A stretch of 64,000 nt of DNA from Blastomyces gilchristii SLH14081 (taxonomy: Eukaryota > Ascomycota > Eurotiomycetes > Onygenales > Ajellomycetaceae), in assembly GCF_000003855.2 (NCBI RefSeq), contig NW_003101674.1:2169042-2233041 (forward strand), written 5' to 3'. Numbering within the stretch: the stretch's first letter is position 1; each line of letters begins with the position of its first letter. This document shows, piece by piece, positions 1 through 64,000 of this stretch. The notes beneath the pieces are model-generated. The model ran no database searches and was not told the DNA's origin. It worked only from the letters and a program-made list of their open reading frames with translations. A program made the translations under genes and the position numbers.

Positions 1-1509
1 TACTTTTAAAATTCAATTTCATTAATATCTGCTCTTCTCAAATTCTCAAATTTCCAGTGATAGATGTATATAGAAATAACAGAACTTGTCAACAATCTTA
101 CTGAGTTATAACAATCTCACAGTTGAAGAAGCTCTGTCAAATATTGTTTCAGTGACTTCACATAATATCTATCAATGAATAAATCTCTTTTTCCTTTCAA
201 TTTTATTTGATATCAGTGTAGAAATCTTGAATGCTACTGTAAATTAAGATTAAATGATATATCTCATATTAAGAGAGTGTGTTTTGTTGAATATAATCAC
301 TGATATTCAGATATGAAGATAAGATCTCATATAATAGTTCTAAAAGTTCAAGAAGTCATTCATTATACTTCTCAGATAGTATAAAGATTATCATACTTGA
401 ATCTGTTATTTATCTCATTTGAATTAATTGCAATGAAAGATGAGATAAAATATATCTTAATTATTCAGATTCTGAATCAACTTGATGTTTATATGAATAT
501 AATATTTGAATTGAATTTCAATCTATCAGTAGAATATGAGAGTAAAGATCAGTATTTTCTTTATCAGATTATAAGAATCAAGACTAAAGCTGTTGAGATA
601 TGATTATATTACAAATCTTCACTAATTCAGACTGAGTTGAAAATTACTGCATATAAATAAAATATTTTGAAAAGCATGTTTTACTCTGATATAAAAGTTA
701 TTTCTCTGTTATATCAACTATTTATTGATGAATTTAATTTATATCAGAATATATACTGAAGCTTGATGAGTTTTTATATGATTTCTGCACTAAGTGCTGT
801 TAAGCACTCAAAGTAAAATAATATTTTTATTGTAATCTTTGATTCTTATAATATTAATTTTTCTGATTCTATTACTGCATTGTCACATGACTTATCTATA
901 TTGAATTATAAGAGAGTTATAATGAATATCAGTGAAGAAAAGATGAGAATTATTATATCTTATATTGTATTTTTTGAAGATATGCTGCAGCAAAATAGTA
1001 ATACAGAGATCAAAGAATCAACTGTAAGAAGATCATACTGAAGATGCTTTATTTATGATAAAAATTGACTGAATCTGAACTACAATCTACACAATAACAG
1101 TCAATTTCATTATTATATATAATAGCTTCAGTCTAAACTGAATGATCTACTGAATTTCACATTATTATTATTATTATTCTTCAATTATAGATGTATGCAG
1201 TCAGAGACTATGACATCTACCTGAGAACTAAAAGTTCTCAGAGTTTTTTCTATATCTATAAAGTTAACTATTATACATTCATCAATTTCAGATATGCAAA
1301 ATCAGAAAATTCCAGCTCAGAATACAAAAACTGTTTACAAATTGCAGTATTTTAACATCTTCTGATACTTTGAAACCATTTAACATGACAAAAGAAAAGA
1401 GAACACAGTCTTAAAGATAGACACATTAAATAGATAGGTAGAAAAGAATAGAAAGAAAAAAGTAAAGTAAAATAATGAGAGACTGTAGTGAAACAAATTA
1501 TTGAAAGAT
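1..1509. other. AT-rich degraded DNA, probable unidentified transposon relic
   Basis: No gene or repeat of a family I recognise. The base composition and the near absence of CpG match the mutated elements downstream, so this is probably another decayed transposon. Two plus-strand stretches look coding once TGA is read as a former TGG: about 385-650 and about 880-1110, the latter reading like RCFIYDKNWLNLNYNLHNN. I could not assign either to a family. A short ATT-type microsatellite lies near 1163-1183. The stretch ends where the 3' end of the minus-strand LINE begins. Confidence 0.5.
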
Positions 1510-2039
1510 AGTATATAGCTGTTTTAACAGACTATATCTGATCAATTTCCTTCTCTTCATATTCAGATATTTCTGAATTCAGTTATTTTCTTATAGCTGC
1601 TTGAGTTTCTGATAGAAAGTCTATTAAGTATTTAATTCCTGTCTCAGTTGAGAATAAGAATCTTATATTTAATTGATTTAAATCATACTTCTCTTTCAAT
1701 CTGACTCTGAGACTATTGTATAATACACAGTGTATTACAATATACTCAGAGTGCTCATTTGCATTGCAGAATGAGCATTCTATTGAATCAAATCTATCAT
1801 CAAATCTTTGTATATAAGATTTGAAATAGTCATATTCTAATTTCAGCTGTATTATAGATGAGAATATTTTCTTTTTACATTTAATTGAACAAGATTTTCA
1901 CTTGAGTTTTGTTTCAAATCTTGAATAATGTATACTCTTCTTTTGTTTCTGTCAGCTTTTATTTCACTTGTCTAAACAAGATTCTTTTATTTTTCTCTTT
2001 ATAAAAGATCAGGAAATAATTTTTTGAATAGATCTGCTT

Positions 2040-2470
2040 AATTCTGAACCTTTTTTTACAGCTGAATCAGTCAATTCATTATCATAAATATTCATATAAG
2101 CAGGAACTCAGTGCAGATAAATTATCAGCTTTGATGTTCTTCTCTTTTGAATTTTTAAAATGAAGTTTAAGATCAGTTCAAGATTCATTTGATCATTATA
2201 AATATAACTATTTCTAAGTCTTTTTAAAGCAGCTTGACTATCAGAGAATATTCATATCTCTTTCAAACTATTTTCTCTTTTATGAGATTTTATTTCAATA
2301 AGTTTGAAAGCTTTCACTATTGTAAATAGTTCAGCATCAAAGACTTCAGATTCACAGTCTAAATTTCAGAAATCTGAGATAAAATTAATATTATCTTCAG
2401 TATAAGCAATGTCTGCATCTAATCTATTCAAATGCTCATTTTTTGAGTCATCTGAATAAATCAGAATAGA
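2040..2470 (-). pseudogene. LINE RNase H domain fragment
   Basis: On the minus strand this reads IYSDDSK (2,441-2,461, the place of the usual YTDGSK), then AELFTIVKAFKLIEI, then IFSDSQAALKRL (about 2,220-2,255), then a stop in place of Trp before VPAYMNIYDNELTD (about 2,065-2,110). That is the normal order of type I RNase H motifs at the C-terminus of fungal LINEs. The Gly-to-Asp change in the first motif and the stop codons are the C-to-T damage seen across the block. Confidence 0.8.
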
Positions 2471-3349
2471 GTTCTTTATATTAATTGTAGAAATTCTCTT
2501 CAAATGCTGTTCATATTTTTTCTCTTTAGATAGTTCACTTATTTATAAGTCTATAAGAGATTCAAGCTTTTCTCTTCAGAGAGATAACTTCTCATGATCA
2601 ACTTTTTCAACATTTAAAAAAGAAAATTGATTTTTAATCAGTGAGCATAGTCTGTAGAGTTGAGAAGGCATTTTCTTTGAAGAATTATTTTCATTTCAAT
2701 CAAGAAATCTATTTCAATTCAGTTCATTTCCAGAGTTAACTGATGAAAATGAGGAAGAGACTCTTTCTCTGATTATATGATTTGAGCTCATCTTTATAAC
2801 TCTCAGAGCATAGTTCATACAGGTCTTTTCAAATCTAATAGCAGAAGAGAGAATTGAAGCTTCAATTTTCATTACTTTAATAGAAGATGATTTGAATGCT
2901 CTCAGAATTCTTCTCAAAGCTCTGTTTTACAGACTTTGAAAGAGTTCAGTGAAATTTCCTTGATTATTTCATCAAACTTGAACTTCATAATCAGCTACTG
3001 AGGTAATACAGGCTATATATAACTGTCTCATAGCCTGGAAGGATAGATCTCTCTCTGTATTTAATAGTCTGATAATGTTATTCAGTAGTCTTTCTGCCTT
3101 GATAGTTCTTTGTTGAATATGATATTTAAAATTCAACTTGAAGTTTAATCATACTTCTAATCATTTGACATTTAAACTGGGTTTAATCTCTCTATTTAAA
3201 AGAGTTAGAGATAGTTCTTTCTCATTGAATCTAGAAAAGAAATGAATTAACTTAGTTTTATTTATATCAAATTGAATTTGATTGATATCTGCTCTGACAA
3301 AGATTTTCTTTGCAGCTTTTTCAATCACTTTCAAATTTTCTTTAATAGT

Positions 3350-4204
3350 TTTTAAGCTGTAGACTAGATCAATATCATCTATAAAACTCAGAGATCACAC
3401 TATTCTCATATTTCCATTTTTGAATAGATATGCAGTGTATATTGCAAATAAAATGAGTGAGATTGAAGATTCTTGCAGCACTTCTATTTTTATCTCAGTC
3501 TTTTCTTATTTCATTCCATCAAAGAAAAGTTGTATGATTCTTTTAGATATAAAACAGTTAACTCATTTTATTAGAGAAAGTGACAGTTTTAACATCTTCA
3601 AAGTCTGAATTAACTTTGACTTTGAAACATGATCAAATGCTTCTTTTATATCAATAAAAACTGCAGTTGAGACCAGATCTTCATGCTTTGTTATTTAAAT
3701 ATCATAAATAACTGAGAGAACAGTATCAATTGCAGAACATTGTTTTCTATCTCTTATTTATTCACTGAATAAAAGAGAGTTATTAATAGAGCTTATAAAA
3801 GAGAGTTGAGTAGCTATTATCTTTTTCAAAATCTTTTCTAGACAGTTTAATAGAGATATTACTCTATATGACTTGAGAATTGAAGTTTTTCTATTAGGTT
3901 TTGCAAGAATCACTTCAGTGGCTTCTCTCCAGCATTCAGAATGATATTCATTTTTCAAGAGATTGAAAAAGAGCTCAAAATATTCATTCTTTAAGTAGGA
4001 ATATGTATTTTGAATAATCAAGTAATTAATTGAATCAGGCCCTGCAGCAGTTATAACAGAACTTGAGAAGATAGCTGACTCTAATTCATCTTGTGTAAGA
4101 TCAGACCATTCCCAGTCATTTTCATTAATGTAGTTGAGAAGTGATATATTCTCTTCCTCTGAATCTGAATCTGAATCTGATGAGTTCTGAAAGAGAATTC
4201 TCAT
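3350..4204 (-). pseudogene. LINE reverse transcriptase fragment
   Basis: The longest open piece, 3,758-4,204 on the minus strand, holds an acidic stretch and then ITAAGPDSI, WREATEVILAKPNRK and YRVISLLNCLEKILKKIIATQL. These correspond to the first reverse-transcriptase blocks of LINEs. Further along the same strand, VLQESSISLILFAIYTAYLF (about 3,415-3,475) matches the conserved QGSPLSPLLF-type block. FIDDIDLV (about 3,364-3,386) is the catalytic box, with both aspartates still present. A TGA just before this box replaces an expected Trp codon. The pieces lie in more than one frame. Confidence 0.85.
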
Positions 4205-4880
4205 AAAAGCTTGATATTTTTTCTTAAAAGAGTTTGCTGTATATGATTCATTCTGAAACTCATATTCTAAGGCTGAAAGTTTTGCTACACTTCTTGTTTT
4301 AGTATAGTTAAAAGCTTTAAAAACTTCCTTCTCTTGTGCTTCTTCAAGAAATTTATTTCAGCAGTCTGTTTTAACTCTTTTAATATCTGAAAAATATTCA
4401 TTTCTGACAGCTTTGAACTCTTCATCAGATATTATATCATTCTTTCAATCTCTTCTAGCAGTAGCTAATTCTTTTCTTTTAGATAAGATATTCTCATTTC
4501 ATTAAGGTTTTGAATACTCAGAAGATTTTCTCTTTGAAATATTATCTCTAACACTTGTTAGAATAATAGATGTAATGAGCTTCACTCTATTCTTAAGCAT
4601 TTCATTTGAGATATCTTGACCAGAATTTCAATATAGCTCACTCTGTCTTTCAGATTTTAACAGTTTTATGCTTTCTTCAACTGCTTTTCAATCAGCTTTT
4701 TCAAAGTTAAACTGATTAGAGAGAAGAGGATTTTCACTCATTTATTTTTCACTCAGTTCAATATTAAATTGAATAATCTCATGACCTGATTCTGATGTCT
4801 CATTTGAATCAATAAATCAGTTTACAAGTCTTTTTTCCATTAGATTTTGTAATATGAAGGTTAGATCTATAATAGATTTC

Positions 4881-5572
4881 TCTTTCATGCCTTTTCTAAA
4901 GAATGTTTGTTGATCAGACTTATTAACACTGAATTTCACATACAGAGAGTAAATATGTCAAGAGTAGAGTATAACAGCACAGATAGTGTCTCTTTTTCAA
5001 ATATATTTAAGTTTGAATTTAATCTTCTTTTTTTTCTTCTGATTTATACTATAGTGAGTTCACTGAAATATCAGAAATTTCACACTTATTACTGATCTTC
5101 TCTGTCTTATTATTATATAATTAACTAGAATACTTCTGAATATTACAGACATTCTCTTTTTCTTATAATTAAAATTATTTACAGTCACTGATCACTTATT
5201 TTAAGAAGTATTAACTTCAGAAGTATATCTGAGTCTCAATTATTATATCTCTTATCTTACAGTATGAGCTTAGAGAGAAATAACTTAGTTCAGTAATTAA
5301 GCAGATTATTTCTATAGCATTTTCAGCAGTAAATCAATCACTCATTGATCTTATTATTCAGATATATACAGCTATTATAAGAAGTAATAGTCTATTAATA
5401 TCTTAATTATCAAGAGAAAATAATTCTGAAGTAACTTATCAAATTATACTAAGAGCTCACTGATAACTATAATTTCTTATTAAAGCAGCAGTCAAAGCAG
5501 CAGTAATATTTAAGTTATTTCAAGCTGATTCAGTTGTTAGTTATCAGCTATTTCCTGCTTTAACTATGAGTA
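4881..5572. other. AT-rich DNA between LINE and copia A, nothing recognised
   Basis: No motif or intact frame was recognised. It is the host sequence into which copia element A inserted. The 5-bp duplication of that insertion, ctatc, occupies 5,573-5,577. Confidence 0.5.
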
Positions 5573-5577
5573 CTATC

Positions 5578-5687
5578 TGTTGACCGCTACGGCTGTTGCG
5601 GTTAGCGATCCCACTAGATCACGTGACTCATTACTATATTATGCTCTTGTAGATAGATCTATCAATACAACCTTCAACTATTCTACA
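5578..5687 (+). repeat. Copia A 5' LTR (110 bp)
   Basis: Begins TGTTGACC and ends CTACA. It is unusually well preserved and still contains several CpG sites and an uninterrupted GATCACGTGAC segment. It aligns base for base with the LTRs of copia B. Its sister LTR at 20,653 has lost most of these sites. Confidence 0.93.
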
Positions 5688-5919
5688 GATTATAGCTTAG
5701 ATGACATGTTTTTCTTTTTAAAACATTGTATTAACATTTTTAACAAGAGTAGTTTATCTTTTTTAAAAAGGCTCTTACTTTTTATTAGAGATATTTCATT
5801 TTTCCTGAATTTATCAGTCAGTAGATTTATATACTTTTAACTTTTAAAAAGTGTGTTCTCTATTGTGAAGAATATCACTTTTTTTTTACATATCTAGAAG
5901 AAGCAGAGTTATCTTGATA

Positions 5920-7374
5920 TAAGTGATATATCTGTTACTTCAGAGTTCAGCTCAAGATTCAGAATCACTCACTCTACTAGATAACTTATTAATAGAATGA
6001 TTACTCATTATAAGAAGGTTTCTGAGTTATAAGATAAAACTGATGTCAGTTTTCATCAGAGTATGAAATTTGATAATGAGATAACAGAGAAGCTTCAGAA
6101 CAAAGAAAAGCAGAGTCAATACTTATCTACAGAATCTGTTCATTTCAACTCAATGAATTCTTCACTGTCTTTTATCTCTGAAATACTGACTTTTAATGAT
6201 GATCTGAATCAACCTATCTATTGCACTGCAGGCAATCTTATAAATCTTATTCAGATAATGCTTCAGAATCAAATAACTGCAGCTGAATTCACACAATATC
6301 TTACTATATCTGTTTCTACACAAAGTGCATAAAGAGATGCTATAAGAGATGAGTTACAGAAATATCAGAAGAAAGTCAAATATGTATTAGATATTAAATC
6401 AGTGATCATATTTAATGACTCTAATTATGAAGTCTGATGTGTTGATATATTAACTAATACAGAAGTTATTAATGAAACTGACATTCTATTAAAGACTTAA
6501 CAAGAATTCTCTTTTACATGTTATATTGATTCTGAGAAGTGAAAGATCTGTTTCAAGTCTCTATATAGATGTATACTATCAAGCCTTGTTGAAAATGTTT
6601 GAATCACTATTGAAACCCTGAAAGCTGACAATGCTGCAGCTCTATGAGACAAGATCAATATTGAATATATAATATCACTGACTGAAGAATGTATTAATAT
6701 CTTCAAAAAGTTAATAAAATTACAAGTTAAGAATGATAATTATCTTACTTTTCAGAGACATTTCTGCTATCTTATTACCTGTTACAGAGAGCTCTGTCAG
6801 AGTACTAAGAATATATATTATAATCTTTTTCTCAACAATCTACAAGATTATTAAAAATCATTTGTCAAGATATATCTGAATGAGTTTTTCTTCACTAATC
6901 AAGAACTCATTGTCAATATTGATATTAATAATTTAATGAAGTAACTGATCAATCATACATTTAAGAAGATTATCACTGAGTGAAAAAAGCAGTCTCAGGC
7001 TTATTCTGTGACTGTGAAAAAGAATTAGAACAAAGATGAGAATAAAAGCATATCTGTATGAAAGTGCACTCACCGCAAAAGACATGAATATACTATTGAC
7101 AGGTGTTTCATCTTACACTCTGATAAAAAGAAAAGAAGATGAATAAGAAGAATGATGATGAAAAGAAAGAGAAGAAGAATGACTTAATAAGTTTTCAATC
7201 AGCAGTAAATACAGTAATTATAAAGATTGAGTTCTATTTCTCTTTCACAGTCTCTGAAAAATCATTCTCTAGATCTTGATATTTGAATACATGTATAAGT
7301 CTGAATATGACAGATGAGCTTTATTCTTTTTCAAATATTAAATCTTTTAATAATAACATCTCTGTCAATTCTGC
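5920..7374 (+). pseudogene. Copia A gag and zinc-knuckle fragment
   Basis: Aligns to the start of the copia B polyprotein; the expected start codon has become ATA. The best open piece is 6,063-6,332. The region continues through the gag core to the zinc knuckle near 7,065-7,110, where the second Cys of the CX2CX4HX4C pattern has become Arg. It is interrupted at 7,388 by SINE1. Protease and integrase remnants continue beyond it at about 7,770-8,602 and 9,125-9,800. Confidence 0.85.
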
Positions 7375-7387
7375 AACTGAGAGAACT

Positions 7388-7756
7388 ATTATTATTATTA
7401 TTCTTTCATTATACTCATATGCAAGCGGAGCTTATGATGAGTCCTTGCGTGATGTTAAATACAGGTCAAGTGTTGATTATATAGAAGGAAATACAGGTGT
7501 TGAGACCATGTCAAGATAACAAGAACATAGGAAAATACAAAGGAGTGACAATTAGATACATATGATAATAACTTCCCAGCCCAGAAACATAGAGCAATTC
7601 ATTGAAGTGATTTGTACACCTCTGTATTTATTAGAAACCTGAGGTGCTTGAGTTCCGGATTTAATGTATCCCCTGCGGGTTTTGAACCCACATGCCTTGG
7701 TTTCCCACGCCAAGGCACTACCGGGTGGCCGCATTAACCATTCAGCCACCGGGGCC
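7388..7756 (-). mobile_element. tRNA-derived SINE, copy 1
   Basis: Read on the minus strand: a tRNA-like head with a box-A-like segment (TGGCTGAATGGTTAATGCG) and a box B (GGTTCAAAACC), a body of about 260 bp with no coding, and a tail of repeated TTA/ATA units. It is flanked by a 13-bp direct repeat differing at one base (7,375-7,387 and 7,757-7,769), and the intact site is present in copia B. It is 369 bp long and one of the best-preserved GC-rich patches in the AT-rich block. See the family discussion in the findings. Confidence 0.9.
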
Positions 7757-8610
7757 AACTGAGAAAACTAAGTTTATTAAGAAGATTGAAACTATTATCT
7801 TGAAGATTGAGAGTAATGATATTAACTTACAGAATGTTCACTATATTTCTAATATTACAGTTAATCTACTCTCATTTATAAAGCTTGAAGATCAGAGATT
7901 TCAATTTACATTATCTTTCACTATTCTCTTATTTTTCATTTGCAGAGCTCTGAATAGCATCATTTTTCATACAGTTCAGATTACTTATAACAATATATAC
8001 AGAGTTACTGAATGAGAGTTCAATGAGAATCTCAATTATTTAAGCAAGGCAGTCAGGTATATTACAATGTCTCATGAGTATAATTTTAACTGAAAAGTTG
8101 TTTTTTCTGTAACTGCTATTACTACTGTTAATAACATTGATTCTGCAGTTATGAATATAGACTCTATAAATACAAAGATATCAAAAACTCTTTTGAATTG
8201 ATATTATAATTTTAATCATATTCATACTGATGCTATAATTGCTATAGTCAAGAATTCTCATACTAAAGTCATAATTAAAGATTCTAAGACTAAGTTGTTT
8301 TGCAAAGAATGTGTTAAGACAGATATAATATGAGATTATTTAAAAACACTGATATCTAGATCTATTCAACTCATTGAGAAGGTTTATATTAATCTTGTAG
8401 ATAGTAAATATACATTGAAAGATCTCTCTAATCACTTCTTAAAGTCTCATCAGAGAATTAAATACTGAATACTTATCATCTGTGATGCAACTCACTACTA
8501 TTGAATATATTTTTTAAAGTTCAAGAATGAGACTGTTAAATACTTTGAGTTATAGCTCAGATTTATAAGTAATCTCAGATATACAGTTTCTGCTTTTCTA
8601 CAGACTGATA

Positions 8611-9116
8611 TAGACTGGCCGCCGGGACCATGAATTTTATATTTGATTTCATTTGGTCTGATCTTATACATTTCATGGCGTGAGTCCCGCTAGGACTGAC
8701 TATCAAAAAAACATGTAAAGTGACTATATATCAGATCTTAAAATGAAATCATGACTTGAAAAAAATGAGAAAGTGGTCTTATTTGATCCCATTTAGTCAC
8801 ATTCTTGGCATAAAGTTACTATTTTTAGCCATTTTAAGGTTTTTTTTAGACTACTTTTAATTTTTTAAAAAGTAACACTTTTTGATAACACTCAAATGAG
8901 ATTTAAAGTCATTTAAAGCAATAAAAATAATTTAAATTGAGAAGTGAAAATCATGATCTCATTTGAAAAATGTGATAAGAGTAGACAGTAAGTCTCACTG
9001 AGACAGTATGAGACTACTATCTAATGTTAAAACCGTGTAATGGCATCAGTCGAATTGATAATGAGACTATCAAAAAATCTGGTTCTGGTCTCAGACACGG
9101 TCACACGGTCAGTCTA
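8611..9116. mobile_element. 506-bp hAT-like MITE, copy 1
   Basis: Starts TAGACTGGCCGC and ends with the inverted counterpart of TAGACTGACCGT. It is flanked by a perfect 8-bp direct repeat gactgata (8,603-8,610 and 9,117-9,124). The empty site is visible in copia B. There is no coding capacity. The length is exactly 506 bp, like copies 3 and 4. An 8-bp duplication with short terminal inverted repeats is the pattern of hAT-superfamily non-autonomous elements; that class assignment is inference. Confidence 0.88.
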
Positions 9117-10483
9117 GACTGATATCAATAATGTTTTCCAATTCACATATATACACAAGTTATGAATTCATATAATATCAAATGAGAATCAATGACATCT
9201 TATTCATCATATCAAGATGAAGTTTCTGAATATAAGATCTGCACTATCATGAAACAGGTTAGAGCTGCTCTTTTAAAAGATAATCTCTCTAAGAAGTTTT
9301 GAACAGACATTCTAGAGATAGTGATTATAATAATTGATAATACTCTCATATCTATAATTCTTTACAACTTGAAATTTTAGCCCTCTACTATAGAAACTTC
9401 TGTGATTTCAAGTTCATATAAGATCTCTTGATGTGCACTTATGAACATCTCACTGAATGTGAGACATTTTCACTGATTGAGTGCAAAGGTCTTTATTCAC
9501 TTGCATGAATCTCAGAGACCTGCAGATAAGCTTTCTTCATATGTCAATTTCTATTGTATTATTGAATTCAGTGACATATTGATCTATTGCCTATGAAATT
9601 TCAAATCTGATAAGATTATTATCAGTAGTAATATGAGGTTTCTAATCACTGTAAAATTAAAACCAGTTATTATATCTGTGATACTTATTAATCATATCAC
9701 TGAACTGAAACCTGGTATTTATCTGATTGATAATAAAGATGCTTCTGACATTAATGATTCAAATTCTACATGATTACAGCCCGTGAAATCACTGACTATA
9801 TATACTCTTAGACTGGCCGCTGAGATTATGATTTTACATTTGATTTCATTTAGTCTGATTCTATACATTTCTTGATATGAATCTCGCTGGGACTAGTCAT
9901 TAAAAAAACATGCAAAGTGACTATATATCAGATCTTAAAATGAAATCATGACTTGAAAAAAATAAGAAAGTGATTCTATTTAATCTCATTTAATCTCATT
10001 CTTAGTATAAAGTTACTATTTTTAGACATTTTAAGATTTTCTTTAGACTATTTTTAATTTTTTAAAAAGTAATGCTTTTTGATAACACTCAAATGAGATT
10101 TAAAGTCATTTAAAGCAATAAAAATAATTTAAATTGAGAAGTGAAAATCATGATCTTATTTAGAAAATATGATAAGAGTAGACAGTAAGTCTCACTGAGA
10201 CAGTATGAGACTACTATTATAATATGACAGAACTGAAGTGATGACTAGTTGATAGCATTATATAGAGATAGTTGTTTGAGAAGTCATATAAGTGAGCTTA
10301 ACTATCTTACTTGAATAGTGAGCTCATAGACTACAGAGTTATCATGAGAATATCACAGATACAGTACTTAGTATACTAAGAAGATTGTATGAGAAATACA
10401 GTAACTCTTGTATATATTTCAGTAGAAGAAAAATGAATCACTGACTTCTTTGATAAGAAGCTAGCATCTAACTATTTTATATA

Positions 10484-10858
10484 GCCTCAGTGGCCGAATG
10501 ATTAATGCGGTCACCCGGTAGTGTCTTGACATGGGAAATCAAGATGCATGGGTTTGAAACCTGCAGAGAATACATTAAATTCAGAACTCAAGCACCTCAG
10601 GTTTCTAATAAATACAGAGATGTATAAATCACTTCATGAATTGCTCTATGTTTCTAAGCTGANNNNNNNNNNNNNNNNNNNNNNNNNNNNNNNNNNNNNN
10701 NNNNNNNNNNNNNNNNNNNNNNNNNNNNNNNNNNNNNNNNNNNNNNNNNNNNNNNNNNNNNNCACTTGACCTGTATTTAACATCACGTAAGACTCATTAT
10801 AAGCTCCGCTTGTATATAAGTATAATGAAAGAATAATAATAATAATAATAATAATAAT
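10484..10858 (+). mobile_element. tRNA-derived SINE, copy 2 (contains the assembly gap)
   Basis: The head matches the other SINE copies (box-A-like TGGCCGAATGATTAATGCG; box B mutated to GGTTTGAAACC). The tail is ATA/AAT repeats. It is flanked by a 14-bp direct repeat aactattttatata (10,470-10,483) and aactattctatata (10,859-10,872). It is inserted in the LTR of gypsy 1. A run of 100 N hides the middle; about 103 bases are expected there from copy 3. Confidence 0.87.
10663..10762. other. Assembly gap, 100 N
   Basis: Exactly 100 undetermined bases inside SINE copy 2. Comparison with SINE copy 3 predicts about 103 missing bases, and the LTR length calculation agrees, so little if anything is hidden. 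Confidence 0.97.
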
Positions 10859-11664
10859 AACTATTCTATATAAATAATGAGTGAATACTCTTCTCTTATT
10901 TTATAAGTGAGAATAGTCAGAGTAATACCTCAGTGATATCTTACTATTAAGAAAGAGTAATCTGCTAATCTTATATAGAAGTAAGATTATTATATTTATT
11001 AATTAAATCTTTCTATAATATATCTGAATAATGTCATAGAGTGCTTGAAAATCAGTTTAAATAGTCTGTGAGATAAATGAAATCATCTGCAGAAAAGTAA
11101 TGAGCTGTGCAGAACTATAGCAGAGTCTTAATATAGTCAGAGATATAACAATACTCTTCTCTTTAAGAGTATAGTCTCAATACTCTCAAGATTACTGAAT
11201 TGGAAATTATCTTTATTGTAAAATAACAGTTATCAACTGATTTAACAGCATATATACTGTATATAATATAAAGAAATAGATGAGTTTTTCTACTAACTAT
11301 ATAGATCTTTCTTTCTCATCTCTGTTCAAATCAAACATGTGATAAGTGAGTTTCTTATATATTAATTTAAAATATGAAAAATGTAGTTAATAAGTGACTT
11401 ATAGATCTTTCATTATATTCTGTTCTATGTATGAAATTCTCTGCAAAAGTGATGTATTTTAAAGACAAAGTTAACAGTAGTGACAGGATTTTTTGAAAAG
11501 ATTTTCTCTCTCTATGACTCATTTTTTCTTCCTCTCTTCTCATCTACAATAGTGAGTGTATGAAGACATTATTCTTAAAAGATAATAAGAGACTTATTCT
11601 GACACTTTCTAGTGATTAAATGTCTTTGTGATGCAGCTGCAGTCTCTGTGACTGTTAAGAAAGC

Positions 11665-12000
11665 TCAGTTGAAGACAGAGACAGTGATGTTGACAGACTG
11701 CAAAAGCACTGCTTTTATTATCACATCTTCTTCTTCTTCTTCTTCTTCTTCTACTTCTCTTGCAGTCATGATGGTAATCACTGTATCTAGCAGTGAGATG
11801 TTATCTCTTCTGTCAGTTAGCTTGTCTACACTCAGTCTGTTCTCTACTCTTCTCATCACTGTTGCAACACTGCTCTCTCTCTCAGTCAATACAGTGATAT
11901 ATAACTCTGTGATCATTCAGAGAGAAGCTCAGAGAGAGCTTGATTCTGAAGACAGTAACTCTGAAAAGCTTAATCTATAGTTTCTCTTCTGTGATATATC
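11665..12000 (-). pseudogene. Acidic C-terminal segment of gypsy 1 polyprotein
   Basis: Minus-strand open frame with a run of eight glutamates (about 11,730-11,757) next to an Arg- and Asp-rich stretch (LTDRRDNIS). The same segment, with a shorter Glu run, is in gypsy 2 at 21,853-22,206. It lies after integrase, near the 3' LTR. The plus-strand reading rich in Ser is its shadow. No domain recognised. Confidence 0.55.
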
Positions 12001-13699
12001 TAAGCTCTACTCAGAATACTGCTGAGTTGAGTCTGCAGAGTTCTGCAGTTTCTTTATCTTCTCTCTGTGAGAAGGCTCTGATATAGTCTCTGACTAGCAC
12101 TGTCACTTATCTACACTATACTAAGCAGCTGAAGAAAGAAGAAATCTTATATATTCACTTTTTCTCTTACTTCTGTTATTTTCATTGTACTTGTAACAAT
12201 GACTTCTATCTCTCTGTAAGTATTATCTCACAGAAAGATGTTATATCAGCTCTGATAAGAAGCTCAGATACTCAAGTAGTACAGAGTGAGAGTCTCAGAG
12301 CTTTAAGTATTGATGAATTCTGTCAAAGCTGAGAAGGTCTCTCTTACTTATCTGTAAAAAGAAGATAAAAGTGTGAGTCTCTGAGATGAAAAAACATCTC
12401 AGAATGACTGACTCTAAGAAGAGATCAGCTGACACTACTATTAAAAGTATTATAGAGATTAATTACTGACTGAAGAGAATCTTGCTTCAATTGAAACAGA
12501 TAACTGAGATACTTTGTAAATTAATAAGTTAATACTTTAAGCATCTTTTATACTCTTCTACAGTATACTTCTCTGCAGTGCTGCAATGCTAACTTCTTAA
12601 CAGATAAAGATATCAGTGTTAAAGACTTTAACAGTAAAGAATGAGTTTGATAAGAGTGTGATTATTAATAAGTAGAATTTAATCTCTCTTTTTACTTTTT
12701 CAGTGAGCTGCAGTCTTATTAGAATAGTAGCAGTCTGTGAGTTAATAATATTAATCTTTTATTAATTTTAAATATTTTTTTTCTCTAACTGCTTCAGGAA
12801 TTTTACACTTATATAGTCTTATTAAACTTTTAAAAACTCTTTGAGAGAAAATAGAAGAAGAGTGCTACAGAGTTCATAAGATACTGATTCATCACTGTGA
12901 GATTATCTCTAAAAAAGCTCTTTGAGAAAAAATAAGAAGTCTTAAGTAGTATTTCTTATTCAATGTCTCTGATATATAATAGAACAGTCTCTACTAGTTA
13001 TCTCATAGCTTATAATCTCTTTCTCAGCATTTTTTAAATACTCAAGCAATTTTCATAAATTCTCTGATAATAAATAATCTTCTCATTTTATAAGATATTG
13101 AAGCTTGCTGTAATATATTCATTTATTCAATATTTTCTTCATAAGATATTCAGTATTACTCTTGATCTCAATATTATTCAGCTGAGACAGCTCTGCTCTG
13201 AGATATTACTTATAAAGCTTTAAATAAAAAATGTGAAAAACAAAATGAATTAATTTCAATTCTGAGAATAATTTCAACTTATATATCTACTTACTTATCA
13301 CTCTTATTACTGAGAAAGATTCTAGTCACTACTCACTGAGCTTCTTACACAGTCTCATTATCTTGATATTCTTTGCTAAAAGTAGTACTTAATTCTCTAT
13401 CAAGAACTTTATTGAAAGATGTTTTCAATTATAGTATTTTATCTACTACTTCTGAGCATAGTGAATACTTTTCATCATCTTTTTATGAATTTTATTCAAA
13501 AGTTTCAATCTCACTTTTACTTCTGATACTGAGAGATACTCTGTTCTCTGTATCTATTCAATATTCTAACTGTCTATTCTCTCTTTTGAAATGTTGTCTG
13601 TGACATCACTGAATAATAAAGAATTATATTAATAACAAGTATAGAAAGAAGATACTTTTAAGATTATATTCTTTATATTATTATATATAAATTCAGCAG

Positions 13700-16600
13700 T
13701 CAGAAGATGTTTAAGTCAATTATTCTGATAATATAAATAAAACACTTAAAGATGCTGTTCTAATATCTGATTCTGATATTCAGTCTGATCATCTGTCTGC
13801 AGATGAAATACAGTGCTGAGAAGATATCTTATTATAAGATGATAGTAAAAAGCTGATCAGTATTTACTGATGAAGAGAGATTCTTAATCTATTATCAATG
13901 ATCTCAGAGCACTGTAATTATAAATAATAATATCTAAAAATAGATCAGTCAATTCAGAGACTTTAATCTTTTTATAAATAGAGATATATTTAATCATCTT
14001 CATGAAGCAGTTAATAATAATTAAAATTAAGTCATATTCTTTAACTCTTATTAACTTCAGCAGATTAACTATGAAATTTATTGATAGATTCTATTATAAG
14101 CTTTTTGAAACAGACAGTGATATCAACTCACTATATTACTTATACTATGAGATCTTTATTCTTTGATAGATATTATAAGTTTTAACATACTCTTTGACAT
14201 TTGTCTGAAGCTTGTCTTAAATATATTTACATTTTAGAAGCTTCTCAGTCTTCTCTAACTCAAAGTGCTCTGTATAAGAATTATTATAATGAATTCTTAA
14301 TAACTTCTGACACACTGCTCTGCTATGAGAGATGAAGACTGAATTATTCAGCAGTAGAAGTTTATATTCTTCTAATTATCAGTGACTTGATTTCTTAGCA
14401 GCACTGCTCTGCTCAGAGTCTGTCTCTTTCAAGTTTAAACTGAATTCTTTCTTCTTTAACTTCTGAATTCAAGCTGTAGTAGAGATGTCTCTCTTCTATA
14501 ATTTATTAATAAATTTTAAAAATAGTTAGATTGAAAGATTGTAGATTATTTTATTCTTTATCAATTCAATAATAGTAAGATGTAATATGAGAAGCTTATA
14601 ATCTTTAGTATTAGTTCTCTGTAAGAATCTGAGTTTTCTTTCATCTTCTATACTGAGTTATGCAGCTGTTTTATCAGTGCTGTTTCTGAGCTTCAGAGAA
14701 TTTCAATTCTCTGCAGTCAGCTTCTTCTACAGTAATAACAGAGATTCTTTTATAGAATTCTTCTTTATATTAATGATATTATAATTGAGCTGTTTAAATA
14801 ATATATCAGTGAGATTAAGCTGATCTGAATAGTATCAGATATAGAAATTATACTCTGAAAGCAGCTTCATTTATCTGACTTAATATTCTGTCAAGCTCTC
14901 TATTATTAAGAAGTAACATAGATTTGTATAATTAGTGAGAACTTACACTGAGTACTTACTATTCTGAAGATAATATTATCAGATCTTAAAGAATTTGACA
15001 ATTACTAATATTTCTTAATTATGAGTATTATATCTTCTCTGTATGAGTGATAACTTCTTAAAGAAGAAGATTACTGATCTCTATTCATAGTGTCTTATAG
15101 ACTCTGTGAAAAAGTCTTCTTTTATAGACATTTCATTATCTGTATTCTCAGAGATTATTATTCTCTGATTCTTTCAACATTGAAAGATCTTCAGTATTAA
15201 CTGTGAAAAGATTTCACAGACTTCATTCTCAGATACATCAGTCTCACACTGACTGAGTAAGTTGAGATTAAAGTGATTCAGTATTATAATATCTGTAAAA
15301 GCTTTTTTTAATTTTACAAATATTTACACAGTATCTTGAGTGAGAATAAATAATCTTATTTTTCTATCTTTTATACTTCTCTTTAACAGATCTGTAAGAG
15401 AAGCAGTAATCTATGAATATATATAGATGAATTATCTGTAGAAATTCATAAATTCTAGAAATATTTACATCTCACAGTATATCTGTGATACTGACTAGTT
15501 CTTAATAACAGAGACTCAGCTTCTGTTCATTGAAATGTCATTCATCTTAATAATATAATCTAAGAAATCAATTTTCTGCATGTAGAACAAGCATTTTTCA
15601 GTGTTTATATAGAGTTAATACTGTCTCAAGTGACTCAATACTTCTTGAATATAAGTATCATGTTCTTTCTCTGTTTTTGAGAAGATTAGAATGTTATTCA
15701 AGTATACTATACAGGAAATGTTGACAAGGCCTCACAGTATCTCATTTATATAGATCTGAAAGATGACTGAAGTGTTACAGAGATTAAAAGATAAAACAAG
15801 ATATTTAAAATTACTGTACTTAGTATAAAAAGTCATTTTTCAAATATTATCTTTATTAACTCTGATTCTATAATAGACATTCTATATATTAATCTTTGAG
15901 AATATTCTTGCTTCAGATAATTGATTAATCATCTCATTAATTAATAATAATGAATAGTAATTCTTAATCATCATCTTATTAAGATCTCTGTAGTCTATGC
16001 ATAGACATTGTCTACTGTTCTTCTTAAGTATAAAGAGTATAGATGTCTCTGCTGAACTCTTTGATAAATATATTCAGTTCTTTAATTACACTTTCTCAAG
16101 ATATTTACACAGAATATTCAATTTCTTTACAGACAAGTTATAAAGAAGTCTGTATAACACTGTTACATTATCTTTAAGATGAATCTTATATTATATTTTA
16201 ATATTAGAAAACTTCACTGCTTCTCTTTCTAAAAAGACATTCTTATAATCTGTAAAGAGACATTGTATATATTCATCTTCAATAATGAATACTACTGCTA
16301 GTCTTGTAGTAAGAGTGATAACTTCTTCATCTATCTTTAAGTCTCAGTTATCTACTACATAGTATATCAACTCTATCTTTTTCTCAAGATTCTTTCAATG
16401 AAACTCTTCAGATTTCTCTATCACTGTCTCTTTATTAGTAAGATAGTATTATCACATCTGAGTAACTCAGTCAATGAGAGAATTGTTTTCTCTCAATCAC
16501 AGAAGATCTAGAATGATATTCTTATCTATGATATTAACTATGTGAAGAAGCAGACTGCTTTTCTTAAAGATTTCTTCTAAGTCTGTGATTATATACTTTG

Positions 16601-17300
16601 CTTGAATTATGTCAAAACAGTGATATTTTATTTTATCAGTAAATTTCATATAATTTAACAGATCTATCCTCTTTCAACTCTTTATTAAAGAAAAGAAATA
16701 GAATATAAAGTTAATATTTATTCTGAAGTTGAGTAGATATCTCACTGATATCTTCTTATTCAGAGTATTTATTATAATTATAATATAAACTTGAAGATAT
16801 GAGAATTATTAATTCTTTATTTCTTTCTCTTCTTTATCTTCTATGAATACATTTATTAGAAGAGAAGTTAACTTTAAGAAGATATCTTCTCAGTTTCTTC
16901 TCTTCTTTGATTTCTTACAATTACTAGTATAGTGATTATCCGCTCTGCAGTTAAAACAGAGATCTATATCAAATCTTTTTTAATATTTCTTTATAGTGAG
17001 TGAAGAATCAGAATATTTAAAATTCTTCTTTACTTTCTCTACACTAGAGCTGTCACAGTACTGTTTAGATTCTGTTATTGATTACTTAGAAGAGATCTTA
17101 TTAACCTTTTTCTTAAAGTATTAATTATTCAAATAGATTTAGAAAGCTAAGTTAACAAGCTCAGTATAATTAATTAATGAACTCTAATACTGTGATATTA
17201 TTGTCTGCATCTTGTGAGTCAGCTTCATAAAATAAAGCTGTATCTTTAATTGATTCAAATTATCAGTCAATTTCTCTCAATATTCTTCAAATCTTGTATT
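13700..17300 (-). pseudogene. Gypsy 1 gag-pol remnants
   Basis: On the minus strand the zinc knuckle reads CFNCRADNHYTSNC (16,917-16,959). The reverse-transcriptase core reads VYLNNILIFSKTEKEHDTY (about 15,640-15,710), where the YLDD box has become YLNN, and continues to LYINTEKCLFY and IDFLDYII. The integrase core lies at about 13,890-14,090, parallel to the open piece in gypsy 2. All frames carry stops that fit TGG-to-TGA and CAG-to-TAG changes. Confidence 0.85.
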
Positions 17301-17738
17301 GAAATTGAAAGAATTCTCATCATTTTATTGATATAATGAGTTGAACTACTGTACTGCTGTGAAGCCGTAGTTGCAGTGATCTTCAATTTGATTCAGTAGA
17401 AAGTGCTTGAATTCATATGAGTATTAAACTGACTCGGGTTAAGGCGGAATTTCCGTTCAAGAGTACAGGTGAAGCTTAATCTCTCTATCTTCATGATAGA
17501 TGTAAGTGTGTAGAGGCCGCAGCAGTGACAGAGCGGTTGAAGAACTTATATTAAAGTGTACAATAGATTCAGAAATGTCAGATTTCTGCTAAGATAGAGA
17601 TATACACACTCTAGAGAATGATGTGAAGTTTCTCTCAGAGAGTGAGATCAGATCAGTTTCAGTGCAGATGTATAAAATTATATCAGTCTGTTAGAGCTCA
17701 ACTGATTCAAACTTGTAATCAGATTAAGTGATTTGAAT

Positions 17739-18282
17739 TATAATATAACAGAACTGAAGTAGTAACTAGTTAGCAGTGTTATATAGAGATAGTTGTTTGA
17801 GAAGCTGTATAAGTGAGCTTAACTATCTTGTTTGAATAGTGAGCTTGTAGACTATAGAGTTATCATGAGAATATCACAGATACAGTACTTAGTATACTAA
17901 GAAGATTGTATAAGAAATGCAGTAACTCTCATATATATTTCAGTAGAAGAAAAACAAATCACTGACTTCTTTAATAAGAAGCTAGTATCTAGCTATTCTA
18001 TATAGATAATGAGCAGATACTCTTCTCTTATTTCATAAGTAAGAATAGCTGAAGTAATACCTTAGCAGCATCTTACTGTTAAGAAAGAGTAATCTGCTGA
18101 CCTTATATAGAAGTGAGATTCTTATATTCTTCAATCAGATCTTTCTATAATATATCTGAATGATGTTATAGAGTGGTTGAAAACTGATTTGAACAGCCTG
18201 CAGAATGAATAAAATTATCTGCAGAGAAGTAATGAGTCATGCGGAACCGCAGCGGGGCCTTGGCGCGGCCAGAGGCGTGATA
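17739..18282 (-). repeat. Gypsy 1 5' LTR (in element orientation)
   Basis: 544 bp. On the minus strand it begins TATCACGCC (TGTCACGCT in gypsy 2) and ends in a mutated GTTACA. The last 45 bases on the plus strand (about 18,238-18,282) remain GC-rich with many CpG sites, in contrast to the rest of the LTR. Confidence 0.9.
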
Positions 18283-18284
18283 AC

Positions 18285-18790
18285 TAGACTGGCCGCTGAG
18301 ATCATGAATTTCACATTTGATTTCATTTGATCTGGTCTCATACATTTCTTGATGTGAATCCCGCTGGGACTAGTCATTAAAAAAACATGTAAAGTGACTA
18401 TATATCAGACCTTAAAATGAAACTATGACTTGAAAAAAATAAGAAAGTGATCTCATTTGATTTCATTTAGTTTCATTCTTGATATAAAGTGACTATTTTT
18501 AGACATTTTAAGGTTTTTTTTAGACTATTTTTAATTTTTTAAAAAGTAACACTTTTTGATAATGCTTAAATGAGATTTAAAGTCATTTAAAGCAATAAAA
18601 ATAATTTAAATTAAGAAGTGGAAATCATGATTTCATTTGAAAAATGTGACAAGAGTAGACAGTAAGTCTCACTGAAACAGTATGAGACTACTATCTAATG
18701 TTAAAACTGTGTAATGAGATCAGTCAAATTGGTAATAAGACTATCAAAAAATCTAGTCCTGGTTTCAGACACAGTCACACGGTCAGTCTA
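18285..18790. mobile_element. 506-bp hAT-like MITE, copy 3
   Basis: Exactly 506 bp, starts TAGACTGGCCGC and ends GTCAGTCTA, with a perfect 8-bp duplication gtgataac (18,277-18,284 and 18,791-18,798). The duplicated bases span the junction between the end of gypsy 1 (gtgata) and its target duplication (actat), so this MITE inserted after gypsy 1. Confidence 0.9.
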
Positions 18791-18905
18791 GTGATAACTA
18801 TCTAATGTTAAAACCGTGTAATGAAATCAGTTGAATTGATAATGAAACTATCAAAAAATCTAGTTCTGATCTCAGACACGGTCACATAGTCAGTCTATAT
18901 ACTCT

Positions 18906-20580
18906 GAGCTCTGTTACAGAGAACCTTCTGAAGTTCTACAAGAATATCACATCTCAGTCAGAGAAGATAGAAGATTATTAAAAGAAGTTTATACAACATA
19001 AGATTACTGATCTGAAGAGATGTAATACATGAAGTTTAATCTCTAAATCTGATATCTTAAAGAGTGAATCAATTACTCTGAGCTGTTAAGTATTTCTTAA
19101 GAAAGATAGACTTATGAACCTGAATACTGATTCTGATAATATTCTTAGAAAATCATATTGAGTGATTTACAGTAACTGACTTAACAAGAGTTCTAGAGAA
19201 GAGATTTATACTTCTGTTATCACTGATACTATTAATTGTATTCTTTTTATAATAGCAGCACTATGCAGTTGAACACTCTGTTAAGTGAATATAGTAATAA
19301 CATATCTGTATGAGCATCTCACTAAGAAGATCTATATAAGATAACTCACTGAATTTGAGACAGATTCACTGAAAATACTTATCTGCATAGTTAAGAGTAG
19401 TCTATACAGTCTGAACCCTGCAGCAAAGATCTGATATAATCACTTAACAGCTCTACTAAGTGATCTTGAATTTACAGTCAGTGTCTATGATTTAGTACTC
19501 TGATATCATACATTCAGATATCATCTCTATATAATAATTTATATTGATAATCTTAACATTATATCTGAAGTTTCTGAGAATGCTGATTAGCTAATGAGTA
19601 TACTTAATGAGAAATTGAAAGTCAAGAATCTATATCAATTAATTAAGTATTTAAGTATAAAAGTCAATTATTCTGATAAAGGAATTAATTTGATATATTA
19701 TCAATATATTAAATATCTTGTTAAAGATTTCTATCTTGATAATACAGTTATCATTAAAACACTGATAAAGAATGAATTTCATATTAATAATTCCTCAATA
19801 TCTGAGAAAGAGACTGATTTCACAGTTCAGTGATATCAGTATAATATAAGCTACTTATAATATCTTGCAGTTAAAACATGTTCTGATATCACTCATACTA
19901 TCTTGCTACTTACTCAATGAAATGTTGATTCAACATCTCAATGTTAAAAGACTCTGTTACATATTATACATTATTTGAAAGAGATAATAAATTTGAGCAT
20001 TTTCTACAGATACAGTCTGTATAAGAGATTCATTCTTACTAATTCTTCTGTTCTTTCTGATTTCTCTGATGATTTCTACTTACTCTTCAGCTACTCAGAT
20101 TCTGATTGAGCAGGTCTCTTGAATAATAATAGAAAATTAATATTCAGCTACATCTTTAAGCTTACAGATAGTCTGATTTCATGATATTCAGTGAAGCAAT
20201 CTTATATATCTCTAAGTTTCAATAAGACTGAATATATAACTCTTAGTGAGGTAGTTCATGAAGTAACATGAATTCAGAATCTCATGATTGAGCTTGACTT
20301 CATTATCACATCTTTAATATGAATTCTCACTGATAATAAGAGTGTTATAGATCTTACAAAGATGATAGTCATTACAGTCTAAAGTAAACACATTGACACA
20401 TGTTTTCATTTTTCATATTAACAGTTAAATCAGAGAGTCATTGATTTGAAATATATTTCTATTACTCAAATGACAGTGAATGAACTCACTAAACTCTTAG
20501 ACACTATGATATTTGTACAATTCATGATTTTATTAGATCTTGCAGGTGAAAAAGCTGAAAATGCTTAATTTTTATATTTG
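18906..20580 (+). pseudogene. Copia A reverse transcriptase and RNase H remnant
   Basis: Aligns throughout with the C-terminal third of the copia B polyprotein. It includes the region of the IYM and SLYGLKQ-like blocks (about 19,330-19,430), a YIDNLNII sequence in place of YVDDL (about 19,535-19,560) and the RNase H region (about 20,090-20,280). The best open piece is 19,594-19,833. Many TGA stops replace Trp. Confidence 0.85.
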
Positions 20581-20652
20581 TATCTGATTTTAACAGACTA
20601 TCTTAGTGAATTGAGTGTTTTTATATATAATTCTTATTATCTCAAGAGAGAG

Positions 20653-20762
20653 TATTGACTGTTGCAGCTGTTGCAGTTAGCAATTCTACTAGATCACGTG
20701 ACTTATCACTATATTATGCTCTTGTAAATAGATCTATCAATACAATCTTTAACTATTCTATA
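20653..20762 (+). repeat. Copia A 3' LTR (110 bp), strongly mutated
   Basis: The partner of 5,578-5,687. It begins TATTGACTG where the 5' LTR has TGTTGACC and ends CTATA where the 5' LTR has CTACA. It has lost most CpG sites present in the other LTR. It is followed directly by ctatc (20,763-20,767), the target duplication. Confidence 0.9.
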
Positions 20763-20833
20763 CTATCATCACATATATCAGTGATTATATAAAAAAAGCA
20801 AAGCTTATATAATATATGAAGAAACAGCTGAAT

Positions 20834-21377
20834 TGTAACATGACAGAACTGAAGTGATGACTAGTCAGCGGCATTATGTAGAGGTAGTTGTTTAAGAAGC
20901 TGTATAAGTAAGCTTAACTATCTTGCTTGAATAGCGAGCTCATAGGCTACAGAGTTATTGCAAGAATATCACAGATATAATACTTAGTATACTAAGAAGA
21001 TTGTATGAGAAATGCAGTAACTCTTGTATATATTTCAGTAGAAGAAAAACAAATTACTAACTTCTTTAATAAGAAGTCAGCATCTAGCTATTCTATATAG
21101 ACAATGAGCAGATACTCTTCTCTCATTTTATAAGTAAGAATAGCTGAAGTGATATCTCAGCAGCATCTCACTGTTAAGAAAGAGTAATCTGCTGATCTTA
21201 TACAGAAGCAGAATTCTTATATTTATTAATCAGATCTTTCTATAATATATCTAAATAATATTATAGAGTGATTGAAAACCAGTTTAAATAACCTGTGAAA
21301 TGAATGAAATTATTCATATGAAAGTGATAAGCTGTGTGAAACTGTAACAGAGTCTTGACACAGCTGAGAGTATGATA
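20834..21377 (-). repeat. Gypsy 2 3' LTR (in element orientation)
   Basis: 544 bp, starting TGTAACATGACAGAAC on the plus strand and ending TATGATA. A purine-rich tract (on the minus strand) lies at 21,378-21,395, as expected next to a 3' LTR. Confidence 0.9.
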
Positions 21378-21852
21378 ATATTCTCTTCTTTAAGAGTATA
21401 GTTCTGATACTCTTAAGATTACTAAATTAGAAGTTATCTTTGTTATATAGTAACAGTTATCAACTGATTAACAGTGTATATACTATACATAATATAAAGA
21501 AATAAATGAGTTTTTCTGCTAACTGTATAGATCTTTCTTTTCTTATCTCTGTTTAAATTAAACACATGATAAGTGAGTTTCTTATATATTGATTTGAAAT
21601 GTGAAAAACATAGTTAATAAGTGACTTATAAATCTTCTATTATATTTCATTCTGTGTATGAAATTCTCTGCAAAAGTGATGTATTTTTAGAGATAAAGAT
21701 AACAGTAGTGACAGGATTTTTTAAAAAAATTCTCTTCTCTTATAACATATTTTTCTTTCTTCTTTCTCAATTATAACAGTGAGTGTATGAGAGTATCATT
21801 CTTGAAAGATAATAAAGAGCTTATTCTGATATTTTCTAGTAATTAAATGTCT

Positions 21853-22206
21853 TTATGATGCAGCTGCAGTTTTCATAACTGTTAAGAAAGCTAGATTGAA
21901 GATGAAGACAGCAGTGTCAATGAGCTGTAGAAGCACTACTCTTATTATCACATCTTCTTCTTCTACATTTCTTACAGCTGCAGTGATAGTAGTTATATCT
22001 TGTAGTGAGATATCATCTCTTCTGTCAGTTAGTTCATCTGTGTCTGGTTCTTTTTCTGCTCTCTCTGCTGCTGTTATGATACTGTCTCTCTTCTCAGTTA
22101 ACACAGTGACATATGACTCTGTGTGATCATTTGAAGAGAATCTCAGAGAGAGCTTGATTCTGAAAATAGCAGCTTTAAGAAGCTCAATTTGTAGTTTCTC
22201 TCTCAT
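21853..22206 (-). pseudogene. Acidic C-terminal segment of gypsy 2 polyprotein
   Basis: A 117-codon open frame homologous to 11,665-12,000 of gypsy 1. It contains LTDRRDDISL and a short acidic stretch (VEEEDVII). No known domain recognised. The overlapping plus-strand frame is only its complement. Confidence 0.5.
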
Positions 22207-24098
22207 GACACATCTGAGTCCTGCTCAGAATGCTGCTGAGTTAAGTCTGCAGAGTCTCACAGTTTCTTTATCTTCTCTCTGTGAGAAGGCTTCAGTGCAG
22301 TCTCTGACTGATATTATTATATATCTACACTGTACTAAGCAGCTGAAGAAAGAGAGAATCTTATATATTCATCTCTTCTCTCACTTCTATTATTTCTATT
22401 ATATCTGTAATAATGACTTCTGTCTCTCTGTAAGTATTATCTCACAGAAAGATATCATATCAGCTCTGATAAAAAGCTCAGATACTCAAGTAGTACAGAG
22501 TGAGAGTCTCAGAGCTTTAAGTATTGATGAATTTCATCAAGACTGAGAAGATCTCTCTTACTTATCTATAAAAGAAGACAAAAGTATGAATCTCTGAGAT
22601 AAAAAAACATCTTAGAATAACTGACTCTAAGAAGAAGTCAGTCAGCACTGTCATTGAAAGTATCATGAAGACTAATTACTGACTGAAGAGAATCTCACTT
22701 TAATTGAAGCAGATAACTGAGATACTTTGTAAATTAATAAATTAATATTTTAAGTATCTCTTATACTCTTCTACAGTATACTCTTCTATAGTACTGCAGT
22801 ACTAACTTCTCAGCAGATAAAGATATCAGTGTCAGAGACTTCAATAATAAAGAATGAGTTTGATAAGAATATAATTATTAATAAGTAAAGCCTGATCTCT
22901 CTTTTTACTTTTTCAGTAGACTACAGTCTCATTAGAATAGCAGCAGTCTGTAGATTAATAATATTAATCTTTTTATTAATTTTAAATATCTCTTTTCTCT
23001 AACTGCTTCAGGAATTTTACACTTGTATAGTCTTATTAAACTTTTAAAAAATTCTTTAAGAGAAAATAGAAGAAGAGTACTACAGAGTTCATAAGACACT
23101 GACTTATCACTGTGAGATCATTTCTAAAAAAACTCTTTAAGAAAAAATAAGAAGTCTTAAGTAGTATTTCTTACTTAATATCTCTGATATATAATAAGAT
23201 ACTCTCTACTAGCTGTCTCATAGCTTGCAATCTCTTTCTCAGCATTTTTCAAATACTTAAGTGATTCTCATGAATTCTCTGATAATAAATAATCTTCTTA
23301 TTTAATGAGATATTAAAGCTTGCTGTAATATATTTACTTATTTAATATTTTCTTCCTAAGATATTCAGTATTTCTCTTAATCTTAATATTATTCAGTTAA
23401 AATAGCTCTGCTCTAAGACATTGCTTATAGTACTTTAAATAGAAAATGTGAAAAATAGAATGAATTAATATCAATTCTGAGAGTAATTTTAACTTATATA
23501 TCTACTTACTTATTACTCTTATTATCAGAAAAGATTCTAGTTACTACTCATTGAGCTTCTTATATAATCTCATTATCTTAATATTCTTTACTGAAAGTAG
23601 TATTTAATTCTCTATTAAGAACTTCATTGAAAGATATTTTTAATTATAGTATTTTATCTACTACTTCTGAGCATAGTGAATGCTTTTCACTATCTTCTTA
23701 TAAATTTTATTTAAAAGTTTCAATCTTACTTTTACTTCTGATACTGAGAGATACTTTGTTCTTTATATCTGTTTAACATTCTGACTATCTATTTCTCTCT
23801 TTAAAATATTGTCTGCAACATCACTGAGTAATGAAGAATTATATTCATAATAAGTATAGAAAGAAGATACTTTTAAAATTATATTCTTTATATTATTATA
23901 TATGAATTCAGTAGTTAGAAGGTGTTTAAGTCAATTATTCTGATAATATAAATAGAACACTCAAAGATGCTGTTCTAATATCTGATTCTAGTGTTCAGTC
24001 TGATTATCTGTCTGTGAATAAAATACAGTACTGAGAAGATATCTTATTATAAGATAATAGTAAAAAGCTGATCAGTATTTACTGATGAAGAGAGATTC

Positions 24099-24296
24099 TC
24101 AATCTATTATCAATGATTTTAAAGCACTATAATCATAAATAATAATATCTAAAAATAGATCAGTCAATTCAGAGACTTTAATCTTTTTATAAACAGAGAT
24201 ATATTTTATTATCTTTATGAAACAGTTAATAATAATTAAAATTAAGTTATATTCTTTGACTCTTGTCAACTTCAGTAGATCAACTATAAAATTCAT
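24099..24296 (-). pseudogene. Gypsy 2 integrase core fragment
   Basis: The 65-residue piece reads MNFIVDLLKLTR, then ILIIINCFIKIIKYI, then ELTDLFLDIIIYDYSALKSLIID. This follows the Ty3/gypsy integrase catalytic core from the first catalytic Asp region to just before the second (consensus DFI, DRFTKMAKYIP, LFL, G-P-K-S-IISDR). The Gly residues and the DRF aspartate are altered by the general mutation. Confidence 0.85.
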
Positions 24297-27107
24297 TAAT
24301 AGATTCTGCTATAAGCTCTTTGAAATAGACAGTGATATCAACTCACTGTATTACTTATATTATGAAATCTTTATTCTTTAATAGATATTATAAGTTTTAA
24401 TATACTCTTTGATATCTATTCAGAGCTTGTTTTAAATATATTTATATTTTAAAAGCTTCTCAGTCTTCTCTAATCTGAAGTATTCTGTATAGAAATTATT
24501 ATAATGAATTCTTAATAACTTCTGACACACTGCTCTGCTATGAGAGACAAAGACTGAATCATTCAGTAGTAGAAGTTCATATTCTTCTAGTTATTAATGA
24601 CTTGATTTCTTAGTAACACAGTAACACTGCTCTGCTCAGAGTCTGTCTCTTCTAAGTTTAAACTGAATTCTTTCTTTTTTAACTTCTGAATTCAAGCTGT
24701 AGTAGAGATGTCTCTCTTCTATAACTTATTAATGAATTTCAAAAGTAGTTGAGTTAGAAGATTGTAGATCATTTTATTCTTTATTAATTTAATAATAGTA
24801 AGATATGATATGAGAAGCTTATAATCTTCAGTGTTAGTTCTCTGCAGAGACTCAGGTTTTCTTTCATCTTCTATACTGAGTTATACAGCTGTCTTATCAA
24901 TGCTGTTTTCAAGCTTTAGAGAATCTTAATTCTCTGCAGTCAGCTTCTTCTACAGTGATAACAGAGATTCTTTTATAGAATTCTTCTTCACATTAATAAT
25001 ATTATAATCAGACTGTTTAAACAGTGTATTAACAGAGTTAAGCTGATCTGAACAGTATCAGATATAGAAATCATACTCTGAAAGCAGCTTTACTTATCTG
25101 ACTTAACATTCTGTCAAGCACTTTGTTATCAAGAAATAACACAGATTTGTATAATCAGTGAGAACTTACACTGAGTACTTACTACTCTGAAGATAATGCC
25201 ATCAGATTTTAAAGAATTTGACAATTACTAATATCTCTTAATTATAAGTATTATATCTTCTCTGTGTAAGTGATAACTTCTTGAAGAAGAAGATCACTGA
25301 TCTTTATTTATAATATCTTATAGACTTTATAAAAAAGTCTTCTCTCACAGACATTTCATTGTCTGTATTCTCAGAGATAATTATTCTCTGATTCTTTCAA
25401 TATTGAAAGACTTTCAATATCAACTGTAAAAAGATTTCACAGATCTTATTCTTAGATATATCAGTCTTATACTGACTAAGTAAGTCAGAATTAAAGTGAT
25501 TCAGTATTATAATATCTATAAAAGCTTGTTTCAATTCTGTAAACATCTGTATAGTATCTTAAGTGAGAATAAATAATTCTGTTTTTCTGTCTTTCACACT
25601 TCTCTTCAACAGATCTATAAGAGAGATAGTAATCTGTAAATATATGTAAATAAATTATCTATAGAAGTTTGTAAATTCTAGAAATATCTGTATCTCACAG
25701 TATATCTACAGTGCTGATCAGTTCTCAATGACAAAAACTCAGCTTTTATTCATTGAAATGTTATTCATCTTAATAATATAATCTAAGAAATCAATCTTCT
25801 GCATGTAAAATGAGTATTTTTCAGTATTCATATAGAGTTAATACTGTCTCAAGTAACTCAATACTTCTTGAATATGAGTATTATGTTTTTTCTTCATTTT
25901 TGAGAAGATTAGAATGTCATTTAAGTATACTATATAGAAGATGTTAACAAGGTCTCACAGTATTTCATTTATATAGATCTGAAAGATGACTGAAGTATTA
26001 CAAAGATTAAAAGATAAAACAAGATATTCAAAATTACTGTACTTAATATAAAAAGTTATTTTTCAAATGTTATCTTCATTAACTCTGATTCTATGATAGA
26101 TATCTTATATATTAATCTTTGAGAATATCTTTGCTTCAGATAATTTATCAATCATCTCATTAATTAATAATAATAAATAGTGATTCTTAACTGTCATCTT
26201 ATTAAGCTCTCTGTAGTCTATGCATAGATATAGTCTACTATTCTTCTTAGGTACAAAGAGTATAGACATCTCTATCAGACTCTTTGATAAGTATATTCAG
26301 TTCTTCAATTGCACTTTCTCAAGATATTTATACAGAATATTCAATTTCTTTATAGACAAGTTATAAAGAGATCTGTACAGTACTATTATATCATCTTTAA
26401 GATAAATCTTATATTATATCTTAATATTAGAAAACTTCACTACTTCTCTTTCTGAAAAGATATTCTTATAATCTGTAAAGAGATATTATATATATCTGTC
26501 TTCAATGATGAATACTGCTGCTAATCTTACAGTGAGAGTGATAACTTCTTCATTTATTCTTAAGTCTCAGTCATCTACTATATAGTATATTAACTCATCT
26601 TTTTCTCAAGATTTTTCTAATGAAACTCTTCAGATTTCTCTATTACTGTCTCTTTATTAGTGAGATGATACTGTTATATCTGAGTGACTCAGTTAATAAG
26701 AGAATTGTTTTCTCTTAATTATAGAAGATCTAGAATAATATTCTTATCTATAATATTAATAATATAAAGAAGCAGACTGCTCTTCTTAAAGATTTCTTCT
26801 AAGTCTGTGATTATACACTTTACTTAAATTATGTTAAAACAGTGATACTTCATTTTATCAGTAAATTTCATATAATTTAACAGATCTACCTTCTTTCAAC
26901 TCTTTATTAAAGAAAAGAAATAGAATATAAAGTTAATATTTATCTCAGAGTTAAGTAGATATCTTACTAGTATCTTCTTATTCAGAGTATATATTATAAT
27001 TATAATATAAACTCAGAGATATGAGAATTATTAATTCTTTATTTCTTTCTCTTCTTTATCTTTCACAGATATATTTGTCAGAAGAGAAGTTAACTTTAAG
27101 AAGATAT

Positions 27108-27219
27108 TATTGACTCTTACGGCCGTTGCGGTTAGTGATCCCACTAGATCACGTGACCCATCACTATATTATGTTCTTGTAGATAGATCTATCAATACAC
27201 AACCTTAAACTATTCTACA
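27108..27219 (+). repeat. Copia B 5' LTR (112 bp)
   Basis: Begins TATTGACTC (the second base changed from G) and ends CTACA. It retains several CpG sites and the GATCACGTGAC segment shared by all four copia LTRs. Confidence 0.92.
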
Positions 27220-27440
27220 GATTATAGCCTGAATGGCATGTTTTTCTTTTTAAAATGTTGTATCAACATTTTTAACACGGATAGTTCATCTTTTTTGAAA
27301 AGACTCTCACTCTTTATTAGAGATATTTCATTTTCCCTGAATCTGCCGGTCAGCAGATTCATATACTTTATATTTTTGAGAAAGCGCGTTCTTCATTGTG
27401 GAGAATATCACTTTTTTATTTTTTTTTTACATACCTCAAT

Positions 27441-30400
27441 ATGAGTGATACGCCTGTTACTTCAGAGTTCAGCTCAAGGCTCAGAATCACATGCTTCACT
27501 AGATGACTCATTGATAGAATGATCACTCATTATGAGAAGACTCCTGACTTGCAAGATGAGACTGAGATCAGTTTTCATCAGAGTATGAAATTTGATGATG
27601 AGATAACAAAGAAGCTTCAGAACAAAGAAAAGCAGAGTCAATATTCATCTGCAGAATCTGTTCATTTCAACTCATCAAATTCTTCACCATTTCTCACCTC
27701 TGAAATGCTGACTTTTAATGATGATTCAAATCAACCTATCTATTGCATCACAGGCAATCTTATGAATTTTATACAGATGATACTATGAAATCAAATGACT
27801 GCAGCTGAAATCACTCAACATCTCACTACATCTGTCTCTGCACAAAGAGACACTACAAGAGATGAGTTGCAGAAATACCAGAAGAAAGTCAAATATACAC
27901 TAGATATTAAATCAGTGACCACATTTGATGACTCTAATTATAAAGCCTGATGTATTGATATGTTGACTGATGTGAAAGTTATTGATGAAACTGACATTCT
28001 ATTGAGAACTCAATGAGAATTCTCTTTTACACATTATATCAACTCTGAGAAGTGAAGAATCTGTTCTAAGTCTCTATATAGATGTATGCTATTGAGTCTT
28101 GTTGGAAACATTTGAATCACTATTAAAATCTTGAAAGCTGACAATGCTGCAGCTCTGTGAGACAAGATCAATGTTGAATATATAATATCACTGACAGAAG
28201 AATGAGTTAATGTCTTCAAGAAATTGACAAAATTACAAGTTAAGAAGAATGATTATCTTACTTTTCAGAGATATTTTCACTATCTTATTGCCTGTTACAA
28301 AGAGCTCTGTCAGAGCACTGAGAATGTATATCATGATCTTTTTCTCAACAACCTACAAGATTATCAAAGACTGTTTGTTAAGACATGTTTGAATGAGTTT
28401 TTCTTCACTGGTCAGGGACTCATTGTCAACATTGATATCAATGATTTGATGAAGCAACTGATCAATCATACATTTAAGAAGATCATCACTGAGTGAAAAA
28501 AGCAGCCTCAGGCCGATTCTGTGACTGTGAAAAAGGACAAAGATAAGGACAAAGATGAGAATAAAAGCACATCTGTATGAAAGTGCACTCACTGCAGAAG
28601 ACATGAACATACTGTTGACAGGTGTTTCATCTTACACTCTGATAAAAAGAAAAAGAAGGATGACAAGAAGAATGACAAGAAGGGAAGAGAAGAAGAATGA
28701 CTTGATAAGTTCTCAATCAGCAGCAAATACAGCAATTACAAAGATTGAGTTCTATTTCTCTTTCACAGTCACTGGAAAATCATTCTCTAGATCTTGATAT
28801 TTGAACACATGTGCAAGCCTGAATATGATGAGTGAGCTTCATTCTTTTTCAAACATCAAACCTTTTAATGATAATATCTCTGTCAATTCTGTGACTGGAG
28901 GAACTGGGTTTGTTAAGAAGATTGAGACTGTCACCTTGAAGATTGAGAGTGATGATGTTAACTTGCAGAATGTTCACTATATTTCTAATATTACAGTTAA
29001 TCTGCTCTCATTTGCAAAGCTTGAAGATCAGAGATTCTGATTTACATTGTCTTTCACTATTCTCTCATTTTTCATTTGCAGAGCCCTGAACAGCATTATT
29101 TTTCATGCAGTTTGAACTGCTCAGAACAACATATATAAGATTGATGAACAGGAGTTCAATGAGGATCTCAATCATCTGAACAAGGCAGTCAAGTATATTA
29201 CAATATCTCACAAGTACAATTTTGACTGAAAAGTTGATCTTTCTGTAACTGCTGCTACTACTGTTAATAACATTGATTCTGCGGACGCGAAAACACAGAA
29301 TACAAGAATATCAAAGACTCTTTTGAACTGGCACTGTGACCTCAGTCACATTCACACTGATGCTATAATTACTATGGCCAAGAATTCTCATACTGAAGTC
29401 ACAATTAAAGATTCTAAGACTAAGTTCTTTTGCAAGGAATGTATCAAGGCAGGTATGACATGAGATTATTCAAAAACACTGATGCCTAGATCTATTCAAT
29501 TCATTGAGAAGATTCATATTGACCTTGCAGATGACAGATGTACATTGAAAGACCTCTCTAATCATCTCTTAGAGTTCTGCCAGAGAATCAAATACTGAAT
29601 GCTTATCATCTGTGATGTGACTTGCTACTGTTGAGTATATTTTTTAAAGTTCAAGAATGAGGCTGTTCAATACTTTGAGTTGTGGCTCAGATTCATGAGT
29701 AATCTTGAGTATACAGTTTCTACTTTTCTATGAACTGATATTGATAGTGTTTTCTAATCCACACATATACACACAGTTATGAATTCATATGATATCAAAT
29801 GAGAACTAACAGCATCACATTCATCACATCAGAATGATGTTTCTGAACATGAAATCTGCACTATTATGAAATAAGTTAGAGCTGCTCTTTTGAAAGATAA
29901 TCTCTCTAAGAAGTTCTGAACAGATGTTCTAGAGACAGTGATTGTAATAATTAATAATACTTTTATATCTACAGTTCTTTACAACTCAAAATTTTGATCC
30001 TCTACTGCAGAGACTTCTGTGATTTCAAGTTCACATAAGATTTCTTGATATGCACTTATGAATATCTCACTGAATATGAGACATTTTCACTGATTGAGTG
30101 CAGAGGTTTTTATTCACTTGCATGAATCTCAGCAGCCTGTGAATAAGCTTTCTTCATATACTGATTTCTATCACATTATTGAATTCAGTAGCACATCAAT
30201 ATATCACCTATGACATTCTGAATCTGATAAGATTATTGTCAGTAGTGACATGAGGTTCTCAATCACTGAAAAACTGATTGTTACATCTGTGAAACTCATT
30301 AATCATATTATTAAACTGAAGCCTGATATTCATCTAGTTAATGATGAAGATGCTCTCAACATTGATAATCTGAATTCTACATGATTGCAGCCTGTGAAAT

Positions 30401-32082
30401 CACTGACTACATATACTCTGAGTCTCATTACAGATAACCTCTCAAAGTTCTACAAGAATGTCACATCTCAGTCAGAAGAGATAGAAAATTATTGAAAGAA
30501 GTTCATGCAATGTGAGATTACTGACCTGAAGAGATGCAATACATGAAGTTTAATCTCTAGATCTGATATTCTGAGAAATGAACTGATTACTCTAAGTCAT
30601 TGAGTATTTCTTGAGAAAGATAGGCTCATGGACCTGAATACTGATTCTGATAATATTCTTAGAAAATCACATTAAGTGATTTGTGATAACTGACTTAAGA
30701 AGAATTCCAGAGAAGAGATCTACACTTCTGTCATCACTGATACTGTCAATCATATTCTTTTTACAATAGCAGTACTACATGATTGAAAACTCTGTCAAGT
30801 GAATATAGTGATGATATATCTTTATAAGTACCTTACTAAGAAGATCTATATGAGACAATCTACTGATTTTGAGACAGGTTCACTGAAAACACTTGTCTGT
30901 GTGATTGAGAGTAGTCTATACAGCCTGAACTCTGCAGTGAAGATCTGATATAATTACTTAACAGCTCTATTGAGTAATCTTGAATTTACAGTCAGCACTC
31001 ATGATTCAGTACTCTGATATCATATATTCAGACATCATCTCTATATGATAATCTATGTTAATGATCTCAACATCATATCTGAAGCTTCTGAGAATGCTGA
31101 TTAGCTAGTGAGTATGCTCAGTGAGAAATTGAAAATCAAGAATCTACATCAGTCAACTAAGTATTTGAGTATGAAGATCAATTGTTCAGACAAGGAAATT
31201 AATTTGACACATTGTCAATATATTGAATACCTTATTGAAGATTTCTATCTTGATAATACAGCTGTTGTCAGAATATCAATGAAGAATGAATTCTGTATTG
31301 ATAATTTCTCTATATCTGAGAAAGAGACTGATTTCATAATTTAATAATACTAACATGATGTGAGTTGCTTGTAATATCTTGCAGTTAAAACACATTCTGA
31401 TATTACTCACACTGTCTCACTACTCACTCAACAGAACATTGATTTAACACCTCAATGTTGAAAGACTCTATTATATATTATACATTATTTGAAAGAGATC
31501 ATGAATCTGAGTATTTTCTATGAATATGGCCTGTATGAGAGGTTCATTTCTACTGATCTTTTCATTATCCCTGATTTCCCTGATGATTTCTACCTACTCT
31601 TTAGCTACTCAGATTCCAATTGGGCCGGCCCCTTGAATGGTGATAGAAAATCAACATCCGGCTACATTTTTAAGCTCACAGATGGCCTGATTTCATGGCA
31701 TTCAGCAAAGCAACCTTGTGTATCACTAAGTTTCAATGAGACTGAATATGTGACTCTTAGTGAGGCAGTCCGTGAGGCAACATGGATCTGAAACCTCATG
31801 ATTGAGCTTGACTTCATCACTACATCTCTGATACAGATCCTCACTGATAATAAGAGTATTATAGATCTCACAAAGATGGCAGTCATTACAGCCTGAAGTA
31901 AACATATTGATACATGTTTTCATTTTTCATGTTAACAGTTGAATCAGAGAGTCATTGATTTAAAATATATTCTCATCACTCAGATAATGATGAATAAACT
32001 CACTAAATCTCTAGACACTGTGACATTTGTGTGATTCATGATTTTGCTAGGTCTTACAGGTGTAAAAGTTGAGAATGTTTAA
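27441..32082 (+). pseudogene. Copia B gag-pol polyprotein, broken by stops
   Basis: The start MSDTPVTSEF at 27,441 reads as one frame for most of its length if TGA stops are taken as former TGG. Gag ends with a zinc knuckle CTHCRRHEHTVDRC (about 28,585-28,626). The protease site is altered: NTCAS stands where copia proteases have DTGAS (about 28,804). Integrase follows, with WHCDLSHIHTDA in place of the WH-RLGH motif (about 29,325). Reverse transcriptase has IYVNDLNII in place of YVDDL (about 31,055). RNase H is best preserved, with DRKSTSGYIF and SFNETEYVTLSEAVREA (31,489-31,791). It ends at TAA 32,080-32,082. It cannot make an active polyprotein. Confidence 0.9.
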
Positions 32083-32165
32083 TTTTACATTTGTATTTGG
32101 TTTTGCCAGACTATCTTGATAATTTGAGTGTTTTTGTATGTGATTCTTGTTATCTCAAGGGGGGG

Positions 32166-32277
32166 TGTTGACCCTTACAGCTGTTGCGGTTAGTGATCTC
32201 ACTAGATCACGTGACCCACCACTATATTATGTTCTTGTAGATAGATCTATCAATACACAATCTTAAACTATTCTACA
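32166..32277 (+). repeat. Copia B 3' LTR (112 bp)
   Basis: Begins TGTTGACCC after a run of G and ends CTACA. It is nearly identical to the 5' LTR; the differences are mostly C-to-T or G-to-A. It is followed by the gatat duplication at 32,278-32,282. Confidence 0.93.
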
Positions 32278-33076
32278 GATATCTTCTCAGTTTCTTTTCT
32301 TCTTCAGTTTCTTATAATTACTAGTATAGTGATTATCAGCTCTGTAGTTAAAATAGAGATCTTTATTAAATCTTTTTTAATATTTCTTTATAATAAATAA
32401 AGAATTAGAATACTTGAAATTCTTCTTTACTTTCTCTGTACTGAAGCTTTAACAGCACTGTTTAAATTTTATTATTAATTATTTAGAAGAGATCTTATTA
32501 ATCTTTTTCTTAGAGAATTAATTATTTAAATAGATCTGAGAAGTCAGATTAATAAGCTTAGTATAATTAATTAATAAGCTCTGATACTGTGATATTATTA
32601 TTCATATCTTATAAGTCAGCTTTGTGAGATAAAGCTGTGTTTTTAATTAATTTAAATTATCAGTGAATTTTTCTCAATATTCTTCAAATCTTGTATTGAA
32701 ATCAGAAGAATTCTTATCATCTCATTAATATAATAAGTTAAATTACAGCACTGCTGTGAAGCTGCAGTTACAGTAATCTTCAATTTAATTCAGTAGAAAG
32801 TTCTTGAATTCTTCTTAAGTTATTATAATATTGATATACTCAAGCTCTCTCTTCTTAATAGCTTAAGTAGTTGCAGAGATATCTTCAAGAAGGTTGACAG
32901 TGTATATTACTTATATCTTATAAGTATTATACTGACTTAAGTTAAGATGAAATTTTCATTCAAGAATATAGATAAAGCTATGAAATTCAGATAATATATT
33001 TTCTTTATATCTCAGAGAATCTCTGATCTTAATCTCTCTATCTTTATAATAGATATAGATGTGTAGAGACTGTAAC

Positions 33077-33334
33077 TGTAAGAAATCCCGCTTCTCGCGA
33101 ATTCTTTACCTCTATTTCTATCTCTTGTATAATCAATAGAGTTAGCGGCCCTTGACTACACACAACTATATAGACTGAAGTTTGTGAATACTATTCATAA
33201 CTCAGCTTGAATGCTATTATACATTTAATCTCTATATTTTATCTTTCTACTGTGAATACTTCTAGTAGTTAACAGTATATATCATGTCAAGCTGCAAATA
33301 TCTGAATAATCATCTGCAAGCACTTATTCTTACA
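33077..33334 (+). repeat. Gypsy 3 5' LTR (258 bp)
   Basis: Begins TGTAAGAAATCCCGC and ends TTATTCTTACA. The first 30 bases keep CpG sites (CCCGC, CGCG), whereas the corresponding bases of the 3' LTR are mutated. Confidence 0.9.
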
Positions 33335-33366
33335 TTTCAAGCTCAGTCAGTCAGTAACTGCCTGTT

Positions 33367-34440
33367 ATGACTGAAAGAACTAGAAACTTATATACTTCAA
33401 TCTCTGTGAACTCTACTGCAGATACTCAGAAGCAGTCATCTGAATCATGAATAACTCTTATAAAAGAAGTCTCAGAGAACTTATTAATTACTTACAGAAT
33501 ATTATTCTCTGCATCTATAACAGAGAAACTCTTTGAACTCACAAATAAATCAATCTCAGTGAAGAACATTCTTGAATATCTTCTACAGAATCAAGCTATT
33601 TTTCTACAAGAAATGCTTACTATCTGTAAACACTCTTGAACTGAGTCTCTAGACATGATCTTCAGAGATACCTATGAACTGAAAAGAAACTTTCTTAAGC
33701 TATAATTACTTAAGATCACTTATCAAATCACAATCTATAAAAGCTTTTATAAGTTTGTATTTAAAATTGACTCATAAGTCTGACTGTGTGATATGAAAGA
33801 TGAAGAAGCTATTATCTATACAATGACAGATCTCTACTATACTGAAGTCAAGAACTGACTGAATTATCTAGAGAATAATTATAAGAGATCTCACTGATCT
33901 GTTCTCAAGATCTATCTAGAGAATAAGTTAAGAGACTCTATGAACTGAACAGAGAATATCTGAGCTGCAATCATTAATATTAGAAAAAGAGATAAGAAAT
34001 CTGATAAAGACTACTCACAGTACTTTATAAAATTATGATATAAATTGAAATCTGTGAAAACAGAGCTCTGAAACAAGATCTGAATAATGATATTTATAAA
34101 GAGACTGAATAAAGACATGCAGAACAAGCTTATTAAGTAAGACTCTAAGCTCTTAACTCTGAAGAAACTGATAACTCTTATTCATCACTTACAGATTACT
34201 GTGAGAGTCATAGATCTGTGAAGAGTGAATCACTGACTAGCTCTGTAAGAGTCAGAACAACAGAGAATAGATTTATCAGAAAAAGATGATAAGATATAGA
34301 GAGATTCATGTCTGACTGCTGAGTAGAGAGAGAGAGCTTTATAAGCTTCTGTAAACAGAGTGTATAATAGAGAGATTAAGAAAAAGAGACTCTGCTTTAT
34401 CTATTCTAAATCAGAACATCTTTATATAAACTGTCTGAAT
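33367..34440 (+). pseudogene. Gypsy 3 gag with damaged zinc knuckle
   Basis: An ATG at 33,367, 32 bases after the LTR, opens a frame that reads as a gag protein when TGA stops are taken as Trp (for example YFIKLWYKLKSVKTEL). It ends near a zinc knuckle at 34,393-34,434 reading CFIYSKSEHLYINC, in which the second Cys has become Tyr. Confidence 0.8.
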
Positions 34441-34849
34441 AAATTAAAATAGAAATTTAAGAAGTCATGAACAGAGTTAGTAACAGTCTTTTTAAGAGTC
34501 TTGAAGCTGATATCTGAATCTGTTACTTCTCTGATGAAAATACTTACTTATAGAGAGAGACTGTGCTGTGATACTACTACTCTGTAAGTATGAAAAGTAT
34601 TGATAAACTCAGAATCTCAGGTCACTGTAGTGTCTCTAAAGCTCACAGAGTGAATAAGCTGAATAATGAAAACTGAGAATCTGCTCTTATAATAAGCAGA
34701 GTATGAGAACTCAGATCTAAGAGCTGAGAGACTTACAAGAGTTATCTTTGAATTATAAGATCTCTTCAGAATCTGAAGAAGATTTACAGAAACTGTGATT
34801 ATTACAGACATCATAGATAACATGTACTTGAGACTTATATAACTTTAAA

Positions 34850-37800
34850 GACACAATCTGTATATAGCTGTCTATAAGTCAGGTTTATACTTCTGATCAG
34901 TATTGACAAACTTACTTATAAAGATAGAATCAGTTAATGCTGTAGAGTTAATTAGAGAAGACAAGCTCATCTATATAATAACTTTATAAATATCTGAGAA
35001 CTTCATTGTCATGAAAACTGAGCTTCAGATATCAGAGAAATACTGAGATTTCATAGAGATATTCAGTTCAGTAAAGATAGCTGAGCTTTCTTCTTACTAT
35101 GAGAAGAATCTGATAATAGATTTAATAGAAAAATAGAAACTCTTCTAAGAATCAATCTATAAGCTCTTTCATTATGAGACAGAGATCTTATAAGCCTATA
35201 TAAAAAAGAATCTAAAGAATGACTTTATTTAATCTTCATAGATTTCTGCAGAAGCCTCTGTGATATTCATGAAGAAGAAGAATGAAGATCTCAGATTATA
35301 TATAAACTACTGTAATCTAAACTTTAAGATAATAAAGAGTTACTATTCTCTGTCTCTGATTAAGAATGTAATTAACTGTCTCATAGAAGCTGTTATATTC
35401 ATATAACTGAATATAATCAATATATATATACAGCTGTGAATACAGTCTGAGAATGAATGAAAGACTGTCTTTAGAACTGTACTGAGATTGTTTAAATATT
35501 TAGTAATGTCTTTTGATCTGACTAATATCTCTACAGCATTTCAGTCTTTTATTAATAAAATACTTCATATATATCTGAATGTCTTTGTAATAATATATCT
35601 GAATGATGTGATAATGTACTCTGTAAAGAAGAAAGAACATACTAAGTATATACAAAGTGTATTAAAGGTCTTAGATGAGACAGAACTATATATTAAGCTT
35701 ATAAAGTACAACTTCAGTATCTGTCAGATTAATTTTCTAGAATATATAATTATTACAGATAATATTCAGATGAAATCTTCACAGATTAAGACTATTCTAT
35801 CATGACTAAAGCTAACTAGTATTTATAAGATTCAGATCTTTCTGAGCTTTGTGAATTTCTATAGATAATTTATCTTTGTATTTATAAGAATCTTCTTAAC
35901 TCTTACAGATATGCTGAAGAGTGAAAATAAGAAGAAGTTATTTTATAAATAAAGAATGAAAAGATTATTAAGAAGAGAGAGTTGTAAGAACTTTCTTATC
36001 TCAGAAGCTTATAAGATCTTTATAAGATTAAAATAAATATTTATGAATACAGTGATACTGTTTCACTTTGATTTCTTACTCTTAATCAGATTGAAGACAG
36101 ATATCTTTTTCTTTATAATTTCAGAAATAGTCTTATAACTACAGTTAAATGAGAACTGAGTTTCAGTGATCTTTTTCTCATAGAAGATACAATCTGTGAA
36201 GATTAACTATGATATTTATAATCAGAAGCTTCTTATAATAGTGAAATTCTTCTGTCACTGATATTACTACTTTAAGAGCCTTGTAATAGTAATTACTATT
36301 AGAACTGATTATAACTGCTTACAATAGTTTACTTCAATCAAGAAACTTTTACAGTGATAGATTTACTAAGCTCAGAGACTGAGTAAGTTCTGATTTAAGA
36401 TAGAATATATTAAGAAAATTAAGAATTCAGCAGATAGACTCTCTCACAGATCAGACTATATTAAGAAGATCAGAATAACAGATATAGAGAGATTAGAGAA
36501 GACAGAAAAGCTTCACAGAATACTTGAACTAAGTGTTATAAAGAGATTGACTGAAGAGTCTCTTAATCTCTTATAAAAGAAGAACGCCCCAGTGACCGAA
36601 TGATTAATGCGGCCACCTGGTAGTGCCTTGGCGTGGGAAACCAAGGCGCGTGGGTTCGAAACCCGCAGGGGATACATTAAATCCGGAACTCAAGCACCTC
36701 AGGTTTCTAATAAATACAGAGGTGTACAAATCACTCCAATGAATCGCTCTATGTTCCTGGGCTGGGAAGTTATTATTGCATGTATCTAATTGTCACTCCT
36801 TTGTATTTTCCTATGTTCTTATTATCTTGGCGTGATCTCAACACCTGTATTTCCTCCTGTATAACTAACACTTGACCTGTATTTAACATCACGCAAGGAC
36901 TCATCATAAGCTCCGCTTGCATATGAGTATAATGAAAGAATAATAATAATAATAAATCTTATAAAAGAAGAGAGAAGAGAGAGAGAAGAAGTCTGTATAA
37001 CTACTCTTTATAATATTGAGAGTTAACACTCTGAGAATCTCTGTGAGAATTCTTGAAGAGAGTATCTATAATCTGAAGAGTTTGTGAGCTTTGAGAAGCA
37101 CTGTGAAAGATCTGATGTAAGAGAAAACAGAGTATAAGTCTTTGTAAGATCTTCTATTCAGATTATCTGAACTACAACTGAAGAATGAATATACTTAGTA
37201 TATTTAAAAACTACTCATAGCAGAGATCAATCCTGCAGAAATAAAGAATTAAAGAGACTTAAATAATCTCTTATAAAGAGAGAGCTGAATTTATATATCT
37301 ATGAATAAGTTTCTATGTATAAAACTTATTAAAAGATATTATAACTCTTTTCTAGCAGATCATTTTACAGATACTAGAACTTATAAGTTACTTATAAGAA
37401 AATACTTCTAATCAAAGATATAAGAACTTATAAAGAAGATAGTGAATTCTTGTACTATTTATCAGAGTTTATAAGTAGTGCAGTTCAGATTATATAAAGA
37501 ACTTACTTCTCTACTCATTCTGCAGAAACCTTGAGAATAGCTAGAAATAAATACTCTTATAAGTCTCTCTGAAAGTAAGAACATATATGATGCCTGCTTT
37601 AACAGTGTACTGATAATAGTGAATTACTTTATCAAGATAACACACTTTATACTTATCTGTAAGAACTTGAAGTTAAAGAATTTAACTTATATCTTTATCT
37701 GCAATGTGATCTGATTGTATGAATTATCTATAAATATTATCTCAGATAGAGAATTAATCTTCACAGAGAAGTTCTGATCTGATCTGATAACTATACTAAA

Positions 37801-38760
37801 GATCTTATAAGATTTAAGTATAGCTTTTCATTAACAGATAGATGATCAGATAGAATATCTGATAAGTATATTAAAATAGTATCTGCAGTACTTTGTTAAT
37901 TATAATCAGAATAACTGAGTATATTGATTATCACTTATAAAGTTCATATATAATAACTCAAAGCATGTCAGTACAGATAAAATCTCTTTTAAGATACTCA
38001 CTGAGACTTATCTGTAAATGATCTTGATAGATCTGTAAGAGTACACTATAGAGTGTAATAATATCTGTGAACAGACTGAGAGAATTCAGAATATTCAGAA
38101 GAAAGTCTGTGAATTCTTGAGAAAGACTTAAGAGTATTAAAAGAGATACTATAACTTCAAGTATATTATAAAGAGTTTTAAGAAAGATAATAGAGTCTGA
38201 CTGAGTCTAGAAAACATTATTATATAAAGATCTAGTAAGAAACTGAATCTCTTATAGATAGAGTCTTATAAGATTATAAAGAAAGTTAGCTCACAGTTCT
38301 ATAAATTGAAACTGTTATCTAAATTATAGATATATAATATTTTTCATATCTCTTTACTCTGTAAATATAAGAAATTCTTAGAAGAGAATTCTGTAACTCA
38401 TCACTCTGTTCACAAAATACTAAAGAGTAAAAGAGAATATCAGATTAAAGAAATTATTAACTCAGAGAAGTAAGATTATAAGCTCTAATTTAAGATTCAG
38501 TGATAAGAGTATTCTGATAAGATAAATAAGTTTACTTAAGAATTATCTGAGTAGATAAGACATCTGCAGAAGCTGAGACATGACTTTTATATTATGAATT
38601 CTGATAAGTCAGAATAATATAATCTTCACTAAGAATCTGATTATAACAAAGATATTAACACTGTTATTTATAAACTCTAATCTATAAGATGATGAGTTTC
38701 TACTGAAATGAATAGTTCACAGTGTATATAAAGAGAAGAAGAAATCATACTCTTATTAAA
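34850..38760 (+). pseudogene. Gypsy 3 pol: reverse transcriptase, RNase H, integrase
   Basis: The open reverse-transcriptase piece at 35,488-35,805 reads YLVMSFDLTNISTAFQSFIN, then IIYLNDVIMYS (YLDD changed to YLND), then FLEYIIITDNIQM. RNase H reads YDIYNQKLLIIVKF near 36,205. After SINE3 the integrase resumes. It has ISDRELIFTEKF near 37,740, DDQIEYL near 37,845, then NYNQNNWVYWLSLIKFIYNNSKHVSTD with Trp codons restored mentally (about 37,900-37,970). The C-terminal YKLKL and IYNIFHISLL follow near 38,300-38,350. All recognisable as Ty3/gypsy, all broken. Confidence 0.88.
36586..36956 (+). mobile_element. tRNA-derived SINE, copy 3 (best preserved)
   Basis: 371 bp. The head keeps a box-A-like TGACCGAATGATTAATGCGG (36,592-36,611) and a perfect box B GGTTCGAAACC (36,653-36,663). 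An inverted pair GCCTTGG/CCAAGGC around 36,625-36,647 could form the anticodon arm. The tail is AATAATAAT. It is flanked by a 14-bp direct repeat tcttataaaagaag (36,569-36,582 and 36,957-36,970). Inserted in the pol region of gypsy 3. Confidence 0.9.
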
Positions 38761-40459
38761 GTTAAAAAATAAGAAAATAAAAACAGAACTGTGAACATGA
38801 CTTAGAAATTAATAAAGAAAAAATAAAGAAAACTTATACTCATATTCTTAATACTTATAATATTCAATTCTCTCATAACTATTAATTTTCTTCTTCAAAG
38901 AAGCAGAGAGTATTATATCTGTGATACAGATAATTATTACATTTAATATAAAGACTGTCAGAAATGCACAGACTTCAGAGAAGCTGAATATTAGAGTATA
39001 TATAGTTGTAGCAGAATCTTAAGAGCTGACTATCTATATATATAATCAGATATCTCTTATAAAGCTGTGTTCACTTTCTCAGTTATACTGAAGTATTCAG
39101 CTCAGAAATAATTAAGATACAGAGAGAGAGCTTATCTGTTCAGATTAACTTCTATTATAAATTTATAATATTTATATTATCTTGATTACTCAGATTTTAC
39201 AGGTATCTGAGAACTTATCTCTCATTAATAATAAGATTGCAGAAATGTACTGCAGTGTAAGAATTATTGATAGAGAATCTAGATATATTTGTATATATCT
39301 GATCAGAGATTATATAAACAGAGAGAGAGTAATCACAGATCTGCAGAGCTGTAGAAGACACTGATAACACTGAGAGCTTTACAAGAACTATTAGCTAGAA
39401 TCTGTAAGAAATTACTTATAAAGAGACTTACAGTAAAGAGTGAGACTACACTGCTTAAAGTCAGAGACTGATCTGAGAGAGATATGAAGTTAGTCACTGA
39501 TCTGAAGATCAGATGCAGTGACAGAGCTGAGAGAAATAAAGACACTATTATAAGTGATAATATTTCTGCTTTATCAGCTGATAAAAAGTAATTAAAGAAG
39601 TTATAAAGATACTTACAAGAAGCTCAGTAATAGTCAGATATTATTTATAAAGATATTAAAATTAAAAAAAATTTTATTCTTAAGAAGTTCTTGAATCAAT
39701 ATACAGATATTGTTAGAAACACTCTCTCTCTATTATCTAAGTGAAAATACTTTACAGATGAATAAGAATACTCACAGTTTATAAGAATAAAAGCTGTTAT
39801 AAAAAAAGAGAAAAGAAGATGAGATTCTATAGATAAATCTGAGATATTTATACTACTTTAAAAAGATTTACTTACACTATAAGTGATTTCATAAAACAGT
39901 CAGATCACTCTAGTAAATAAAGAGTGATTATAAATTACAGATCTGAATCTTTCTATATAATTATAAAAAGTAATTACAGACTGTGAATATCTTGATTCTA
40001 CAATTCTATAGAGTTGATAAAAGAATGAAAAATTCCTCACAATTCTATAGTATCAAAGAACAATGATTTATAAGAATGAGTAAAAGATTAACTTATAAAT
40101 ACTTCTCTTTGATAAGAGTAATCTTATAAAGAGTGATTTATCTATGAGATAAATCTGTATAATAATTATATAAGAATCTTATAAAAATAGTTAAGAGTCA
40201 ACTGAAACTCTTCTATATAAAAGATATAAGATGAATCTGTATAATAGTCAGAGAAGAATCTGTAGATTATAAAGAACTTCACAGAATAAGAAACTGAGTA
40301 ATAGACTCTTTTCTCTTCACAGTAACAAGGAATTTTTTCTCACTGAGATTTTTTATAGATATACAGAGTTTTTAGTAAGTATCACTGCAGTGCTAAGCTG
40401 ATTCTATAAAGTCACTCAGTGAAAGGCTTCACAGACAAAGCCTTAGAGAGGGAAGAGTA
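38761..40459 (+). other. Gypsy 3 region between integrase and 3' LTR, no recognised domain
   Basis: About 1.7 kb of element sequence beyond the last pol motif. Short open pieces occur (39,182-39,364 plus; 39,333-39,545 minus) and two purine-biased stretches look coding on the plus strand, but I recognise no protein. It could be an extra ORF, a long 3' untranslated region, or an unrecognised old insertion. Confidence 0.5.
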
Positions 40460-41102
40460 TGTAAGAAATCTACCCCAGTGACTGAATAGTTAATGTGGCC
40501 ACCTGGTAGCGCCTTGGCGTGGGAAACCAAGGCACGTGGGTTTGAAACCCGCAGGGAATACATTAAATCTGGAACTTAAGCACCTCAGATTTCTAATAAA
40601 TACAGAGGTGTATAAATCACTTCAATGAATCACTCTATATTTCTGAGCTGAGAAGTTATTATTATATGTATCTAATTATCACTTCTTTGTATTTTTCTAT
40701 GTTCTTATTATCTTGATATGATCTCAACACCTGTATTTCCTTCTGTATAATTAACACTTGACCTGTATTTAACATCACGCAAGAACTCATTATAAGCTTC
40801 ACTTGTATATGAGTATAATGAAAGAATAATAATAATAATAATAATATAAGAAATCTTACTTCTTACAGATTCTTTACTTCTATTTCTATCTCTTGCATAA
40901 CTAATAGAGTTAGCAGCTCTTAACTACACACAACTATATAGACTGAAGTTTGTGAATACTATTCACAACTCAGCTTAAATACTATTATACATTTAATTTC
41001 TATATTTTATCTTTCTACTGTGAATACTTCTAGTAGTTAACAGTACATATCACATCAAGCTGCAAACACTTAAATAATCACCTGCGAGCACTTATTCTTA
41101 CA
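40460..41102 (+). repeat. Gypsy 3 3' LTR, split by SINE4
   Basis: Starts TGTAAGAAATC at 40,460; SINE4 lies 12 bases in. The remainder (40,846-41,102) aligns to the 5' LTR. Removing SINE4 and one duplication gives 258 bp. Confidence 0.9.
40473..40845 (+). mobile_element. tRNA-derived SINE, copy 4
   Basis: 373 bp. The head has box-A-like TGACTGAATAGTTAATGTGG and a mutated box B GGTTTGAAACC. The tail is AATAATAAT. It is flanked by about 12 bp of duplicated LTR sequence (40,461-40,472 gtaagaaatcta and 40,846-40,857 ataagaaatctt, differences fitting C-to-T). It sits in the gypsy 3 LTR. Confidence 0.88.
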
Positions 41103-41322
41103 GTAACAGTAATAGAATAATTGAAGAGCTTATGTTAAAATATGCAGCAGGTTCAGAAATCTCAGATTTCTATCAGAATAGAGATGTATATACTCTAGAG
41201 AATAATATAAAGTTTTCTTCAGAGAGTGAGATCAGGTCAGTTTCAGTACAGATATATAAGATTATATTAATCTATTAAAGCTTAACTGATTCAAACTTGT
41301 AATCAGATTAAGTGATTTAAAT

Positions 41323-41867
41323 TATAATATAATAAGAATTAAAACAGTGACTAATTAACAGTATTATGTAGAAGTAGTTATTTAAGAAGTTATATAAATA
41401 AGCTTAACTATCTTACTTAAATAGTGAGCTTGTAAACTACAGAGTTATTGTGAGAATATCATAGATATAGTACTTAGTATACTAAGAAGATTGTATAAGA
41501 AATACAGTAACTCTTATATATATTTCAGTAGAAGAAAAATAAATTACTGATTACTTTAATGAGAAGTCAGTATCTAGCTATTCTATATAGATAATAAATA
41601 AATACTCTTCTCTTATTTCATGAGTAAGAATAGCTGAAGTGATATCTCAGCAGTATCTCACTGTTAAGAAAGAGTAATCTGCTGATCTTATACAGAAGTA
41701 AGGTTTTTATATTCATTAATTAAATCTTTCTATGATATATTTGAATAATGTTATAGAGTGGTTGAAAACCAGTTCAAATGATCTGTGAGATGAATGAAAT
41801 CATTCACATGAAAGTAATGAGCTGTGTGAAACCGCAACAGAGCCTTAGCGCGGCCGGGAGCGTGACA
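41323..41867 (-). repeat. Gypsy 2 5' LTR (in element orientation)
   Basis: 545 bp, with a start strongly mutated to TATAATATAATAAG on the plus strand and a GC-rich end (about 41,838-41,867) that still holds CGCGGCCGGGAGCG. Followed by the tgaat duplication. Confidence 0.88.
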
Positions 41868-41969
41868 TGAATATATATATTAATTTACACTATATTAAGC
41901 AGATTAAAGAATATACAATATTTAATAACTGTAATATTCTGATAGAAGAGAATAAGTATCAGAACTATA

Positions 41970-42475
41970 TAGACTAACTACTAGAATTATAAATTTTATA
42001 TTTAATCTCATTTAATCTGATCTTATACATTTCTTAATATGAATCTCACTGAGACTAATTATTAAAATAACATACAAAGTAACTATATATCAGATCTTAA
42101 AATGAAATCATGACTTAGAAAAAATAAGAAAGTAATCTTATTTAATTTTATTTAGTTTCATTCTTAGTATAAAGTTACTATTTTTAGACATTTTAAGGTT
42201 TTTTTCAGACTATTTTTAATTTTTTAAAAAGTAACACATTTTGATAACACTTAAATAAGATTTAAAGTCATTTAAAGCAATAAAAATAATTTAAATTGAG
42301 AAGTGAAAATCATAGTCTCATTTGAAAAATGTAATAAGAGTAGACAGTAAGTCTCACTGAGACTGTATAGAACTACTATCTAATGTTAAAATCATGTAAT
42401 AAGATTAGTTAAATTAATAATGAGATTATCAAATATTCTGATTCTAGTCTTAAACACGGTTATATAGTCAGTCTA
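41970..42475. mobile_element. 506-bp hAT-like MITE, copy 4
   Basis: Exactly 506 bp and the most mutated copy; its start reads TAGACTAACTAC. It is flanked by the perfect 8-bp repeat gaactata (41,962-41,969 and 42,476-42,483). It aligns with the other copies over its whole length. Confidence 0.88.
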
Positions 42476-42483
42476 GAACTATA

Positions 42484-43490
42484 AGAATTTAGTACAGTAA
42501 ATAAATTATTAATATATGAAAAAGACACTGCTCTTATAGAAGAGTTTTTAGTAAATCTTATAACTAGTATTAAGAGATTTCTTTAACAGCTCTAATATAT
42601 ATCTGATATAGAAGATTCAGAATTTATATACATATTATTTAGCACTTTTCAATAATTTGCTGAGAATAAATAAAGAAACTGAAGATAAGAATGATAATTC
42701 ACTGAACTACTCTATTAAATTAATATTAATAAAAGATTATATTACTCTGAAGATTTTTAATCATCTATTATTAAGTAAAATATCAGAGAAAGTTAATATA
42801 TAATTTATAAATCTCTTTAAGCTTGAATTATTTTATTTATTTCTTAATAAGCTGTGAGAATTCTATAACATTGATTGAAATAAGTTCTCAGTTTTAAAAC
42901 TAGATTATCATTCAATTCTTTTCTATAATAAGTTAATATTCTCAGTTCAGTATATCTCTTCAACTAATTAATTAATCAGTTATTAACTTATTAATATATA
43001 AATTAGAAAATGTGTTTACTAAATCTTTCTTATAAAGAGAGATATTCTTTAATATTAAAAAACTAATCTTAACTGAATTATAATTATCTTTATCTATAAA
43101 ATAAGAGAGATTAAGCAGATTTTCTTTACACTTATTTCTCTATATTATATTAAACAGAATTATCTACTGAATCTGCTGATTTTATAAGAGAATTCTGATA
43201 GTTACACTATTATCAGACTTTCAGTAATTTAAAAGACAGTATTATATAACATTTTAATACTGATTAGTGATAAAAATAATAATTATTTAATATATAAATC
43301 ACAGATAATAAGATATTTATATTACACTTAAAATATTCTTTCTTTAGATAGTTAACTATATTAGTTGATGAATAGTTTAATTTGTATAAAGTAGTTAGCT
43401 GAATAGTATGTATTAATTCACTGATAGAACAGTATATCAGAGTTCACAGTATCTCAATAGTATCTTGATAATGATATTCACTGATTACAT
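42484..43490. other. AT-rich DNA at the edge of the repeat block, nothing recognised
   Basis: Unrecognised AT-rich host sequence. It also surrounds MITE4 on the left (41,873-41,961). No motif or long frame. The composition changes to normal within roughly 100 bases around 43,490. Confidence 0.5.
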
Positions 43491-44341
43491 GATGACTGAG
43501 CTGTGCCCTGATGATGTCAAGAAGTCCTGTGCCAGTTCAACACCATCTTGACATTTAATTTTCAACATGTCACTGAAATCAATGGTGGAACATGTGTTAC
43601 AATTGGCGACACGTGACCGGCGTGGAACGGTGGAACCACCGTGGAATCACCGTAAATTGACCCTACGTTCTTCCGGTATGGATACATACATACGATATCA
43701 GCTGACAGATTTACCTGGATGCTCAGGCCATTTCATTTACTGTGTAAAGAAAGCTCCTTTCTCACATCTCTATTAATAACTAGAATTCCCCCACCGGCAT
43801 ATCTACATATCTACATACATATCCCATCATAAATTCAAAACATTAGTAACAATACATGTATAATAACTAACAGACTCCCTCTCTCCTAATCACAGCTTTG
43901 GGCACGCATCATTGATTAGGTTCTGACATGACAAATTGCACTGGAGACTGAAGTTGACAACGAAAGGATGAACCAAACAAGGTGCTTTCACCTAAGTCCA
44001 GAGTTGAGTTGATGAAGCGGATAGAACAATTATCAATAAGCTCATATATTATTACTTAAACCACCCAAGCTATCTACTGCGGACATTGCGTCCTGGAATA
44101 TGTTAGAAGATCGAATCTATTTCCCCAAAAAGCTAAGCTGGTTTCGATCCCGTTGACTCGACTCTGAGGAAGATCTGCGGTGCTGCTTGGTTGGGTCTTA
44201 ACGCAGCGTAGATCGTGGATCTTGGATCTGGATGTCTCTTCGTATTCAATTATTAATAATATTTAGTTTGCTGGCTTCGGAGTTAGGGTTAAGTTTCAGC
44301 CCTAGGGTTTTTTGCTTGTGGGGATTTTTGGTTGCCAGACG

Positions 44342-44396
<55 letters not shown>

Positions 44397-44847
44397 CCTC
44401 TCCGCTATTTCTTTCGCCAATCACGGATCTGCTTCACCCAGCTTCAAATAAAAACAACAGATTTTGCAAGAGGCAGTCTTCGAACGGGACGACTTTGTTA
44501 ATATAAATGTTCTGACCCTGTCGAAAGCGAGCCTCTACTCTACTCCCCTGGAACTGTTGGTTGGGGCCTCTGACCTAGTAGGTTTGTGCTGTTAGTCACT
44601 CCCAGATCTCTACTGTGTAAATATGACAGACACTATGCCGTACTTCAGCATTTTCTTGATGTCTATAAATTTTCATCATTATGTCGTCTTGTGTAATGGC
44701 AGATTTGGTGGTGTGTTGTTATATCAGCGTGCGGCTCTTACTAATTCGTCTCTTCTCCAAAGCGGCGCAAACACGAAACCTACTGGACAAAAACAAAAAC
44801 GACTCAAAACCTAATAAACAACGCCCAACTCGTGGCCGCGCGGAACA
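43491..44847. other. Upstream region of the RRM gene
   Basis: Normal-composition DNA without a supported coding region. It includes short GTGGAACCACCGTGGAATCACCG near-repeats at about 43,622-43,652 and a 53-base run of T at 44,344-44,396. The 5' untranslated region of the RRM gene probably lies in the last few hundred bases. Confidence 0.6.
44344..44396. repeat. Homopolymer T, 53 bases
   Basis: Uninterrupted run of 53 T about 450 bases upstream of the RRM start codon. Its exact length is unreliable in any assembly. Confidence 0.95.
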
Positions 44848-45784
44848 ATGGCACAAATTACTGAGCCCCAAGATCCTGAACTCAAGCAGAAATCAACTCC
44901 TACCCGTCGCTGGGTGAACTCTCCAAACTGGCGTGTAAAGCGAGCGGACAATCCAGAAACAGACACAGTCGAAGATGGACCTGAAAAACGTGAGCTGAAT
45001 TTCAATCGCAGCCCCATGCAGAGGGGACACCAATCTCAGAGTCGGACCTGGAATAAGAATAGTAATAATAATCACAATGGCAATGAAGGATCAAAGCCGT
45101 CCACGCCTGCCAAGGTTTCTCATAGAGAGGATGTTGATTCCCCGGCCATGAAATCGTTTTCTGAAGGGAGGAGGCTATATGTGGGCAATATGCCGTACAT
45201 GGCGAAGAAGAAGGATGTGGAAGCTCTCTTCACCGAAGGCGAGACGGTGTATAACGTGTAAGCATACTCTTCTTCCCTTTTCAAAGTACCCCGCAGAGAC
45301 GTTCCATTGCGCCTGTTTCGTCCCTGTTGCAGCGTCAGCGGCACCCGCACCAATACGAGCCAAAACGTTCAAGTCGTTGTTGATTAGCCTTCCATACATA
45401 GAGAGCGCATCGACATATCAATCGACCCCTTCACCGGACGGAACCCGTCGTACTGCTTCGTCGAGCTGGAATCAAAGCAGCAAGCTGACCTCGCAATGGT
45501 GGAATTGAACGGGAAAGACATGCTCGGTCGCCCCGTGAAAATCAAGCCTGGTATCCCGAAATCGTCCAAGGAGCCCTTTGGGAGAAGAGACATGGCCACG
45601 ACGCCGGAGAAGCAGCCGCCCAGATTCGTCTTTGAGCGATGGGAGAGGTCGGATGCGGCGAACCACTGGTACGATTATAGCGCCCAGGGCCGCCGGCTGT
45701 TCGTTGGCGGGCTGCCTAGAATGCCAGACCAGCCGACAGCGGATTATGAGATTCGGAAGCTGTTTTATGGGTTCAATATGTATG

Positions 45785-45836
<52 letters not shown>

Positions 45837-46354
45837 CGCCCACCGTTCCCCCTCGCCCACCGTTCCCCCTCCCTCCTCGATATACGATGGTCTAAATCTA
45901 ACAATACAGCGAAGCAATCAGCAAAGTGATCTCCCCACATCCATCCAAGCGCTCCCAACCGGGAAGCCACTACTACCTCTTCGTCGACCTCGCTTCCTCC
46001 GACGAAGCAGACCGCGCCATCGAGGCCCTCAGCGGCGTCAGCGCCGTCTGGGGCAGCAGAGTCCATATCAACAAGGCCCGCGGCAACTCGCACAAACCTG
46101 CCGAGCGGGACCGGTGGGAAGGGAAGCGCAGGGACGGACAGGAGGAGCAGGAGGAGCAGGAGCAGCAGGATGCGAATGGCGAGAGTCAGCATGATGATGA
46201 AGACGGAAATGGAAATGGGAAGGCACCGAACGGTGGTGCTGAATCTGGGCCTCCAGCGACGACGGCGCGGTCGCGGTGGGGTCCGCCCGCTGGGTTTGAG
46301 AATGAGGCCGCTGCGTCGTCGACGCGGATTGCTCGCGCGGAGTCACCGCCATAG
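44848..46354 (+). CDS. RNA-binding protein with two RRM domains
   Basis: Three exons: 44,848-45,257, 45,402-45,779 and 45,910-46,354, joined by introns of 144 and 130 bp with GT/AG ends. The spliced frame is 1,233 bases, 410 residues. The N-terminal 100 residues are basic and Asn-rich. RRM1 is at about 108-190 (RNP2 RLYVGNM; RNP1 region NPSYCFVEL, crossing the first intron). RRM2 is at about 233-320 (RNP2 RRLFVGGL; RNP1 region SHYYLFVDL, crossing the second intron). A Glu/Gln-rich low-complexity tail ends in SRWGPPAGFENEAA. The family binds single-stranded RNA; the target is unknown. The start is the first ATG of the open frame containing RRM1. Intron 2 holds a 51-base T run starting 6 bases after the splice donor and a 17-bp tandem duplication. 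Nearest gene on the left is in the repeat block 1.3 kb away. Confidence 0.9.
45786..45836. repeat. Homopolymer T, 51 bases, inside intron 2 of the RRM gene
   Basis: 51 T starting 6 bases after the 5' splice site GTATGC. Directly followed by two perfect 17-bp tandem copies of CGCCCACCGTTCCCCCT (45,837-45,853 and 45,854-45,870). Confidence 0.95.
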
Positions 46355-48387
46355 TATGGCTGGCTCATCAGGACCGCGATGCGTATCTCTTGCATAATTT
46401 CTTCTGTCTTCTTTTTTTCTTTTTTCCTTTTTTCCTTCTCTCTTGGACATCCACGTGTCTCGTTAACGCATAGGGGCCGTTTTTGCTATGTTGGCTGAGT
46501 TCCCCCATTCCCGTTTTACAACCAGCGATTGTTCTCCTTTTTCTTTCTTTCTCGGGCTTTTAGACATATTCTCCTGCATATTCAATGGCCGTTATAGCCA
46601 TTGCAATATTTTCCTTATTTTCCTTATTTTCCTTATTTTTTTTTATTTTTTTATTTTTTTTTATTTTCTTTAGATTGACGAACACTGCATTTCTTCATGC
46701 TACTACTGCTACCCTATCATCATATTCTATTATTCTTGTATAAAGCATCTTACCGCATAGACTTTTTTTCTCTCGCTTTCTTTTTTTCGCCCCTGGCACC
46801 CCTTCTTGGATTTCGGCTGGCTGACACCAAATGCACTACGGAATGCTAATTGGAAAATCTAATACCAGATTCCTCTCTTTTGCTATTTTTCTTCTCCCAG
46901 AGGGTGTATATCAGCTACACCACCAGACGCGAGGATTATGAGCATATTTGGATCCAAGTACTCGAAAAACGCGCTGTCGAGATTTGGCTTCCTCCTTTTT
47001 TTTAACGCCGTCCTATGAGCTACAGATGGCCTTTTTCGGTCTTTTTTAAGCGACTGATTATCACGTTAGCTTTGCCCGGGAGGGGAGGTTGCGAGATCCC
47101 CTTGGGGGCACTAGCACAATATTATAAATATGTCTTCTGTCTCCCAAAATGTGGAACCGCCTCGTTTATGAACACTCAGGTCTCAACTCTCTTATCGTAG
47201 CCTGAAAGTGCATAATGGCCGCCAGCCTGTGAACCTCATGATCAGATTTGTTGTACCATTTGACCGTGCCATGTTGGGCTTTGAATTTTCAATGATCCCT
47301 CTTTCAACGAGTCTAGCGATTACACGCACGGTCTAGCCCTGGCAATTCTCTGTAGCGGCTTGCCGACTTGGTGCTCGAGGAGGTGGGGTTCTTGCTCTGC
47401 AATAATGGCTTTCACAATTGTAGCCTGCTGCTCGGTCATAGAGGCTAGGCTATTTTATGTTCATGAATGTTACTGACGCCGTGATGTCAATCTTGATACC
47501 TGAAGGATGGTACTCCAAGAATTCTGCATCACCCTTGACTTTATACACCCACCCAACCAGCCTGGCCTTCACGGGCGATTAAATAACAACCAATGGAGCG
47601 AGAGGTTCACCGGGAGCTTGTGACTCCTAAACAAGGGGTGACACAGAGAGGGGCCTGTTCAATGCCTTTTGGCAGTTCGCCTGAAGGAAAGCCCCAGTCC
47701 ATTCTTCCTCACCTCTTTTTCTCATAAACTCTCACCCGTTGACAATGCAGAACTCCAAGACGCCGATCTGCCTGATCGGAGTGTCGGAAGTCGGGTACCC
47801 AGACATTTCCCTGAAACATTTCAGCGTCCGTTCCACATGTATAGAGGTTCCGCTAAAACTCACCCTGTATAAGGTAAGGACTACAAGCTCCGAATAAATT
47901 GAGGCTTCAACGACTGTGAGCCGTGGGATGTTCTTCTTCCTTTATTTCTTGAAGGTGATGATTTTGGATTTGGATCGATGCTCAGAAGGAGAGACCTCTC
48001 CTTCATCCTTACAGCTTCAGCCCATATGCGCTCTGCATGACAGTATAAGCGCCCTCGATTAGAGTGAAACCGCCAAGGGGAATGGGCTTTTCTCACTCGA
48101 TAGCTTTTCACATTGTCCTAAATCTTTGTAAGAACCACTAGGAATCATATCCATTCCTTGGGATGGAGTTACACTTGAACGTGGTGCTAATCAGAGGATC
48201 GAAAGTGTTTTTATTGCTGTACTCAGTGATGGACAATTATCTTGTTGAAGCGGCAGGGGGGGAACAAAATAGTATGAGAGCGAGCTGAGAGCAAGAACGA
48301 ATAGAAGCATGGGACATTGAACTGATTGCTACAGCAAGTTGTTTGATCTTCTCTATTCTCTCATCAAGATCAAAAACTATGAAACAT
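46355..48387. other. Intergenic region between two converging genes
   Basis: Holds the 3' ends of the RRM gene (plus) and the dehydrogenase gene (minus). A T-rich tract with repeated TTTTCCTTA units lies at about 46,608-46,640. Between about 47,330 and 47,880 there are coding-like pieces on both strands, described as a separate entry. The rest shows nothing I can name. Confidence 0.6.
47330..47880 (-). pseudogene. Possible unidentified coding remnant
   Basis: On the minus strand three pieces look protein-like: SFSGTSIHVERTLKCFREM (about 47,790-47,860), KARLVGWVYKVKGDAEF (about 47,500-47,565) and MTEQQATIVKAIIAEQEPHL (47,380-47,439). They are in different phases and separated by stops; intron-like sequences exist but none restores one frame cleanly. 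The plus strand also has a short open frame from ATG 47,745 to a GTAAGG donor-like site. I recognise no family; this may be a decayed gene or chance. Confidence 0.25.
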
Positions 48388-49474
48388 TCAAATCTTATTC
48401 TGAGCTCTAAGCCCATTTCTCCCCCCATTAAACAAATCCAACATCTCCTTCCCCATCCACATCGCTCTCGACCTCGCAATCCCCCGCTCAACATCAACCA
48501 TCCTATCCTTCTGCAATAGCAAACCTTGCCCATTGGCTTGCATGCCAATATTTATCAAATGTGCCACTGCCAAAGCAACACTCTCAGCTTTATTGATAGG
48601 GACGCCGACTTTGGCCATTGAGGCAGCCCATTCGGCCGGGTCAGAGGTGGTGCGGCGTCCCGAGCTGGCGATAATAGGGGTTAAAGTGATGGCGGGAGCA
48701 ACGACGGAGAGGGAGATGTTATATTTTGCAACGTCGTTCTTTAGGGAGCGGAGGAGGCCCACAATTGCTGGAAAAGGGGGGGTTGATATTAGTAGAGTAA
48801 ACCAGCGCGCCAGATATTTATATAAAACTGAGCCATAAACGCCCCAATTGACATAGAATATGTATTATATATATATAACATACCATGCTTCGCCGCACTA
48901 TAAGCCGGCGCGCCCCCATCCGCCAAATACCCCGCCAAACTCGCCGTCATGATAATACTCCCCACCCCACCCCGCCCTTCCTCCCATCCATCCCCACAAC
49001 CCTCTTCCAGTAAATCGCCAACTTGACCGTGTCCGCCGCCGCCCGCAAATCAACATCTACAACCCTCCTATCCGGCTCCCTTAACATCCGAAACCTCTCC
49101 AACCCGCCCTTCGTCCCCTCCAGCTCATCGCGGAAGAACTGGTCGCCGTACTCGGCTATGCCTGCATTGACGAAGACGGCATCTATGCGGCCGAAGCGAG
49201 TGATGGCGGCGGCGAAGCCGGCGCGCTGCTCGGGCCAGGAGGCGATGTTGCATTTGTGGAAATGGGTGCGGTGGGCGGTTTCCGGGGAGGCGAATGGTTG
49301 TGCGGGTTGTTGCTGGTCGAGGATTACGACGTTGTTTGTTGGGGAGAGGGAGAGGAGGAGTTCGGCGGTTGCGAGCCCGATGCCTGACGAGCCTCCTGTG
49401 ATGAGGATTGTTTTGTTGGTGAGGGATTCCAGGGATGATTTGGGGATTGTGAAGGGCTCCATTGTTATTGGCAA
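48388..49474 (-). CDS. Short-chain dehydrogenase/reductase (SDR), reading frame disrupted
   Basis: Two exons on the minus strand: 49,474-48,884 and 48,767-48,388, with a 116-bp GT/AG intron. The N-terminal Rossmann motif TGGSSGIG is at residues 26-33, an NNVVILD cofactor-binding strand end at about 47-53, and the NAG motif at 103-105. The catalytic YSAAK follows SIIMTASLAGYLADGGAP just before the intron, but in a different frame from the N-terminal half. The shift lies in or just before the G-rich stretch at about 48,960-49,010. Exon 2 continues AIVGLLRSLKNDVAKYNI to the C-terminus. The fold belongs to the NAD(P)-dependent oxidoreductases of the classical SDR family; the substrate is unknown. 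A Met at residue 5 is an alternative start. Either a recent pseudogene or a sequence error; all active-site motifs are intact. Confidence 0.8.
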
Positions 49475-50322
49475 GTTTTATTTATGGAGGTAGGTATATT
49501 CCTGCTGGTTATATGTATATACAGTACTTAATTGGACTGATTTTATATCTTTTCTTCGAAGAATCTTGCGGGATAACTAGATGTTTAAGGCAGTCATTAA
49601 GAAATGATATGTATTCATAAATAGTATATCCAGTATCTAAGCTATGCCCGGAACAAGGCCAGCTTTTCAACATTGGAGAGCTTCCATCCCATCCCAAGCT
49701 CCAAGTCAAGGCTCGGTTATACTATAACCTCGGAGTGGACGGTCCCTGGTTCGAAAGAACGTTTTGCGGGGAAAGCTCTTACCGGGTTAAGCGCCGGACG
49801 CAGACCAATTGGATACCGGACACTTATTTAGAGTACTCCGTATACTGGGAGAAGAAAACATACACACTGAAGATGTGGTTTATACATGAGCTCATAAGAC
49901 AACGAGTCATACGACAATACGGGTGGAATGATATGATAAAAAAAAAAAAACAATGGTATGTATGAAAACAAAAGGGGTGATAACAAAGATAAATAGCAAA
50001 TTAAAAAAAAAAAAAAAAAAATAACAAACGACTGCGCAAACAGGTTCCTACAAAAAGAGAAGCCAACTAATCTCCCGCAACGGAAATACCACCAGGGAAA
50101 TGAAAGTATGGAAGCTGAAACCCGAAAACAGAAGAAGAGAGAAAAATGATAAGAGGATAAGAGCAATTCGACAATAACCCCCCAACCCAAAATCCAGAAA
50201 CGAAGAAGAAAAAAGAACTATAGGGCCTGAAAAGGTATAAAATTATATTGATGAACAAAGAAATGAAGAAAAGTCTCAAACATCCGTCAAAACAACATAC
50301 GGCCACCAGTTCGCCACTTCTC
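49475..50322. other. Intergenic region between SDR and tricalbin genes
   Basis: Promoter side of the SDR gene and 3' side of the tricalbin gene, both on the minus strand. A TACTCCGTA motif lies at 49,834-49,842. Runs of A lie at about 49,939-49,950 and 50,003-50,021 (19 A). No gene seen. Confidence 0.6.
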
Positions 50323-53300
50323 TCAATCACCATTAGGCACCGCCCCGCTCACCGATCGTTTCGCCAAGAAGCTCCTTCTCGGCTTCCGCTCTGGGCTGTC
50401 AACGTTGTCCAGTTTATCGCCTGTGGTCGAGTACGAGGTACCAGGACGCAGAGACGAAGTCTCTGCCGATAAAAATGCCGATTTCAGCGTCACCGTACCA
50501 CTGCCAACTCTGACGGTGTGCTCCCTTCCAACACTAGACCCTTGGTCATCAACAAAGAACAATGCCTCTCCCAAAAGATCGTCTGACCCAAAGGTAGCAT
50601 GGTCCTTCACTTGTAGTTGGAACTGCGCGTCCGCGGCAACGTTGGAGACCTTGAAAGTTTCATGGGAAGGGTCAAACTGGACGGTAGGCGTTGTAGAAGG
50701 AGTTGATGATCCAGAGTGGTGAGCTGACTTTATGGCCTTGGTTTTGTGTACTTCTTTCGCGCCCTTGGAAGTTATCTGTTTGACTGTGACGCGCACATTG
50801 GTTCCGGAAGGATACCCTGCAGCGGAAATGATGGTGAAGTTTGCTGTCCCGGTATCTCCTTTGCTTCCACCACTCCGTCCAATCTTTTCATTGAATTGGG
50901 AGGCAATGCTACGAGAACGGCTGTGTGGTGTCTGAGGGGTGCTTGGTGTAGGGGTTAACGGGGGTGCGGCTCCGTCAACAAGGGCTGATGCTCTCTGCGG
51001 CGTGTCACTTGGTGTGACTGCCATGGTGGGAATTGCGAGGTTCTCCCCCCCTGATGGTTCTGGTAAAGTAATGGACTTGTCGTCATCGTCGTCCTTGCTA
51101 CCACCGCGACGAAGAATGCTGTGTTTAATGAAAGATGCACCTTTAACAACGCCGCCGCCAACGAATCCTACTCCCTTAACGGGCGCACCGACAATTTTAC
51201 CTGGAGCGGCAAATGTGCCGGAAAATGTAGATGAACCTTGCCGAGACCTCATCACATAAACTGGTTTGAAAAGCAGCTTGAGTCGTACCGCACCAGATTT
51301 ACCATCAAGCGGATACGAAATTTCTGAGGCAATGAACGGTTCCAATTTCTCAAGGTTGATATCCGTTCCACCTAGGTGATCCGCCCTGTCACCGAAATCC
51401 CAGTCGTACACCTCGAGTCTCAAGTCCGCACCAATTCTAGACTTGACAGAGCATTCGAAAAATTCATTCCAGGCGGGATGCAGAGTCTTTTTCTGCACCT
51501 TGGTTTTGAAAACTTCTTTGCCATTCAGCTTAAACTTGCAGTATGGGTCGCTGAATCCATTGCGGTCAGCGGAAGGTAAATCAGCAGCATCCAAAACGTC
51601 GACACGAAGTGTCCCCATATTATTAATACTTTCCCTAGGGTCCAGCTTCATCTTCACAGGAATGTATTTCAGGCTGACAGTTATTTTGCTCGTCGAACCG
51701 TCATTTGACCTAAGCGTTAGTTGCGTGGGTTTGTTCTAATATCAAAAGTCAGCATATCCCAAGCGTTTTAAGTAGACTCAAAGAAGTGGTATGCCTACTA
51801 GACATTGTTGAAGCGTTGGTAGCGTCGGGCCAGTGAGCTTGGCTAAAGCGTGATTGGCATCCTCTTCTCCTTTGGTATCCGTTTTTTCAACGAGGCGGAG
51901 AGTGATTTTCGATACTTCAAGTTCACGGACAAATGCATCGCCAACTAACACGGTTGTTAAAATCAAAATGATTAGGTAGGTGGAAGGGCATAAACTGACC
52001 ATCGCCAAACACAGCTTCTTTAGATTTTGTTCGAGGCGAGGTATACGATGGGAATACATGATCATCCATCAAAACTTCAAGTTGGACATTTGAATGTGCC
52101 AGCTGGCCGTCGATGAGCTTGAAAACGATCAATCCAGACTCTGTGTGATCCGTTAACATAGAACAACTTCGGGATAAATTCCCTTTGGCCTTGGGCGATA
52201 GGACATACCGTATTGAGAAAGATCTTGTGGGGTAAGGCGAATTTTAGGAGGAGTAGGCAATTTCAGTGAATCTTGGGAGGTATTGGATGACGGTCCCTTT
52301 GAAGAGGGAGCATCAAGGCTTGAAGCACCATTTGTTCTGGCATCAGTGCTAGGTCTAGTGCCGTTGGTGCCGTTGGTGCCATTTTCAAGGCTTGCACGGC
52401 CACTTTCGAGGCTCTTTCTGGGACCATCCATGGGCATTTCGCTAGCCATAGCTGCGCGAGTGGCCTCCTCTTCCTCCTCTTCCTCAGGATCGACGACGTT
52501 AAGAGTGGGATAGAAAGCAACAGTATAATCGAGGATGCCCTTGGCCGGGCCGCGTCCGCCAATACGGAGGCCACTGGACATCTGTTGCTTCTCATCGTCA
52601 ACTTCATATTCGCCATTCTCGTTTTCACGGATGTAGTCAGCGGCTGATAGTTCGACCATTCCGAGGGGCCTGTCCTTTCCAATAGTTTCCTCATCCATAA
52701 CCTGGAGTATCAGTTTCTCACGTGGAGAGTGCATTGGAACGTAAATAACCTCATCCCACTCAGGGTTAAGATTATTTGCGAACGTCACGGTACGGCCTTT
52801 CTCAATTCCAGAGAGGAGCACTCGAGTATACGGGTCGGACTTGCCCATCGTCTCCACGTTCCTTAAGCCTTTGGCACGTTGGATGTGTATACGCATGACG
52901 CCGATGGGATGAACATACCCTCCACCACCAACTATTCCCCTGAGGGCCACAGGTTTCCATTGGACCTTAAGCTTAACACGGCCGGTTTTCGCGCCGGCAA
53001 GGTTGAACCATTCTTGGCCTTTCTCCATCGATCTCAACATGTCATTAAGTTTCATTTGGTATCTTCCGAGAATAGGATCAGTAGCAAGGTCTCGGTCATC
53101 TTTGATCATCATACCAAATCGCGCCGTTTTTCTATCTGTAACCAACACTTCCTTTGTGGGATTTTGGAAAATCGGGTTGTTTGTCCGCTTCAGCTTATTA
53201 GTAACGTGAATTTCTTTGCCGTTCAGCAACAAGACACCATATGGGTTGAGCTGTCCAATAAGACTCCTGGTTCCGTCAAGATCCTTCGCCTGTTCAATCG

Positions 53301-55291
53301 TAAACCCTGCAATTCCACAATTAGATTCCGGAGCGGGCTCCACGGTGCCACCTTCGACTGTTGTCGGCTCCAGGACAGGGAAAAAGCGAATATCAGTCAT
53401 GAGCCCTCCGCGTGGTCGGCCACTGGATAAAATCTCAAGGGTTATGTTTTCATGTTCATCCTCATGCTCGAGAGGCTCCAATGGGAATGTCGCTATTCCA
53501 AGTTCCTTGTCCTTCCGGAACTCGTTCCAGTCGTAGACATGGAAAGTAAGAGAATCTGTGAAAGAGGTGATGATAACGTAGATTGTTTCATTCCACCTAG
53601 GGTTGGGGTTATCGTGAATTGTTTTTGTTCGACCAAGAGGAGTTCTACTATTAATAGACACTGCTGTATAAGGATCCACAGAGCCGCTGAACTTGTCGGA
53701 ATTTTTAAGGCCGTAGGCTCCATGAATGGTGACTGCGACCACACCGATAGCTTGATCTACCGGGTTACCTGCAAGCATCTTCGCAATTTCGACGGGGAAG
53801 ACATTGGGTTCATACATCATCGGGCCCAGGTTTCCGTGGATCTGATCCTTGATGAAACTTTCAAGTCCAGGGATGAAGTTGATGTCGAATCCCAACAGAT
53901 CACCACCTAATGGTTTGCAAACATAGTCGATTTCTGGGCGGCCAAGGAAGCAGACGTCAACACGTTCAATGTGTGGGAACGGAATTTGAAGCTTGACTTT
54001 CACTCTCATCAGGCCTGAAAATGCAAAGTCTTCCACAATCACATCGAGGCCTTTCGAAACAAGCGCTTTGCCAATGCGAACTTCCAGTACGACCTTGGGG
54101 TTGATTTTATTTTTCAGCTGCCGAGCAGTAAGATCCATTGTGTCATTGGGCGTGAAGCTGAATTTCCAATCCATGAGCACCGTGTCGACTTCGGTTTTTG
54201 GGTAGGTTTTGACGTGCTCTAGACGAGGGGGTTTGCTTCCAAGGACAAAGGTCTTCAGGCGCAAATTGTCTAGAAAGGCAGGCGTAGCAGAGCTCAAAAC
54301 CTGATCGACGGAGTTTATAATAGAGTCGCAGAGGACAGGGGCGTAAATAGGCCAAAATTTCACGAGGAAACTATTAATCCATTCCAAGCTTTCCGTATCG
54401 GTTTCCAGTCTATTTTTTGCCATCTCGCGATTGATATCATCTCGGAAATTTCGTCGAACGCGACGTATAGAAGTGCGGTAGTACGATGCGCAACCGGCCA
54501 TGACTATGAACACCCACCCCAAACCTCCACCAAGCAGCGCTATTACCCATGATGCCAGGCAGGCGAAAATGATGACCGCGGTGTTATGATACCAATCTGT
54601 TATATTCAAAGTTTTCAGTCAGCTAACGGGCCCCTTATTATCCTCAAAACAGCAATCAAAGTGTGGCAACGGAGTAGAACGGGACCTCCGAAAAACTTGT
54701 CATCCAACTTGGTTTCGATGAATGTTTGATGGTCCAAGAGCGTGTCCCCCTCATCCATGTCATCCTCGGGTGTATGAAAGCGGGGAGCCCAGCCGGTCCT
54801 GTGTCGATCCCACCTGGCTGCTTCATCGAGTTCGCCGTTCGTTTCTGCTGGTGCTTCAGGTTTACCGGCATCGACTACTTTGGGAGCTTTGCTCGATATA
54901 CTCGAAGTGCCGTTGACCTAGGGAAGCACATAGACATATCAGCTCCGATCTCTTCCACAGTATAAGGTTTCGAGCAAAGTAAATAAATAATGTAGTAGAC
55001 CCACAATATCCGTAGAGACACCGACGGCCTTTGTTTGGGATTGCTTGAACATGTCCGATGGTATCGCCTGCGCGCCACGGAACGGATTAGTAAAATTCAC
55101 GGAAAGCGGAGACCGGGTAGCGGGAGGAAAAGGCAGCAACCTACCAATTCTACCTGTTCAGCTTTCTTGGATGGGGGAGCATCGGGATCGAACTGGAAGG
55201 CAGGAATTCCAGCGTGTTCGCTCTCCTCAACCATCTTCTTCTCGATGGTCTTAGGCGAGACCGCAGGCGGCTGTGACTGCTGGCTCTCCAT
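50323..55291 (-). CDS. Tricalbin-type ER-plasma membrane tether (SMP and C2 domains)
   Basis: Seven exons on the minus strand: 55,291-55,145, 55,067-55,005, 54,917-54,686, 54,596-52,209, 52,140-52,000, 51,944-51,799 and 51,735-50,323. Splice phases all agree and give 4,530 bases, 1,509 residues. After a soluble N-terminus with FHTPEDD and HQTFIETKLDDKFFG comes a hydrophobic hairpin at about 153-187, then an SMP lipid-transfer domain at about 215-430. C2 domains follow at about 433-545, 575-685, 715-835 and 1,078-1,180, with a weaker one at about 1,335-1,450. A Glu run and a Ser/Asn-rich linker lie between the third and fourth. Family knowledge: tricalbins tether cortical endoplasmic reticulum to the plasma membrane and move lipids. 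Length matches fungal tricalbins. The donor of exon 1 has an in-phase alternative 9 bases earlier. Confidence 0.93.
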
Positions 55292-58200
55292 GGCACCTTA
55301 CTGCTTCAATTCGGCTTGGTTAGAGCAGATTGCGGCAGCAGAGGGTACCGGGTGCGGCTCTTGAATTAGCTAGGATCGATCGCACAAGGGATTGAAGTCG
55401 ACCGAATTCTTTACGAGAAGCTCCAATGAAGCTTGGATAGCTGATTGGGTGTGCTCCGGCAGGACAGCGTGGACCTGCTTTGGAGGAGTTTGACGTGGGT
55501 AGCGGACAAGCACTACAGATGGATTGGCTGTGGGAGATGAAGGACTGACTGTTGGCAGCAGCAGCAGGACGATGAGCTGTCCAGGAGAAAATGTGGGTTG
55601 GCAATAATAAGAGAGTGCCCAGGCAGCCGGCTTGCTGTGTACAAGTAGTATTTAGGATATTTAACTACGCTGCGTATAATAGCAGCAGTAAAAATAAATA
55701 ATAATATAATAATGGGGCGAGACACATAGCAGGTGAAAGAACAAACCTCCACCACCACCACCTCCACCACCACCACCACAACAACAACAACAACACAAGG
55801 AGAAAAAGGATCTAATTCGGATTTTGCCTTCTTTCTTTCTTTCTCTCTTGACCGCTAAAGAACAACAATAATAATGGGAATTGCCCATCATCGCAGTCGC
55901 CTCAGGACACGAAAGGCCACGAAAACGACAGAAACCGCAGCCCCAGCGCGATCTTGCCCTGCAACTAACAATAAACTTCGCCCTGGAGCGAGCGTGGAGA
56001 ACAAATCCACGATAGCGGGCAGCAATGATGGGGCTTACAGTACAGATTACCGTACTCCGTACAGTCCAGCACTCTCCTGAGCGATGTGCCCTAAAAGTTC
56101 CTAAAAATCCCTTTACGCAGCTACAAACCTGATTCTGCACGGCATTACAGGGATCGAAACAGCCAGATTTCAGCTCTCCTTGTAGTAGAACGCCGGCGGT
56201 GGGGTTAAAAACATTTCGGCAACTCCTCAAAGCAGTCTCCCATTCTGCTTGAATTTTTTTTTTTATCTGCCTTCAAGAATACAGATCATGAAATGGGAGC
56301 TATTTTCCATTCTCAGCACCAGCAGAAGCCATCTTGAAAGGAATAGGGCAGAATTCTACGCGGAATTTGTCACTTGGACGGTCAGATCTTGTTGCCCGAG
56401 ACGATACAGGGATAGTTACATGGAGAAAGTCCGAATAGTTTGCCCGCGCTAACGCCTTCTGTGGCTGAGAATATTGGAAAGGACAACAGCTGTCAAAATT
56501 ACGCCATGTCGATGCAGTTTTTATCTTAGCATTTGAAAACTACGTCGTCTCCAGACTACTCCGTACAGCGATTCTCGATCGTCACCGTGTGGCGAGCTCA
56601 GTCCGGATGGCCATGCAGTAGGCAGTAAGAGCTGCAGGCATTTACAGACGCAGCCAAATCACCCCGTTTGATATCCCCACGTTCGTGCATAACTAGGCGA
56701 CCCGGCCGAGACAAAAGAAATTCCGTGTGGAGCTGGAATCAGATCTCATTCTCCGCATCTCATAATAACACTTTATCGTGGGAGTTTTCGCCACCTCAAA
56801 ATACTTCTGGGGTCAAAAGAGGCCACACTATGGAGTACATAGCTTATAACCGTATACGACGGTGTTTTTGGATAACCCCGCCCCAAAAGAGACCATGATG
56901 CGATTATCAGTACTCTTCCAGCCAGCGCTCATCCCGGGAAAAAGTGGGGAAACTCAATTTCGGATCTAGTCGGAGTGGACAGTCACATGTTAAGGTTGGC
57001 GATGTGTGATCAGATTAATTGATGGTGAAGATCGAAAGTGCACGCAGGCCTCCATCATTGTGGCATGCAGGATGATGGGTGCCAGCAGCCAGCAGATCTC
57101 TGAAGATATGGGATCCTTCTTATAAGTGTTGCGATTTGCTATGAACAACGTCAATCTACATGCTTGGCTAGCTTCGTGGCACGGGCATGAGCAAATCCAC
57201 GCCCGTCTGAATGTCTCATTCACAAAACCTCATTTTTCAACCAAATCAACTGCCCAATGAGCCGCCAAGAAAACTGAAAACTGGTGAGACCCGATTTTGT
57301 GATGACACTCTTCTTGTAACAATCCCAGCCAGTTCCCCGCCGTTCAGGCTCTGTTAAAATTGAAAATATTTGGGGTTCCTCAAACAAACACCACTCCGAT
57401 TTTTCATAATCCCTTTGCTTCCTTGTTGTCATGGCGTGCGTCCTGCTTCAATAATTCAATCAAATTCGGCGACCATTGAAAATTCCAATATGAACAGGAA
57501 CAAAGATTCATTCCGAAAGCTAAAACGTTCAATCGGACTGGATCGTTTTCTATGCGCTGCCATTCGTCATCCTCCTGGGACCTGGTCTTGCTGGATCGAT
57601 CGTGAACTTGCTGGTGATTCTCGCCAAATCGCTACCGCTAAGGGTACGAACGACTAGTAATTAATTTTCCTTTTTCTAGCTCCATACCAAAAACGCTAGT
57701 AGCACAAGCTAGTCAAACACCAAGCGATTCAGCGATCCAAGCCTGGCTGAGCTGGAAGCTGGCGACTTGGCAAGAGAAGGAGGAACGGATGGGAAGGAAA
57801 ATGTGATGGACACGAACGAAGCAAATTGGGACTTTTTTTTTTTTTTTCTTTTTTTTTTTTTGGATTGTGTGGCTGATGACCGTGTTCGGGCTCTGACGGA
57901 TATTGTTCGAACAAGAACGAGGCTGGTGAAAGCTGGCTGAGTCGAGAATGGTGGCTGTTGTCTCTGGGTTTGCGTGTTCCCTTGTTCTGTGGAACGCTCC
58001 AGCTCGGAATATACAGCTATGGAGAAAATAACTCATCATAAAGCTGTTGTTTCCTGTGTTTCTGTGGTAAGTAGATAACCCGACCAAAATGTATCATTTT
58101 CGTTATCCCTTTCTTTTCCCTTTTTGTTTCACCGTTTCAAGAACCGCTAGACATAAATGAACGTCCCCCCGAAGGGCTTGGGAGCGGTTTCACGTCTTTC

Positions 58201-60126
58201 TCGACTTGTGACCAATAGTGACAAGGTAAGGAGCCTTAGGAATGTCGAGGAACAAAGCTTCCAGGGCTGCCTTTATTCGTATGGGCAAGATGAAAGTGAC
58301 AATGGTATCTTAAAAGTCTCCCTCCCTGCACAATACTGGAAGTATTATAATTATTATTATTATTAGAGGAAGAAGAACCATATCTTGTCTTGCTTCCAAA
58401 ACGGTCTTAGCCATGTCAGCTTCGGGGACAGGTCTGGGCAAAAAGTGAGATGTCCCGCGGCAGTAAGGTTCGAAGCAAGCCCGCTGCGGATGAACCACGG
58501 TGTTGGGACTTGGCTGCTTGGCTGCGCAAACGAACCGTCGCTCGTACCAAGAGGCTAGAAGAAGGAAGAATGATCATTAGCAACAGGTACGGAGTTGAAA
58601 TCAAGATCCAAAGAGGATGACCCCCGCGGCTAAGATAGAGTGATCTCCTTTTTGTCCGTCCGATCGATCACTCTTTCTTCGGAAGGGCGTCTGGTGTTTC
58701 CCCATGGCTAAAGATAGATGTGTAAACCAGACGAAAAATGACATGAATTTGCACACAAATGTCCACAAGGGACAACCTTCTTCCAAAGAAAAAGAGAGAG
58801 AAAGAGAGAGAAAGAAAGAGAGAAAGAAAGAAAGAGCAGGATAAATCCCAGGGGGTAGTTACTCAAAGAAGTTATCACTGAAAGAAGCCATCCTCTCATC
58901 TTCTCACAACTTGAAAAAAAAAAGGATGTTCGCCGAAACGGAGGTGCGCTTGTTTATCCATGTTCCAGGCAGAAGGTCGGGAAAACGGATGACCTTCCGC
59001 GACATCAAAAATCAAGCCCTCATTTGACGCTGCCGAAGGTCCCTCCCGCCTTACAGGGTATGTTCAGGCATGCGGGCTAGGACTAGGGGAACCCGCGCGT
59101 GGGCGTCTCTGGTGTGGCCTCTAACCCCCAAGATAGTGTGATTTGGCCTCGAACTCGGGGTTGAACCAACCGCCAAGTACACATAACTAACGTACGGAGC
59201 ACAAAACAAGGGTTTGAAGAGGATTTCCTCGTATGCAGAGCTCGCATTCTAGGCGGGACAAGGTGACTTGCGCCGAAATCACCAAATCTTCCAGAAAAGG
59301 ATCCATTGGGTGAGTACCTCATTCAGCTCATACTGATAGATTATACACATTCAGGAGCGCTGTTTGCCTCACCCATTCTCAGCGGAGCAAAAGCGTATGA
59401 GACTGCCAACCAAAGGAAATGATGAGCACCTAGAAATTAGTCGACCTCAGCAGTTAGAAACCAGGAAGAGTTGTTATTTATCCCGGCACACTCTGTATAG
59501 TTCATCATTATGTTTGCTTTGGATAATCACCGGCTGTCCACCCGTCCTGTACCACGGTTTCGGTCTCCTTTAAGCGGCGGCTGCGCGGTCGCGACAGTTG
59601 GGATTTATTAGGTGATTGGTCAACGAATAGTTTAAGCTTGGGCTACATAATAACAAAAAAATAAAATAAAAAACTCAACACGCAGGGAATTGGTTTACAA
59701 CCGCGGGGTTCGTAGCGATGAAGTTTCAGAATAACGCTCATCTTATAGGGAAGGTATCCATGCACAAGAAGACACAGGAAGAGCGGTCTCGAGCAGCGCC
59801 AACCCCTCAATTGGTGACTTGCATTGCATACCAACCTTGCAAAGACCAGGAACAATCCATCCTCAATTCATATACGGAGTACGGAGTACACCCATGGCAG
59901 TGATGCCGGCGATGGCTTGAACTTTGTTATCCCCAGCCGGAGATGTGGCCATTTTTAAATATGCGCTACGGCGAGGCGCTCTAACTAAGAAAGCCTCTTA
60001 TCCCTGACTCTGAGCCTCAGGCTTCTGACGGGGTCGTTATATAAAACAGAGCGCCGCAGCCCATCGCGATGCAGTGAGACTGGGGAAAAAAGTCTCCATT
60101 CAGCATTAAATTGCTATTTCGATGAG
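55292..60126. other. 4.8-kb divergent intergenic region
   Basis: Lies between the starts of the tricalbin gene (minus) and the permease gene (plus). Nothing coding is supported; the open frames are short and low in complexity. It holds a CCACCA/ACAACA tract (55,747-55,796), T-rich runs at 57,834-57,860, an ATT-type microsatellite near 58,344-58,364, a GAAA/GAGA tract (about 58,787-58,838), and copies of the TACTCCGTA/TACGGAGTA motif at 56,053-56,061, 56,557-56,565 and overlapping at 59,873-59,888. Confidence 0.6.
60037..60046 (+). promoter_or_regulatory. Probable TATA box of the permease gene
   Basis: TTATATAAAA located 80 bases upstream of the start codon at 60,127, in otherwise GC-balanced sequence. 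Position and sequence fit a core promoter element; no transcript evidence. Confidence 0.55.
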
Positions 60127-62408
60127 ATGCGTCCTCGCCCAGAACATGAAATGTATCGACACCCCACACCACCGCCGCTGGAGGGATTCAGCGAAAAGCT
60201 AGAAGCCGACGAGTTTCCTGTGGCTCCCATATCGGAGTTTGAAGATGAATTAACACCGGAGGAAGAAAGGAGGCTTGTATGGAAGTTAGTGAAGATTCAG
60301 TGCAGCGCCGTTTGACTAGCAGTTAGACTGACCTCAACAACCTCTCTCTCTATCTGTGCAGGATTGACTGGGCCGTGCTGCCGACTTTGATGTTGGGGTT
60401 CATGGTGTTGCAACTCGATCGCGCGAACATGTACGCACTCGACCCCACACCGTTCTAGCCTCAAGACTCCACCTGAATCTTCTACTGTACAAGATACTGA
60501 CTATGTATACCTCTCACCAGAGGAAATGCTCTCACAGACTTCTTCTTTCGAGATGTCGGCATTACTCAGAACCAATTCAATACGGGCCAACTGCTCCTTC
60601 CGCTCGCGATTATATTGGTCGAGGTATGGCCAGATCTATTACTCAAAAGTCTGCCGCATCCTAGATCCAAGCCGTATCTAGTATTCTAAACGCCAGTCGT
60701 ATCATAGATTCCTTGCAACATAATTCTATTCAAGTTGGGTCCACAAATATGGATAGCTGCCCAGATCTTTGCATGGTGAGTAGGCTTCCTACCGCCACAC
60801 TTTTGATACCAACTGACGGGTGTTAGGGGTACCGTGGCCACCTTACAGGCATTTCAAAAGGGATTGGCGGCATTCTTAATCACCAGGATACTACTTGGGT
60901 ATATCTACTTTGCTTCAATATTGCCATCAACACATATTAAGGCTGACAAAAATTACCAGAATCTGCGAAGCTGGCTTCGTGCCGGCTAGCCTCTACACCC
61001 TTACAACGTGGTATAAGCGAAGCGAGACTAGCAAGAGATTTGCCATATTTTACATTGGAAATTTGTCCGCTGGGGCAGCAAGTGGCTTAATAGCATATGG
61101 AATGTAAGATATCTCGGAAAAAAGGCAACAGGCCATTTGCACGATTGTTGTTCATCTTAAGGGTGTACACCTGCTAACGCCGCCAGATTGCAAATGAGAG
61201 GGATTCGTGGGCTGGCAGGATGGCAATGGCTCTTTATCGTATGGTGTTCTTTTCATATACCTTTTGATTAACATGTGGAAATTAATGAATTTATCAGTTA
61301 GAGGGCCTCCTCACCATCATCGTTGGTTTCCTGTTCCTTGCCCTTTTCCCGAAGGACCCAGACAACCCAATCTCAATGTTTGGGTATCGTTATTTTACCG
61401 AGAGGGAAGCCGCATTTTTATCCCGAAGAGTCCTTGCGGATGATCCTAAGAAAGAGAAGGGAGGAAACTCTATATCGCTCAAACAGCTGAAGGGAGCGGT
61501 GGGTGACATTACCCAATGACTAACAACATTGATAGGCATCAAGCTGACTCTTAATATCTAGGTAACGAACTGGAAAATGTATCCGCATCTATTCGTGACA
61601 ATTTCCGGACTGGCACCCATCTACGTATTCGGTGCCTATGCCCCGACCCTGGTAGCATCCTTTGGTTTCGAAAGGCTAGTATCAAATGCCTTGGTAACCA
61701 TTGGTTTATGGGCTCAGCTATTTTTGATAGTTCTTTGGGGATATGTTGGGTAAGGGAACATGTCCAATTTTTGCTTTTCTTTTTTGGCGATACAAAGCTT
61801 TTTAATACTTAGCTGACCGCCATGAAGAGATAAAACAGGTAGACGTGGATATGTCGTTCTAGCAGGCTCGCTGTGCAGCTGGGGATTTGTTGTATGTGAC
61901 TCTTCTACAGAGATCGCCTAAAGCCATATGTTGCCGCATCCTTCTAACATTCCTATAGCTCGGGTGCCGAGTACTCGTGTATTCTCCGGACGGCAACCTG
62001 CGATTTGCACTTCTCACGCTTGCTATCGCCTTCTGCGCCGTATGGCGTAAGTTTTTTTCAATCACCCCGTATATTTATATTCTAGTTGAAATGCCGCAGA
62101 ATCGCTTGCTAATTGGGTGACCGGAAACAGAGCCCGTCAATGCTTCCTGGATGTCCATGAATTGTCGCTCACCAGAAGAACGGTCCATTGCAATGGCCTT
62201 GTTTACGATGGCAACGAATGTAGCTGGCATTGTTGCCAGCCATGTCTTCCAGCAAGAAGACCGGCCGCTGTACGTGATGGGGTGGAACGTGAATATTAGC
62301 CTGATTACCGCACATGTTGTAATTGTTGTTGGGTCGATATTACAGTACGTGGTATTGAATCGTAAGCGTAAGAAAGCAGGTTCGATGGGGGAGTTGTATT
62401 CTTATTAG
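60127..62408 (+). CDS. MFS permease of the Dal5-like anion:cation symporter family
   Basis: Twelve exons: 60,127-60,284, 60,362-60,430, 60,521-60,623, 60,708-60,775, 60,827-60,898, 60,960-61,103, 61,187-61,238, 61,298-61,498, 61,562-61,749, 61,843-61,891, 61,959-62,046 and 62,131-62,408. Phases all match; the total is 1,470 bases, 489 residues, usual for this family. The start KIDWAVLPTLMLGFMVLQLDRANIGNAL is the family signature after a soluble N-terminus of about 50 residues. GICEAGFVPASLYTLTTWYKRSE, LQMRGIRGLAGWQWLFI and KDPDNP are further family hallmarks in the first half. The second half has the usual six hydrophobic segments, with NASWMSMNCRSPEERSIAMA and a short basic C-terminus. The family imports allantoate, vitamins or other organic anions with protons; the substrate cannot be read from sequence. 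The exon 10 acceptor is the least certain. Confidence 0.92.
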
Positions 62409-63471
62409 AAGGAAGCGCCGGCGTGCGGGTTTTTAATTTTCATAAGTTCAAAAAAAAAAGTTTGGACTGTACATTTTGTCCGCTATTTTTCTCTGAATGC
62501 ACTACTTCACTCAAACTTGTAACTCTTTTTAAGAGTTCACTTTTATGCTTGTCAATTCAAATTTCGCGCCAAAGCGACAGCGGTCTGGAAATTCCGCTGG
62601 AGCAGCCCTACCCCCCTCCGGAGAGGAGTTACTTACAGAGCTAAATGAAGCATGGAAACATTTCACAAGGCACCTTTTTTACAACAAGCTTTGATGTTCT
62701 ATTCGTCTGGCACCAATTTCCAAGCTGCCTTTAGCACTTGCGATTTTCACGACGCTTTTACTAGGGGATTATTCAGATAGCAGAGAGAGGAAATGAAGGC
62801 ACTTCTCATATGGGAGATCATGGCTGAATGGGGGTGGCGGGTGTCTATCGGACGTCAGGCAAGACACAAAAGGGGGGTTGGGGTAAATGGCTATTTTCAT
62901 TCTCAGTCCGTCTGACCAGAGAATGTGATGGCTGCACTGTTTAGAGAAGCGTACCCCGAGACACAGAATAGGTTTGAGTAGGGAGAATTCAGATAAAATT
63001 CCACGGAATGCTGTACACATGCATGTATGGCATGAGCATGGCCAAGTAACTAATCACTTCATTCGCCTGTTCCAACGATGTGACTCTGTTTGACTCAATG
63101 CAAAATATGTCGAGTGCACGGGGCAAATTATTATTATTTTTCTTGTCCATTTTTCGTTTTTATTTTTTGGAGAATTTATGGTATAGACTGAAACCCTCAT
63201 TTGAACACGCTCCAAAGAATGCCAAAAAAGTAAAGCACAAATCCTGCTGGAAGAGTAGCACAGTTGAAGCTTTCGTAATCAGCTCACCTCGTCACTGGTA
63301 AAATGGTTGCATTGGATGCTTGATCGTAATTTCTTCCAGCTCCCCCCATCAGCTGCTAAGAAAACAAGCACAGAAACACAAACAACAGTCATAACATCTC
63401 GTATCCGGTCACATTCAAGCTATAAGCATTTGACCACCACCATTAAAGGTTGGACATGGAACGCGCGATAT
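62409..63471. other. Intergenic region between converging permease and STI1 genes
   Basis: 3' flanks of both genes. No coding region or RNA gene recognised. Confidence 0.6.
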
Positions 63472-64000
63472 CTATCTTCCAACACGGATGACGCCTGCGG
63501 CCACCAGCTTCTGGATCTTCATCCGCACACCAGGATTCTTCATGTGCTCCTGCAGCGCAGCCGGGTCGCCCTTGGCTTGTTGGAGTATAGTTTGCATAAC
63601 GGGGTCTTGAAGAATGGACATAATCTAGATATATTAGTGGTAGGTTAGTGACCTTTTAGCCATTTTTTATTATTTTACAGCAGAGTTGCACCAGATCGCG
63701 GGCGATGATAGGAAAGAGGCAAAAAAACCGTACCTCAGGGTCACGCTGAATTCTCTCTGCAGTTTCTTCTTCTGTCTCACCAGCACGAGCGCTGAACTGA
63801 GCCTCCAGCGCTTTTTGTTGCTGTTGCTCAATCTCACGGGTATGGGCACCGGTTTCGTCGTGTTCAGCGGCCTCAGCACACACGTCCATACATTTGTTAT
63901 ATTCTTTCATGGCAAAAAGAGCCTGTGCTTTTCTCAAATATGCACGGATAAATTTCGGGTCTCTCTTAATCGCTTCGTCGCAATCTTGAACCGCTCCTGG
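63472..64000 (-). CDS. STI1: Hsp70/Hsp90 co-chaperone STI1 (HOP), C-terminal part
   Basis: Two exons on the minus strand: from the window edge down to 63,734, then 63,624-63,472, with a 109-bp GT/AG intron. The first visible exon reads AVQDCDEAIKRDPKFIRAYLRKAQALFAMKEY, the last TPR repeats of the TPR2B domain. A Gln-rich helix and AERIQRDPE follow. After the intron IMSILQDPVMQTILQQAK, then LQEHMKNPGVRMKIQKLVAAGVI, is the DP2 (STI1) domain with its Asp-Pro pairs. Family knowledge: the protein bridges Hsp70 and Hsp90 during client transfer in the cytosol. About 139 residues of an expected 580 or so are in the window; the 5' part lies outside. Confidence 0.95.

What the first reader, a model, noticed from the sequence alone, without database searches (positions are those of the whole stretch)
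7388..40845. A tRNA-derived SINE family with four copies and a trinucleotide tail
Copies at 7,388-7,756 (-), 10,484-10,858 (+), 36,586-36,956 (+) and 40,473-40,845 (+) share a tRNA-like head with Pol III box A and box B, a roughly 260-bp body with no coding, and an ATA/AAT repeat tail instead of poly-A. Each has its own 12-14 bp target duplication, and three unoccupied sites are visible in sister elements (copia B, gypsy 1 5' LTR, gypsy 3 5' LTR). SINEs are uncommon in fungi. The head resembles a class II (Ser/Leu-like) tRNA, with a GCCTTGG/CCAAGGC arm. The LINE that mobilises it should share its 3' end.
Basis: partly seen in the sequence, partly recalled or inferred. Interest (0 to 1): 0.75.

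Follow-up and report, generated by a model that had tools for sequence, protein, structure and literature searches.

The report
Fungal SINE and its partner LINE
The window holds four copies of a common short jumping element of a fungus, and also a copy of the longer element that very probably moves it: the two end in an RNA hairpin of the same shape built from different but matching letters.

Summary
All four copies belong to one tRNA-derived SINE family of about 370 bp with a box A, a box B, a non-coding body and an (AAT)n tail. A tail pattern has 1,046 matches in the 74.8-Mb own genome, reversed control 0. 35 of 35 copies checked have target duplications of 10 bp or more; flanks paired across copies give 4%. 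Empty sites exist for copies 1, 2 and 4.

Such a LINE is in the window: a 5'-truncated copy at about 1,161-4,927 (-), with its own 12-bp duplication. Its family has RT and RNase H, and an endonuclease-like piece below the Pfam cut-off.

SINE and LINE share only about the last 40 nt. Folded alone, each gives the same two-part hairpin. They differ at 13 of 30 hairpin bases: 12 are compensatory changes in 6 of 11 pairs, 1 is in the loop. This is one contrast between two groups.

LINE/SINE pairs with shared 3' stem-loops are known, also in fungi. This is a new, abundant and clear member. Mobilisation by this LINE is inferred, not shown.

The parts
7388..7755 (-). SINE copy 1 with (AAT)5 tail; duplication TAGTTYTCTCAGTTG on both sides
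   Evidence: empty site at window 28,705-29,090
10484..10858 (+). SINE copy 2 with (AAT)9 tail, body interrupted by 100 N (10,663-10,762)
   Evidence: empty sites at 17,808, 20,903 and 41,392 (the first looked at)
36586..36956 (+). SINE copy 3, query for the genome search
40472..40845 (+). SINE copy 4 with (AAT)7 tail
   Evidence: empty site in L033 and L015 (L033 looked at)
36586..36675 (+). tRNA-like head of copy 3 (box A, class-II-like arm, box B)
   Evidence: scored on L003 and on the family majority sequence
36899..36938 (+). SINE 3' two-part hairpin plus ATAATGAAAG just before the AAT tail
1161..4927 (-). Partner LINE, 5'-truncated copy with many stops; RT and RNase H part of the protein, 3' UTR and (AAT)6 tail
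   Evidence: 93% over 3,564 bp to L069, 93% over 3,279 bp to L040; fragmented frames
1179..1218 (-). LINE 3' two-part hairpin plus ATAATTGAAG, same shape as that of the SINE
1149..1160 (-). Target duplication of the LINE, 3' side (GTGAAATTCAGT)
4928..4941 (-). Target duplication of the LINE, 5' side (ATGTGAAATTCAGT)

Best explanation
A tRNA-derived SINE family. RNA polymerase III transcribes it from the internal boxes in the head (inferred). Its RNA is taken up by the reverse transcriptase of an abundant RT-RNase H LINE (with a probable endonuclease) of the same genome (inferred). The enzyme recognises the 3' end: a two-part hairpin (6-bp outer stem, CA/CAU internal loop, 5-bp inner stem, UCY triloop), then AUAAU.RAAG and AAU repeats, and it primes from a nicked target, leaving duplications of some 10-20 bp (inferred). 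Shown: shared 3' end, hairpin shape by prediction, compensatory stems, tail unit, duplications, copy numbers, insertion into other repeats including a copy of the LINE itself. Inferred: transcription, recognition and mobilisation.
For: SINE family: 1,015 body matches and 1,046 tail matches, controls 0. Duplications: 35 of 35 copies with 10 bp or more (10-21 bp as measured, 1-2 mismatches allowed), against 4.1% of flank pairs from different copies. Empty sites for three copies. LINE: RT 61.5 bits and RNase H 30.5 bits, both over the Pfam cut-offs; LINE 3' end pattern 2,101 matches, control 0; LINE 3' end of L069 aligns to SINE 343-369. Hairpin: the MFE fold of each alone has the same shape; 11 of 11 pairs in both reference sequences, 6 with changes on both sides, 13 differences in 30 nt; 278 of 2,000,000 random sets of 13 substitutions keep 11 pairs, and 46 of 500,000 reshufflings of the SINE's 3' arms do. 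On 12 aligned copies picked by me (8 distinct) 95.5% of cells pair, against 20-47% with slid partners; covariation score 0.519, against at most 0.088 slid and 0 of 500 shuffles. 0 of 5,000 shuffles of either end give the exact shape, 5 and 10 a looser one. Ten tail matches without a listed body match were fetched: 9 are near full-length SINEs, the tenth (fetched too short) matches SINE 274-370. The LINE's duplication is 12 bp exact. A SINE sits inside a LINE copy with a 13-bp duplication in L126.
Against: No transcript, activity or binding data. The SINE 3' hairpin is not unusually stable for its composition: z -1.2 (41 nt) and -0.3 (56 nt), 25 and 69 of 200 shuffles as good. The covariation is one contrast between two groups (SINEs against LINEs), so copies within a group are not independent support; two of five measures do not exceed the shuffles (pairs with double change 6, reached by 79 of 500; pair types 7, reached by 383 of 500). 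Of 11 fetched tails with other letters in the 3' outer arm, 10 have lost at least one outer pair and only L112 keeps six (with a G-U); four of the 10 are LINE copies with the same change, so that position need not pair. 36 of 46 single SINE copies fold into a two-part hairpin by a loose criterion, 10 do not. The endonuclease piece scores 23.3 bits, below the Pfam cut-off of 27.4. The tRNA head is below the Rfam cut-off.
Confidence: 0.87

Rival explanations
1. The SINE took its 3' end from, and is moved by, a different LINE (sub)family that has the SINE's own stem letters; the shared shape with the present LINE only reflects common descent.
For: 12 of 13 differences lie in stems, so the two 3' ends have been apart for long. 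The RT search scored only 150 of 3,909 candidates, so a rare LINE family could be missed.
Against: Of 10 fetched SINE-type hairpins without a listed body match, 9 were near full-length SINEs and the tenth matched the SINE's last 97 nt. 11 of 11 tails with other stem letters, in the two letter classes searched with exact flanks, were mutated SINE or LINE copies. All five LINE RT loci examined (L040, L065, L069, L114, L115) belong to one family, 89-99% alike.
Confidence: 0.1
2. Non-autonomous LTR element with a tRNA-like promoter (TRIMp3, Helenus type) rather than a SINE.
For: tRNA-like sequence in a short fungal repeat; Helenus is reported from fungi (PMC10886601, abstract).
Against: No terminal repeats seen in the 370-bp unit; duplications are 10-21 bp as measured, not 5 bp; the 3' end is an AAT repeat.
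Confidence: 0.01
3. The shared hairpin is convergence or chance, and the SINE is recognised by its AAT tail and the short stretch before it alone.
For: The AAT tail and TATAAT.RAAG are shared and could suffice; the hairpin of the SINE alone is not significantly stable; 10 of 11 tails with altered outer arm lost a pair.
Against: Same geometry in aligned columns with 6 double changes, 278 of 2,000,000 by chance; slid-partner control.
Confidence: 0.05

Closest known systems
AfuSINE2-1a with the LINE I-1_AF (Tad clade), Aspergillus fumigatus (PMC5063351, passages and section with Table 1, part 1 of 2, read)
   Same: tRNA-derived SINE of 370 bp, trinucleotide tail, 3' end similar to the 3' UTR of a fungal LINE (Tad clade). 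Folded here, its 3' end also gives a two-part hairpin with 5-bp inner stem and 3-nt loop (one sequence, MFE only).
   Different: ACT tail, an estimated 4 copies, Arg-like head, shared segment given as positions 210-335; I did not test its whole length for similarity to this SINE.
Mg-SINE with MgL/MGR583 (Magnaporthe) and SINE2-1_BG with Tad1-24_BG (Blumeria) (PMC3747384, table passage read)
   Same: Fungal tRNA-SINEs listed with a partner LINE.
   Different: Other species; their 3' ends were not available to compare here.
Stringent-type L1/SINE pairs of monocots (PMC3747384, passages read)
   Same: Shared 3' hairpin with compensatory stem changes, conserved UCU loop and conserved 3' flank.
   Different: L1 clade, plant; here an RT-RNase H LINE in a fungus, with AAT tail.
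ZfL2-1/ZfL2-2 and UnaL2, LINEs of zebrafish and eel (PMC4176376, passages read)
   Same: 3' stem-loop needed for retrotransposition; in ZfL2-1 and ZfL2-2 the loop is decisive while the stem can be exchanged.
   Different: Vertebrate LINEs, experimentally shown; here only sequence evidence.

Membership tests
tRNA-derived SINE | tRNA-like head with pol III box A and box B | tested here: met
   Box A 0 and box B 1 mismatch; full-length but sub-threshold Rfam tRNA alignment, 13.2 against 29 bits; no tRNA called by ARAGORN in the window
tRNA-derived SINE | short, non-coding, dispersed in many copies | tested here: met
   370 bp, longest ATG frame 60 aa; 1,015 and 1,046 matches
tRNA-derived SINE | variable-length target duplications and empty sites | tested here: met
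   35 of 35 copies; empty sites for copies 1, 2, 4, none found for copy 3
tRNA-derived SINE | transcribed by RNA polymerase III | not testable with these tools
   no expression data
Stringent-type LINE/SINE pair | SINE shares its 3' end with a LINE of the same genome | tested here: met
[quoted passage not shown]
   only predicted shape and compensatory changes seen
Tad1-clade LINE | APE endonuclease, RT and RNase H in one protein (recalled) | tested here: inconclusive
   RT and RNase H over cut-off, endonuclease piece below it, from two copies with stops between the pieces; listed relatives show RT with endonuclease (P0161, P0175, P0201) or RT with RNase H, none all three
Tad1-clade LINE | groups with Tad1 in an RT tree | not tested
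   no named Tad1 sequence in hand; the clade name is a guess from host and domain order
Helenus / TRIMp3 | two LTRs and 4-5 bp duplications | tested here: not met
   no terminal repeats seen in the unit, duplications 10-21 bp as measured

The most novel reading that the evidence does not exclude
The pair is a natural stem-swap: the fungal LINE's reverse transcriptase reads the hairpin's geometry, its unpaired bases (CA, UCY, CAU, AUAAU.RAAG) and the AAU repeats, but not its stem letters, so SINE and LINE stems have been rewritten pair by pair while staying interchangeable for the enzyme.
Probability: 0.45. Interest if true: 0.55.

Novelty: new member of a known kind. Interest (0 to 1): 0.42.

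Why it matters
It gives a fungal SINE/LINE pair with over a thousand SINE matches and about two thousand LINE 3' ends in one genome. The shared 3' module is cut down to about 40 nt, and six of eleven base pairs have been exchanged. That makes the question of shape against sequence in LINE recognition directly testable in a fungal system.

Tried and rejected
An H-type pseudoknot at the SINE 3' end (GCAAG/CTTGC crossing ACTCAT/ATGAGT) was my first idea (note). It was dropped, because both ends fold as a nested two-part hairpin in aligned columns; that program cannot predict pseudoknots, so it is unsupported rather than disproved.

An extra LINE or SINE family with other stems was sought with two tail-anchored patterns with exact flanks: 4 and 7 places. 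All 11 were mutated SINE or LINE copies. Stem letters in other classes were not searched. The L039 tail (3,319-3,358, -) shares about 50 bp with the LINE end and has unrelated sequence upstream; it was not resolved.

ARAGORN found no tRNA in the window. Rfam gave two matches in the window at E up to 1, both snoRNA models below their cut-offs. A parent tRNA was sought among 40 of the 60 tRNA matches (none from contig C75), Leu and Ser best, none decisive; one search scored only 63 of 4,237 candidates. Six pattern matches were only looked at.

Species: not identified. The best named hits of a neighbouring protein, among the 120 of 1,030 listed, are Aspergillus alliaceus (73%) and Trichophyton equinum (76% over 86%), so a Eurotiomycete-like ascomycete is a guess. 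My passing guess of Blastomyces (note) has no support from the calls.

Copies examined in detail are those in hand: 34, 35 and 46 near full-length copies, taken by best match, as first listed on contig 1 or fetched for odd tails, not at random. Truncated copies, copy 2 of the window (N run), L001 (copy 3 again) and, L027 (overlaps L028) were dropped. The 12 rows were picked by me.

Full report
The four copies. They are one family: copies 1 and 4 are 94% and 91% identical to copy 3, and the two readable parts of copy 2 are 87% and 94%. Copy 2 holds 100 N. In the own genome (G000, 74.8 Mb, 75 contigs) the DNA search scored 40 of 1,161 first-look candidates and listed 41 matches. A 34-place body pattern that tolerates C/T and G/A has 1,015 matches with up to 2 mismatches, and a 35-place tail pattern has 1,046; the reversed controls have 0. 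The two patterns find partly different copies, so the family is probably somewhat larger.

Anatomy. A majority sequence from 34 near full-length copies is 370 bp. Its head has box A with no mismatch and box B with one (box letters recalled). It aligns end to end with the Rfam tRNA model but scores 13.2 bits, cut-off 29; two unrelated models score 16.9 and 16.8, also below their cut-offs. Among 40 own tRNA genes the best scores against shuffled heads are two Leu-AAG genes (z 8.0) and a Ser-GCT gene (7.0), followed by Leu-CAG, Ser-CGA and a Gln gene. The majority sequence has no frame over 60 aa from an ATG and one T4 run. Among the tails of four or more AAT units listed, SINE tails run from 15 to 54 nt.

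Insertion. The four copies in the window have duplications of 13-16 bp with one mismatch. Of 35 copies in hand, 35 have a duplication of 10 bp or more (10-21 bp; one or two mismatches allowed, tail letters may extend it), against 4.1% of flank pairs taken from different copies. Joined flanks find empty sites for copy 1 (window 28,705-29,090), copy 2 (17,808, 20,903, 41,392) and copy 4 (L033, L015); three of these junctions were looked at letter by letter. None was found for copy 3. In L126 a SINE sits inside a copy of the LINE described below, with a 13-bp duplication.

Age. The 34 copies lie 1.4% to 20% from the majority sequence, and the closest of 10 young copies differ by 0.8%. 712 of 870 differences are C>T or G>A. 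By context the mutated share is CpG 24%, CpC 20%, CpA 11%, CpT 2%, a RIP-like load. So the family has moved over a long time and fairly recently; present activity is not shown.

The partner LINE. The RT search scored 150 of 3,909 candidates; most matches are about 470 bp (probably gypsy, not tested), and a class of about 740 bp has longer frames. L069, one of the latter, has RT (61.5 bits) and RNase H (30.5 bits), both over the Pfam cut-offs. In L040 of the same family an upstream piece matches an endonuclease model at 23.3 bits, below its cut-off of 27.4. Relatives in the protein database show RT with endonuclease or RT with RNase H. The LINE's 3' UTR ends in an AAT repeat, and its last 27 nt match SINE 343-369. 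A copy lies in the window on the minus strand, 5'-truncated at 4,927, tail at 1,178-1,161, with the duplication GTGAAATTCAGT on both sides. The LINE 3' end pattern has 2,101 matches, control 0.

The shared 3' module. Folded separately, the SINE and LINE ends give the same shape, ((((((..(((((...)))))...)))))) (the LINE outer stem can extend by one or two pairs), just upstream of ATAAT.RAAG(AAT)n. Over these 30 nt the two reference sequences differ at 13 places. Twelve are the two sides of six base pairs, all kept as Watson-Crick pairs; one is in the triloop (UCC against UCU). Unpaired CA and CAU are identical. Random sets of 13 substitutions on the LINE hairpin keep all 11 pairs in 278 of 2,000,000 trials. 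On 12 aligned copies picked by me (8 distinct), 95.5% of cells pair, against 20-47% when the partners are slid; the covariation score is 0.519, against at most 0.088 for slid versions and none of 500 shuffles; but two of the five measures do not exceed the shuffles (79 and 383 of 500 reach them). RNAalifold on the same alignment returns this structure. Of 5,000 shuffles of each end, none gives the exact shape and 5 (SINE) and 10 (LINE) a looser one.

Cautions on the hairpin. This is one contrast between two groups. The SINE hairpin is not unusually stable (z -1.2 and -0.3). Of 46 single SINE copies, 36 fold into a two-part hairpin by a loose criterion. Of 11 tails fetched for altered letters in the 3' outer arm, 10 have lost at least one outer pair, four of them LINE copies with the same change. 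Most such copies may be decayed, but the shared change suggests that this pair is not indispensable for copying.

Are there other elements with this end? Ten SINE-type tails without a listed body match were fetched: nine are near full-length SINEs, and the tenth, fetched too short, matches the SINE's last 97 nt. Eleven tails with other stem letters, in two letter classes searched with exact flanks, were mutated SINE or LINE copies. One tail (L039) remains unresolved. So these searches show two stem types, one per element.

Mechanism. Best supported is pol III transcription from the head, recognition of the 3' hairpin and tail by the LINE protein, and target-primed reverse transcription. All three are inferred. 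Recognition by shape agrees with zebrafish LINEs, for which PMC4176376 (passages read) reports that the stem-loop is needed, that exchanging the stem leaves about half the activity in one element, and that exchanging the loop strongly reduces it.

Known relatives. Fungal pairs are in print: Mg-SINE/MgL and SINE2-1_BG/Tad1-24_BG are tabulated (PMC3747384, table passage), and AfuSINE2-1a/I-1_AF has an ACT trinucleotide tail (PMC5063351, passages and Table 1). PMC5135761 (passages) states that a 3' stem-loop in LINE and SINE that share a 3' end was found for Tad1 in fungi, citing two works that I did not read. Compensatory changes with a conserved UCU loop are described for monocot L1/SINE pairs (PMC3747384). 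Six listings (titles and starts of abstracts) showed me none on compensatory stems in a fungal pair, but most papers of subscription journals are absent, so I claim no priority. The 3' end of AfuSINE2-1a, folded here, also gives a two-part hairpin with 5-bp inner stem and 3-nt loop, a lead only.

Verdict: observation confirmed, interpretation supported, prediction of the LINE met within the window. A new member of a known kind, of moderate interest because of the clear stem exchange.

Noticed in passing
SINE copies, 34 in hand: RIP-like C>T load with context CpG 24%, CpC 20%, CpA 11%, CpT 2%, not the CpA preference that I recall for Neurospora.
   Followed up: partly
window 10,663-10,762: Run of exactly 100 N inside SINE copy 2, probably an assembly gap.
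   Followed up: no
protein P0121: The closest listed relative (60% over 89%) of the fungal LINE RT is filed as a Clostridioides difficile protein, probably contamination of that record.
   Followed up: no
AfuSINE2-1a 3' end (PMC5063351 Table 1): Folds into a hairpin plus a two-part hairpin with 3-nt loop before its ACT repeats, a layout like that of this LINE.
   Followed up: partly
L116-L119: Four LINE copies share ACCTCT in place of ACATCT, leaving one outer-stem pair unpaired.
   Followed up: partly
L039:3319-3358 (-): A LINE-type tail of about 50 bp with unrelated sequence upstream: a very short truncated copy or another element.
   Followed up: no
L122; G000:C6:2729920-2730713: Two SINEs, or a SINE and a SINE fragment, one behind the other (hairpins 120 nt apart in L122; for C6).
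   Followed up: no
G000:C75: 11 of the 60 tRNA matches lie on this contig, probably the mitochondrial genome.
   Followed up: no
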